Below are positions 1 through 64,000 of a stretch of DNA of 64,000 nt, in pieces. Position numbers and translations under genes: made by a program. This DNA is from Pontederia crassipes (Eukaryota > Streptophyta > Magnoliopsida > Commelinales > Pontederiaceae), in assembly GCA_030549335.1 (NCBI GenBank), contig JAUKPH010000017.1:3279001-3343000 (forward strand), in the 5' to 3' direction. How positions within the stretch are numbered: the first letter of the stretch is position 1; the number at the start of each line of letters is the position of its first letter. The notes below the pieces were generated by a model. That model had not been told where the DNA came from. It did not search any database and saw only the letters and a program-made list of their open reading frames with translations.

Positions 1-435
1 TTTAAAATTTATACACCAAATATAATTTTTACTTATTTAACTAAGGATAGGTTGAACTTCATGAGTTCATTATTTGACTTAAAATTAAATCCATTAAATT
101 GATGATTTTAAGGGTGTTAAAAATAATTATTCTCATGCTATCCTTATAATAAAATAACAAAATTTCTTAAAAAAATAAATAAATACATTTATCAAACTAA
201 ATCTTTCATAACCTATATATTATATTTTTTATCCAAACAATAGTGAATTAAACTAACCCAATTCATTCCATTAATTTATATCTAAACAAGTTTTTTTATA
301 AACTCTCATCACACTCAACTTCACCGATCTCTACTCTAGCATCTTAACCCACCCCTTCATAATTATAAAACCAAATACATCCTTAATTTTTTTATTATGT
401 TAATTTTTTTTATTGAAGACGAGAAAAAATTGAGG
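1..435. repeat. AT-rich DNA, possible partial MITE
   Basis: No gene is visible. The text around 195-385 resembles the segment near 61380-61558: both have runs like 'ttatcaaact', 'aactcaactt' or 'aacccaattc', and a closing 'accaaata' or 'atccaaaca'. It could be the right half of the same AT-rich inverted-repeat element, cut by the window edge. The likeness was judged by eye. Confidence 0.3.
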
Positions 436-513
436 CACTGATGAAGCAGGATCACCACAATTTATGGAAATAAGCAAACTTGGCAATGGTTCATATCACC
501 AATGGCATTTAAT
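436..513 (-). repeat. Detached Ty3/gypsy leader fragment
   Basis: This stretch closely matches 6930-7005, the untranslated leader between the 5' LTR and gag of the gypsy element downstream. Shared words include 'tgatgaagcaggatcacca' and 'gaaataagcaaa', in the same orientation. It lies about 2 kb beyond the element's 3' LTR with no LTR beside it, so it is either a remnant of a second copy or a product of rearrangement. Confidence 0.6.
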
Positions 514-2483
514 GGATGATGTGAATAGTGTGGAGTAGTGATAACTTGCCGAATTATAAGTTAGAATTGAGATATTATGAAATTTATGAAATGTGCTCAC
601 ACTCCTCACTTTCTCTCTACTGCAAGTACACAGGTCAATTGTAATAGACTCAAGTGTCGCATCCACAGTGATTTGAAGGCTAAAAATTCACTAATACAAT
701 TTAGACTAACCCTATACTAAGTGATAAAAATAGTGAAATGAAGGAAAGTAAAAACAGATTTATAATGTGACTAAAGGATGACTGTTTTTGGTGTTTTGAT
801 AATTGATATGGACTGAAATCTAGATGCTAAATTAAGAACTAAAAGGCTTTAACAATCAATGAGAAGGTTTTCTTAGGAATGGGGTTCATCTAATTCAGCT
901 ATGGATGGATTAGAACATTTCAATAGTGCAAAGTCAAATCTGATTCAACTAATAAGGGGTTGCACTTACAACATAATTAAATCAAGACTAATCATCATAT
1001 TCTCATATGGACGATTAGCTAAGTTGAATTAGAGAAGAATTCTCACTGATATCAAGTTATCATTAAGCATAGATTTGAGTGCCTCACTAATTTTACCAAA
1101 TCCTTTCATATTTTGGCCATTTCAGTAGGTTTAAAATTAACACCATAACCAGATCAACATTCATAATAATGGCACAATGGATTAAATCAACTAATCAGAA
1201 ATGTAATTAATTCAATTCTAATGCTAATGCTTCTTGGTTTATCTCTAAACATCACGGGGACTTAAAATCAGTCTCTCGACTGCAGATTAAAATGAAGTCC
1301 ACATCAACACTAGTTAATTGGATGCAATGGGCATATAATCACAGAATGGAATCTAACAAATATCATTGCTTCTTGGTTCATTTCTGAACATCAAAAGAAC
1401 CACAAAATCAACCTCCCAGTTGCTAATGAAATAAGGGTTTTACATTGATAAACAGATTTCCACAGAAATAAAAAATCAGATATAAAAAAAATATCAAAAT
1501 CAGAGAGGAAATCAGTAATGTTCTTACTCCATTCATAACTAAAACTATATTACTACCCTATCCTAGGAGAGCTGGGATTTAGCTCATCATAGTTACAAGC
1601 ATTGATACAAAACAGAGAGAAGATTCAATACTAAACATTCTAAAATCAGAAAGTAAATCTATCGACTGAAATCAGATGTAGCAGCAGCTTCTTCCCCTCA
1701 GCTCCTCCTTGCTCCTGGTCCAGCAACCTTGCTAATGGAGGCTCTCCCTTTTTCTCCAGGTTTTCTCAGCTTTTATATGTGTCTTGTGCACCCTTTGATG
1801 CAAATCAGAAGCTTCCATAGCATCTGATTATGCCATCTGTCCAATGGTCCTGAAAATTCCAACCGATTCCAGCAGCTTTTTGGACAGCAATGCAGTGGTC
1901 CCCCCTACTTTTCCAGCTGATGCAGCCTTGTAAAACCTATTAGAAGAGAAAGAACAGCAAGCATCAAAGTTCACAAATAAAAATAGAACAAGTAAGGGTA
2001 GGACAACAATAAAAATGAGGTCAATTATCATATATGGATAAAATTGCACAAGAATGATAACTTTATGCCCCAGAATGATAACACTGCATAAAAATGACAA
2101 TTTTGTGCAGATCAAATCATGATTATCCAAATATGATTAGTTCATATCAGTAAGAGCAGTGAGGGATTAGGGGGAGAGCAACTAAAAATCAGCTCAATTA
2201 GCATATGCACATTGGTGTTATGCAGAAATGCTAATTTTGCACATTGAAATGATAACTTTCCCAAAAATGATAACTTGGTACAGAAATGATAACTTTACAT
2301 ATATTAGCAATTCAGAACATCTATGCACATGGAATTGAATATAAAATGAGCATGGTCAACTAGTAATCACAATTTATTGCATACTATGCATAATTGACCA
2401 AATGTAGGGCAAAATCAGGGCTCGATACATGTGAAATTGATTAAAAATGGAGTAAAAACATAATATGATCAGCTACTGATCAA
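514..2483. other. Non-coding, repeat-like DNA
   Basis: No convincing gene. Two diverged copies of a roughly 140-bp unit lie near 1228-1290 and 1367-1425, sharing 'gcttcttggttyatytctraacatca'-like text. Loosely repeated 'aaatgataactt' words occur between 2050 and 2300. A 100-codon open frame at 1828-2130 (-) has low-complexity composition and no domain. The sequence may be non-coding retroelement DNA, but it cannot be classified from the text. Confidence 0.4.
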
Positions 2484-2775
2484 TGGACCGTAGCTCCACT
2501 AAGTTAGTATTCTCATGAAAGAGAAATTCAATTGTATTCAGAAAAAAGGTGCCTAACACGAAAAGTTGAGGATGTATATATCCCCCATGTTTCACAAACA
2601 ACTACCAAATAAACTAAATCATAATAGATTTTTCAACTAACTAATTAACAAAGATGACAAGCTTCTAAACGACTTCTAAAGCCTCATTATCAGGTTGTTG
2701 TACGCTGATAGATATAGGATTCTGGCGGGATCTTCTGATGGTTGAGGTGGATCATCCGGCAAGTCTGCTACTATA
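2484..2775 (-). repeat. 3' LTR of Ty3/gypsy element
   Basis: This is a direct repeat of 7007-7339. On the minus strand it starts TATAGTAGCAG (the other copy has the canonical TG start) and ends GGTCCA. It contains a TATATA core, then AATACAATTG where the other copy has AATAAAATTG, as expected for an LTR promoter and poly(A) region. The last coding part of the element ([13 protein letters not shown] region) reads into this LTR. The two LTRs differ at many positions, so the insertion is old. Confidence 0.75.
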
Positions 2776-3660
2776 TTAGTCTCCCCATGTTGAGAAAAGC
2801 TCATCCTCGAGCTAGGATCATCAGGTGGGAAATACAAATAGAGATCAACAGTATTAAAAGTTGAAGAGATTCCATCAGGTGGCAGATCAACAACATAGGA
2901 GTTATCATTGATTTTCTTGAGAACCCGGCAGGGCCCATATTTCTTTTGCTTGAGCTTATTATATGAGCCAAGGGGGAAACATTCGCGCTGCAAGTACACC
3001 ATCACAAGATTACCTTCCTGGAAAAGTTGGGGTCGTCGTTTGCGATCAACATGTAACTTATACTGAAGGTTAGAGGACTCAAGCTGTAGACGAGTGTCAC
3101 TATGAATTTTTTTATGCTTTCCAAAAGCTGGTCGATCCCACCACCATGAAAGGAGCTCGTCATGTGCTGCGATTTACCATGGAATTGTTTCCAAATTCTG
3201 CTTGAGTTAGTATAGTGTCCCATTGCCTTGGCTTGTCACCAGAGGAACAAGATTTCCCAGAGCGGTTGACCACTTCAGTTTGTCCATTAGTTTTCGGATG
3301 GCACGTGTTGCTGAAGTTAAGAGAGGTATGAAGTCGGCTCCACATAGATCTCCAAAAGTGAGACAAGAATTTTGAATCACGATCAGAGGTGATCGAAAGA
3401 GGTAAACCATGCAAGCATACGATATCTGTAAAGAATAAGGATGCAATGTGACTAACATCTATCGTTCTCTTACATGCAATGAAGTAGGACATTTTTTAAA
3501 ATATGTCAACGGCAACGAATACTGAATCCAAGCCATGTTGTGTTCGAGGCAGGCCAAGGACAAAATCCATGGATAAATCTTTCCATGGTCCCTGTGGTGT
3601 AGGCAATGGCATGTATAGTCCTGTGTTCTGGGAGTGACCTTTTGCCATCTAACAAATTTG
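2776..3660 (-). pseudogene. Gypsy integrase remnant
   Basis: Broken frames of the integrase. At 3160-3492 the core reads FTDIVCLHGLPLSITSDRDS and later NTCHPKTNGQTEVVNRS, typical of the catalytic core of plant gypsy integrases (the second D and the region of the E). At 2776-3005 the C-terminal piece reads [20 protein letters not shown] followed by DNSYVVDLP, the SH3-like tail. Stops and shifts separate the pieces. The family assignment rests on these motifs. Confidence 0.8.
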
Positions 3661-4400
3661 GCACCGCTTCACAAGTTGCATGATGTCCTTACGCAATTGA
3701 GGCTAGTGGAATCTTTCCTCCACTGCGGCGATGGTCTTATCACGTCCAAAGTGCCCATGAAGGTCACAAACGAGCTTCTCTCGTAAGGAGGACTGTGGAA
3801 TACATAGCTAGCTGACTATAAAAGAACAGAAGCCGTTGTGAATGTGAAATCCACCAGATGCTTCACATTCCATACAGGATGCCCACTCGGTATAGAAATC
3901 AGGGTTATCTTCGTATTGGCTGAGGAGCTCATCAAAGGCAGGAATCTCACTTTTCAAGATTGTCAATAGGGAGGCGCGTCGACCGAGAGCGTCAACGACA
4001 TGATTCTGAGTGCCAAATTTGTGCTTAATAACAAAAGTGGATCTATGAAAGAATTGGATCCATCGTCCATGTATGCGATTGGAAGAAGTTTGAGTTTGCA
4101 AGTGCTTGAGAACTTCGTGGTCGGTGTGTAGCACAAATTCATTCTGGATTAAATAATACTCCTAGTGTTTAAGGGCGTAGACAATAGCATAGAATTCAAT
4201 CTTGTAGGTTGTATAATTTTTCCTCGACTCATTAAGCTTCTTGCCATGAAAGGCAACTAGTCGACCAGCTTGATGTAGAACAGCTCCAATGCCATCAGTA
4301 GAGGTATTACACTCAACTTTGAAGACTTTGGAAAAGTCCAGTAATGCGAGGATAGGAGCGGATGTGAGGCAAAGTTTAATCTCTGTAAAATTGGACTCCA
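3661..4400 (-). pseudogene. Gypsy RNase H and zinc-binding region remnant
   Basis: The frame at 4162-4401 reads VFKVECNTSTDGIGAVLHQ and LVAFHGKKLNESRKNYTTY, the RNase H domain of gypsy polyproteins. The first catalytic Asp of the usual 'CDAS' motif is Asn here. The frame at 3808-4134 continues with LHTDHEVLKHL and HGRWIQFF, the end of RNase H and its connection. Several stops interrupt it. Confidence 0.75.
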
Positions 4401-5320
4401 TGGCATCATTCTAGCTGAACTTGCCTTTCTTGTGATAGTCAGTTATTGGCGCCATAATACTACTAAAATTGCGGATGAAATTCCTATAGAAAGAAGCCAA
4501 CCCATGGAAGCTTCGCACTTCACCAAGAGAGGGAGGTGACGGCCATGTGCGGATGGCATAAACCTTCTCCTCATTGACTAAAATGCTTGTAGATCCAACA
4601 ACAAACCCCAAGACTAATAACTTGTTAGTCTTAAAATGCACTTCTTAAGATTGAGGTACATTTGAATTTGTAGGACACTTCGAAGGTGAATAAGATATTC
4701 TGTCGTAGTGTTGTTGTACACAACTATGTCATTGAAATGATGACGCACTTGCCCAAGAGTGGATTCAAGACGTGTCATGAGGCGCATGAAAGTGCTCGGT
4801 GCTTGGAGAAGCCAAAAGGCATGACAAGCCACTGATGATATCCACTGCGGAGGTCAAGTTTGGAGAAAACTTGAGCGCCACACAATTGATCAAGCAGGTC
4901 CTCCAACTGGGGAATGAGAAATCGGTACTTGATGATTATACGGTTGATGACACGACTGTCCACACACATGTGCAAAATGCCATCTTTCTTGGGGACAAGT
5001 AGAGTCGGTACTGCACAAGGACTCAAGCTCTCACGAATGACACCTTTGTGAAGAAAGTCCTCCACTTATTCTTGTAGGATTCGGTGTTCCAGTGGACTCA
5101 TGCGGTAGTGTGGCAGATTGGGAAGGCTGGCGCTAGGGATTAAGTCGATGCGCTGTTGTATGTCCCTATTAGGGGGAAGGCCTGCAGGAAGCTCATCAGG
5201 TGCAATATCATGGAATTCATTAAGAAGTACCTGAAGTTTAGGGTCCTCTGCATTCTTGGTTGTTGTTGTACAACTATGTGTGATCAATGCGAAGCAGTAA
5301 CCAGCTTGTTTCATCACATC
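4401..5320 (-). pseudogene. Gypsy reverse transcriptase remnant
   Basis: The 4775-5065 frame carries [21 protein letters not shown] and [12 protein letters not shown], the fingers and first catalytic Asp of reverse transcriptase. The next frame has HFNDIVVYN at the place of the catalytic FxDD box, so one of the two Asp residues is lost. The 4411-4641 frame has [18 protein letters not shown], the thumb and connection motif. The 5066-5317 frame is the linker upstream of the domain. Frames are split by stops and shifts. Confidence 0.8.
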
Positions 5321-5397
5321 TGAAAACTCTTTGTGGCGCGTGATGATGAAAGAAGAAGGTTCTGACTAGGGTTGGATATCACTGGTCATCAAAGGCA

Positions 5398-5811
5398 TTA
5401 ATTTGATTTGTTGGCTGCATGTAAAAATGTGTAGATGTTACCCCTTCCCAAATGTGTATCTTCGATGTCATACTGCCAAGGTCGTCCGAGGATGATGCGG
5501 CAAGTATCTATGTCGAGGACGTCACAGAGAATCTCATCTTTGTACCTCTTGCCAATAGAAAATGGGACGCAGCATGTCTTCGAAACTTGAAGGCCGCTGC
5601 TGCGCTTGATCCATCCTACACGATAACATGTTAGATGAGGGCTGGTGGTGAGTCCCAGCCTCTCAACTAGTAATTGGGACACAATATTTTTTGAACTTCC
5701 GCTATCAATGATGATATCACACAGCTTCCCTTTTATTGTGCCACGCGTACGGAAGATACTATGTCGCTGGTTATCTTCAAGGTGTTTGGGCGTAAGGAGG
5801 ATCTTTTGCAC
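5398..5811 (-). pseudogene. Gypsy aspartic protease remnant
   Basis: The 137-codon frame contains CDIIIDSGSSKNIVS, the DSG active-site loop of retropepsin-type proteases, and later CRIILGRPWQYD, the conserved ILGRPW motif. It lies between the zinc-knuckle region and the reverse transcriptase, as in other gypsy elements. The domain looks fairly intact, but the polyprotein around it is broken. Confidence 0.75.
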
Positions 5812-6898
5812 TACATAAGAAAGGTGTTCGCCCTCCGAGTCAGCAAAGTCTCTGTCTCTGTCATCCTCTTCATGTTGATTGGTGTCCTCCCCTTCTTTAG
5901 CTTCATAAACTTGTGTAAGATGGACGGTGTTGCGTTGTGGACACTCATTAGAGCGATGTCCTGGCTATCGGTAGTGACAACACATTTGAAGCGTCGGCCG
6001 TGCATAAGGATTCGTCGCCCATGGTTGAGGAGGAAGTGAGGTTGCTTTCTCCTGCGAAGAGCTTGGTGCAGGGATTTTATCTTCAGAACTAGTAACGCGT
6101 GATGCTGTTTGAAATGGATTAGTCTTGGAATACTCTGTTGGTTGGAAGGATCGATTACCATGATCGAGTTTTCATTCTGCCTTCTCAGCTAAAGAAACTG
6201 CATCAGCCAAGGTCAATGGAGAGTGCATTTTATGTGATCCCGAATCATCGTGCGAAGGCCTCATAAGAATCTCGCAATCTGTTGCCTCTCAAATTCAGGC
6301 AAGTCAATACAAGAGGATTGCTAGTAGAATTCAATAGTATAGTGACGAATGCTACGACTTCCTTGTCGGCACTCTTGCCATTGTTGATAGAGGAGTTGCT
6401 CATAGTCGGGCGGAAAAAACTGATCTCGAAGTAGTTGCTTCATACAGATCCAACTCTGGACAGGTTCTCAACCTTGGTGTTTCCGCCTAGCTTGTAGATG
6501 TTCCCACCATGCTGATTCTCTCGACTTCAGTTTGTAGGCGACTAATTTTACTTGCTTGTTTTTAGGAATCTCCATATATAAAAAAAATAGTTCCACTTCA
6601 GCTATCCAATCCAGGAAGTATTCAATGTGGAGTTGTCCGTTGAAAGATGGGAGATCCATCTTCACCTTGAAACTGGGGCCATTTGGTAGATGGGGTTTGC
6701 CTTCATCATATTCGTCAGGGTCGCTGGATTCAACCTCTAGTTGACGACTGCTTCCACCAGTGAAGAAGTTGGACGTCTGTTGTTCAAGTTTCTTTTGGAG
6801 TCGTGACATTCCTTGGATGAGCTGCTGGATGGATTATTTGATGTCATCCACATCTCGTCGAAGTGCATTGAACTCCGTTTGGGATGGGGTGTCACTCA
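5811..6898 (-). pseudogene. Gypsy gag and CCHC knuckle remnant
   Basis: The 6468-6809 frame reads FKVKMDLPSFNGQLHIEYFL then DWIAEVELFF and KLVAYKLKSRESAWWEHL, the conserved gag domain of plant gypsy elements. The likely gag ATG is at 6896-6898, next to the leader. Near 5940-5990 a CCHC zinc knuckle can be read in a frame that also contains a stop (FKCCHYR-stop-PGHRSNEC), so gag is inactivated. Confidence 0.75.
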
Positions 6899-7006
6899 TT
6901 TTTTTCCACGAACGATCGGTTGTGATACTACTTGATGAAGCAGGATCACCATGATTCGTAGAAATAAGCAAATTTGGCGATGGTCCATAGCACCAACGTC
7001 ACTTAA

Positions 7007-7339
7007 TATTCTACAGCTCCACTAAGTTAGTGTTCTCACAAAAGAGGAATTCAATTTTATTTAGAAAAAGGTGCCTAACACAAGAAGTTGAGGATGTATA
7101 TATCCCCATGTTTCACACACAACTACTAAACAAACTAAATCCTAATAGATTTTTCAATTAACTAATTAACAAAGATGATAAGCTTCTAAACGACTTTTAA
7201 AGCCTCATTATCATGTTGTTGTACACTAATAGATATGGGAATTCGACGGGATCTTCTGATGGTTGAGTTGGATCATCCGACGGGTCTAGCGGGATCTTCT
7301 AATGGTTGAGGTGGATCATCCCGCGAGTCTGCTACTACA
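7007..7339 (-). repeat. 5' LTR of Ty3/gypsy element
   Basis: A 333-bp direct repeat of 2484-2775. On the minus strand it begins TGTAGTAGCAGACTCGCGGG, holds GGATATATACATCC (TATA-like) and then AATAAAATTG, and is followed by the leader and gag start. It is about 40 bp longer than the 3' copy because of an internal partial duplication of the 'gggatcttctratggttgag' text near 7250-7310. Confidence 0.75.
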
Positions 7340-8979
7340 TCATGCGCCCTCCAATCTATTGGATCAATTCGGATCGATATGTCAAATCTAGCTTTTGATC
7401 CATCTAATAGGTTGACATATGAACCATTTGAGTCATAATTCAAATGGTTTAACGGATCCATTCCATCTAAATTTGATAATAAAAGTGTAGCGCAGTGAGA
7501 GTTTATCTTCATCAAAAAATGGAGAGGTCACATTCTTTATTATTTTTAATTATGATTATTTTTAGACTAGGTCCATAGAGCTCTAGGTGAAAGTTTCAAG
7601 TTCACATTTCAAAGACGTCAAACTTTGATTAAACTCATTCTTCAAATCGTCGGTTAATTTGATTTGTCCGTATTAATCATATCTTACTTCCATTTAATTT
7701 CTAGTTTTGTTCTACAAAAATGTTATCATATCTCTATTTTTATTTTTGTTTGATAAAAAAATGATTTATTAAAGAAATTTTAACAATATAATACCTAGAA
7801 TTTGTTGTATTTCTTCAGAAAATAAATTATTACACAAGAGGCAGGAATTAATTTTCACGATTTCTTCCAAAAAATATACATCATTAAATATATCAATGAT
7901 AAAAAATATTTTCTTTCAAATTTGATGGTAATTATTTTATTGTCTTAAAAGTTAAATAGATGGTTAAACAAATCTAGGTCAAAAAAATTTCTTCCAAACT
8001 TGTTGCTCATTTTTTTTTGTTTTTTAAAGTAAATAGGTTATTAAACAAAATCTGCTATAAAATTCTCCCATAAAATTTGTCAGTACTTTTTTTTAGCTTT
8101 TTTTTTCAATATATATGTTTATCAAATCTACCCAAATATATATATTTCTCATTTTTTTCTTACAATTTTGTTAAAAAAAGTTCAAATATATGTTTTTTTT
8201 CTTGTAGAGAGGAAGGTGTGGACTTTCTCTTTTGGCTGTTCTGCCAAAGTTGACATCTGAGATCGAGACTAGCCAAATTAGATGTGTCCCTACGGAGCAA
8301 TCATCAACCCAAATCTTCCTGTCGATGAATATTAGCCGTGATCGTGTTCTGCACGCATCCGTTGAGTCAAATCATGTCGATCAATCTAATGGATGAGCGA
8401 GTTCGACTGAATGCTAAACACTTTTAAACACTTCATATAAGTTATGCATAAAAATATACAACTTATCAAATATTAGCTTTCATGTTGAATATATACATAC
8501 TAGTTGAGCTTATTTTTTCTTTTACACAAAAAGTAAATAGTAGCCACGATCTGGTATTCATGTGCTTTTTCATATTACATAAGAGGTTCGTGTAGTAGAC
8601 TTTTGATGGACGAACCAGTTGTCTTTAAGTTGCTAACAAAAATTTTCTCTAGATATAATCACTCGAGCATATTAAGATTTTCATGTAACACATTTGTATT
8701 TTTTCACAATTTTATTCGTTCATTTTTTATTTCAATAGTTTGCACTTTTCTTTTCTCAATTTTCATCTTTTATAAATTCAATGAGTTCTTATATGTTCGA
8801 AAAAAATATTGTTGCTATCAAGATAAAAGAGAATAAAAAGCAAGGATGAACAAAATAATATAGTCTAGACATCCATAATCCTACTTAGCATGACATACAA
8901 TCCATAATATCAATGCTAAGATTCATTAGTTAACAAGAAACCATTGAAATTCTACTTAAGGGATATTTATATCAAGTTA
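7340..8979. other. AT-rich intergenic DNA
   Basis: I see no gene. There are long T and A runs, and a 77-codon frame at 8603-8836 that is rich in F, S and I with no domain signal. Nothing resembles a promoter of the gene at 12.0 kb. Confidence 0.5.
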
Positions 8980-9971
8980 GTATGCATTAAAGGTGTTTAT
9001 TGGATTGGGCAGCTCAATCCGTCCGCTGCCCGTCCCGGTATCGGCTTGTCCGTCCAAGTTCAGGCCCGGGTCCGTCCGATTTCTTAATGGGCTTGGGCCT
9101 ATATGAGGCTGGATAATGTTATTCATTCATTTTCCTGGTACCAACAGTCTGATATCCGTCAAATATTCGTTCGATAATTTATAAGCCATCCGTTAGCTTG
9201 TTCGTTAATCATTAACAGATTAAACTTATTAAAATAATATAAATATTTTTGTACAAATTTATTTTAATTAATTCATGTGCTGCCATTATGTAACTTATCT
9301 AATGTTAATTGGTTATGTAAAATGATGGTTCTAATTTTTATTCTTCTATAATGATATGATCATATCTTTTTATATAATGATATAATTTTTATTCTTCTAT
9401 AATGTATTTATGCTTGATGCAAAAGTAAGAATAAAAGATCAATTTATATACGATGAAGATAATGAAGATAGAGAAGACGAATCTTTTACCAGTGTTGCAA
9501 ATTTAATATTACCTCTTGATAGTAATATTTGATTGTTGTAAATTTAATTTTCAGCACAATGGATTTTCAAGCTACTTCAGTCATGGACATAGGCTATGAG
9601 ACAAACTACATAAATATTTTATCTCTCTTATTTATATTTGACAACATAATGAGTAAATATATAATAATAAATTAAGGAATAAACATATTGTGGTGTCTTT
9701 TTACTACATATCATAGGATAGATAATTTTTAAGAAATTGTAAAAAAGTTAAAAGATATTAATGAACTAGCTTGACCCATCTAATTGTCGGCCCGATCGTT
9801 AAGGTTCAATAGACCTTAATGGGGGCAGACAAGGCTTGACACTTATTGGGCGGCCCGATATCCGTCCGATAAGATAACACATCGACTGAGTCCGTCCGAT
9901 ATCCAATCAATGTCTGAATGACCGAATCTATTAGTAGCTCGTCCGATCTATTAAGCACCTTTAGTATGCAT
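8980..9971. mobile_element. Non-autonomous hAT element with 8-bp TSD
   Basis: The element is 8988-9963 (976 bp), flanked by perfect copies of GTATGCAT at 8980-8987 and 9964-9971. Its ends are TAAAGGTGTTTATTGGAT and, on the opposite strand, TAAAGGTGCTTAATAGAT, an imperfect terminal inverted repeat. The 8-bp duplication and the T-A-rG-G-T-G end are typical of hAT transposons. Both end regions carry many GTCCGAT/ATCGGAC words, likely transposase-binding subterminal repeats. The middle is AT-rich with no transposase frame, so it depends on a partner elsewhere. Confidence 0.88.
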
Positions 9972-11760
9972 GTCATAATATTTTTATAATATTTTTCTAA
10001 TTTTCATTTATTTTGAATTTTTGTCATAATACACAAGGACATAAAAATGTAAATAAGCAAATATGCAATGCAATGTCCCATAAATTTGAACTAAACACTA
10101 TCCTAATATTGAACCCAAATAGATGAATATATTAACTAAATAAAATAAAAGATTCAAGAAAAGGAAAACAAAAGAAAGAGCAAATATACAACTAGATCCA
10201 CATCCCGGTGCATATGATAATCATGAATGTACACACCAACCTATAGATGTTATGTGATTCAAACTTCTCACTTCTACATTTTTGGCATTATCAACGATTT
10301 GATAAGCGGATAATGTGATGGCGAATAATGGTTCAAATAGTGAATACAAGATGATTAACATCTAATGGATCATCTATAATATTAATAAATAAGAGTTTGG
10401 TAAACTAAGCGGTAAAATTAAGTGATGAATATAAAATGACATAATTAGACATATAATAAATTATTCAATTCAATCGCTATATAAAATTTTATTATAATTT
10501 AATAGGTAAATCATTAATGTCTCAATGAAATAAAATAAAATTTCACAATTATTTTTATTAAAATACATAAAATATTTACAATAAATTTTATATAATGCAT
10601 ACATGATTGAAAATAGTAATTATTAAATTAAAATTTTATCCATTGTTGTTAAATAAGTAATTTGTAATTAATTACATATGAATATAAAAGGAATATAGTT
10701 TAATGGTCATAAAATAAAAAATAAAAAATAAGTTAAAAAAGAAATAACGAATTTAAATAAGAATAAAATTAAAAAAATAATGAACCTCTAATATCTAAAC
10801 GCTAATATAACTAGCTTTTTAACCTCACTCCTATCATCACTCGTAATGTTACAAGTTTGGACATATATTATGAATGTCTTGACGCATTACGCACACTCAC
10901 CAACCTATCGGAGCTGTTCATTATAATAAGTCTTCTCCATAAGAATGCAAAGTTAAAAAGTAGTAGTGGGTTTATCATAGGACAGGATGAAAGTATGACA
11001 AACATATGGCATGGTGTGGTGTGGTGTTTAAAAGAAAGGGTGCATTGAGGATTAAAAAACATCAAACAAAATTAAATTTAGAAAAGAACCTTTCATATAC
11101 AATCCTACTTAGTCTTGAATGTTATCAGCTTTGCGCATAATCAAATGATATACTAAAATTTTTAGATTCATATGATACATTGTGGCCTAGGTGTATAAAA
11201 AATATGATGAATTATACATTTTTTCTCTAAATATAAGATAACATCACTACAAGACTAAAATATCTCAAAATAATATAAGAATAATGGGTTTTATTCTTCA
11301 AACATAAAAAAAGGATGGACTAATTATTCTTTCAAACTAATAATTACACATTGAAAATTTAAAAAGAAAAGATCAATTATTCTTTCTAACATTATGAATA
11401 AATACCCTTCTCCATTTTTTATCTACTTTGCTATTCATTTTTACTTTTTCACTCCTCAACCACACATATTGTTTTCTTTTCTTCTTTTTAATAACACAGA
11501 ATGATAGATCTATTGAATAATAATTCTCATTTCATGGATAATAATACCTCCTCCAAAACACCTCTTTTCAAGAAAAAAAATGTTACCTTATTGTTATTTC
11601 GTTAAGTTAACTTAGCACTATATATGAAAAAAAAGTTGTATATAAATTTGGGCAAAAAACAAAATTTCCTCGTTGATTGAATAAATAATTATTTTACAAT
11701 TCTGATATATTTTAAAACACATTTTAAAAAAACATTTAATTATTTATAACGTGAAATTTA
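9972..11760. other. AT-rich intergenic DNA upstream of LRR gene
   Basis: No gene is supported. The short frames near 10857-11065 lie on both strands of the same DNA and have no domain. The last 250 bases before 11760 are AT-rich and probably hold the distal promoter of the gene that begins at 12002. Confidence 0.45.
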
Positions 11761-12001
11761 ATAGGACATCCGCGGTTACATGCCGTTTTGGCATTGACGC
11801 CTCTCGTTAGGCAAAAGCGCCGTTGCCGCCCCCACGCTCCTCCACGACCAATCACATCCCAGCACCGTCATCTCTAAACATAGTCCTCGAGGCAGCACAC
11901 CGTCGCCGTTCGCCCTTTCATTAGGGCGGGAAACGGGAAGCCGAGTTCTCCACTGTCTTCCATCCTCTTCCCCCCTTCGCCATCTTCCTCTTCTCCCCAA
12001 A

Positions 12002-15000
12002 ATGCGGACTCCACGGACTCGCCGGAAGCAACCACCGCCGTCCCTCTCTGAAGGCGCGAAACCCCGATGCTCCTCGCTGCCCTCGCTGCCGCCGCTGTCG
12101 TCGTCGCCGCCCCCGTGCACTCCTGGGTGGTCTGACGCACCTCCGGGGTCTGCGACTCCCCCCTCCAACAAGGGATTGACCCGGTCTGGAGGCTCCCTTG
12201 GTCCCGTCCAGCCCCCAGTCCGCCGGAGCCTACGCCTTTCTGCTACCTCTCCAGCGACCGGCGGGGATGCCACTTCGATGGCTAAATGCGTTCCGACCCA
12301 ACGGAGTAGCACCCGGGTTCCTCATCGGAGCGGCTCTGGGGATCGCGGAGAGTTGGCTTGCGGTGGCGCGGCAGAAGACGGAGAAGCGGCGGGAGAGGGA
12401 GAGGCGGCCCAGGTTAGGGTTTCGGGCTCGTCGGAGGCTGGGTGCTACATGAACTTGAGATCGGGTTCGAAGATCGCTCGGAGGGCGATCGTGGTGGCGA
12501 ACGCCGATAGGAGGATGGCGACAAGCGGAGGGGATCATCCCTTGGAGGCGAGTGTTGCAGAGGTGGTTGTGGACTTCACTGATGCAACGGTTGAAGAACC
12601 GGAGGAAGATGTGGATGCCTCGAAGAATGGGAGGAAGCGAGCGAAGACAAACGGAAGGAACGCTCCTGAAATGGGAGTCCCACTGAGCGAAGATGCATTC
12701 TCATCACGTGTAATTGTTGAAGAACACGACGATCGATCAAAGACAGTGCAGGGGTTTGTAGAGGAGGACTGTGTGAACGCAAATGATCAGATTTCAGTGC
12801 ATGCAGAGGTGGTTGTGGACTTCACTGATGCAACAGTTGTAGAACCGGAGGAAGATGTGGATGCCTTGAAGAAAGGGAGGAAGCGAGCGAGGACAAAGGG
12901 AAGGAACACTCCTGAAATGGGAGTCCCATTGAGCGAAGATGCATTCTCATCACGTGTAATTGTTGAAGAACACGACCACCGATCAGAGACAGTGCAAGGA
13001 TTTGTAGGGGAGGACTGTGTGAACGCAAATGATCAGATTTCAGTGCTTGCCAGCGATGTCAAGCAAGAGGACAAGTCTGATCGCGAGTGCCTTAGCCTTA
13101 GGTCAGGTTCAAGTCTCGTAGAATTCAGTCATGTTCAATTTCCTGTGAATGAAAATAAATTGAATTCTCCTGAAAAGGATAGGGACAGTTGTGTTATAGG
13201 ACGAACCGATGGTATTATGAAAGATGATAATGGTGTAGGAGAAACTATTTATGCTAAAGAAAAAGGCAAGAGCATATTGGTTGTTGAACAAGATGATAAT
13301 GAGAGTGTCAACATGGACATGGATATAACTGCTGGAAAAGATGCTGACACACATTTGGGAAATACAGATGGATTAGAACGTGTCAACGATAGTGGAATGA
13401 GAATTGTATCCAGAAGAGAAGCAGATAGGGCTAAGGCTAGGGCACTGGCTTCTAAATTTGCCTTCTTCAATGAAGATGTTATTGGACAGGGTGCTGACGA
13501 CGAAACATTAGAAGAAGAAGAACCAAAAGAGTTGATGCTTGATTCTGGAGAAGAGGATTGGCCAGGGCCATTCTCAACAGCCATGAAGATCATAAGTGAG
13601 AGGGATGAAAAGTTGAGAGCTCGCAATTTGAGTTCTTCCTCAAAGAAAGATGAATGTACCAAAGTGAGAATTCCATGGAAACCTTCAATGAACAACAGGT
13701 GTAAGCCCCTGGTTGGTTCATGTCCAACCCTCAAGCAAATTTGCATGAAACTTCTCGTGGATCATGCTGAAGAGATTGAATCTCTTGAAGGAATACCTGA
13801 TATTCTTAGGAACAAACTCGTATTAATGCTATGCCGTGCTAGGAAAATGAGCTATCGACTTCTAGATCTTCTTATGAGTAGTTCCTGTGCAGAGATACAC
13901 CTAAGTGATTGTTCATGGGTCACAGAAGACCAGATTCAGGAGATTTTTACCAAGTGCAACACTAATCTATTGAAGGTACTTTTTATCTTGACGTGTTTGT
14001 TTGTTTAATGGCCTATTCATTTATTTTTCTTTATGATGGTTCCCTAGTTTCTTTCAGTCAATCACAAGAAGTATAATTTACTTGTTACACTTCTTTTGTA
14101 TTTATATTCATATTAAGATGCATAATATACTCAAATTCATAGTTGCTTTTTTGGATAAAAAAAGATTACTTTTACCAATTTTGATGGTCACTACATGTCA
14201 GTTAGACTACAGATTGGCTTTCACATATGATGAGAATCTGAGATAAAAGTCAAATGAGCACAGTGCATATGAAAAGTTGGTTATGATTTTTATTGATTCC
14301 ATATGGAAACATGCTCCATTGTTTAACTTTGGAAGTCAGTTTAACCAATTTTTTTTGTTGGCAAAATGATTGAGGTTTTGTATCCCACATTAAACTTGTG
14401 TTGCCTGAGGTTTTCAGTACTATAATTGTTTGTCATGTCTCATGCAATTGCATTGGCTTTTGTAATTACGTCAATTGGTAGAATATATCCTTTGTGCATA
14501 ATTATGTAGTCATCATGGCATCTGTGGAGCTTGTGTTATGTAGGAAACTATCATTTTCAAATTTGAATTTGAAATCATCATGCCAAGAGTTGCTGAAATT
14601 TATAAATTGGATGAAATTTGATATTCAATGGATTCCTAAGAGAAATTTTTTTTATATTGAATTGGAGATGAACCGATATATAATTTCCCTTATTCTCTGT
14701 CTACGATTTCTCCAGTATTCTTAAGAAAAAAGTAGAGAAATAAAAATAACATTGCCTACCTTGGTCACCTTTTATTCTCTGGGCATCACTCAGTACTGCA
14801 AGCAAGTCTTTTTCTCAAAAAGTACTGCAAGCAAGTCTATAGCATACATGATGCAGAATCTATTATGTTATACCGATGCAAGTTGATAATATTCCGTAAT
14901 GTGCTGTGTGGGTGGCCAGTCGATCTATATATCAGACGAGATATACTAAGATCAACAAATTACTTCACTAAAAATTGGTTTGAAGGGATATTTCTATATA

Positions 15001-18000
15001 ACAAATGTCAGTGAATATGTTATCAATTGTTGTATGCACTTGTATTTTTTGGTGTCTAATGATGTCAAGGGATGGAGCACTATGGTTGTCTCCTCTTACG
15101 ATCTGGTTGATAAAAAAATAAACACAGTTAATTGCACTTGGATATCTGAAAGACCCAATATATTATTTTTCATATATGGATATATGTATGTCTTCTAATA
15201 TATCATATTTCCACCTGTACATGCCTTTCTTGTTTATGAACTTGTCAGGTGGTACAACTGGACTTGTCTGGACGATGTATGCCAGATTATATATTGCGTA
15301 CAACATTGGCCCAATCTCCAAATAGTTTGCCTATGCTAACTTCATTATCTTTGAAGGGTGCATATCGCCTTTCAGATAATGGTTTAAATGCGATCGTGGC
15401 TTCAGCACCATCCTTAAGATCTATAAACTTGTCTCAATGCTCTCTTGTCACTTCATTAGGAATTAAAAATTTGGCTGAAAATTTGGATGGTGCTTTGAGA
15501 GAATTGTATATTGATGATTGTTATAATGTGGATGCTATGGTAATTCTACCTGCATTGAAGAAGATAAAGCATCTGGAGGTTCTGTCACTAGCTGGTGTTC
15601 GATCCGTCTGTCACAAGTTTGTATGTGGTCTTATTCCTGCTTGTGGTTCAAACATGAGAGAATTTTGTTTGGCTGGATGCTGGTAAGCTACATTTCTCAA
15701 TCCACGTCAACCTGAACTATATGTTATTTGAAATGAAGAAAAAACTTGCTCTCTGGCCTGCTAGAGTTTGCACATCTGCCTCCTTTTTGTAAATTTCCAC
15801 TGCTAATACTACCAATGCATATATATTCCGTACCTTTCCATCAAGTTTTTCTACTAAAATTTGATATCAGATGACTTGTTTTCATAAGTGATTTATGCTA
15901 CATATACATACATATGCATATATATATACATACATACATATACATATATACATACATATACATATATACATATATATATGTATGGGTGGGTCCTGAGGCT
16001 GGGTGCATATAGTTTAAATGTAAGACTTTCATGGTAAATATGGTTATGCAAGGAGATGTGGTTCAATATACTTCTGTTGACGTTGCAGTACTTGACATTT
16101 ATACAATTCCAACTAACCAACTTTCCTGATCAAATGAGACTTGGCAAAGGCTGCGAATTGCAATTATTTTTATTTTCTTGCGGTGCATGGTCTATGAGGC
16201 AATTTCATATGAAGTATCGTTTCAGAAAAAAATTTCATATGAAGTAATTAATCTTCTTGGTTTTCGGTTGATGCAGGAAAGTGACTGATTCTTCCATCAA
16301 AACTATCAGTGAGCATTGCCCCTCCTTACGTGTTATTGATCTCAGAAACTTGAGCCAACTAACTGATTGTGCATTAAAGCATCTGGCAAATGGATGCCAA
16401 TCACTTCAGAAGCTTAAGCTCCGTCAAACCGCATTCAGGTTTCCTCGCTATTTATGTTTTGTCTTCTTGAAATAACATGTTACACTTTCCATTCTGTTCT
16501 AAAATAATGATATGATAATTGTCATCAGGTTCGTTAAAGCATATCATTACAACCTTGATATTAGATGTGTTTCTGTAGGCAAATCTAGGCTTAATAAATT
16601 ACACTATATGAGATTTAGTTTGTAAATTCTTTCCTTTTTGTTGCCATATAAATGGAACAATAGTTTGCCACATATGACTTGAGAAACTTTGGTGTTTAGC
16701 ATCCTAAAAAATTATTTTACATATTTTCAGGTATATGGGCTAGAATTTATGAAGTTTTAATAATGTCTTTTAATTTTATAAACTAACTAAAACATGATTT
16801 TCCAAGTATTCATATGTAATTAGATTTCACACATTTGAATATCATAATTGATCCTCTAGTTCGTAAGGAGGTAACCTGTGACATAATGTTTTTTTTAGGA
16901 GAAACCTGTGACATAATGTTGTGATAATTCAAGGAGCTTAACTAAGGGGTTTAATGCTGTAAGAGATAAAGAGCACACAAAAAAATGTAGTTCAGGAGGT
17001 CTAAGCAGTAGTAAGTCACTATGTAACTAAAACATGTGCAGCCACAACATGCATTCGTTTTGTGTACCATTTTCTTATTGAGCTAATGTGATGATGTATT
17101 ATATATATTTTTAAAAGTGGAGACATGTATGTATTTGATGTAAATTTAGCAACACTTGATGTCATTACTAATTACTTATTGAGATCTGTTGTATCTTTGT
17201 TGTTCGTTCGTTATTTATCTATAATAAACTAATTCTTTATGTATTTGAACCTATTATTTTACAGTGATGGTGCAGTTGCTGCATTTTTAGAAGCATCTGG
17301 AAGGTCTTTGATTGAACTTTCGCTGAACAATGTTAAACAGGTGTTTCATCTCATGCAGTTTCTTGTGTTTTAGAAGCAAGTATTAGTTACTTAAATTCAA
17401 GGTTATCTTTTTTAGGGAACAAATTCAAGGTTATCAAGATCATGGTTTTGATTGTCCCACTTGGGGTCTATGGTTTCCATCAAAATTTGGGATCATTTTG
17501 GTAGGATCGTAAGATTTAGATCGTAGGATCGGTAGTACCAATATTATTTCAATTTTTTTCCAATTTTTAAAATTTTCATCAAGTGTGGCATTATTTTTGG
17601 AGAAATAAAATTAAGAGGAAAATGGTTGGTTATAATTGAAATTTAAAAAAGATTCTTCACAAATAAATTTAAATATTAATGTACATTAAAATTTATTTAT
17701 ATAATGGTACTACATAGTAATCATATTATTGTCATTTTCGTCCGCTCATATTAAACTACTATTGTATAAGTAATGTATACACATTTTGTAGAAAGTCTTA
17801 GTAGGATAACAGGTAAGTTAATATTATCTATAATCTAAACCATTATAAATGTATTAAAAGAACTAGTTTTTTTATTTTTTTATGTCAAAATTTTTTTTAT
17901 TAAATAGATAAGATCTTACGATCTTCGATCCGCTTAGGATCTTCTTTTGATCTTCAATAAGATCCCGATCGTGATTATCTCGATTAAATTTACTGATGTG

Positions 18001-19726
18001 CTTGAATTTTACTTGAGGATACCATTTTAAATGTACTATTATATGGACAATTTGGACAAGTAGGCATTATGCAGTAGACAAGTTTATACCCAGTTTTAGT
18101 GATGCCTATGTGCCATGGGATTCCTAATAAGACAAGTTCAGTCATACACTGAACATATGACTTTGTAAACCATTTGTCATTTGTTAGGTAGCATAGACCT
18201 CCATGATGTTTATATATGGAATTGTTGAGCAATATTTTGAATGAATTTGTGCATTCATATTTCTCGTTTTCTACTTTTGGTTCTAACTAGGGGTGGATTT
18301 TCAAGTCCTAGTTTTGGTCCAAATTCAATATTGTTCTAGATTCATCTTGGCCCCAAATTTTGAGTGGGATGAAGATATCTTAGCTTCCCAAAACTTGGAG
18401 ATCAGAAATCCATCTTAGAATGGAAATCTGAGACTGCAAATGCTTGAGCATTGGTTGAGAGGCGATTGTGGATCATGGTTAGAGGAGGAAGCAATATTGT
18501 AGGCAGGAGGGCTATCCTTGATGGCTGATTGAGAGTGGAGGGAAGTTCAAGTAATATTGGAGACAGAAGATGAGGAACATCGGGGTTGGTGGACTGGCCT
18601 TGGTTGTCGACCTGGAGGGAAGTTCAAGGAGGCAATGTTTTCTGTTCTCTCTCTCTCTCTCTGTTTATTTTTGTTTGAGGGAAGAAGGCAATGTTTTCTT
18701 GAGTGGAAGTCAAGATTGAAGCTTGGAGGATGGTCCCTGGTGCCATTGGATTTTTTAAGATATGAAAGAAAGGATGAAGATGGTTAAAATTTTGCACTTT
18801 ACAAGCATAATTGGACTGAGGAACACAGTGTTACCATTCAATCAGTTCTGATCCAATTCCAAATTGGTGACGAAAAGCCATCTCATTCTAGTTCTCCTCT
18901 CAAAAATCTTGACACATCCAGGTTATAACAAGGTGGATTGTTGGTCTAATTTTGCCCATGATTGTCAGGATGTTTTGACCAAATGTTCGCCTCTATTATT
19001 AGGAAATTCTATTGTTTTAGTTTATTTGACTTTGAACATGCTACCTGACTCAACTGTGTGATGGAACCTAGAGAACTACACTAGAGAAACCTGATAAATT
19101 TTTTTAATAAGAATCTCCCTTAAATGAAATTAATAAGGAACAAGGAGATTCATTTTCTGAATTCTAGTTGAGTACATAGTCAAATTTTTATTTTGGTTAT
19201 GTCAGTTTTCCATAAGTTGTATTATCCATCCACTGTTTTCATTTAGTTTGTATGATTACTTTGCTGAATGTAGGTTGCAGAACATACTGCTCTAGCCATC
19301 TCCCGACAATGTTCAAATTTGCAGAATCTGGATCTTTCATTCTGTAGGGAGATGTCTAATGAAGCACTTGGCATAATAGTTGACAGCTGCTTATGTCTAC
19401 GGGTTCTAAAATTATTTGGTTGCACTCAGGTACTTTTGACCAAAAAATATCTCTGACAAGCAATGGAACTATGAGGCTCTTGCATGAGATAGTTTACATT
19501 TTCATTGGGTCCCTTGGTTGCTGATGTGGCTCAGACGATTCCCACTGGGCAAAGCTTTTGGTTGGAATTTAATGGGCCTTCTTCTTCTTTATTCTTTATT
19601 AATGGAATGATAATGTCCCTGCAGGTCACAGATTTATTTCTCAACGGTCACTCGAATTGCGAAGTCAAAGTAATTGGATTGCAGGGGCAAGTATTAGGTG
19701 AAATTGAGATACCAGATTTTCTCTAA
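12002..19726 (+). CDS. RAD7/AMN1-type leucine-rich-repeat protein
   Basis: Six exons give 967 residues: 12002-13975, 15249-15682, 16277-16438, 17265-17340, 19274-19429 and 19625-19726, all GT-AG with agreeing phases. Residues 1-640 are polar and low in structure, with basic patches such as GRKRAKT, an 82-residue unit repeated twice (186-349), and SRREADRAKARALASKFAFF near 466. From about 640 to the end there are cysteine-containing leucine-rich repeats (HLSDCSWVTEDQIQ, INLSQCSLVTSLGIKNLA, LRNLSQLTDCALKHLANGC, LDLSFCREMSNEALGIIV). This layout fits plant homologues of yeast Rad7, which works with Rad16 in a ubiquitin ligase for global nucleotide-excision repair. The repair role is known for yeast and only inferred here. 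The 5' UTR and exon 1 are GC-rich. Introns carry small insertions and a TA-repeat. It could also be a generic AMN1-like LRR protein. Confidence 0.9.
12557..13048 (+). repeat. Two 246-bp tandem repeats in LRR exon 1
   Basis: 12557-12802 and 12803-13048 are head-to-tail copies with exactly 82 codons each, so the frame is kept. Each begins with AEVVVDFTDAT and ends with DCVNANDQISV. About ten of 82 residues differ. The unit is acidic at both ends with a basic GRKRAKT/GRKRART core, a possible nuclear-localisation signal. Such high similarity suggests a recent duplication. Confidence 0.92.
14792..14838 (+). mobile_element. 11-bp insert with 18-bp duplication
   Basis: TTTTCTCAAAA (14810-14820) is flanked by two perfect copies of AGTACTGCAAGCAAGTCT. 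The insert ends like the L1-type tail (ctcAAAA). It lies in intron 1 of the LRR gene. Confidence 0.65.
15898..15985. repeat. CATA/TATATA microsatellite
   Basis: An impure run of (catata)n and (tata)n lies in intron 2 of the LRR gene. It is a simple sequence repeat with no coding content. Confidence 0.85.
16201..16246 (+). mobile_element. 14-bp insert with 16-bp duplication
   Basis: TCGTTTCAGAAAAA (16217-16230) is flanked by two perfect copies of AATTTCATATGAAGTA. The insert ends in an A-run, consistent with a truncated LINE. It is about 30 bp upstream of exon 3 of the LRR gene. Confidence 0.62.
16873..16920 (-). mobile_element. 12-bp insert with 18-bp duplication
   Basis: TTTTTTAGGAGA (16891-16902) is flanked by two perfect copies of AACCTGTGACATAATGTT. 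On the minus strand it reads TCTCCTAAAAAA, almost the terminal TCTCCTCAAAAAA of the L1-type element at 42.3 kb. It lies in intron 3 of the LRR gene. Confidence 0.68.
17393..17435 (-). mobile_element. 13-bp insert with 15-bp duplication
   Basis: TTTTTTAGGGAAC (17408-17420) is flanked by two perfect copies of AAATTCAAGGTTATC. On the minus strand it reads GTTCCCTAAAAAA, an A-tailed end. It lies in intron 4 of the LRR gene. Confidence 0.65.
17480..17990. repeat. Possible MITE with GATC-rich ends
   Basis: In intron 4 of the LRR gene, the left part carries 'taggatcgtaag' and 'gatcgtaggatcgg', and the right part carries 'cttacgatcttcgatcc' and 'taggatcttc', which are partly reverse complements. The centre is AT-rich. 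The ends and target duplication could not be fixed, so this is only a candidate inverted-repeat element. Confidence 0.35.
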
Positions 19727-21050
19727 ATCTCTAGTCCCATGGGTTTGTATAGATTATTGAATCATGAGCCCTTTGTTTTATCAAACTCTTGGTTCAGTAA
19801 TCACACTGTCTACTTCCTGAAGTGTAAGCAGGAGTAAAATGATCATGGCTTGACTGTTGTAGTCTTGGCATTTCTCTATGCACACAAAGTAGTTCTTGCA
19901 GCAAAACCAATTTTCCTTGTAATCCAAGGATATGCCATGATGTTCTTTTTCTCTTATGTTAGAACAATGAAAGGTTTGTGCCTCTTGCCATGAGTGAGCG
20001 GATAAAATGATTGCGTGAATTATGCTATTATTATTTTCTTTCCGGGTGCTTCCTTTGGATCGTGGAGGTCAATCCAAAAGCATCCTATAGCTTTCAACTT
20101 GTAAGCGGCATTCTTCTTCTTTCTGTAGAAGACAGTATTCGTTGCTGAAAACTTTGGGCTTCCTCCATTTTGATACTTGGTTCGATAAAAAGGTGTCTGG
20201 ACGTCGATTGCAATATCTATAAATTTAGGGCAATTGAATTACGTTAGCGTGAACGGTGACTTGCTTCTTATTATTTAACTTGAAGTGGTCCCTTAACGTA
20301 GTGTTATGTCATGCCAAGCACAACTTGTTGCATGCTGACCTTGACAATAAGTGGCTACATGGTCTGGTAGCATACTCATCAGTATTATACAGTGACCCCC
20401 TCAGAGCAAAAACGTGTCCATTATTGTCGTTCATTTTTGTTTTCCCGTTATAAAAAGAGGTCGAAGGCCTAATATTAAAAGTATATATAATTAAAAAGAG
20501 CAAGCAACCTTTTCTTCGATTACATGGCTAAAAAGATAAAGATTAAAAATAAAATGCATGTTATTTTATTGATGAAAATCGGATATCTAAATATTCAAAT
20601 GGAGGAATGACTCACTGTAGAAGTCAGATTTTTTTTTCTTCTGTTCAATTACGTTCAATAAGAAAAAAACTGATATGATGCCATCATGTAACTCATAGAC
20701 TTTTCTACGTAAAACAACACTTCTACTTATCACCATGAACGCCATATATGGGCGTCATCTAGGCGAGGTCCAAGACAACCTTATATTCCATTAATTCAAG
20801 TAAAATTCACGAATTAGCTATCCCTAACTGAGGAGATCTAATGTAACACTTGTTCGCACATTTTTTTAGGATGCGTTTGAATTGAGGGTAATGGTGAAGT
20901 TAAAATTTAACTTTTTTTTTCCTTTGCTCTTTGTTGGATGAAAAATTTAACCTCCTTTCCCTTCTCATATATTTTTTTAAAGGGAAATATGCTTAGATGA
21001 ATAACAATGACTTGACCCCTTCTCATATTAAAAAAACACACTATAATATT
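19727..21050. other. 3' UTR and intergenic DNA after LRR gene
   Basis: The first few hundred bases probably hold the 3' UTR of the LRR gene. The rest is AT-rich with no supported gene; short frames at 20256-20503 overlap on both strands and show no domain. Confidence 0.45.
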
Positions 21051-21059
21051 ATTAGTTAC

Positions 21060-21535
21060 ATCCAATGTTATAAGATCCGACCCGACCAAGTCGGATCGGT
21101 TGGACCGGATCGAACCGAATGGTCGGACCGAGTAATATAAATTAATAAAAAATAAAAAAGTCCAAGTGACTATTATAATATTATTAATATGTAACATATT
21201 ATTTAGCAAAAATATAATGTAATAAAGTAAGCATAAATTAAATTATCAATTGAATATTTTTTAAATAAAAAATCTTGTGAATAATTATAAAAAAATAAAG
21301 ATATCAATGAAATTTTATATATGTGATAAAGAATAATATTGAAACATAAATTTAAGTATATCTGTATATATGATATTCTAAAAAAAATTAATAAGTTTTG
21401 TACATTTTATTTTTTTTTACATTTTACAACTTGACCCGGCCGGATTAGCCAAACTCGTCGGGTCGGCTGGTTGAACCCGAGTTTTGACCGGATCAAAGCG
21501 GGTCAACTCCATGATCGGATTTTAAACGACCCGCG
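21060..21535. mobile_element. Candidate hAT-like remnant
   Basis: The left end reads 'caatgttataagatccgac' and the right side holds 'gatcggattttaaacgac', an imperfect inverted pair. Both flanks are rich in GGGTC/GACCC and CGGATC words, like the subterminal repeats of other hAT elements in this window, and the middle is AT-rich. No clear 8-bp duplication was found, so the boundaries are approximate. Confidence 0.4.
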
Positions 21536-24283
21536 GCTATTTTAGTGCCCGGACACTGGTCCGACCTATCACATCCCCAATTTAAATATTGGTTTAACTT
21601 GTAGGTCGCGACTTAATACATGTAATCTCATATAATTTGCGAAAGCGTGCTAAAATTCATTTAGAAGATACAATAATTAAAGTATCCAAACCACACCTGC
21701 TATTCCATCATTCAAAATAAGTAAACATTAAACACTATGTACTTATACAAAAGTAGTATCACCCATTACAATGAAACATTTCTATTTTTGTTTAATAATA
21801 CACATTCAAAATATTTCTCTTTAATCCTCTCAAAGAGACTTAAAAGATTTAAGACTCATATATGCCTCTCACCAAAAGTGCTTCTAATCCTGATAGAGGA
21901 TCATCAAGCATGGCCACAAATTGGTCTACTGATCTGAAAAATGTGAGAATAACAATATGAGCAAATCACGTCAAACACTCATAGCCTATGTATTATCACA
22001 TATTCCATTTGAGTAAAACAAGATTAACATTATTTCTTCATGCTTGACAAGTATTACTATTTTATCTCAGCATATATCATATAACAATAAGTTATTAGCA
22101 ATTCAAACCTTTATTATGTCATAAGATATGGAGAACATTTATATATTTATAGGTCATGTCAAAAGTACACCATATCATACATAAGAATGAGCTGTCGATG
22201 CACAAACTATGAATGCATGGATGCATGAGACCTGTACGTCTGTACATGTCATGTCACCATCTGGCTAGAGGCATCCCTTTCGGGATATTTGTCGACCATG
22301 CCGGGGAGGCTAATGGATTCTAGAGGTGGCCCCTGTGAATTCAAATGTGTCTCACACTGATTCCACAATATGGTTCACATGACACTTAGCTCCAAATAAT
22401 CTAAAATCCCGTTTGAGATATTTGTCGTTCCTATAAGGTCTTTCAACCATATAGGGGTAAACTGTCGGCCTTACAAGATTTTTCAACCATATAAGAGTAA
22501 ACTGACGGTCTTGCAAGTCTTTTAACTATGCAAGGGTAAATTGCCGCCCGACAGGGGTCATGCAAATGCATGATAATGAAATGCAAATGCATGACACAAT
22601 CATATCATGTCATGTACTATCATATCATATCATTATTATCCTTTTTACATGTCCTGTGAAATCATGTCATTTAGTATCATGTCATGTCATGTCATCTTTT
22701 GGAATAAATAATTGCACTCATAGCAATTAATATACTTTACGTGTGCACATAACACCTACTCATATAACATATAATTTCGTTTATCATGTATCATGTACTC
22801 AAATATGATTTATTCAATTTCCACATTCATACATCGTATGATCATATAAGCTCAAACACTTTGCTTCTATTTGCAAATAGCGGATTGCACAATGTACAAT
22901 ATAAACTATATAACAATTAATGTATAACTCCTATCGATGTGAAACTAATTTTCGGTGATAGAATACTTCATCAACTATAATCAACATAAAACTTCTAATT
23001 TAACTCATTAAGAAATGACCATAGAAAATTATAGAATTAACCTATATTCTGCTTCACTTTAGAATCCTGACAGACTGCACAGTACTTAGTATAAAATTCA
23101 TAACTTTTTGGGTATGCATCCTATCACATGAAGTCAAATTTCTAACAAAACTAGAGTACCAATCTTATAATTTTTCTCATTCTATATTAATCGACAAAAA
23201 TTTCTAGATTTAGAGATGTGCTCTCATACTTCTAAAACTGACAGATTATAACTTGTGTCTTATAAAAATTATAATTCCTAGTACCCACACTATTTGCATG
23301 AAATTCCAATTTTTCCAGAACCCTCACAGACATATATTACTCTTTCTTAATTTTCAACATGAAACCTTAAGTATGGAATTTATGGTCAAATTATTATTTC
23401 AGCCCATCTATTTTTTAGAATAGTCTGAGTGACCACTAGGTTTTCATACACAACTTCGTGTGTGATTATCCAATCACCCTAATTCCAAAGTCCATGGAAA
23501 GTAGGCTTCAAGAAGTACTTCCAGATGTAATTTTAGAATTTGCAGCATTCAATTCCAGCATTAGTTGAGATTTGTTGTTCATCTTACAAATTCCTCTTTC
23601 ATAGTCATATGAAATGAAAGATGGGGGAAAACTATTAGAGATGAGGGGTAACTTGTTTTAATCCAACTTCATATGAATAATTCATAGAAGAGGAGTTTAA
23701 AACTTACCTATGTGAGACTCCAAGGATTTATTGTTGAATCCCCTCTCTTTTTCCTTTTCTTTCTCCTTCTTTCTTTGCTATCCTCTTGAGTTCGAATGGG
23801 GAGAGCATGTTACATGAGGATGTGATAAGAAGATGAGGGTTGAAGGGGTTGGAGGAGAAAGTACCAAAATGCCCTTGAAGTACTCCTTATTTACATGAAT
23901 ATCATTCAAGTAAATAGCTTGTCATTTTTTCTATTGTTTATTTTATTTATTCATTTACTTAAGACGTTACATGTAAATGAGAAACTACCCTCCATTTGAA
24001 TCTAAATAAAATATTTAGAATGTTAAATTTCAAAGGAATCAAAATCCAAATTTTTGTTCGAAGAACAAAATCGATCATTTTTCTGATTTTTCGATTTTAC
24101 GCTATCATTTAACATAACCAAGAATTTACTTACAAATTATTAAAAATCATATTTTGTATATATTAACATAGGAGAACAATTACTAGGACTTTGATTTTCT
24201 TAATTCTAATATTTTTGAAAATATTCTTTTCATGACTTGGGCTAATTTCATCACTTTCTGCGTTCTAGCACATAAAATTTGAG
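21536..24283. other. Unclassified repeat-like intergenic DNA
   Basis: No gene. It includes three diverged 40-bp tandem units (22433-22551) and a 'catgt/catatcat' tract at 22590-22705. The GC-moderate text near 22240-22330 and 23700-23890 looks like LTR or other retroelement DNA, but no coding domain accompanies it. Confidence 0.4.
22433..22551. repeat. Three 40-bp diverged tandem repeats
   Basis: Three adjacent units of about 40 bases share the pattern 'aagrtctttyaaccatayaa' followed by 'gggtaaactg' and 'cggyc'. They differ by several bases each. There are no spacers between them, so they are not a CRISPR array. Confidence 0.65.
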
Positions 24284-24650
24284 GGTAAATTACACCAAAT
24301 GCCCTCAAACTTTCAAGTTTGCTCAGCGATGCCCTCCAACTTCACTTTGTAACAGCGATGCCTTCCATATTTAAACTTATTGCATGGAATGCCCTCCCGA
24401 CCGTAGAATACCTAATTTCTCGGTCGGTCTGCTGACGTGGCGATACACTCTCTTCGCCACACAGGAGAGTCATTCGACGTGGCACTGCCACATCAATAAA
24501 TTAATAAAAAAATACTTTTCCTCTCTCTGACGTCCCCGCCGAAGGGAGAAGAGAAGGCCGACGAGATCGCAGAGAGAGGGGGAGGCTCCCCTTTTGCTGT
24601 TCACCGGCAAAAGGGGGGGGGGGGCTCGCGCCCCCCCTCCCCTGCAACGT
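24284..24650. repeat. Left TIR of Mutator-like element
   Basis: Inverted copy of the right arm at about 26962-27350. The inner part becomes G/C-rich, with homopolymer runs flanking 'ttttgctgttc', which is also found in the other arm. The arms differ by many substitutions, so the insertion is not very recent. Confidence 0.8.
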
Positions 24651-24727
24651 AGCCGAGCCATTCTCTTTTAGGAAAAATAAGGGGTCAAGCCAAACGAATA
24701 AAAAAACAAATTTATTCAACAAACAAA

Positions 24728-24820
24728 AGGAGAGAGAGGGATTCGAACCCTCGATAGTTTTTTGTTTTGAACTATACCGGTTTTCAAGACCGGGGCTATC
24801 AACCACTCAGCCATATCTCC
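24728..24820 (-). tRNA. trnS-UGA: Plastid-derived tRNA-Ser(UGA) copy
   Basis: On the minus strand it reads GGAGATATGGCTGAGTGG, an anticodon arm CCGGTCTTGAAAACCGG with UGA, a long variable arm, and GGTTCGAATCCC. This is the plastid trnS-UGA. The acceptor stem has one mismatch (GGAGATA where GGAGAGA is expected). It sits inside nuclear transposon DNA, so it is a nuclear plastid insertion and probably not a working nuclear tRNA. Confidence 0.88.
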
Positions 24821-24924
24821 CAGAGGTAATTTCTATTTTATTCCTACAAATAGAATATGACTATATGAGATGATGCACTAATCATTTGTAGGAACTCAAG
24901 AGGAAAATCGATGTTTTACTACCA

Positions 24925-25041
24925 ATCACATCTATTTCATTAGGAATTGATGATCTTTTAACCATCCCTTCTAAGGGATGGTTAGTTCAAGATGCTGAAC
25001 AACAAAATTTTATTTTGGAGAAACACTATCATTATGGGAAT
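24925..25041 (+). pseudogene. rpoC2: Plastid rpoC2 fragment
   Basis: 39 codons read [20 protein letters not shown] and then [10 protein letters not shown], a strongly conserved N-terminal part of the plastid RNA polymerase beta'' subunit. It is a fragment with no start or stop, flanked by unrelated plastid pieces. Confidence 0.85.
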
Positions 25042-25105
25042 CTTTTTCCTATTCAAAGATCAGCCCTTTGTCTCTGTGTTTTCACGTCGAGAATTTTTTA
25101 CAGAT

Positions 25106-25176
25106 GAAGAGACCCCATAACTTCGGGAGAAGGGGTGCCTCCTCACAAAGGTGGTCGCAGTGACCAGGCTCGGGCG
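25106..25176 (+). pseudogene. Plastid 23S rRNA fragment
   Basis: About 70 bases containing GAGACCCCATAACTTCGGGA and CTCCTCACAAAGGTGGTCGC then AGTGACCAGGCTCGGGCG match the plastid 23S rRNA with a few changes. The match decays after 25176. It is far too short to be functional. Confidence 0.82.
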
Positions 25177-25220
25177 CATTTTTTTAAAAATCAGATGTAT
25201 GTTATGTATTTCGAGTTTTT

Positions 25221-25261
25221 GAGAACCGTTTGAATGATTTTTCTTCATTCAAACGGTTCTC
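25221..25261. other. Perfect 16-bp hairpin
   Basis: GAGAACCGTTTGAATG and its exact reverse complement are separated by a 9-base loop (atttttctt). Such stem-loops are common at plastid transcript 3' ends, and its neighbours are plastid fragments, so it was probably carried in with them. Confidence 0.7.
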
Positions 25262-25262
25262 A

Positions 25263-25304
25263 TTATCTGCATATGGTATTTTTTTCTTAGGTGCTCATTT
25301 TGTA
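25263..25304 (+). pseudogene. psaA: Plastid psaA fragment
   Basis: 14 codons read LSAYGIFFLGAHFV, matching a conserved membrane segment of photosystem I subunit PsaA, then the match stops abruptly. It is another short piece of the plastid mosaic. Confidence 0.75.
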
Positions 25305-25529
25305 CAAAAATGCAGTCATCGATTCTCCCGATAGGCCACAATTATCGCACAAAAATGGAGAATTCTACAATCAAAATATTTTCTATCCATATTTTTATGC
25401 GTATCAAGAATATATCCTTTTTCTAGAATCCCAAAGAATCGATCTTTCTTTTAGTTGCTGCGTATGGCATCGCTACTGCCTTTGGCAGCATCCACTAATT
25501 CAACAGATTCCATTTTGAGAGATTTGAAA

Positions 25530-25603
25530 AAGCCTGTAGCTCAGAGGATTAGAGCACGTGGCTACGAACCACGGTGTCGGGGGTTTGAATCCCTCCTCTC
25601 CCA
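25530..25603 (+). tRNA. trnR-ACG: Plastid-derived tRNA-Arg(ACG) copy
   Basis: The sequence CTGTAGCTCAGAGGATTAGA, the anticodon arm GTGGCTACGAACCACG and GGGTTTGAATCCCTCC match plastid trnR-ACG. The first bases of the acceptor stem are changed (AAG instead of GGG) and the T-loop C is T, so it is likely a dead copy. Confidence 0.85.
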
Positions 25604-25897
25604 CAACCTTCGAAAGTTTCTTTCTCTTGTTTGAAAGAGGCTCTGAATCTAAAATAAAATGAAAAATTTAATAACTATTAAATATAAATAAAAAAATTCA
25701 AACGAAAAAATTTTTAAATAAAAAGAAATCTTTTCTAATTTTAAAACCTGCAATTAATGTGGGCATTTCTGTTTCCAGAGTATCTGCAAAGTTTTTCTTA
25801 TTAAATGGAAAGTCAATGTATCTAACCAATTATTTCGAATTGTTTGTACATTGGTGCAAATCCAACAATCACCTATGTTTGAGATGAGAAGCAATCC

Positions 25898-25960
25898 CCA
25901 TTTTTTCCTCTTTCCGGATGGTAAATATTTCTCAGAACATGGAGTGTGAATCAAACCCTG
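25898..25960 (-). pseudogene. ycf2: Plastid ycf2 fragment
   Basis: The minus strand encodes QGLIHTPCSEKYLPSGKRKK, a recognisable part of the large plastid Ycf2 protein. The similarity ends after the KRKK, and the rest of the frame (down to 25754) is not recognised. Confidence 0.75.
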
Positions 25961-25999
25961 TCTGTAATGCATTGTATGTCACATAACAGGTCCCATTCT

Positions 26000-26939
26000 T
26001 CTACCCTTTCCCGGAAGCGGACCCGGTCCCAACCTGGATTATGCCGGGTCAAAAAAATTTTGACCCAGTACCGGATCTGGACCCGGCCAGATCCGGTTTC
26101 GGACCCGGTCGGATCCGGTTCCGGGTCGGTCCCGGCCATCCTGGAATGCGACCGGGAATCGATCGTGCATTGACGGTATCCAGCGCGGCCACGAGGCGAG
26201 CCGATCCGCCGCCTGGCAAGCGGATCGGCCACCTGGCGGCCGATCCGATAGCCAGACGGCCGGATCGACTAGCAGGCGAGCCGATCCGGCCGCCAGACGA
26301 CCAAGCGAGCCGATCTGACGGATCGGCCTGTCGTCTGGGGCCGATCCGACCGCCCGTCAGACGGCCGGATCGGCCTGCAGCGAGCCGATCCGGTCGTGTG
26401 GCGGCCAGAGTAGAGAGGGGATAAGGAGAAGGGGAGGGCCGCCGGAGTCGTCGGTGCCGTCGCCGTCGTGAGAGAGAGGGAGAGGACGCCAGAGTTGTCG
26501 GTGCCATCGCCGCCGTCGTGAGAGAGAGAGGGAGAGGACGCCATAGTTGTCGGTGCCGTCGCCGCCGTCGTGAGAGAGAGGGAGAGGGCGAGAGAGAGAG
26601 AGGGAGAGGACGCCATAGTTGTCGGTGCCGTCGCCGCCGTCGTGAGAGAGAGGGAGAGGGCGAGAGAGAGAGGGGGAGACGGCGAGAGAGATAGGTGGGA
26701 GAGAGAAACGAAGAGATTGAAATGAGAGGAGAAGATAGTGAGTGGATTTATATAGTGAGTTTATATCGGGTCCGGGTCGGATATCTACATTACAGACCCG
26801 GTCCTGACCCGATACCCAGCGAATTTTCAAGTCATTAGATTCGATCCCGACTCGGATTTAATTCGAGCCAGGTTATTTTTTCGATTTTCCGGATCGGGCC
26901 GGGTCGACCAGGTCGACCCGGCCCGTGCTCAGCCCTAGA
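26000..26939. mobile_element. GC-rich hAT-like segment nested in the MULE
   Basis: The right end, read outward-in on the minus strand, is TAGGGCTGAGCACGGGCCGG, typical of plant hAT ends (TAGGGNTGNNCA). The segment is full of GACCCGG/CCGGGTC and CGGATCGGC words, and has purine-rich tandem repeats in the middle. The left terminus is not recognisable, so it is probably truncated. Long open frames here are by-products of high GC and repeats. Confidence 0.5.
26436..26690. repeat. Tandem repeats with GAGAGAGGGAGAGG core
   Basis: Four imperfect units of about 53-68 bp alternate 'gttgtcggtgccgtcgccg' and 'gtcgtgagagagagggag'. The long frames on both strands of this interval come from these repeats. 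Confidence 0.8.
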
Positions 26940-26961
26940 GGGGGGGGGGGGGGGGGGGGGG
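26940..26961. repeat. 22-base G homopolymer
   Basis: An unbroken run of 22 G sits at the junction of the hAT-like segment and the right TIR of the Mutator-like element. The exact length may be affected by sequencing or assembly error. Confidence 0.85.
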
Positions 26962-27350
26962 AGGTCCCCTCTTTGTTGTTCGCGCCGACGGGCAAAGGGG
27001 GCGGGGGGGCTCGCCCCCCTCCCCCCGACCCTCCTTTTGCTGTTCGTCGGCGCGGGCTCGTCTTCTTCCTTCGATGAGGACGTTGGAAAGAGGAAAAATA
27101 TTTTTTAATATTTATTATTATTATTTTTTATTAATTTACTAATGTGACGGTGCCACGTCGAATGACTTTCTTGCGTGGCGGAGATAGTGCATCGTCAGAT
27201 CAGCAGATCGACCGAAAAATTGGATATTCCCGATCAGGAGGGCATTCTATGTAATAAGTTTGAAGATGAAGAGCATCGCTGTTACAAAGTGAAGTTGGAG
27301 AGCATCGCTGAGTAAACTTGAAAGTTGAAGAGCATTTGATGTAATTTACC
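26962..27350. repeat. Right TIR of Mutator-like element
   Basis: Reverse-complement partner of 24284-24650. It ends in GTAATTTACC at 27350. It lies about 530 bp upstream of the ANTH gene start, so the transposon borders that gene's promoter. Confidence 0.8.
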
Positions 27351-27880
27351 TTAAAAATAGATCTTCCACCTTAACATATATATAAAGGCATAAAATTATC
27401 ACATAACATAATCTTAATACATTTAATCATGTGTGATTAAGATAGGAATATTACACTGGTTACATCTCGATAAATTATGGATACATATTCCTTCTATATT
27501 TATAGGCCAAAAGCCAATTATTAGGCATCCGACGTTCTCGGACTAAAGGCAGAATCATTTCTGTCCATCCTTTTAATTGTTCTTGTCTAATCTTTTTTTT
27601 TTTGGGGGGGGTGGGTGGGTGGGGGTGGGGAGTTTTGTCTAATCTTACAACAGCCCATTTAAGCCAATGCACACGAAAAGAGAGCCATTGGCAGCCCTCG
27701 AACTAGAGCCAGCTATCCACCCCCTCCCTCCTTCCACGTTTAAAAAAAAAAAAGAAAAAAAATTTTTTTTTTCATCGCCTCTAGTTTTTTCATTAGTCGA
27801 TTCGGAAATAAAATAGTTAATTAATTAAACAAGCTTAAGATAATAAAGTATTAACTTTTCGACGTCGATCATATATCGTC

Positions 27881-29452
27881 ATGCCGACTCTACTCCGGCG
27901 AACGATCGGCGCCCTCAAGGACCAAACGAGCATCAGACTCGCACGGCTCTCCGCCTCCGACCTCGAGGTCGCCGTCCTCAAATCCACCTCCCACGAGGAG
28001 CTCCCCGTGGAGGAGCGCCACCTCGCCGAGGTCCTCCTCCTCTGCTCCTCCTCCCCGCTCGCGGCCGCCGCCTGCGTACGCGCCCTCTCCCGCCGCATCT
28101 CCCGCACCCACAGCTGGGTCGTCGCCCTCAAGGCCCTCGTCCTCGCCTCCCGCCTCCTCCGCGACGGCGTCCCTTCCTTCAGGCACGAGGCCGCCGCCTC
28201 CCGCGGCCGCCGCCTCCTCGACCTCTCGTCCTTCCGGGACGCCAGCTCCCCGAGCCCCTGGGACTTCACCGCCTTCGTCCGCACCTTCGCCCTCTACCTC
28301 GACGCCTGCCTCGAGGCCGCGCTGCTCGGCAAGCTCGACGCCGGCTCCCTCCTCCGCCGGCGCCCCTCGCCCTCCGCCGGCGGGAAGCTGCCAGCCATCC
28401 TCGACCAGGTCGTACTCTGGCAGCGGCTGCTCGGCAGGGCCATCAGCACGCGGCCTACGGGGCCTGCCAAGTCCAGCCGGCTCGTCCACGCCGCGCTCTA
28501 CCCGGTCGTCCGCGAGACCTTCGACCTGTACCGCGGCGTCTCCGAGGGCCTCTCGCTGCTGCTTGACAACTTCTTCCGCCTGCAGCACGCGACGTGCCTC
28601 GAGACCTTCAACGCGTGCGTGACGGCGTCCAAGCAGTTCGACGAGCTCGAGTCCTTCTACCGTCTCTGCAGAAAAATCGGCGTCGGGCGGACGTCGGAGT
28701 ACCCGCGCGTCCAGAAGATCTCCGACACCCTGCTCAACTCACTGGAAGGGTTCTCCGTGAATTGGCAGCAGGATTCGGGCTCTCCGCCGGCGAAGCACGA
28801 TATCAGATCGCACCTCATTGATCCATGGCGCAAGAATATGGACATCGATCAAGCGTCCGATACAGCGAGGAGCGGAGAGAAGAACACCACCGGCGACTGT
28901 GGATCGGAGTTCTGGGACCAAACATGCTCGGTGGGCGTGCACGCCCGGGGGAGCTCCGGGAGCAGCAGCGCCAGCAGCATGGGCAACAGCGAGAAATGGA
29001 TAACCAAAGATTTCGCGGCGGTGCACGGAGAGAACGATTCGAGGTTACAGGAATGGGAGCTCTCACTGATCGCGAGCGTCGACGGAGCGTTCGTTAATCA
29101 TGCTAATGCACACACCAATAATCCTGTGCAAGAGCCTCACGATCATCAAGGCATGCTGCAATCAGGAGGCAAGAATCTGTCGATCGACCAGAAACCATCG
29201 TACCACAACGCACCTCAGCGCCTGCACAATCCGTTCGTAAACGGCCAGCAAACAAGCTCGCCAGCAATCGTGCCATGGTCTTCGTCCGCGGCTCCCCTGC
29301 CGACTTTTCGCGCCGGTGGTCCCTCCGATGGCTCGCCGGCGGAGGCGAAGATCTCGGATGATGATTCCTCCAGGCAGCAGCAGGTGCTCAACGAGCAACG
29401 GCTATGGATGCGGCAACAGAGCAAGATACTACTGTCCAAGAACTTGGCGTAG
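27881..29452 (+). CDS. ANTH-domain clathrin assembly protein (AP180/PICALM-like)
   Basis: An intronless frame of 523 residues. It starts MPTLLRRTIGALKDQTSIRL, with the conserved phosphoinositide-binding 'IGALKDQTS' region of the ANTH fold. Further ANTH hallmarks are EVAVLKSTSHEELPVEERHL, SRRISRTHSWVVALKALVL and WDFTAFVRTFALYLD. The domain covers roughly residues 1-260. The C-terminal half is unstructured and holds DPW (314-316), an adaptor-ear-binding motif, and NPF (450-452), an EH-domain-binding motif. These proteins bind PI(4,5)P2 and help build clathrin coats at the plasma membrane and trans-Golgi; this is family knowledge. It resembles the Arabidopsis subgroup of At1g03050/At4g02650. The ANTH part is extremely GC-rich, as in many monocot genes. 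No frameshift or missing motif was seen. Confidence 0.93.
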   Translation: MPTLLRRTIGALKDQTSIRLARLSASDLEVAVLKSTSHEELPVEERHLAEVLLLCSSSPLAAAACVRALSRRISRTHSWVVALKALVLASRLLRDGVPSFRHEAAASRGRRLLDLSSFRDASSPSPWDFTAFVRTFALYLDACLEAALLGKLDAGSLLRRRPSPSAGGKLPAILDQVVLWQRLLGRAISTRPTGPAKSSRLVHAALYPVVRETFDLYRGVSEGLSLLLDNFFRLQHATCLETFNACVTASKQFDELESFYRLCRKIGVGRTSEYPRVQKISDTLLNSLEGFSVNWQQDSGSPPAKHDIRSHLIDPWRKNMDIDQASDTARSGEKNTTGDCGSEFWDQTCSVGVHARGSSGSSSASSMGNSEKWITKDFAAVHGENDSRLQEWELSLIASVDGAFVNHANAHTNNPVQEPHDHQGMLQSGGKNLSIDQKPSYHNAPQRLHNPFVNGQQTSSPAIVPWSSSAAPLPTFRAGGPSDGSPAEAKISDDDSSRQQQVLNEQRLWMRQQSKILLSKNLA

Positions 29453-30230
29453 TAGCATTAACACGAAATTTCATGACGAAAACAGGATTCTTTTGTAGGA
29501 TCAATTATTTTGAGAGCAAGACCAGGTGGATTCAGGAGTGCTTACTATTTTTTTTTCTTTATATTTCTTGATATAGTTTTGTACGGACGAGCTTTGCAAT
29601 GTAAAGTTACAGAGTTGCAATATGCTAATATTCTATACCATTACCAGGTCTTTTTTTTTTCTTCTTACATATTACTTCACATATCTTAAAATTATTACTA
29701 TCAAAATCAATGCAGGGATGGGCAAAACGTTGTGGTTTACTGACGCTCAGTCGTTTCTAATGCACACATAAAATAACAATTTTATTGGGTTAAGTTCTCT
29801 CATAAGAGAATTACAATGTTTCAAAATTCATTCAAACTAAGACTTCATAGCAATTCATAAGGGAAAAAAAAACAGGACACGTATCTTATATAAAATTAAA
29901 TTAATTTTGATTCATAAACAACGAAACCTCGGAAGACGTCTTTTATTGGGAATGTGTTTCATCAAAGAATATATGAATTTTGAAATGAGCTAAGATTCAA
30001 AATATTATTTATAAATGTTCACTTTTCAAACTTTTACCTTAGGAATATTGTCTGTCAACATTAAACAAGTTCAAACAATATTAGAACTTGGTACTCACAA
30101 TTAGCTTATATGAACATGTTAGTTACATTACCCACTGTTATCAGTAGGGGTAGCCTAGGGGAAATCCCCGGGAACTAATTGCAAGAATTTTTCTCTCCGC
30201 AAAGGTTAAGACGGAGTCAAAAGTAATTTT
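29453..30230. other. 3' UTR of ANTH gene and intergenic DNA
   Basis: The start is probably the 3' UTR, followed by AT-rich DNA with no gene or clear repeat. Confidence 0.5.
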
Positions 30231-30461
30231 TAAGGGACTGTTTGACATCTCACAAGAACAAATACATTCTATCCCATTTTATTTCTACAGTGAGAACAAA
30301 TGAAGAATTCATTTGTTCTTGGGTGGAGTTAGAACCTAGATGTCCCTGCTTTTTCTTGTTCTTGATGTGGAGTCCACATCATATTTTTAAACTGTGTTTG
30401 GATGAAAAGTTGAGAACAAGGGAAATGTTCTTATAATGTTTCTCTACCAAACAACTCCTAA
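30231..30461. mobile_element. Tourist-like MITE with TAA duplication
   Basis: A 225-bp insert (30234-30458) flanked by TAA on both sides. The ends are GGGACTGTTTG and, on the other strand, GGAGTTGTTTGG, matching the GGGNNTGTTTGG end of Tourist/PIF-Harbinger MITEs. Inner inverted words such as 'agaacaa'/'ttgttct' recur. It has no coding capacity. Confidence 0.8.
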
Positions 30462-31152
30462 GTTATTTTGGGGATCAGTACAGCGATACGTACCTCGCTT
30501 GCCAGTGTTCCGAGGGCTCTTGCTTCCATATGATCGAGTTATCTTACTTATTTATATTTTTTTATTTTAATTCACTTTTGTAACTTAATTTGATTTTATA
30601 ATGTGATGTCAAAAAAAAGTGTACTCCTCTAACTTATTTTTCACATCACACGTCACGAAACTATCTCTTAAAAATGTGGTACATTAGGAAAGACTCGTCA
30701 ATGTTCCCCTAATGTAATTATTATATTTACTCAATAAAAATTTCAAAGCTTCTCAAAATTTTGCATTGTGTTCAAGCGTTGTGTGACAATCACAAAGCGT
30801 CTGCTCCGTCTAGGTGTCCATTTGTTCACAAACGTCCTCACCGAAACGTCCGTTCGAAATCAATCGCCTTAAAATTGTGACATTAAGAAAGTGACATAAG
30901 AAAACTTCCGCAAAGCACAAAAAAAAATTTGTCTAAACGATGGGTCGGTCGAGCGAAAAACGATCCGTGACACAACCTCATCCCCGAAATAATAATGATT
31001 ATTTAAATTTTAATACTAATAAAATAATTTTATTTTTTAGGAAATTATTATATGTGATTCTTAATGTTGTATAATATAATATTATATTGTACTATTTTTA
31101 ATTAGTTATATTTTGAATGATTTAATATATATATATATATATTATTTTAAAA
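30462..31152. other. Intergenic DNA without clear features
   Basis: AT-rich, with a TATATA run near 31125-31140. No gene or element is supported. Confidence 0.45.
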
Positions 31153-31335
31153 TGTTTATTTTATTATTTTTGATAAAGGAGGAGGGTTGTGTTAAGCCCC
31201 GACAGCCAGCGTAAAATCCTATCGAATCTCATGAACATGAATCAACGAATGAGCGAAATGGCATCGTATGATCCATGTAGTCGACCCCACCTAGTGGGAT
31301 AAGACTTTATTGTTGTTGTTTATTTTATTATTTTT
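31153..31335 (+). mobile_element. Short RTE-derived insertion with 19-bp TSD
   Basis: The insert 31172-31316 (145 bp) is flanked by identical 19-bp copies at 31153-31171 and 31317-31335. It starts GATAAAGGAGGAGGGTTGTG, passes through CCCCGACAGCCAGCGTAAAA, and ends with the RTE tail GACCCCACCTAGTGGGATAA and a TTG repeat. The first part is not found next to the tail in the coding copy at 56909-58167, so this looks like an internally shortened, non-autonomous RTE. Confidence 0.88.
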
Positions 31336-32054
31336 ATAAATTGTTAATTTTAAATGATGGGGGATTCTTGATCCATGAGGAGAATCGAAAATCCGTGAGG
31401 ATTGGAAGCAAGGACAAAACTAGTCCTGTACGGTGTAGCAGGCCCAATAGGCGGGTGCCACTCCTAGTTCTGTCCTTCCCATATTTGCATTTACAGCATT
31501 AGAAGTATAGACAAGTTAATCTTTTAAAAAAAATTCTTTGGCTTATAGGCCAATTCATAATACATGAACTGATGAACAGATGTGTCAAATATCAGATCTC
31601 GTAAGTGTGAACATAAGGGGATTCATTCAAAATTCTAGGATACTACATAATAGTTTCCCTTTGAACCAACGAAAATTTGCTAATTCCATAAAAATAAAAG
31701 CTCTACAATCAACATAAGTTTTTTTTCCCCCGGGTTCGAGAGTTTGTATACACAATCAGGATGGTGTGTGATATATATGAGATAAGATCCATGGAGTTTT
31801 TTCAGCCAGTTCATGAATTAACAATATCAAATAGATTATCTGCTCGGAGCTGCATGTCATGTGCCATATATTTAAATGATCCTAGAGAATATCAACCAAG
31901 ATTCTGGATCTTGTCTTCGCCGCAGCAATTCCTTATCTGAATAATTGTCAACACCAGGTTGACCATAAGAGTCCCAAGTTCAAAAAATCTAGGAAGTTTC
32001 ATCGCAAAGATCACTGTTGAGGACATGCAGAGGTTTTGTGGCGCTTTTCATCCA
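31336..32054. other. Intergenic DNA and 3' UTR
   Basis: No gene frame. The part nearest 32054 is probably the 3' UTR of the minus-strand gene that ends there. Confidence 0.45.
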
Positions 32055-35000
32055 CTAAATAGAACTTCCGGTAGAACCAGATGAATGAGTTAGAACTGTT
32101 TCCACTCTATCTATCGATGCATGCAAGCGTCCATAGTTCAGGCTAAGGATAGGTTCTCCAGTGCCAACAGCCCTGCACAGGAAATCATAGATCAAGGTTC
32201 TGAAGAGTAAAGAACTAAGGATCATTCAAATTATTGTTACCCATGAAAACAGAAAGTTATATGTCATAACCATAGATAGGGTTCCAACGTTCTTGTTTGT
32301 GGGCATAAGTTAAATCATCTTGGCATGCATACAATGACACATGAACTTCAATAGAGTTATGCAGATGGTAACTTACCCTTGAATCTCAGGAAGGACGTAC
32401 TCTGCCCTCCAACCAATCCTTAGGTCAACACCTGGGCACAAACCAACTGATGTTTTATTCCTAATCTGAGAAATTCCATCTCCTCCCAAGCATGTAGAAA
32501 GCTTCCATTTCCATCCAATTGCATTTAAATGGAAATTATGACCAATTCCCACCTGCATACCAAAAGTCACTCAACAAGCATAGCATAGTATTGTTGGACG
32601 TAATAAAATAACCTATTGATAATCAAGCTACTTTTATTGAAAAAGACTAGGACTATAAAAAGGTATGTTCATCTTGTGTCATTGAGGTCTAGACCTGACT
32701 TGAAGCTTTTCTCAGTTCAATTAGATTAAATTTTACATAGTAAGACATGTTAACTAAGCATTAACTTAACATGACTGGATGTTTCTCCATGACTCTTTTA
32801 TAATCAAGTCTAATAAATCTATTGACAATTTTGGATATTCATGAAAAGAAAGATGCTTGAGCAAGTCATGAAAATATGAGTGACTACTTTCTCAAAAAAG
32901 AAAAAGAAAAAGAAAATATGAGTGACTTGGCTCATGTGATGTATAACTTAGGTTAGAGAATTTTTTTAGGATAATTTAGGTCAAGAATTAATACATTATT
33001 TTCAATTTATTGTAAATATCTTTTTTTAAGAAGATCAATACATCTGATCATATATTGCATCAAAGTTTCTTGATCAAAGTTCAGTGGACTTAATTATTTT
33101 ATTTGAAAATGATGTCTCATGTATAAACTACTCATGGAAGTCGAACTATAAACTATTATGGATTTTGTTTGAAAATGGTAAATGGGTTATGTATGGACCT
33201 TGAAAATTTGATGATTAAACTTGATTACTCTTACAGATTAGAGGTATAGACCATTTTCACATGCCTCTCCTAAACTGAGTTCTTTTTCTCGTCAATTAAA
33301 CCAGGTAATTTTTTCATATACCTCGCTTAAACCAACAATTGAATTACTACTGACCTCCAACGAATTATTCTAACTATTCTCTTTACCTCTATGTTATTAG
33401 CGTTAATGATCTTTATGCTTTCAAGCATAAATGTTTTTTTGAGGGGCTCAAGAAGACATATTGTTGATTTTTTTTAATTAAATTTATTTAGCACTTAAAT
33501 TCCAAGATTTTATATTTTGAATTTATAAGGCTTCAACCAAAAGTATGGACAAGTTTGACACCCTTCTTAGAGTACTTAACATAGAATTATTTTAACCCAA
33601 TCATAAACAAGAAAACTGCTCTGATCTTAATCCACTTTTGGTTCACAGTAGGGTTTGTACTCAAACCATTCATTTTTTTTCACCTTCTAATTGTTGTTCT
33701 CTCACCTATCCTTAATAATACCTTATAATCACTCATGTAGCATTGCAAATTATCATCAAATGCTCCTAAAAAAAGTATCATCAAATAATAACCACTGATA
33801 CGAGAGCAGTTTAGCTAGATTAAAGTTTTCATCGTTATCTAATCATATTTACTCCATTTGCATTCTCTGATTCTCCTTTTTACGTGAGTACCAGAAACAA
33901 ATAACGTCTTACGTCATCTTAAAATGTTCTCTGAAGCCATTTTAGAATTCAAGATTTGGATGTAATCGACAAGGGAAGAGAAATGACATTGTGCTGTTGT
34001 TGTGCATGTTTATAAGGTGACTTCAGCATAACTTTATCTGTTTCTTCATGTTGTTGAATTGGATGTTCATCGCTGTGATCTTAATAGTGGTTTACTCTCA
34101 TTGATACATTTGCAAAGAGTTTATTCCAAGTTTTCTGTTCCTCTTCCTCATTTTTTTTTGGCGATAAGTCTAATCTATTTTTTTCACTTCATACATGTAT
34201 CTACTCTTTAATATTTTTAGTTGAAACTGACATCCATCTCGTCAATTCATTACCTAGAGATCAAGTTAGTGCTTAACTTCTGATAAGATCATCATAAATT
34301 TATTGTCTTGCCGGTTCTATCATACGGAAAAAATAGCTGCCATCTAGTGACATGTAAAGATAACAATGCACATGAAGAGAAGCAAAACAAAAGCACACAA
34401 CTTGCAAAAGAATTCTTCAAATTATTTTTGTTCATTATGGGCAAATTCGTCATTACCTAACTACTCTAGTAACAAACAATTTTGCACAAAACTTTGTGCA
34501 CAACCTATTCATGATGATAACGAGAGTTTAGGGTGATTGAATGAAAACCTGGATATTCAGATATTTAGTAAGAGGAATCTTCTTGGAAAGAACACGTATA
34601 TCACCATGCAATGGCTCATATATTAGCTTCCACCGCCTATCAAGGCCTGAGGGTTTAAAGACTAGCTTGGCATGGAAGTCATTGGCCTCCAAGTTATAGA
34701 ACTGCAACCAAAGGAAAAACAAGAAGGGAGATTTTCAAGAGAAAGCTCTAGGGCTAAGATATACATGACTACCTATATGCCAGCAAGGACAATTAACAAA
34801 AAAAAAATTCCAATTAACAAACAACAAGAGATAGTAGATTGGCTTCTGGAATTATGATAATTTGACTAAAAGGAAATGTACAGAGATAAAAATAACCGTA
34901 ACAAAATACGTTGTTCTCTCCTCCTTACATACCTAAGATCATGACAACTCTCTTCCCCTCCATCCACACCCACAACAGTGAACCAGTGTGCTAGCCTCAC

Positions 35001-36461
35001 TCCCCTGAGTCCCCTCCTTATTTCCTTCCATTCCTCCAATGAAACCATACCAACCCTACATCCCTCCTGCACGGAAATGTGGATCAACATGTTAGCCCAT
35101 CACCCTTTCCCTCCTCACCTCGTTGAAAATTTTTCCAATCTCATTATCCTTTCATTCCCCACTTGGGAGTGCATGTGTATCTTCTCAATTTACATTAACA
35201 AATTCTATCTCCCAACCCATTTTAGAAGACATACAAGACATGTTCTATAACAACAGAATTTAACATGTTATCCTCTTGCCCTGTAGGGAAATATCTACTT
35301 CAGTGGAAAGACTAAATAACCCAGATTGACTTGAGGATCCATCTATATTCAGTTGCCAGATTCCTTTTCGTATAATATGTCTTGGGCTCCACAACGCATC
35401 CTGTGGTTTTCTCCCGACCCACTAATTTGCCACACTCAAGATTATCATTGTTATTGTGGCCAATTTGCTTACAACGGTGATGAAGGGGGAAAAACCAATG
35501 TTGAGGCTTTGGCCGTACTATCCACAGCGCAAGCATATTAGCTTAGCTTAAGAATATAGCAAAATGTGCTCTGAAACCGCACACACACCAGTATATTGGA
35601 TGTCCCTATGAAACCTAGAATCTGCAAATGCTAGATGGAAGACAGTTGCACTTCCTATTTAAACAAGTAGACAACATAAGTACCATCCTCAATTCTCGGA
35701 AACATCAAGGTGCGACTGCAAAAAAATGTTAGGCATTGACGCATTGTATTGAACAATCACATATTTCACACAACAAGCCGTTTTCTCCATGCAACATGTT
35801 GCCCTTTTATATGAAGTAGTGTGAAATGATAATAAAATCTTTTTAGGCTTAGCATGTTGCTCTTTTGTATAAAATAGTGTGATGATTATAAAATCTTTTC
35901 TAAACTTAGCAAGGAAATTAAATTAAAAAGAAAAGTTCCCAACCTAGGCAAAGCTCCTGTCTTTGGACATAACGAAGTTTGTACCTTGATTAATGAAATC
36001 ACTTCTCCTCCAATGAGGCTATAAGTTTGTTCCAGATTTCCAGTTATGTCTAAGTTCACACCTAAAAAATATGCTGTATTCTCTATCTTTTCTTTTCTAT
36101 CAGAAGTGTCCCAAAAAGATAATTCCAGCGTTCATAGAACATGGCTGGCATCTCGGAAGAACTTGTTGAAATAAAAAAAAAGGCGAAACTAAGAGTAAAA
36201 CCTACCGATATTTTTACCGCCACGGTATCTAAAAATTAAGAGAGGAGTGGTGATTTGTACCTCAAGATTAAGGCCGAGGCGGACGCCCTGCAGCTCCTTA
36301 CGAAACTTGAAGAAGAACTCGGAGGGTACCAGGTTGATGTTATAAAGCTCGTCGATAGGCAGCGGCTCGCCATCGCCTTCCTCCTGCCCCGGCCGGCGGC
36401 CCCCGAACCCCGCCGGCGAATTCGACGTTCTTGTGGTGGTGGTGGTGATAGTAGAAGCCAT
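32055..36461 (-). CDS. Plant protein of unknown function, five exons
   Basis: Exons in order: 36461-36218, 36061-35985, 34701-34549, 32552-32377 and 32172-32055, giving 255 residues with all phases matched. The N terminus (MASTITTTTTRTSNSPAGFG) is Thr/Ser-rich and could be a targeting region. The body has alternating hydrophobic stretches, for example NLVPSEFFFKFRKELQGVRL, AKLVFKPSGLDRRWKLIYEP, GIGHNFHLNAIGWKWKLSTC and LCPGVDLRIGWRAEYVLPEI. That pattern suggests beta strands, perhaps a membrane barrel, but this is inference. I recognise the sequence as a conserved plant family without an assigned role (possibly the DUF7781 group). A nearer donor at 36261/36260 would remove the end of exon 1, and skipping exon 2 would then still join in frame, so a 215-residue isoform is possible. 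Introns are rich in small insertions. Confidence 0.8.
32870..32927 (+). mobile_element. 26-bp A-rich insert with 16-bp duplication
   Basis: 32886-32911 reads actttctc followed by an A-rich run, flanked by two copies of GAAAATATGAGTGACT at 32870-32885 and 32912-32927. A direct duplication around a poly(A) tract is the mark of target-primed reverse transcription, so this is probably a severely truncated LINE insertion. Confidence 0.65.
33751..33786 (+). mobile_element. 14-bp A-rich insert with 11-bp duplication
   Basis: GCTCCTAAAAAAAG (33762-33775) is flanked by TATCATCAAAT on both sides. The insert ends like the L1-type elements here (ctcctNAAAAA). It lies in an intron of the 255-residue gene. 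Confidence 0.55.
34790..34821. repeat. 10-bp A-rich insert between 11-bp repeats
   Basis: CAATTAACAAA occurs at 34790-34800 and 34811-34821 around AAAAAAATTC. It could be a micro-insertion like the others, or slippage in an A-rich tract, so support is weaker. Confidence 0.4.
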
Positions 36462-36661
36462 CTGCTTGTCTACAGATCGAGAACACAAACGGAGCACCGC
36501 ACTCCCAAAACGAAGTGGGGATTCAAAATCAACAAATTAAGAAAAAAAATAATGGAAAGGAAAATACCGCTTAAAATAAAATATAGTAATATATAGTTCA
36601 AATACTTTTGTTAAAACATTCTCGGCTGATTTAATTTAGTGTTATTTTCTTTGACCATCCT

Positions 36662-37151
36662 TAAATTATCACATCTCATATTACGAATTTTATTTTTTTA
36701 GTCCCTAAATTATGACGTTTTTTTTTTCAATTTGATCCTCATTATTATTTTTTTCATATTTGTGAAAAGTCCATTATAACTCTGTCTTAAGTGTTAATCC
36801 ATTTTTACATAAATAATATATAATAATAAATATAAAAAAATAACGAGATACCATGTGTCATCAGAGAGGAACGCATAGGGGGACGGCGACCCCCACCCTC
36901 TCTTTCCCTGCGCGGGAAAGAGAGGGGGGAGGGGGATCGCCGGCCCCCTCTGCATCGACGACGATGCAGAGGGGGCCGACGACACTTAAGGTAGTGTATA
37001 ATGAATTTTTTATAAATGTAAAAAATAAAAAATAACGAAGAAGTCGAAGAAATTGGACGGAATGATCAAATTGAAAAAATCGTGATAATTTAGGGACTCA
37101 AAAAACGAAATTCGTAATTTAAAGTTAAATATAAAAAATTGTGATAATTTA
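36662..37151. mobile_element. MITE with roughly 85-bp inverted repeats
   Basis: Left and right ends are reverse complements over about 85 bases: TAAATTATCAC, then 'attacgaattt', 'gtccctaaattat' and 'ttcaatttgatc' on both. The 490-bp interior has a GC-rich 'ccctctctttccctgcgcg' palindromic core. Long TIRs suggest a Mutator-type MITE. No clean target duplication was seen. It starts about 200 bp upstream of the ATG at 36461, in the likely promoter of that gene. Confidence 0.65.
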
Positions 37152-38172
37152 GAAATAATAAGTGGAAATAATAGCTAATAGTTTCAGAAAAAAAATGTAA
37201 GTTACTAGAAACTTTAAAGTTTTCTTTTTTCTTTATCCAGATGCCAATAGAAAGTTCGAACCCTAAAATCAACTAAAGAAAGATTTAAAAAATTGTTTAT
37301 TAAACACAAATACGATAATATTCACTGAAAAATAAGTAATATAAAATTTATGGGAATATTTTCGGAATACATTACGGTTTTCTTATTTTTTTTAGACTAA
37401 TTAATTATATTTATTTGATCCGTATCACATAAGACAATATACATTGACGTACTATGCTAGAAAATGGTTTTCTTAAATATTTATTTCAAGATTGTATACG
37501 GCTGTTTTATTTTAACAAAATCGTTTTTATTACAAAGAGAACAGCATCCTGATAAACTGAAAAATGACGAGATTAAAAATTTTGTATTTCTTCAAATAAA
37601 CAAAATTAATATTTTTTGTTACAGAAAAAAAAAAGATGAATCGAAAAATGGAAAGACATAATTTTCATTGGTCAGAAGCCCATTAGTACTGCACAGTCTG
37701 CACCACGCTTTGTTTCCATCAAGTCATCAATAATATTATAGCTTTAGAAGTCAAATAAATAAATCATGATTCGGCATTTTGAAATCAATACCTATAAATC
37801 TTAAGAATTAAATAAAAGGAATTAAATTATGGGCATCACTGTTACCACTCCATCATGCGAGTGCTGAAAGAGAACTGCTCCAAGTGGAATCTTCATGTTT
37901 CGAGGGATTAAACATTTTACATTAATCTTCATGTTTCTTTTTCTTGAAAAAAAAAAAAGAAAACAATGATGATTTAGAGATTCCAAGTGGAATCTTCTCC
38001 TCACTTACAAGGTCCTCATTGTCCATTACTTGTGTTGGTACTGCAAAAAGAAACTTAAATTTTGTATGAGAGCTTACAATTGATATATCAATCTGATGGA
38101 AAGTGCTGCCAAATAACTCCTAAACTAGCAAAGAAGATGATGACCTTGATCTCATTGAGCTCTCAAGAGCAG
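37152..38172. other. AT-rich intergenic DNA
   Basis: No gene is visible. The end next to 38172 should be the 3' UTR of the DUF1279 gene. There are two short repeats of 'tggaatcttc' near 37885 and 37988. Confidence 0.45.
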
Positions 38173-41100
38173 TTATGCTGAAAGCAACGTCAGTCCCAGG
38201 AATAGCAACAGGGCTAATGCCAAACATAGGCCAACTATTGCGGCGAAAGCCTGTAAAAGGAAAACAGAGAAAGAAATCACAAAGCAGAAAAAAGGAAGGA
38301 AAGATATAGGCATTCAAATCATGTTGGAGGAGGTTGAGCTTGAAAGAGAGGAAAGATGCAGATGCTAGATCTGAATTCCCACTCACCTTTCCCTCGGATT
38401 CAAAGTCGAACTTAGCAGTGAACCATGTTAGTCCTTTAGCAACAACTGGAGCCAATGCAAGAGCTCTGGAAAAATAAGCCGATTTTCAGATTCACTAAGG
38501 GGGAATCAAGACGAAGTGCAGCAGCTCGTCTGCATCATTCTGCAGTTAAATGTTCTCAAAAGTTCGTGCAGTGAGTCATATCAAGCAGAATGAATGATTT
38601 CTAATTAACGCAAAAATAGGTAGAAAAGGTATCACAGAAATGTAGATTTGAATAATATAATGTGGAACTAGGTCCGTTTCAGTAGTTAGAGTTACGATTT
38701 CTTGATCAAGTTTAGGCAACAAAACTTACCCCCCAGCTCGCACAATCTTTGTGACTTGGCTGCCAGCCCACACCATTACCATGATTTTCAGAAACCTATA
38801 TAATCACAGGAAGACTTTCTGCTCAATTCACAAAGCACTGAAGTATAAGAGCAAGTTAGCAAGCTTGTCATTGACCTTTCAACTGCTGCGAGATATCCCA
38901 TTCTCCCAGGGTTTGGTGAAAAATAAAACCTGAACAAAAATGTGATTAGATACATCAAAATACATTGACTTCGTTACTGAGGTAGTGGAAAATGGATCAG
39001 GTAAGAGGTTCATCTAGCTAGAGGTGTGACCTGTCGGACCCAACCACAACCCGGTAGGTGGTTGAGTCAGGTGCAGATTGGAAATGCCAGTCCGATTCAA
39101 CCCATTCAATCCGACCCGAAGCCTGAATATTTTTTACTTTTTTTCTGTTGTCATTTTTTATTTAATTTTAAGCTTATATTTGATTTATGATTTGAAAATA
39201 TATTGAATTAATATTTCAAAAGTTGAAATAATAATTAAATATTGGGGAAACTTATTTAAGCTTTAGAAATTATAATGAATATGAAATAATTTTGTATATT
39301 ATATAATGCAAAAAATGATGGTCGGGTGATTTGACCTAAGTCGGGTTGGATCAGATCCAATATCAAATTTGAGAACAACCCTACATCTAGGGTCACCAAA
39401 AAACTTGAGCAAAACCAATACATGAGTAGTTTTTTTTCTTAGGGGAATACATGAGTAGTTTAACTTTTGGTTTCCAACGCTTGGGTCACTAAATTACATA
39501 ACATCACAGTCGTTCTCCAATAGATTACCAACAAAAATAAGATGCATAAGTGCCCATGACGTAGCCATGCCGCATCAAGAATTTGTGATAAAAAAATATT
39601 ATTACTGTATTTCAAATTGTTGTTTTACCCTTTTATTCCCTTCATCTTTAACTCCAAAGTTTCTTTTTTATCATGACTTCCTCTTTTCATGTCATTGACT
39701 CCTTTTTTGGCCAATCACACTCTGATGCACTCCCATTTTAGTCAACCATAGCTTGATGACGCTTTGATGTTCCAGTGGACTTTATTCTCCGTTCATTTTC
39801 CCTTCATCACCCATTTCCCTTCTCCTCTTGCTTTGCCATTGTTTTTTTTCCCTTTTCTGGAAGTGCTCATTCTTTTATTAAATTCTACCAGTGACTTTTT
39901 CTTTTTGTTCGTAAGGTATTCTTATTTGTAAGGTATTCCTACAAAAAAACAATTCACAGGATAAAAATCTTCTAACAAGAAATGCGTACTAGCTAAGCTA
40001 TTATGTCCAATTTTGGTGTGATTTCTTCTTAGAAAGGGTGCCAGATAAAAAGATAATAATCATGATTGCAGAGAAGCTTGTTTTGAGGATCCAACTAAAC
40101 AAGAACTAACAAATATTTTTTTTTTTTTGAGGAGAAAAAGGATGACTACCAAATTGTGTGGTTGTCATCCAGGTATATATATATAGAACTAACAAATATT
40201 ACCTAAATTGAAATAGTGGTAATTGAATTAGGTTGAGATCAGAAACATTCTTTTTTTCTTTTAACAGAGAAGGGCATAGAAGACACTCTTACATCACATT
40301 TCTCGTTATATGTGACAAAAATGAGCATTCTACGTGAGATATCCAACTAAATTCTAACATTTCCTTTGTCCATTTAAGAATTTAAAATACCATGATCTTT
40401 GAAGAGGTCATTGTTATTTTACATACTCAATTCTAACATAGAACCCGATCAACTTTTTCCTTGTTACGATTTGAACAAAGAATGCCAAAATCACTTTGAC
40501 AAAAAAAATATTATGAGGCTAGCTAAGCCAGTGGTATGGTCCATTTTTATAAAACAGAATCACCTTACCCGCATTAAACAGATAATATATTTCTGACTGT
40601 AATTATTACAGTGAAATTCTCCACATTAAGAACTACAAAGCATAAAAAAACTTACCAAACAACTAGAAAGGTTGTCAAATAATATGCAGTATTAAGTAGT
40701 CCATATGACAATATTCCAGCAACTCCATATTTCTTAAGCTTTTCAACCAATCTGTGGAAATAATATAATAATAAGAAAGTTTATCAGATACATTGAAGCA
40801 AACATAAGATCAACTCAAACAAAAAGAAGAACCTGACTACTTGAAATACAACACAAATTATTTCTTGTATTTTCTTCTCATGGAGGAACTAACATAATCC
40901 ACTCACTCATGAAAGTTTTTCGGAAGGTTAACCCAAAGGACAATAAAGGAAAAGACAGAAAGGTGTATTCCTGTTCATTAGTTCTAAAGTGGCTTTCTTT
41001 CTGTGCAATGGTCTAGAGGTCCCGAAAGCTACGAGTTCTGATTTTATCTTTTACTTGGATGCTCTTTTACCAAGTTCTTCATGTTCTAATTTTCTGTAAT

Positions 41101-44100
41101 ACAACAACAACAACAACAAAGCCTTATCCCACTAGGTGGGGTCGGCTACATGTTCATGAGATTCGACAGAGTTTTACGCTGGCTGTCGGGGCCTAACACA
41201 ACCCTCCTCTTTTATCCGGGCTTGGGACCGGCTATAAAACATAGGCGGAGTTTACAAATATAATAGAATTATTAATTTAAAAATATAACTTTCAGTATTA
41301 TTGGAAAAATCAGAATAATTTGAAAATATAAGTTTCAGCAAGATGAAAAGTTTAGTAATACACCTAAGCTCATATCCATCTTTTTCTCAGTCATAGCAAT
41401 TGCTTCAGTAGCTTCTATGGGCAGTGTCTTGGTCTCCATTGGATTCTTCATGTTCTAATTTTCTGTAATAGAGATTTTATATTCTATTTAAAAGGCAAAA
41501 CTAATTGAATCTTGTTATTAGTTGAGTTAATTAAACTTTCGATTTCTTTTGATAATGCTTAATGTCTTTTCATGAGTGATTTCATTTCTGATATTAGATT
41601 ACGAACCTATAGGAGGGGTGATTAGCTTCAGTAATTATTATTGCTTTGAGAATTGATCTTTTAATTCTAAGTTGAAGCATACATAACGTGTGTTTAGTAA
41701 CTCATCGTTTGTGCCGAATGTTATGCGGTCTATTGTTCCATGAAGTATTGACAGTCTAGGAGATAGATATTAATTCATCTTAATATTTTGCTAAATTTCT
41801 TATCAGAGAGTGGGGTTTTGGCTAGTTGGTTTCTTTTTGTGACCTTGGTCACCCTGAGAGCCTACACCTGTACATCTCTTCACATTTCTATATACTACTG
41901 GATGACAACCACAACTCTGGTGGTCATTCTTTTTTTTCCTCAAAAAAAAAAATGTTTTGCTAAATTGAGAATTGACTCATTGTTTACGGTTTTTAGTTTT
42001 GCCAAAAGTTTAAGGTAGTTTGGTTTTTTAGTATTGAAAAAGTCAATACATTAGGTACTCCTAATCTGTCATAAGAATCAAATCTGTTGCTTATTGTTAT
42101 AACTCAACATCATAGTGATCATACACGTTTACCTTTACATTAGTCATCTATCATCCCAAGGTTCAACAGTAATTTAATTTTTGTTATTTAATTTTCTGCA
42201 CATTTATTTTCTATTTATAATATCAGAAATCATTATTTCTCCTAGTAGGTTATTGTGATAAAATAGAGTTAAATAGTTCCTCGTGGGATCGACAACTTTT
42301 TTTTGAGGAGAAAAAGGATGACCCCCAGAGTTGTGGTTGTCATCCACACATCTATATATATAACTGTGGAATGGAAATATTGTACATATGTAGGCTCTCA
42401 AAGGAGAGCAGCAAGGAAACAGAAAATCTCTCTTCTAACCCTGCTCCCAGAACAAACAGGAAAAGTGGTGGGACTCAAAACAAAAAGACATCTCTCCTAC
42501 CAAAAGTGACCCGAGCTCGTTCACTCTCCACCTCTTTCAACAAAACACAGTGCTCATCCGCTGTGGGTGCCTCTAGCATGTGGAATCACAGGACCGCCAC
42601 CCGGGGGGAGGAAAACAAACACTTCCCACCCATCTGCCGCTCCCAATGTTGGCCCATACAATCCATATGGTTAGCTTCATTGACTCATCAAGGTCGTTCC
42701 CCTATTATGGGGCCACCCCTCTTGCTAGTGGCCGCCGGCGTGTGTGGCGGAAGCCGGCAGCCTCCGCAACTAGGCGAACCTCCTCATCCGTCCACCTGGC
42801 AAGAAGGTGCCCCCCCTCAACAACTTCAGCGGTGGTCGGCAGATCTGGCTCGGTCTACGGAGCACCCCCCACCACTGCCTTATGGGGCGACGGCGATGAA
42901 GGCTGCATGGGCAACTGCTGTGTTGCTACCGACGGCGACTGCTGTGCGTTCGGCTGCTGGCCTGCTGGCTGTGGCGGCGCTGAGCGTCTCTTGTGGCTGC
43001 CCCTAGAATGGGAGAGCAGCCGCTGTAATGGTCGGTGTAAGGCCACTCCCCTTTTTGGTGGTCGCCGTCGAGTGTGGCGGAGGCTGGCAGCATCTACACC
43101 TGGGCGAACCTCCCCGTTCGCCCTCTTGGCGCGGAGGTGCACCCCAACTTCCTTGTCATCAGCAGTCAGCGGGTCCCACACGGTCCGCCGTGCACCCCCC
43201 ACCACAGGCTGCTGGGGAAGTGGCAATGATGACTGCACGGATGGCTGCAAATTCCGAGTGGGCAACAGCTGTCCTGCTGGCGGCGTGACAGCCTGTGCAG
43301 GCCGACGCCGCTGATAACAGAGGAGGGGAGTTACTGGATCATCGTCAGTGGGTGTGATAGTCACCGGGATGATATCTGGAATGCCAGTGATAGTGGGTGG
43401 TGTGAACCGTGGTGGGACTGGAGATGTCTGGCTTGGGTCGAAGGAAAGGGGCAAAGCTGACAAAGATGGGGTTATGGGCATGGTGGCGGTGGTGGAGGGG
43501 AGGACCGGTGCATTGTCGGACTGAAGCGAGTCAGTAAGGAAAGGAGAGTGGGGTGGGGTCGACTGGTCACCAATGCGGGGGTGGGAGGGCAGCTTCACAG
43601 GCTCGCCGAGGGCGGGGATGGTTAAATTCGGATTCGAGTCAGCTTGGGCTCGAAGTTGGGATCGCAGGTGGGCTCGGCGGGCAGGTTCAGAGTGGGCGCG
43701 AAGGTGGTGGGTCTCGGCTGCATTGGATGGTGGGATTGGGTCCTGGAAATTTGGGTTATTGAGTTCAAGGTAGGAGGCCGTTGAGTCAACTTGCGAGTGT
43801 GTGTCAGCACCAGGATGGGTTGGGTTAAGCAGTTGGTTGGGATTTTGAGTTAGGGTACGGCTCCTGAGTGTGCTCTGCTTGTGCATTGTCGGGCGCGCCT
43901 GACCTGCGACCGGCGTCTGGGCAGCAGAGGATCGTGGTGACTGCAGAGGGTGACCAGCGACCACCTCAGCCCACGACGAGACACCATCCGAGTAATGCAG
44001 CTTGAGGGTGAAGCTATCGGTGCCGGCGTAGAGAGTCAACGTCGATGGGAGATTGCATTCTGAACTCCTCCTTGCAGCGCCGACCAAGTTGTCGTCGCAC

Positions 44101-46697
44101 TCCAGCATTATGTGGCGGCCGTGGAAAAAAGACGATGGTGCTGAGCTGGCACCCAGTGGGAGACGCCGAACAGTTGACATCCACGGCCTCCCACTTCATC
44201 TCCAACGGCCAGAGATAGCATTGGCAGTGGCGCGACAACTGGGGAATCCCATCTCCATTGCTCTCCCAGCCCTCGGATCGCCGGACCTGTCCATCACCTC
44301 TGTCTGCTGAGCGAAGAGCTGCTGATTCGAGGGGGGGACCACTGGCCTCGCCGACGACGCAGTCACGTAGCAAGTCAACGACACGCTGGATCTCAGGTGA
44401 CCACGGAATGGAAAGGGTAAGAGCCATCTCGGGTGCCAGCCTAGGGGAGGCATGGGTCGCATTTTGTTGAGGTCGCGCCTGTGCTGTCGCAGATGGACGT
44501 TCCATCCAGGATCGGGGGCACGACGTCCTCAGGTGACCCTCGCCCCTACAACTAAGGCAGCGGAGAGGGCCAGAGCAGAGCCGTGCGAAATGCCCCTCCT
44601 CTAAACATCTGTAGCAGCGCGAAGTAGGTCTGCTGCGGATATCTCGGATGCGGTCTAGGGTGGTCCAGCCATCGCTGAGATGAAGCACCCTGTGGCGCAT
44701 CGTTCCCGGAGAGGAGAGGTCGCTGCCAGCAGGGTCTGTCGAAGACGTGTGGAGGGGTTCCCCGTACAGTCTTCAGCGGAGGGGAAGGGAGAGGCCGCCG
44801 GAGTGCAGCTGGTGATGCGGCAGCGGGAGGTGGTGAGAGCGAAGCAGTGGAGCAAGCAGCAGGGAGAGAAAGAAGACAAGTTCGTCGGAAGCGACGCCAA
44901 CAGGGTCGCCGGAGACAGGTAAGCTCTCGTGCTCACAGGGGAAAAGTAGGCGATCAAAGCACAGGGGAAGAAAGGGATCGTCGGAGACGCCGCCGGCGAG
45001 GATCGCCGGAGACGGTGGAGGCACCGCCGACGGGGGCCGCCGGCAATGGTGGTGGCACCGCCGGGGAGAAGCTCCCGGCAATGTAAGGGCAGGATGCCCT
45101 AGGCGTAAGTCGCGCAGGTCGCCGGTGCCCTAGGCGTGCTCGTCGCGGGTCGCCGGTGCCCTAGGCGTGCTTGCGCGGGTCGCCGATGCCCAAGGCGTGC
45201 TCGCGCGGGTCCTGGTACCAAGGATCAGGTTTCCTGGTCGAGAGAAATGGCGGCTGGATGCCCTAGTCCGCTGTTCGCATGCTCACAGGGAACAGCAGGC
45301 GAGCAAAGCAGCAGAGGGAAAGAAGGCAATCGTCGGAGATGCCGCCGACGGAGGTCGCTGGAGACAGTGGTGGCACTGCCGACGGGGGTCGCCGGCAATG
45401 GCGGTGGCACCGCTGGGGAGAAGCCCCCGGCGATGTAAGGGCTGGTTGCCCTAGTCGTGGGTCACGCGGGTCGCCAGAGCCCTAGGCATGGGTCGCGCTT
45501 TCTGACCTTCAAATTCAGCTCACCTATTCTATTCTTTATTACTTGATACGATTAGTGCACTTGCTAGCAATTTAATTATTACAAATTTAAAGCATGAAAT
45601 CCCTTTTTGCTTGAGAGGTCCTGCTTACAATCTTTGCTACCTATATATGCTATCTCAAAGGACGTGGGTGGGTAGGATTGTTACTCAGAAACGACTTGAG
45701 AATATGTATACTAGCAGTAATTCCCAATTGTTCTAGAGTCATGCAGGTACAGGACTTTGCCCGATAATGTAAATGTAAGCCAACTGTTTTGGCATTCATT
45801 GAGGACAAGTCAAGGTTAACGGTTATGTTTAGAAGGAGAGTAATATAAGATATAGAGAGACAATAGGGTTTAAAGATTCAGTATGCGGAAACTGAAGGGG
45901 CGTCCTCCGTGCAACTGCACTAGCAGTGTGGATGCTTATTGTAAAGTGTTCAACTTCCCAATATTAAACATAAGACAGACTTGAAAGAAGAAATGCTTTC
46001 TAATGATTTATCCTCTTTAACCATTCTAATTATTCCCCTTATATATCAATCTACAGTCTAACAACAAGAGCAGTCAAGCCAAACAACTTATAATTATTAC
46101 ATTTTTATGAAAAACAACTTATAACTATACAGATTTATGCAGGTCATGTTTGGAGAATTCTTGGCATTTTTGTACAATAATTCACCATCACGCAACTCAC
46201 CAACATCCAAGCACAAAACAGAACATTCAGCAGCCATGACACAACAGGTTTTAACAGCAGGAAAGTAAGTACTCTTTAGATGAGAATGCCTTGGAATCGG
46301 GGCCCCCGTTCTTCACGTCCGGGCCTATCATTGACGCATCAAACAAATCCACCAAAAGTAAGTCCCAACTTAAATCGCAGACCCCTAATCATCGAATAAA
46401 AGATTGCAAAAGAACTGGCACAAAGGGAAAAAAACAATATACCAATAGGATTAGCAGAAAAATCATTCGCATCCCCAGCAACAAAGCCGTTACTTTGGAC
46501 CTGGAATCAAACAATTACGTCTGGCACGATGAAATGGAAAAAAAAAACTTTACAAATATAAGTTCATGAAAGAGAAAACCTCACATCATTGAGATTATTT
46601 TGAGAACAGAAACACGGATTCGCAAGGATAACTCTGAGCGAGGAAGCCAAAGATGATTTCTTTCCTGTGAACAACGGTGAGGCCCTGCAGAAATCAT
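38173..46697 (-). CDS. DUF1279 (FAM210-like) membrane protein
   Basis: Seven exons: 46697-46616, 46324-46273, 40751-40656, 38929-38876, 38795-38730, 38465-38387 and 38250-38173. They give 168 residues with matching phases. The core is clear: LVEKLKKYGVAGILSYGLLN, then FYFSPNPGRMGYLAAVER, MVWAGSQVTKIVRAGGALAL and a C-terminal membrane helix AAIVGLCLALALLLFLGLTL. This is the DUF1279 domain of FAM210-type proteins, found in plant plastids and in animal mitochondria. The molecular role in plants is not established. The first two exons (residues 1-45) rest on splice signals and frame alone; they would supply an organelle-targeting peptide starting MISAGPHRCSQER. Intron 2 (40752-46272) is about 5.5 kb and is filled with retroelements. 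Confidence 0.82.
39011..39391. mobile_element. Non-autonomous hAT element, 365 bp
   Basis: The insert 39019-39383 starts TAGAGGTGTGAC and ends, on the other strand, TAGGGTTGTTC. It is flanked by CATCTAGC and CATCTAGG, an 8-bp duplication with one change. The subterminal regions are rich in GGGTC/GACCC words as in the other hAT elements here, and the centre is AT-rich. It lies in intron 3 of the DUF1279 gene. Confidence 0.72.
39417..39461 (-). mobile_element. 13-bp T-rich insert with 16-bp duplication
   Basis: TTTTTTCTTAGGG (39433-39445) sits between two copies of AATACATGAGTAGTTT. On the minus strand the insert reads CCCTAAGAAAAAA, like a LINE end. It lies in intron 3 of the DUF1279 gene. 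Confidence 0.6.
40102..40200 (-). mobile_element. Truncated L1-type LINE tail, 67 bp
   Basis: The insert 40118-40184 is flanked by perfect 16-bp copies of AGAACTAACAAATATT. On the minus strand it carries GGATGAC ... GTCATCC, able to form a 7-bp stem, then TTTTTCTCCTCAAAA. The same tail ends the large element at 42295 and the copies at 41798 and 53353. Confidence 0.85.
41075..41470 (-). mobile_element. Chimeric RTE retrocopy with 27-bp TSD
   Basis: The insert 41102-41443 is flanked by identical 27-bp sequences (41075-41101 and 41444-41470). Its 3' half (to about 41250) is the RTE-derived unit with the GACCCCACCTAGTGGGATAA tail and TTG repeat. Its 5' half is unrelated and opens with an ATG frame reading METKTLPIEATEAIA and then EKKMDMSL. 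That resembles the N terminus of plant UAP56-interacting proteins (KMDMSLDDIIK), with GTGTAT, like an intron start, directly after it. The simplest reading is 5' transduction from a host transcript. Confidence 0.8.
41786..41966 (+). mobile_element. Truncated L1-type LINE tail, 157 bp
   Basis: The insert 41798-41954 is flanked by TTTTGCTAAATT on both sides. It ends GGATGACAACCACAACTCTG, then GGTCATTC, a T-run and an A-run, the same tail as the 42.3-kb element, and shares 'gagagcctaca' with it further upstream. It is 5'-truncated. Confidence 0.82.
42711..43270. repeat. 330-bp direct duplication inside LINE
   Basis: The unit starting GGCCACCCCTCTTGCTAGTG at 42711 recurs, diverged, at 43041 as GGCCACTCCCCTTTTTGGTG. 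Shared text includes 'gtgtggcgga' and 'ggcgaacctcc'. The offset is exactly 330 bp, a multiple of three, so the frame survives. Confidence 0.7.
42855..44180 (-). pseudogene. LINE ORF1-like protein, C-terminal part
   Basis: A 441-codon frame starting MSTVRRLPLGASSAPSSFF, with LECDDNLVGAARRS, LTLYAGTDSFTLKL and SWAEVVAGHP early on, followed by a long Pro/Thr/Ser/His-rich stretch. This resembles ORF1/gag-like proteins of plant L1 elements. It joins the zinc-knuckle frame (44014-44700) only through a frameshift near 44200, so the gene is broken. Ty1/copia gag is a less likely alternative. Confidence 0.55.
44014..44700 (-). pseudogene. LINE ORF1-like zinc-knuckle part
   Basis: A 228-codon frame with two CCHC knuckles, CYRCLEEGHFARLC and CLSCRGEGHLRTSC (about 44515-44616), typical of nucleic-acid-binding retroelement proteins. 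After about residue 165 the frame leaves the conserved path, and the next frame (44180 downward) takes over. Confidence 0.6.
44846..45465. repeat. Tandem GC-rich repeats in LINE 5' region
   Basis: Two long units of about 180-190 bp (44925-45112 and 45270-45465) share 'tgctcacaggg', 'atcgtcggaga', 'gccggcaatgg' and 'tgtaagggc'. Between them lie three to four 31-bp copies of 'gcgggtcgccggtgccctag' type (about 45110-45215). Tandem 5' monomers are known as promoters in some L1 LINEs; that role here is inference. Confidence 0.75.
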
Positions 46698-48287
46698 GTG
46701 CAAGGTATTCACAGCGGCAGCGGCAACGCTGATTGAGGGGGGGAAATCATTGGTGTTAGAAAGAGGAGGAGAAATGGGAAGAAGTAAGACTGTTGATAAC
46801 ACACACCACGAAAAGCGGCAGCGGAAGCCCGCCGCATTGTTGGTGGCCGGACAACCGGATTGGCGGCGCCGAAGTGGAAAAAGAAGAATGCATTCCGAGG
46901 AGCAGGACGGGACAGAGGAAGGCAAGCCGATATGTATTATTTAATAATTTTACTCGTCTACAATACTACTATATATATAACATATTGTTGTTTGGGTGAA
47001 ATGTTTTATATAGTACGAAATTCCAATCTATATATCTATATTCTATATATTAAAAAGGAAAGAAGTCTTAGTACTATTTAGGACAACAATAAAAAATCAA
47101 CATATAATTTTGTTAAAAGAATCAACTTTTTATTGAATAATTTGTTATATTTCATGAAACTAAATTTATTATAACCATATTATCTTTTTAATATTGGATT
47201 CAACAAATTTTTCTTGAAATAATTATGTATCGTCATGATCTTTAAAAGTTAGTTATGAAAAACTCATAATTTTATTTATTTATATTTTCAAATTCACTAT
47301 TTGTAGTTATAAATAGGGGATGCTTCCAAATTCAGGTATGTGCGTGTTAAGAAAATATTACACATATATGTATGGTGTCATTATGCGCCCACACATCCAT
47401 AGTCATCCGATCTGAGATGGATGGCCCAAAACACTTAGGGCATCTGATTCGCCGTGCATGCGTCTCCTTCCCTTAGCGATGTGTCCGGTTCATAGGTCTG
47501 TCGTGCGTGCCTCTCCTCCTCTCATCTTTGCGTGAGACTTTGCCAGCAACATCTCTGATCTCCTGCCCTTGTCGCCTTCGTCGCAAGGTTTCAGATTGAT
47601 CGCCCATTCACACATGAAGGGCAAGGATGCGATCGAGTTGCAGGGTTCACATATCGATCGTCACCTACATCAGTCTTGCTCCACCCTCCGCTCGAATCAA
47701 GACGCGCAAATCGATCTCATCGTAGATCGATCGTCGTCTCCCCTCAGTCCGCCGCCCTCTACGAGCCGTGAGCCCTTGGTCCTCCGCCACCCTCCGCCCT
47801 CCACTCACCGCTCGCACGTCACCCTCCGCACCACTCAGCACTGCCATCCCCCTCCGCCATCCGCTCGCCGACGCCCTCTACGAGGCGTACATCGCACGAA
47901 GATGAAATTAATGGATGTGACTTACTACGCTAGTAAGTGATGTCATGTCAAACCATTTGGATAACATATATGAGCCGAGCCAAGCCAACTGTAAACTTTT
48001 TCCCTGCCTACTTGTGTATTTTGTTGAATAAATCAAGTCTATTGAGTCTATCTGTCATGTTGACGTCATATTCATAACTCGTGCTATATTATACATGCAT
48101 TATTCCATGCTATAAGAAATGAAACAGTAGTATCTATTTTGCCTCCTACAAGCCGAAAAGTGATGGAAAGTTCAATCAATTCCATACAATAGAATATCAG
48201 ATGAAAAATAAACGAGCATTAATGCTCAAAAGCTAACTCGTGTGACCGGGTGAGCTCCCAACTGGACAATTTATTCTTGATAACTAG
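46698..48287. other. Intergenic DNA between two minus-strand genes
   Basis: Holds the likely 5' UTR and promoter of the DUF1279 gene (46698-46950) and the 3' UTR of the next gene (up to 48287). A CT-rich 123-codon frame at 47569-47940 has low-complexity Pro/His/Ser content and is not supported as a gene. Confidence 0.45.
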
Positions 48288-51200
48288 TTAACCCATTGGC
48301 TTGTTTGTCTGCTTCTTCGCTTTGGTTGTGTCCTTCTGCAGTTCTGTATTTGACAAGCGTTCAGCTTCCAGCGCTCGCTCAAGCTGTACAAATGCATACG
48401 AGTTCCATGATACTTGCGAGGCAAATATAGCATACAGAACATTATTAAGGAAATGTACCTTGGCTGCTCGAGCACTCCACTCTCCAAGTATAGCCCTCAG
48501 CCTTTCGTTTTCTTCAATGTACTGTAGTTGATTCACAAACAAAACTCTCAAAATTTACTTTGTTGGTTCTGGATATTTTATAGAATGATAGATAAGACAA
48601 GTATGGGCATGTAGGCACAACCTGATTATTTGTTATACGGATTCGTTGAACATCAGAGTCTCTTTCAGCAAGCAAATTACGTGCAAGGCGGAGCTCGGAG
48701 TGGACTTGGTTCATCTGCGATATCAATGCATCATTTATGTGTAATCAGTGCTTATATGTAAAGTATGTTTTGTGGGTAATGAAAACCCAGCTAATCCACA
48801 TCAATGAAATGCATTCATTAAAACTTAGATGCATCACAAAAATGCAGATCTTTCATTTAGCTCAGTACATTCATTAATGACATACATGTCATCATCGATG
48901 GGAAGAAAATGCTTAAGGACACACGATTTTAGGAAAAAATTGCATTGTCGTACCAAAGTCAAATGATTGCATGACAAGATGCAAGAATTCAAAGCATTAT
49001 TGACTAAAACATGCCATACCAATTACCAAGAATACATGCAGGTAGTACACTACCATTTCACATGCATCATCAAGTGATGCCAATGCATATAGATGCATTA
49101 TAATCAAATACTTAGATTACTACCGGAGTCCGGGAGTTGGTAACAAACTCATATGCGATGCTAATTGCATGCAGACATAGCCATTGCAATTATAAACTAG
49201 TGTAAAAACCAGTGTAAAAACCAGAAAGTGCCAACAATTTAGCCATTGCCAGAAAAGAAGCTTCAATACTTGGAAAATATATTTAACTTATATTGGTAGC
49301 TTAAATTTGCTAGTAGATTTATGATACATTGATTACCAAATATATGTGAATATGCACAGTATGAGTACTGATATTCATTGTGGATCAATTATCAGCCTGA
49401 TATCGCATATAACGTCGTTGCTTTACAACAACAACAACAACAAAGCCTTATCCCACTAGGTGGGGTCGGCTACATGGATCATACGACGCCATTCCGATAT
49501 TCGTTGATCCATATAACGTCGTTGCTTTATCAATATAAAAATATTTGCTTTATACATGTAGCAAGTATTTTTATATTGATTTTTTATTATAATCTCTTGG
49601 TAGACAACACTCGTACCTCTGCAGACAGAGCCCGCAATTCTTGATCACGAGATGCTAAAAGATGTGCAAGATCAACCTGCGTAGTAATAAAATGGATAAT
49701 TAATTATTCACTCTCATTTAGCAGGACAAAATCCACATTTTCTCAGTTATAGAATTATTTTTCTTCTTTTTATGTTTTTCCAGTTAATAGATTTCTTTTC
49801 TTTTTTCCACGTATGCAACATGTAAAAAACAAAGTTTAACAAGACCACTAATTGAATGCAGACTCAATTTCCTTTTATAGAGTATATAAATTGCTATCCC
49901 CAGTAAATTCAGTAATCTAACCTGCTGTACAGATTCCAAATAAAGAAAAAAATGGATGGTTATGAATCACCTATTAGCAGTCTTATGGTACTCATACCTA
50001 TCCAGTAGGTAATATTCCATGGATATTATGTCCAAAATGAAGCTGACCTTAATACAATTAATTTGAAGGCTTTTTCTTTTTCTTTTATTTTTTTTGAAAA
50101 TGTAGTACTTTTGGCTCTTCTTTTATACATTGTATTTCCGCATGATCGATCTCACTTTTTTTTTTCATTCTACAAAAGGCATTCCCACTACATTTTACTA
50201 TTTTAGTTATTTGAGCAAGATTCAGTTCTGTAAACTTGTCTACATCTTTCACTTCACACAGTTTAGAATCCTCCTCAAATATCTAGGCATGATTACCATT
50301 GTCAAAGACTCAAGGCATTGTTAGTATGGATTCATGGCCTTGGTTAGTTTTGTTAGGTTTCATTGCTGATTTAAAATTACAGTTGTTATGACAGTACTTA
50401 ATCCGACCTGTATTGTTGTACAGAAAAAGGTCAAATAGGAAGACTCCTTACCTCTGTTAACATTCTTCTTTCCTCTCATCCATCCCTAAGCCCATGTTTA
50501 TGTGGCACAATCAGCCAAAATTTCTAGGTTGGGCTATTGCGTATTATCAAATGGACAGGGAAAATGTATTTCTCACAAGAAGCTGGGGGTGCACCAAACT
50601 TGTGAGATTTTCTTGGCGTAAGAAATATGAATAAACCACGTCATCTTTTACAGTAGAAATATATTCTGAAGCAAAATCAACCAAATTGCAAGAAGATATT
50701 TTCCCATCTTTTTTTGGGAAAACCCCATCTAATTGTATTCTATGTGAATCTTACTCCTAGAAGAATCAACAGATTCCATTTTTTAAAGTAGGATAATTCA
50801 CAGAATTGAATAAAGCATTACTAACATAAATTATTATGATAACAACTTTGTTATCTAGAGAGTAAATAACTGAAAAATCTACTGATAGTGTTAGATTCTT
50901 GAACAATGTAGTTATGCCATGCAGTGAAATTTCACAGGAAATGGCAACAAAAGAATTTATTTCCAAGACAATGAATTGCTAGACCCATGTACTCTTGACA
51001 TAGGAGATCATGAAAAATCGGTGGGTTCAGCATAGAAGAATATACTAATCATTCAAGAATCTACCGCCTTGCCAAAAGAATGTAACAGAAAAATAACCTG
51101 AGGTGTACTTCCATCATCAGACCGCTGATATTTGCTTAAGCATTCCTGTAGGCGAAGAACCTGCGCACAAAAGCCAGCACTATGGAATTAAGAATTAGAT

Positions 51201-54200
51201 CGAATCATGGAATTTTATGCAATATAAAGGGGCTTGATATGTACATATCAACGACCCAGCAACTTAAGAAGACAATTATTTGTTAATGGAATATGCCTAT
51301 CCTTATCATAAGCTGATAAATTGCATAATAATCTAAAAACATAAAGCAGGCATACAATTGGCAATGCATCACAATCCTCTAAACAGATTATTACAAGAAG
51401 CAATCATTGGTTGAGTATCTACGCTCAAAAAGACTTGAAACATGTAAATGTAATTTCAATTTTCATGCACAGTTTGAGATTTGAGACGGGTTACATACAT
51501 AATTTGAAGAAAGACAACAGAAATTATGGTACAGGAAAACAAAAGAAGGGTCATATGCCTCTTGATCCATTGTATAGTGTGAAAGGTTTTCCAGATTTAA
51601 GTGCTCAGCCTGGTTTTAACTAGAAAAGAAAAAAACTGAATTGACATTAATCATCAAACATATATTCAGTATTCGAGCTTGTAGAAGAGGAGAAAGTCTT
51701 CAATAGGATATGATTATAAATAAAATACTTAAATATGTTGCTTTCATCAAAGGAGAATTCTTATTGCGCTGTTAATATACACCGATAAAAGGAAAATACT
51801 GACCAAAGAGTTTAAGGAATCAACCACAACGGTTCAGGAGTATTACCTCCTCACTCAAATAATGAATATTTTCTCGTTGGTATTGCAACAATGCCATCTG
51901 TTGATCAGATAGCCCACCACCATCATAATATCTGCATTGCCAACAAGTTTAAGGAGTTGAAGTTGACAATTTCATTTGAAAAAGAAATATACATATAGTA
52001 AATGTAAAAAATAAGTTATTGAATAGGTAAGCTAAAAATGCATATAATTATCAACTGAGTTAAATGTAAGGTGTGAGAGTTTCTCCGAGAAGTGCAATGG
52101 TTAGTTATGAGAGGCAAACTGAACAGAAAATGGAAAAAGTTAGAGAAGAAGGAAAAAACAGAAGCAAAAGAAATGTCAATTAAGTCAGTGTTCCTACCTT
52201 AGAAACCAAACTTTATTACTTAATCTGAATGACTATGCATAAATGTACTAGCATGCAGAATACACAGTAACAGATGCTCAACTACAAAAAAACATCCAAC
52301 ATAAATACATGGAAGTACAAAGGGATTAACGAGAAAAATCATAATGAGATCAAACCTTAAGAACTTGTACATTCACTTGACAGTTGAATGCATAAAAGAA
52401 CAGTTTGTACTCAAGTATGGAATATGAGAAAAAACAAAGAACAATCAGAGAGGGAAATGCTAGGAGAGCCTTCTTCTTCCCTCTCATTGAAACCAGATTT
52501 CGTCAAATAAAATTAGGAAGGCACGCAAGATAGTTAAACTACCAGAATTTGATTACATTGTTTATGAGTCTGGAATTCTGGATACATAAGTATTCTCAGT
52601 AGCTAAGATATAGTTTAATTGGTAGATCACCATCATAAGGTCTGGGAAAAACACACACGATAGTAATGTACAAGAAATCAATGATCATTCATCAAAACAG
52701 CGATATGTTCAAAATGGATAACAACTAACAAGCATGCTGACATTTAGAAAAACTACCATGCATCCACAAGAATTCTCAAATAATAGTCCACAGTTCACAA
52801 GATTAGTATACAATTGAATGTACAAAAATGGAGCACATGATATAAGAGCATCACAAAAAAACTTAGATAACTTAAAAATTCTCCAATGAATTAACAACAA
52901 ATGAACGGACCTCAAATCTTCCAATGAACTAGATGGTTGCAATGCAGAATATAGGGATCTCAAAACATCAGGCTGGCCATTTAAACAATTGTATTGTTGG
53001 ATGCACCCTGGAAAAGAACAGGATTTGGTTAGTTTCAAAAGTGTCTGGACAACATATTTGGCTTTAATTGTTTTTGGTAGCATTCCATCCTAGTTTCCCA
53101 AGTTTTGATATTGTTGCAGGTAAAAAATCCCTCCTGTTCACCATCCAACAGCCATACTTTTTCATTTTTGACATAAGTACCAAATTGCTTGCCCTTATTC
53201 AATATCTGCATCAATGAAGGATATGTTTAAACTGGATCAAGAGAAATGGGAAGCTAAACTATGCCAACTCAACCTTCATTTTTAGCAATGAACAAAACAA
53301 CTAGCTTTTTCCCGAGGGACTTTTTGCTTGCTATTCAAGAGTGGAGGATGATGATTACCTAAGTTTGGTAGTCATCCTTTTCATTTTCAAAAAAAAAAAG
53401 GTGGAGGATGATCACTCAAACTTGTAAGACGAGAAAAAAAATGGAGCCAGAGGTCAATTAAGGATTTAAATGTATGGATCTATATGCCAAAAAGTTGTGA
53501 CACTAGAACTCCTCTGTGTATGGTTAAATTACATTATTCATAATTTAGGGATGACCAATGCTAAGAGGATAATATCATGTTCTTTGCACATTCATTGAAC
53601 AGAGTGTAGGGTGAGTCATTATAATTATCTAATTTCTTTTTGAGGAGAAATTATCAATTTCTACTCAGTAGTTCTGCCATTTGGCACTCAAGTAAGGTGG
53701 TTTCATATGAAAAAATTGGATGACAATCCAATTCAACTTATATCCTTGTTTTAGGGAAATGATCATCCTTTTCTCATTCTAAAAGATAAAATAACAAGAT
53801 AACAGTTCGTTCTGCAGTACTGGACTAATCTTTCAAATATATAATGCAGTTAATATTTTAACAGATGACAAATGGTGTACCACAAATTTGTCTGATAGTA
53901 ACCAATGGTTTAACTAGAAATAGAAAATAGTCTTCATAAAAAACAGCAATTCTGTCTCGGGTATAAACTAATTGTTTCAACAAATAGCCCACGGAGGAGT
54001 AAGGAGAAAGATCAACCTGACACTTAAATGGTATTCACAAATAAAGCTTTAGTCAGACTGTCTCTTTACCTATATATATACTCATAAAGCATCCAGCACA
54101 AGTCACTTCAATAAGCATGACTATCCTGCACAAATTCGTTGTTGGCAAACAAGTATGATCCTGGAGAAGTTAGTTTTGTAGATAATACATTCCTTAGGAT

Positions 54201-57200
54201 ACACCTAATGATCTGATATAGCTACTCACTATATAGCAACAACGAATTAGTTAAACAGAAAATGCACAAGATCCATGAAAGGTGATGTCATTGAATTACC
54301 TCAGTAGAGTAGACAAAGATAATACACGTATATATGGTTCCCAAACTAGAACAAGTAGCATCAGAGCAGTCCCTGTAGCCAAAAAAGATGAGATATGGGA
54401 AATTTGCAATTTACTTCTAAAATGCAGCTAAAAGAAATCCACTAGTTCGCAGCGAAAAACATTAAAAAAAAACTCCAGACCATTTTTTTAAGTGAGGATA
54501 AAGGCCTTAATCTGAATACAGACTGAAGCAGATACTGCTGCATATAACGTAGAAAATCTCTTACACAACAAATATGGTAAACAATAAGAGGTCATGATAA
54601 TACATATAACTCCTGCCTATCTTCTTAGAAGTGGTTAATGCAAAGCTTTCAAAAACTCTGAACTGTAAGAATAATTTCATAATGATATGAAACTTGCCGA
54701 ACCATAATGAGTGCTATATAATTGATCATTTTTGCACCACTAGTTGACACATGTTCTTTAACAGGGGTAACATTTACCAACTAACCTATCATGGAGAATA
54801 TTAGTTCTATGTAAAATAATTTATGACTTTTTTACCCTTGCAGTAACTTAAATAAAAGATTAGTAACAATTTGTTATTCGTTCATTCTAGAATAACCAAG
54901 TAGCAGATGAAAAAAAAGATGAACTCTCTAGATTTTTGTGGGAAAGAACTAGTAATATCCAAGTCCACAAAAGCATAACTAGTTTCAGTAAGAGAATTGC
55001 CGTTTTGCACGACGACATAAAAATGAAAAGCCAATTAGAAAAGCTAGCACAAGGCACTATTCCTTTTTTTAATTCAAGATTCTAATTAAGTTTACAGGAA
55101 AGAAGTTGAAAATGCAGACATGGATATTACTAGTTGAGAATTCCAACTTGATGCAATCCTTAACAACGTTGTTGGTCAAAATATCAAAGAAGCTTGCCTA
55201 AAGAAAACAACTTGTGGTGCATGAAGATGGATTCAGTCATTAAATAACATGCTTTGAATTTCTCAAATATGAATGATGAATCACTCAGACTTTGGTTAGT
55301 ATACTATTGCATACAGTTATATTTAATTTGGGCAACTTATTTCATATCTCTAACATGCGCGGATGCGTTCCAAAACTGCCAAGACTGGCGATGCCACCAA
55401 AGATAAAACCCATTAACTCCTGAAGCTGACAAAACTATACACCAAATAAGTATTCATTCTATTTTTTGTTTCCTTTTTCCAAAATCTGTAGTGATTTTCT
55501 TTTTGAAGAAAAAGAACAAATCACTACCATTAGGCATTAGGTCACTAATAAGTTTCTACTATGTTGTGTTCCCCTTTCTTTTCATCTTACAACACATGAT
55601 GGAACTAGGGTCATCCCAATCAGATCAATGGGATGACAGTTTCTCAACCCGAATATATAAAATGAGAATTTTGATCAAATCACACATTGGGTATACTAGG
55701 CCTTCTAACTCCTTAAGGGGCCTGCCAAAATTGATTATTCTGCATCTGACAGTGTATCAAACAAGTCTGTGCATATATGCAGGCACGAAGCTAGTCTATG
55801 AAACAAACATATAATAAAAACATTTCTAAGAAACACTAAAAATGGAAGGCAAGAAATATCAATCATTTCTTTTGTAAATTGATTCTTCGACATTTTTAAT
55901 TCTATCAGACAAAATCTGTGCATATGTGCAGGCCTCATGCTAGTCTCTAAAAAAATCCCCAATAGAAACATACCATAAGCAACAGTCGCAAATGGAAGGC
56001 GGGAAATATGCTTCAGTTTCTGACTGAAGGAATAGTAACCCTGCAAACCATGAATGAAAATATGTTTAAGGTACATCTAAATGCGCCCAGGTAACCTGAA
56101 ATTCAGATCAATAAACAATTCATCATAAAACAATGGGAGATATTGTAATCTTTCTTCTCACAGATAACTTTTTCAGTGACCGATAATACTATTTGTCTAA
56201 TTAATCTTCCATTTTCTGGTACAACAGTTAGATAAATAAAATAAAAAACGCTATCTAAAATCCTGTGTAAACCAATCCGTTATGCAGCTTTCCCTTCACT
56301 TTTCTTCACAAGAGGCTGTTTTCAGGGGTTGAACCAATATGACCTCATGATTGCCGAACAAGCAACTTATCTGCAGCCCTAAGACTAACTATCTAGAAGA
56401 GAGGCCTAATTAAAACTGAACATGATCATATTAATGACATTAATTTTATTAGAAGACACCAATTATCTGTTAAAGATGTGCATAGAAATGATTCCTTTAT
56501 TGACATTCTTTAGTTACTATATGAATAAAATACAACAACAACAACAACAACAACAACAAAGCCTTATCCCACTAGGTGGGGTCGGCTACATGAATCATAC
56601 GACGCCATTCGTTGATCCATGTTCATAAGATTCAACAGGATTTTATGCTGGCTGTCGGGGCCTAACACAACCCTCCTCCTTTATTCGGGCTTGGGACCGG
56701 CTATAAAATATAGGCAGAGTTTACTATATGAATAAAATAATGAGTGAAAATCTTTCCAATTAAATTAATTTTGACTATTTTTCCTGTGCTATTTCTTTTT
56801 TTTTTTTGTCTTGCAACATATTGACAGGAAACCTATCCAATTAAAAACAGGTTGCATGGTACACTCATCCTTTTTTGACAAACCCTCTTAGATAATTATC
56901 CCAAGCAACCAACAAAAACAACAACAAAGCCTTATCCCACTAGGTGGGGTCAGCTACATGGATCATACGACGCCATTCCGCTCTATTAGTAACCAAACCT
57001 TTCGATATATTATTCACCAATAGATCTTGCTCTATTAGTTCGCCAAGTGTCCGCCTTGGCCTCCCTCTCCCTCTTTTAATCGGACTCCAGATTATTTGAT
57101 CTACTCTTCTTACTGGCGCATCTAATGGTCTTCTCTGAACATGACCAAACCATCTCAAACGATTCTCTACCATTTTCTCACTAATAGGAGCCACTCCGAC

Positions 57201-59872
57201 TCGTTCACGTATATGGTCATTCCTAATCTTATCTAATCTTGTATGACCACACATCCATCTCAACATCCTCATTTCGGCTACCCCCACTTTACGTTCATGT
57301 TATCCCTTCATAGCCCAACATTCACTGTCATATAACACTGCCGGTCTTATAGCAGTACGATAGAATTTCCCTTTAACTTTATTGGGTACTTTTCTATCAC
57401 AAAGAACTCCAGAGGCTTTCCTCCACTTACACCAACCAGCTTGAATTCTATGATTAACATCGTCATCAATCTCACCATCTTGTCTTACAATTGATCCTAA
57501 ATATTTAAACTTTGTCACTTGAGGAATTATATCCTCCCCTAGCCTAACTTCCAAATCGTCTCTAAGTTGTTTATTTGTGAAATTACTATGCATATATTCT
57601 GTTTTATTCATACTTAAACGAAAACCCTTTGACTCCAACGTATTTCTCCATATTTCCAATTTTGTATTAATCTCTTCTCTTGAATCCGCTAAAAGTACTA
57701 TATCATCCGCAAATAGCATGCACTTAGGTACCTCCTCTATAATACTCTCGGTTATAGCATCGATAACTAAGTTAAATAGATACGGGCTTAAAGCTGATCC
57801 TTGATGTAGGCCAATTCCTATAGGAAATTCATTTGTCTCACCTCCGAATGTCCTAACCCTAGTCAATGCTCCATCGTACATATCTTGTATTACCTTAATG
57901 TAGGCAACACTCACCCTCTTCTTTTGCAAGGCTTTCCAAAATACATCTCTTGGTACCCGATCATACGCCTTCTCTAAGTCAATGAAAGTCATATGTAAGT
58001 CTCTTCTCCTACTTCGATACTTCTCCATCATCCCCCTTAGTAAATAAATCGCCTCTGTAATGGATCTTCCTGGCATGAACCCAAATTGTCTCTCAGAAAT
58101 ACTAGTCTCCATTCTCAATCTATGCTCAATCACTTTTTCCCATAATTTCATTGTGTCATTTAAACCCATAATTATCCCAAGCAATGTCATTTAAACAGCA
58201 CTGTGGAGAACAGAGAAGATTGGAGTTTGGGAACAATACAACTTTTAGCAAGAAGATTTACCTGCAAGCGCACCTTTCTGACCTGATAAACCCAATATTG
58301 CTGAAATATGCCTGTCAAGTATTAACTATTGAGCTGAAAGAGTCTAACAAAACAAATATTTGCATAGGTCATAGTATTAGAATGAAAATTACAATGTAAG
58401 AGTTGACAAAATCATGTGTCGTGTATTTCTAATTATGTATCATACAATAAGGAAACATGTATTAAGCCCCTTAACCTTCTGTGAAATCAAATGAAATGAA
58501 ATGCAATGAGAGGGAATCAGGTAAGAAACACAGTAATTCTATGCTGCAGAAAGTTGGCAAATTTGATAATTTCATGAATCAATTTAGATACTAGGGTGCA
58601 TAAAAAGGTCAAAGGTTAAGGGAACTTAACTAGCTCATTTCGAAACAAAGGCCTTACATTTAGTTTCAATTGAGAAAAGAAAATTAGGTAGGCTCTCAGA
58701 TCTGTCAAATGTTCTATGCATTAAGATAGATCAAATTCATTGACACTGTGTTATACAATGCTTGGTATGTTCTTGGATCTTTGTTCACATGTACAAAAAA
58801 ATGAGATTAACTATTTCATTTTATAAACATGTGAAAGATTTCTTATTGTTTTGACATGAGAAAAACAAAAATAAAGCAACACTGGGAACCATACATATTT
58901 AGTATGCAACAACAAACACTACATAGTTCTTTCAGTTGAGAAAGAGGCTATGAAGAAAATTTATGAAATCATACACTGGACCTGTGATTAGCAGGAGAAC
59001 GGCATTAGAACTGCAAAGCAACTGCGGAATTAACTTTGGCACGAGAAAGAATATCCATGGAGCTGCCGCGGCCACCACAGCATAACCTGCCTACAGAGAA
59101 AGAAACCAAACCTGAGCGCCCACATAATGCTCAACATATGAACCAAGAAGTCATACTTTCCATGACAAACAGGAAACAGTTTACAAGAATTAAAATTTCA
59201 GAAACAAAAAAGTATCCTTGCCAATACGACGCAGTATAAGATGCCACCAAAGACGCTTCTCCGTTGTCTCTGTCCCGACAAAGGTGCTTCATGCAGTATA
59301 TCAAGAAACCTTCCATGTTAAAACAGGTAAGCATCAGCTAGAAAGAAGAAAAATCAAACTGAGAGTTCATCGTGCAACTGCAATTATCCCACAGCTCCGG
59401 AATCCAATATTTGAACAGAAATCATTTCCTCTTTCCGGAAACAGTTATGCCTTGATTCATTCATATAAAATCAGAGCTCTAAAAGGCGTCAACATTTCAA
59501 GCGGGACAGTCAATTGAAATGTGACACCAACTTCGCATACATCAAATCAAATCCCGCGATTTGCACAGGGCATTGAGATCAGATTCGGCAAAAGATTGAG
59601 GCAAACGAATTGTGCTCGCGGCAGCTGGATACAATGTTCATGAGATCCCCGCAAACAGCAAAGTTGGCCTAAGAATTTCATTTCCTCCATTCGTTTACGC
59701 ACTAGGATTATCAGAAATTTGAGGGAAAATATAACGATAAAGGCATTAAACCTAGTTTGAGAGAAGGAAGGTGAGTGTTGGGTACTCACAAGTTGTTCTC
59801 CTCGGCAGCGAGGAAGGCGGCGGCGGCGGCGCCACCGGCTGGGGAGGAGGTGGAAGGCCTCTCGTGCGACAT
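48288..59872 (-). CDS. TMEM192/FIP1-like membrane coiled-coil protein
   Basis: Fourteen exons: 59872-59790, 59309-59222, 59090-58982, 58311-58262, 56040-55974, 54372-54300, 54125-54070, 53007-52911, 51931-51847, 51160-51098, 49676-49617, 48714-48622, 48521-48459 and 48383-48288. They give 360 residues with all phases agreeing. Residues 1-28 are Ala/Ser-rich. Hydrophobic segments lie near 50-75 (GGILYCVVLAGYAVVAAAAP), 82-97, 128-145 (ALMLLVLVW) and 156-177 (RIVMLIEVTCAGCFMSIYIG). From about 225 to 345 the protein is a long coiled coil (ENIHYLSEEVLRLQECLSKY, MNQVHSELRLARNLLAERDS, YIEENERLRAILGEWSARAA). This matches plant proteins annotated as FIP1 with a TMEM192 domain. The cellular role is not certain. 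Intron 2 (59221-59091) is GC-AG. Introns 4 and 11 carry RTE insertions. Confidence 0.88.
49406..49529 (-). mobile_element. Truncated RTE tail, 84 bp, 20-bp TSD
   Basis: The insert 49426-49509 is flanked by identical 20-bp copies (49406-49425 and 49510-49529; core CATATAACGTCGTTG). It consists of the TTG repeat, CTTATCCCACTAGGTGGGGT and about 45 further bases of RTE tail. It is in intron 11 of the FIP1-like gene. Confidence 0.9.
53341..53412 (+). mobile_element. Truncated L1-type LINE tail, 48 bp
   Basis: 53353-53400 ends GGTAGTCATCC, a T-rich stretch and an A-run, and is flanked by GTGGAGGATGAT on both sides. Together with the target sequence it can still form the GGATGA/TCATCC stem of this LINE family. 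It lies in intron 7 of the FIP1-like gene. Confidence 0.78.
56514..56739 (-). mobile_element. Short non-autonomous RTE, 188 bp, 19-bp TSD
   Basis: The insert 56533-56720 is flanked by TTACTATATGAATAAAATA on both sides. Reading the minus strand: AAACTCTGCCTATATTTTAT, GCCGGTCCCAAGCCCG, CCCCGACAGCCAGC and the RTE tail with TTG repeat. The 5' end coincides with the junction in the chimeric copy at 41.25 kb, so this may be the full length of a small family. Confidence 0.9.
56892..58184 (-). mobile_element. 5'-truncated RTE LINE with 17-bp TSD
   Basis: The insert is 56909-58167 (1259 bp), flanked by ATAATTATCCCAAGCAA at 56892-56908 and 58168-58184. The minus strand runs from inside the reverse-transcriptase domain to the end of the ORF, then a short 3' UTR with the ACCCCACCTAGTGGGATAAG tail and a TTG/TTTG repeat. 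The exact duplication shows an insertion young enough to be undamaged at its edges. It lies in intron 4 of the FIP1-like gene. Confidence 0.93.
56940..58165 (-). pseudogene. RTE reverse transcriptase, partial, one stop
   Basis: The frame opens inside the RT (LWEKVIEHRLRME) and has RQFGFMPGRSITEAI, MTFIDLEKAYDRVPR (first catalytic Asp), GLHQGSALSPYLFNLV and MLFADDIVLLAD (the ADD catalytic pair), all intact. Later MLRWMCGHTRLDKIRNDHIR and RLRWFGHVQRRP mark the RTE C-terminal region. At 57300-57302 a TAA interrupts a single continuous frame; the codon position and context suggest CAA to TAA. The N-terminal endonuclease is missing through truncation, so the copy cannot move by itself. Confidence 0.92.
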
Positions 59873-61112
59873 TGGAGACGCGTCCCGATTTGGAATGTAA
59901 GCAGCAGCGGTTGCGCTCGACAGCAGAGACCTGGCAATTGTTGATGAATTAATTTTTTAATTAATAATTAACGATCGCTATGAGAGAAAAAAACAACAAT
60001 CAGGATGTGATAAAAAAAACAATAAATATATATAATTTTCATTAATAAAAAATTTATTTATTTATGTTTAGTTATAAGTTGATGCGCGAGTCTCCATCTA
60101 ACTTGAAGTAGGGATGAAAATAATTCGGTGGGGTCGGATCAAATTTTAGATATAAAAAAATAATGATTATTTTTTGGATTGTTTTTTAATATTAAAAAAT
60201 ATCACCTTAAAATTATCTTAGAAAAATAAAAATCACTCTCTAACAAATCAAGTTTTTCAGAATCCTACTTTTATATAATTATATTTAAAAATATATTTAA
60301 TAACTTAAAATTAATATAAAAAAATTAATTTTATATTAAATACAAAATATATTACGAAAATTTTAAAGTTATTAAATTAGTGCTTGATAATATGATAGAA
60401 AAGTATAAATTTTTATACAAAAAATATTATATTTATAATAAAAAATTAATAATCTATGTATTAACTATATAAATAAAAAATTATAAATAAAATGGGTTCC
60501 ATGGCCCTATAATTTTTTAGAGTGGAATCATAATTTTAACGAATGAATTTTTATAAAAATCATCTTAAATTATATTCAAGTCTCTAATTTTTTTATTTTT
60601 TGTCGGATGAATTTTTTCGGTTTTTCTTACGCCCCAAACTACAAGACGTATATGCATAAATTTAGCTTACGAAAGAAATCTCAATTTTAATTTTTTTATT
60701 ATTTACTCTTCTTATGCATAGATTTAGCTTAATATTTCTAAGAATTATCCATCAATCTAGACAAAAAAAGGCACGATGGTGGAGAATAATTTGAATCAAA
60801 TAAAGAAATATGATTAAATTAATTGAGAGCAGAACTTTAAAGATTATGGACGAAATCTATAAATCCAATTTATATTTTGTCTAAATAATGGCAATTGTCT
60901 AATTAAAAAATGAGAAGAAGGCTGGAAATCGATGAAAATTGTATTTTTTAAAATATATGTATATTGTATTAATTTATGGGGTTTATTTTTATAACCAGAA
61001 AGATATAAGGGAAAGTTTGAAGCTCCTATATAAAATTTAAAATGTAAATGGATTTTAACCCCTAAATCCTGATTAAAAAAAGCGATTTTTTTCTTAGAAA
61101 AAAGTTTCCTGA
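59873..61112. other. AT-rich intergenic DNA
   Basis: The bases next to 59873 are the promoter and 5' UTR side of the FIP1-like gene. Beyond about 59950 the sequence is very AT-rich with long runs and no gene. Confidence 0.45.
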
Positions 61113-61558
61113 GATTTTGTTTGGATGGAGAATTTAGTAGAGTGTATTATGTTTAGTTTGAGTAATATGACTTTAAACATTATGTTTGATATAATTTTTA
61201 TAAAAATAAAATAATATTAAATTAAATTAAATTAATCAAACATCTTGTAAAAAGATTAAGTTCGTCATATAATTAAAAATAAAAGCCACCAAGTTAATAA
61301 TTTTTAAGGTTAAAAATAATTATACTCTTTTATTCTTTTTCTCAATCAAAATTAAAATAAATAAAACATATTTTGTAATAATAAAGGTGTTTATCAAACT
61401 GTCTTAAATGGAATTTATAATTTATATTCAAATAAAAAATAAATTAAATTAACTCAACTTATTCCATAAATTTATATTTAAATATGACTTCTTATAAAAA
61501 GACTCATTTACTTCACCTTACTAACAAATTCCCCTATCATTAAAAATCCAAACAAAAC
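61113..61558. mobile_element. AT-rich inverted-repeat MITE
   Basis: The left end is GATTTTGTTTGGAT and the right end, read on the other strand, is TTTTGTTTGGAT, followed inward on both sides by GAATTTNNTAG-like text. The interior of about 420 bp is AT-rich without genes. The boundaries are good to a few bases, and no clear target duplication was found. The first 400 bases of the window resemble its right half. Confidence 0.5.
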
Positions 61559-62656
61559 ATAAGCTGTCTCATCACACTTTAGACATCAATATATGGGCTT
61601 GCAAACAAGACCCAAGTTAATCTGTCCTTGTGTATTAACCCAAAAAAGTGGGCATTCATTTCGTAATTGTTAACATTTATAATTTGGTGCTCGATATAAT
61701 TACAGGTACTATCCAATGTGTTTGTTGATTTGAAACTGTAATTCTGGTAACATCACTTTTACCCTAGTAATTATGGATTTAAAATAAACCGATGTTAACG
61801 ATAATTAGATAAGCTAAATTAAGCTAATGGCCCATACGTAAATCAATCGATTCATCCTAACAACACAAATGGGAAAACACACAAGATTTTGGGAAATCAA
61901 GAGATCTCTTGTATTCCATGTTGTTGTTATCAAAGAATATATTTCTCGTGCCATCATATTTTCAAGTTGTAGATTTTGCTCATTAGTTGTGACATTAGGT
62001 GGTATTCCACCATGATCTGTAGCATGCATCTTTAGTTTATGATAGAATTCGCGAAAGAGAAGAACAACAGTACAAGTTAAGGAATGTTTTGGATGCATGT
62101 TAGAGGTTGTTTAGATAGAGATGTCATAAGTTCACAACATATATTATGCTTTTGTTGTGGATGCTCTGTATGCATCTTCATCTCTCAGATGCAAAAAAAA
62201 AAATTGATCTTTCTTATATTACTTTAAGAGCCTTATGCGGAATAGCTACCTAATTGCCATTGATATGAGACTAAATTGTTTGCATAATGTGGATCCCCTA
62301 TGTTGTTAACTAACGTATTATATATATTACACAAGGAGAGAGGAAACAATTCAAATACCTGAAACTGACCAAGCCATTCATGCATGAACAAAAGCATGGC
62401 CTAATTTAATAACATTGGAGGCTGCATCATCTCAAACGTTCCTGCAATGGTCCATGGTTTCCAGAGATTTTACAATGGTTTCATACTAAATGCGAGTGGC
62501 TTCTTTAATTAGCCATTAATTTTGACAAGAGAAAAAAAAATGCTTTGAGATAAGAGATGCTTAAGAGGCACTAAATGTGTGATCTAAGCCCCACAAATAT
62601 GTGAGCTTCTCACCTGTTAGTAGTAAGGCTGATCCTTAGCTCCAAGGATTCTGTTG
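61559..62656. other. Promoter region of MS1-like gene
   Basis: No gene is supported. A 94-codon minus frame at 61814-62098 has no domain. The last few hundred bases before 62657 should include the promoter and 5' UTR of the MS1-like gene. Confidence 0.4.
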
Positions 62657-64000
62657 ATGTCGAAGATGCAAGTCAGCATTGGAGGATTACGAAAGCGGAA
62701 AAGAGCCGAGAAGAGTTTCAAATTCAGTTCATTTTGTGAACAAGGAGAATTACCAGGTAGCCTCAGTGGTTCATTCCGGGAGAAGATGAAGGTCTTGTTG
62801 AGCTATGGCCACCAAGAGGCCATTGCCCAAGGGGGAGCACAGTGCAGTTCGTTTCAGCTAGAACTCAATCACCATCCACCTACACGCATCTGTTTATTCG
62901 TCGTCGAGGAGATCGCCGGAAAGTCACTGTGTCGACAGTGTCAATATTGTCGTTCTGCTGGTATCATTTCTGAAAACTTTTGTCCGTCTGTCAGCTTGAT
63001 TGCTTAATTCATCTGTACATGTATGACTGTTCTGATAATTTGAAATCATCATGAACATAAAGATAAAACGTTTCTTTTGACAAATAGTGAAATTTTAGTC
63101 AAGTTAGAGAACTGAAATATTCCATTGATGGTGCACTTGTTACCTGGTTTGTACTAGTGTTTTTTTGCTATGGTGTTGAGTTAGTTAATGTAGACATAGT
63201 GTTTAAACTTGTCCTCAGTTGCATCATTATACCTTTGTCATGTTTGTTGATAGACATAATTTGACACAGGAAGTTAGATTTCGATATCTACCTTCATAGT
63301 TTATCATGCACATTGTATGAAATGAGAATAATTCTTCTTAACATCAGAGGATGAATATTTGTGGAATTTCTAGCTGTCCCTCAAATATTAGTAGAAATAT
63401 GACAAGAATGCCTTTGCTTTGAGAGATGATCTCATTAGGTTGGGGTCACCACATGATATGCAACGAAAGGTTCCACTTTGTGCTACCATCAAAGAATGCA
63501 ACATCAGAAAAAATTAAGGTTTCCATTCAGGGTCTGTTAGAGAAGGATGCAAATGCGTCAAAATCAGACTTGATGCGTGCAGTTCTGCATTCCAATGGTT
63601 ATGGGCATTTGCTTCAAATCAATGGCTTCGAAGGGGGTTCTGATTTCCTCTCTGGACATCAGATTCTAGACTTCTGGGACAGGATATGCACTGCATTGCA
63701 AGTCAGGTAGCAGCAGTTCCTTCTCATCTCCTATCCTACCCTGAAGTTGAATCATACAATTCACGCAGAAAGATGAAGTCAGAGAAAGATTTGTTTTGAC
63801 TCTACCTTATGATAAAAGAGAATATCATTATGTTACACCAGCGCATAGTGCTCTCTCAACAATATGTTACCTAATTCTAAGTGCTATATGTTCAACTTTT
63901 TTCTTATTGCTCAATTCATTTGCAGGAAGATAAGTTTGATCGATGTCCCAAGGAAGAACAGTATGGAACTGAGGTTGATACATGGTGTGGCATATGGCGA
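62657..64000 (+). CDS. MALE STERILITY 1-like PHD-finger protein (partial)
   Basis: Three exons are in the window: 62657-62960, 63439-63706 and 63926 to the edge, with phases agreeing, about 215 codons. The start MSKMQVSIGGLRKRKRAEKS is followed by KFSSFCEQG, SFQLELNHHPPTRICLFVVE, CRQCQYCRSAGWGHHMIC, RFHFVLP, LHSNGYGHLLQINGFEGGSD, GHQILDFWDRICTAL and VPRKNSMELRLIHGVAYG. These match the N-terminal half of the plant MS1/PTC1 group, nuclear regulators that act in the anther tapetum for pollen-wall formation. The PHD finger that defines the family should lie beyond the window. The related MMD1/DUET and At1g33420-type proteins share the architecture, but the HHPPTRICLFVVEE text fits the MS1 clade best. 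MS1-type genes are narrowly anther-expressed, so annotation pipelines may miss it. Confidence 0.85.

What the first reader, a model, noticed from the sequence alone, without database searches (positions are those of the whole stretch)
14792..39461. A recurring class of 10-26-bp LINE-like micro-insertions, each with its own target duplication
Inserts of 10-26 bp, each with an A-run at one end, are bracketed by perfect 11-18-bp direct repeats at 14810, 16217, 16891, 17408, 32886, 33762, 34801 and 39433, all inside introns. Several inserts read TCTCCTAAAAAA, GCTCCTAAAAAA or CCCTAAGAAAAAA in the tail direction, close to the terminal TCTCCTCAAAA of the L1-type elements in this same window. A slightly diverged ninth case lies near 32947-32985. 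This looks like target-primed reverse transcription that stopped after the tail. Such scars are normally dismissed as indels, so their number may be underestimated.
Basis: partly seen in the sequence, partly recalled or inferred. Interest (0 to 1): 0.75.

Follow-up and report, generated by a model that had tools for sequence, protein, structure and literature searches.

The report
Aborted L1 tail micro-insertions, plant genome
Tiny insertions of about 5-7 letters plus a run of A, each flanked by a 10-18-letter duplication of the target, recur in this monocot plant genome and look like L1 jumping-gene insertions that quit almost at once, a kind of scar normally read as an ordinary small indel.

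Summary
The repeats are there and are not chance: six tailed, exactly duplicated micro-inserts in the window against a shuffle mean of 0.015. Two further members were added (32943-32989, 53623-53662); one listed site (34790) does not fit. Each insert is 4-8 pyrimidine-rich letters plus an A tail (A runs broken by one G counted as tail), directly before the second copy of the duplication. The CTCCT-type leaders equal the 3' end of the local L1 family (hairpin, TTTTTCTCCT or TTTTTCTCCTC, poly A). Genome-wide, TCTCCTAAAAAAA occurs 2806 times against 315 for the reversed word. Of the first 30 such loci, 14 are longer L1 ends and 12 are duplication-flanked micro-inserts. In a second genomic copy of the region, two micro-inserts sit where the window has the single-copy site: direct empty-site evidence. 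The window's own nine are shared by both copies in some form, so older. Best reading: target-primed reverse transcription that copied the tail and a few linker letters, stopped short of the 3' hairpin, and was sealed, often at a T. The process is known in outline; the narrow stop and the abundance look new. The hairpin as cause is inference.

The parts
14792..14838 (+). micro-insert: TSD 14792-14809, insert TTTTCTCAAAA 14810-14820, TSD 14821-14838
   Evidence: shared with C4 copy
16201..16246 (+). micro-insert: TSD 16201-16216, insert TCGTTTCAGAAAAA 16217-16230, TSD 16231-16246
   Evidence: C4 copy reads TCGTCTC plus A run
16873..16920 (-). micro-insert: TSD 16873-16890 and 16903-16920, insert 16891-16902 (rc TCTCCTAAAAAA)
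   Evidence: C4 copy reads TCTCCTCC plus A run
17393..17435 (-). micro-insert: TSD 17393-17407 and 17421-17435, insert 17408-17420 (rc GTTCCCTAAAAAA)
   Evidence: shared with C4
32870..32927 (+). micro-insert: TSD 32870-32885 and 32912-32927, insert ACTTTCTCAAAAAAGAAAAAGAAAAA 32886-32911
   Evidence: in C4 the place of the tail is a (TA)n array
32943..32989 (-). diverged micro-insert: repeats 32943-32962 and 32971-32989, core rc TCCTAAAAAAA
   Evidence: core present in C4, repeats further diverged
33747..33786 (+). micro-insert: TSD 33747-33761, insert GCTCCTAAAA 33762-33771, TSD 33772-33786 (one mismatch)
   Evidence: C4 copy has lost part of copy 1
39417..39461 (-). micro-insert: TSD 39417-39432 and 39446-39461, insert 39433-39445 (rc CCCCTAAGAAAAA)
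   Evidence: C4 copy reads CCCCT plus an unbroken A run
   Evidence: shared with C4, one base different
53341..53412 (+). 48-bp L1 3' end truncated inside its hairpin, TSD GTGGAGGATGAT 53341-53352 and 53401-53412
   Evidence: shared with C4
40102..40200 (-). 67-bp L1 3' end with whole hairpin, TSD 40102-40117 and 40185-40200; insert absent from C4
41786..41966 (+). 157-bp L1 3' end, TSD TTTTGCTAAATT; insert absent from C4
42299..45523 (-). 3.2-kb L1-type element with a zinc-knuckle ORF1-like frame, 3' end GGATGAC..GTCATCCTTTTTCTCCTC-A8; absent from C4
   Evidence: no TSD found
50870..50910 (+). empty site: single copy AATCTACTGATAGTGTT; C4:1471606 has the duplication plus rc CTTCTAAAGAAAAA
50970..51010 (+). 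empty site: single copy TAGACCCATGTAC; C4:1471728 has the duplication plus rc CACTTTC and 11 A

Best explanation
These are the shortest products of L1-type target-primed reverse transcription. The endonuclease nicks one strand; the nicked end primes on the poly(A) tail; the reverse transcriptase copies the tail and mostly 5-7 nt of the single-stranded pyrimidine linker, then stops, for the CTCCT type about 4 nt short of the base of the 3' hairpin. Second-strand cleavage about 15 nt away and joining, often at a terminal T that can pair with the copied T-run, give [TSD][Y-rich 4-8 nt, A(n)][TSD]. Shown: the insert and TSD anatomy, the genome-wide excess of one word, the match of CTCCT-type inserts to the L1 end, and two empty sites. 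Inferred: that the enzyme is this L1's, and that the hairpin (or enzyme bound to it) sets the stop.
For: Chance excluded. TCTCCTAAAAAAA 2806 vs 315 for its reverse; with a purine in front, so not a longer copy of this L1 end, 644 vs 125. Of 30 consecutive loci 14 are longer L1 ends, 12 have an identical or near-identical repeat (0-2 mismatches) within 3 nt of the word and its tail, 2 are doubtful (L028, L043), 2 have none (L030, L045). Repeat next to A7+ runs, L1-like upstream excluded: 11 of 17 after TCTCCT (16 of them the same loci) vs 20 of 479 after other 6-mers, themselves including real members; 12 vs 26 and 10 vs 18 at the looser and stricter cut. Exact-TSD scan of all fetched DNA: 26 sites with a 4-9-nt non-A part vs 4 in reversed sequence. 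Hand-curated 23 sites: 15 have 6-7 nt, 20 have 5-7, range 4-8. TSD median 15 bp; last base T in 23 of 35. L1 linkers 9-12 nt in 20 ends. Hairpin folds better than shuffles in 4 ends, z -2.9 to -4.2. Two empty sites.
Against: No compensatory change supports the hairpin in 19 L1 ends; its outer stem is almost invariant. The endonuclease motif is weak: TSDs start with more A than simulated (mean 1.71 vs 1.03, P 0.007), but the boundary rule absorbs A and TT/AAAA is not evident. The 14 curated sites outside the window match the L1 linker no better than pyrimidine-matched strings (p 0.16). The 53341 copy ends inside the hairpin, so the hairpin is not an absolute block. The uncurated scan also has 20 sites at 10-33 nt vs 10 in the control. 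Human ORF2p holds 15 nt of single-stranded tail between active site and stem-loop (PMC10830416, section read), more than the about 4 nt left uncopied here. Empty sites could in principle be precise losses by recombination between TSD copies. Ten arbitrarily placed 10-kb stretches held no clear micro-insert.
Confidence: 0.78

Rival explanations
1. Same reaction, other templates: the L1 enzyme starts on the poly(A) tails of any polyadenylated RNA (mRNA, SINE) and stops early; the pyrimidine letters are ordinary plant 3'-UTR ends rather than the L1 linker.
For: Many leaders are pyrimidine-rich but not CTCCT (TGTTTC, CACTTTC, CGTTTC, TCCTCGC); outside the window the match to the L1 linker is not beyond pyrimidine content (p 0.16).
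Against: One exact word equal to the L1 end occurs 2806 times vs 315 reversed; 12 of 30 such loci are micro-inserts; 53641 equals the L1 terminus.
Confidence: 0.15
2. Double-strand-break repair: staggered breaks filled in and joined with filler give tandem duplications with 10-15-bp inserts, or DNA-transposon excisions leave two TSD copies plus filler.
For: Rice excision footprints carry filler averaging 13 bp (PMC4423477, passages); patch-mediated duplications in rice are recalled from the literature (Vaughn and Bennetzen, not read).
Against: Filler has no reason to be 90% pyrimidine, oriented, A-tailed and to recur as one word; flanks of about 120 bp on each side match the nine window leaders by only 3-6 of 6-10 nt (no chance control run); duplications of 10-18 bp are longer than usual DNA-transposon TSDs (recalled).
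Confidence: 0.05
3. A distinct minimal retroposon: a short stable RNA whose 5' end lies 5-7 nt before its A tail, mobilised by L1, rather than a truncated copy.
For: The narrow leader length (20 of 23 curated sites 5-7 nt) and identical 11-bp inserts at L031, L047 and L050.
Against: Leaders vary in sequence; I know of no such RNA; longer copies of the same 3' end with TSDs exist side by side.
Confidence: 0.03

Closest known systems
5'-truncated L1/LINE insertions made by target-primed reverse transcription
   Same: TSD of about 15 bp, A tail next to TSD copy 2, truncation at the 5' end, short homology at the 5' junction (human pattern in PMC2912911, passages)
   Different: Only 4-8 nt of element remain, at a nearly constant position, and such copies are about as frequent as longer ones for the word tested (12 vs 14 of 30)
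Human 120-bp poly(T) insertion in NF1, said by its authors perhaps to be a severely truncated Alu, L1 or processed pseudogene (PMC3219598, passages)
   Same: An insertion of little more than tail by the L1 machinery
   Different: Single disease allele, long tail, no fixed leader, no genome-wide class
Plant L1 lineages with a conserved 3' hairpin, ME1 monocot 1a (PMC3747384, passages)
   Same: A hairpin near the terminal poly(A)
   Different: That paper reports CGAG 3' of the stem and a UCU loop with compensatory changes; here the linker is TTTTTCTCCT(C) and no compensatory change was seen. Micro-insertions were not mentioned in the passages seen

Membership tests
L1-type TPRT insertion | target site duplication of roughly 7-20 bp | tested here: met
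   35 curated sites, 10-18 bp, median 15
L1-type TPRT insertion | A tail directly before TSD copy 2 | tested here: met
   9 of 10 window sites (34790 fails)
L1-type TPRT insertion | 3' end identical to a LINE of the genome | tested here: met
   met for the CTCCT type; for other leaders only pyrimidine-richness shown
L1-type TPRT insertion | endonuclease site TT/AAAA | tested here: inconclusive
   excess of leading A (mean 1.71 vs 1.03) but no clear motif
L1-type TPRT insertion | empty target site with one TSD copy | tested here: met
   two sites; the nine window sites are shared in some form with the homeolog, so untested for them
L1-type TPRT insertion | dependence on L1 ORF2 endonuclease and reverse transcriptase | not testable with these tools
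   needs a biochemical or cell assay
SINE | body of 80 bp or more with a Pol III promoter (recalled) | tested here: not met
   window inserts are 10-26 bp
Repair filler or transposon-excision footprint | insert copied from nearby flank, or a short transposon-type TSD | tested here: not met
   flank matches only 3-6 nt in nine window sites, without a chance control; duplications 10-18 bp
Stringent-type L1 3' hairpin | hairpin supported by compensatory changes | tested here: inconclusive
   outer stem GATGA/TCATC paired in 19 of 19 (two G-U), 0 of 7 pairs with a compensatory change; energy z -2.9 to -4.2 in 4 sequences

The most novel reading that the evidence does not exclude
Plant L1 initiation has a built-in abortive step, like promoter escape: the enzyme, braced against the 3' hairpin, often makes a cDNA of tail plus 5-7 nt and lets go, so many or most retrotransposition attempts leave a 10-20-bp scar of fixed form. 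Such scars, perhaps in the tens of thousands genome-wide (my extrapolation), would be a readable record of failed L1 attempts and a major source of small indels, duplications and A-rich microsatellites in introns.
Probability: 0.35. Interest if true: 0.8.

Novelty: new variant of a known kind. Interest (0 to 1): 0.62.

Why it matters
If right, the success rate of LINE retrotransposition, normally inferred from copies long enough to be annotated, can be read from both outcomes in one genome: aborted scars and completed copies. It gives a natural footprint of where the reverse transcriptase stops relative to its own hairpin, which is directly testable in vitro, and a mechanistic source for a class of small indels with duplications that are likely to be filed as anonymous. 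The tails may also seed microsatellites: the homeolog has a (TA)n array in place of the tail at 32870.

Tried and rejected
Site 34790 was rejected because its A-run lies at the wrong end. Repeats of the AATGATAACTT kind and GC-rich tandem arrays were set aside as ordinary tandem families. Filler copied from flanks was looked for and not seen (no chance control). A TSD for the 3.2-kb L1 was sought and not found. Covariation for the hairpin was sought and not found. A scan with a fixed 6-10-nt leader cannot give lengths; the scans allow 0-80 and 0-60 nt. One search, which allows one mismatch, found 77 of 2482 A5+ runs with a TSD and agrees in shape, but its boundaries run 1-2 nt into the insert at several sites and it includes the motif-picked loci. 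The reversed control was not stripped of those loci. The 26 include three C4 copies of window sites, one site read on both strands and at least three AATGATAACTT satellites. The curated list of 35 was made by hand. Left out: C4 copies of window sites, L028, L043, satellites and a dozen or so weaker or longer-leader candidates (L047:2638, L033:1376, L034:1217, L035:891, L028:1690, L025:2327, L048:217 and 634, L047:2010, L041:913 and others), so its tight length range is partly a choice. AG and AAG before the A run at 16201 and 39417 are counted as tail, as the C4 copies suggest. The planned series of genome counts for other leader lengths could not be run: the machine stayed busy (last try).
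Full report
Setting. The window is plant nuclear DNA. It lies at G000:C17:3279001-3343000 in a 1.13-Gb assembly of 43 contigs. Genes include an LRR-like gene at about 11.8-19.7 kb (+) (my reading of frames; Pfam LRR matches below cut-off), an AP180-like gene at 27.8-29.4 kb (+) and a DUF7781 gene with matches at 32.4-32.6 and 36.2-36.5 kb (-).

Observation. All eight listed places have the stated form. Exact direct repeats around an 8-30-bp insert with a terminal A/T run of 4 or more: 6 in the window, against mean 0.015 and maximum 1 in 200 local dinucleotide shuffles. One listed site (34790) has its A-run at the wrong end. The diverged case (32943-32989) and a new one (53623-53662) were added.

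Anatomy. Read towards the tail, the inserts are TTTTCTC-A, TCGTTTC-AGAAAAA, TCTCCT-A, GTTCCCT-A, ACTTTCTC-A, GCTCCT-A, CCCCT-AAGAAAAA, TCCT-A and TCTCCTC-A: 4-8 mostly pyrimidine letters, then A. The window and other stretches (one on contig C9) hold longer pieces of one L1-type family. These end in a hairpin (GGATGAC..GTCATCC), a pyrimidine linker TTTTTCTCCT or TTTTTCTCCTC, and poly(A). In four of them the end folds better than shuffles (z -2.9 to -4.2). Across 19 ends the outer stem is almost invariant, without compensatory changes. Against sequences in front of other intronic A-runs, the nine window leaders score 45 of 57 for the L1 end; the null mean is 20.8, maximum 38 of 5000. Against a null that keeps the pyrimidine pattern, seven window leaders not found by a motif search still stand out (p 0.006), as do all 23 pooled (p 0.0002), but the 14 outside the window do not (p 0.16).

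Genome-wide. TCTCCTAAAAAAA occurs 2806 times; the reversed word, which the tool counts as control, 315 times. With a purine in front the figures are 644 and 125. I read the first 30 loci, all from 0.5-11.1 Mb of contig C1, so not a random draw: 14 are longer L1 ends; 12 have an identical or near-identical repeat (0-2 mismatches) around the word and its tail, within 3 nt; L028 and L043 are doubtful; L030 and L045 have none. If that share held genome-wide, about 1,100 copies of this one word would be micro-inserts; that is extrapolation. Among A7+ runs in all fetched DNA (L1-like upstream excluded), 11 of 17 preceded by TCTCCT and 20 of 479 preceded by other 6-mers have an adjacent repeat (12 and 26, or 10 and 18, at other cut-offs). 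An exact-TSD scan of the fetched DNA (354,390 bases) with motif-picked sites removed gives 60 sites. By length of the non-A part: 26 at 4-9 nt, 20 at 10-33, 13 at 34-60 and 1 at 1. Reversed sequence gives 22: 4 at 4-9, 10 at 10-33, 6 at 34-60 and 2 at 0-3. So the excess is sharpest at 4-9 nt. In ten arbitrarily placed 10-kb stretches I saw no clear micro-insert, only one 47-bp L1 end, so density seems to vary strongly.

Empty sites. A 95%-identical match on C4 proved to be a second copy of the region from about window 10 kb onwards: 37,159 aligned bases, 4.46% substitutions. The nine window micro-inserts are present there in some form (32870 with a (TA)n array in place of its tail, 33747 partly deleted, 32947 further diverged), so they predate the split of the copies and give no empty site. 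Two others are present only in C4: at C4:1471606 (CTTCTAAAGAAAAA) and C4:1471728 (CACTTTC plus 11 A). The window has the single-copy target at about 50,893 and 50,984. Precise loss by recombination between the TSD copies is not excluded but is the less simple reading. The inserts of the longer L1 ends at 40102-40200 and 41786-41966 and the 3.2-kb element at 42299-45523 are absent from C4.

Mechanism. Duplication of 10-18 bp (median 15), tail next to the second copy, A-leading target (mean 1.71 leading A against 1.03 simulated, P 0.007) and T as last base of the duplication in 23 of 35 curated sites are what target-primed reverse transcription with T-homology at the far junction would leave. 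Non-A length is 6 or 7 in 15 of 23 curated sites and 5-7 in 20. The L1 linker is 9-12 nt in 20 ends (most of these were picked by the same word, and the search pattern required pyrimidines). For the CTCCT type this puts the stop about 4 nt short of the hairpin. Human ORF2p binds a stem-loop upstream of the tail and 15 nt of tail between it and the active site (PMC10830416; passages and one section). That makes a hairpin-set stop plausible but does not predict the 4-nt distance. The cause of the stop is therefore inference.

Known work. Ten paper searches, in an open-licence library only, listed no title or abstract on such a class. The nearest are a 120-bp poly(T) insertion in human NF1 (PMC3219598, passages), general L1 truncation and microhomology (PMC2912911, passages), short junction insertions at somatic human L1 deletions (PMC7058536, passages), plant L1 hairpins (PMC3747384, passages) and rice excision filler (PMC4423477, passages). 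Subscription literature was not searched, so absence from print is not claimed.

Noticed in passing
C4 about 1448.4 kb, copy of window 32870: Where the window micro-insert has its A tail the homeolog has a (TA)n array, with a further 49-bp tandem duplication: tails may seed microsatellites.
   Followed up: partly
12556-13050: In-frame 246-bp tandem duplication in the long first frame of the LRR-like gene, also present in the C4 copy.
   Followed up: no
42299-45523: L1-type element with an ORF1-like zinc-knuckle frame and no long ORF2 frame there in the list; absent from C4, possibly non-autonomous.
   Followed up: partly
24727-24821 (-): tRNA-Ser (anticodon tga), the only tRNA found in the window; may be an organelle-derived insertion.
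   Followed up: no
2246-2276; L016 about 5900-6280; L018 about 2890-3400: A short motif AATGATAACTT(G) recurs in irregular direct arrays at three unrelated places.
   Followed up: no
window from about 10 kb on, versus G000:C4:1406001-1506000: Collinear with a second genomic copy at about 95% identity, with many large insertions in either copy, including about 10.3 kb in C4 opposite 37.9 kb: a recent duplication or polyploid pair.
   Followed up: partly
57300-58190 (-): Reverse-transcriptase fragment (Pfam RVT_1), by recall of the RTE kind.
   Followed up: no
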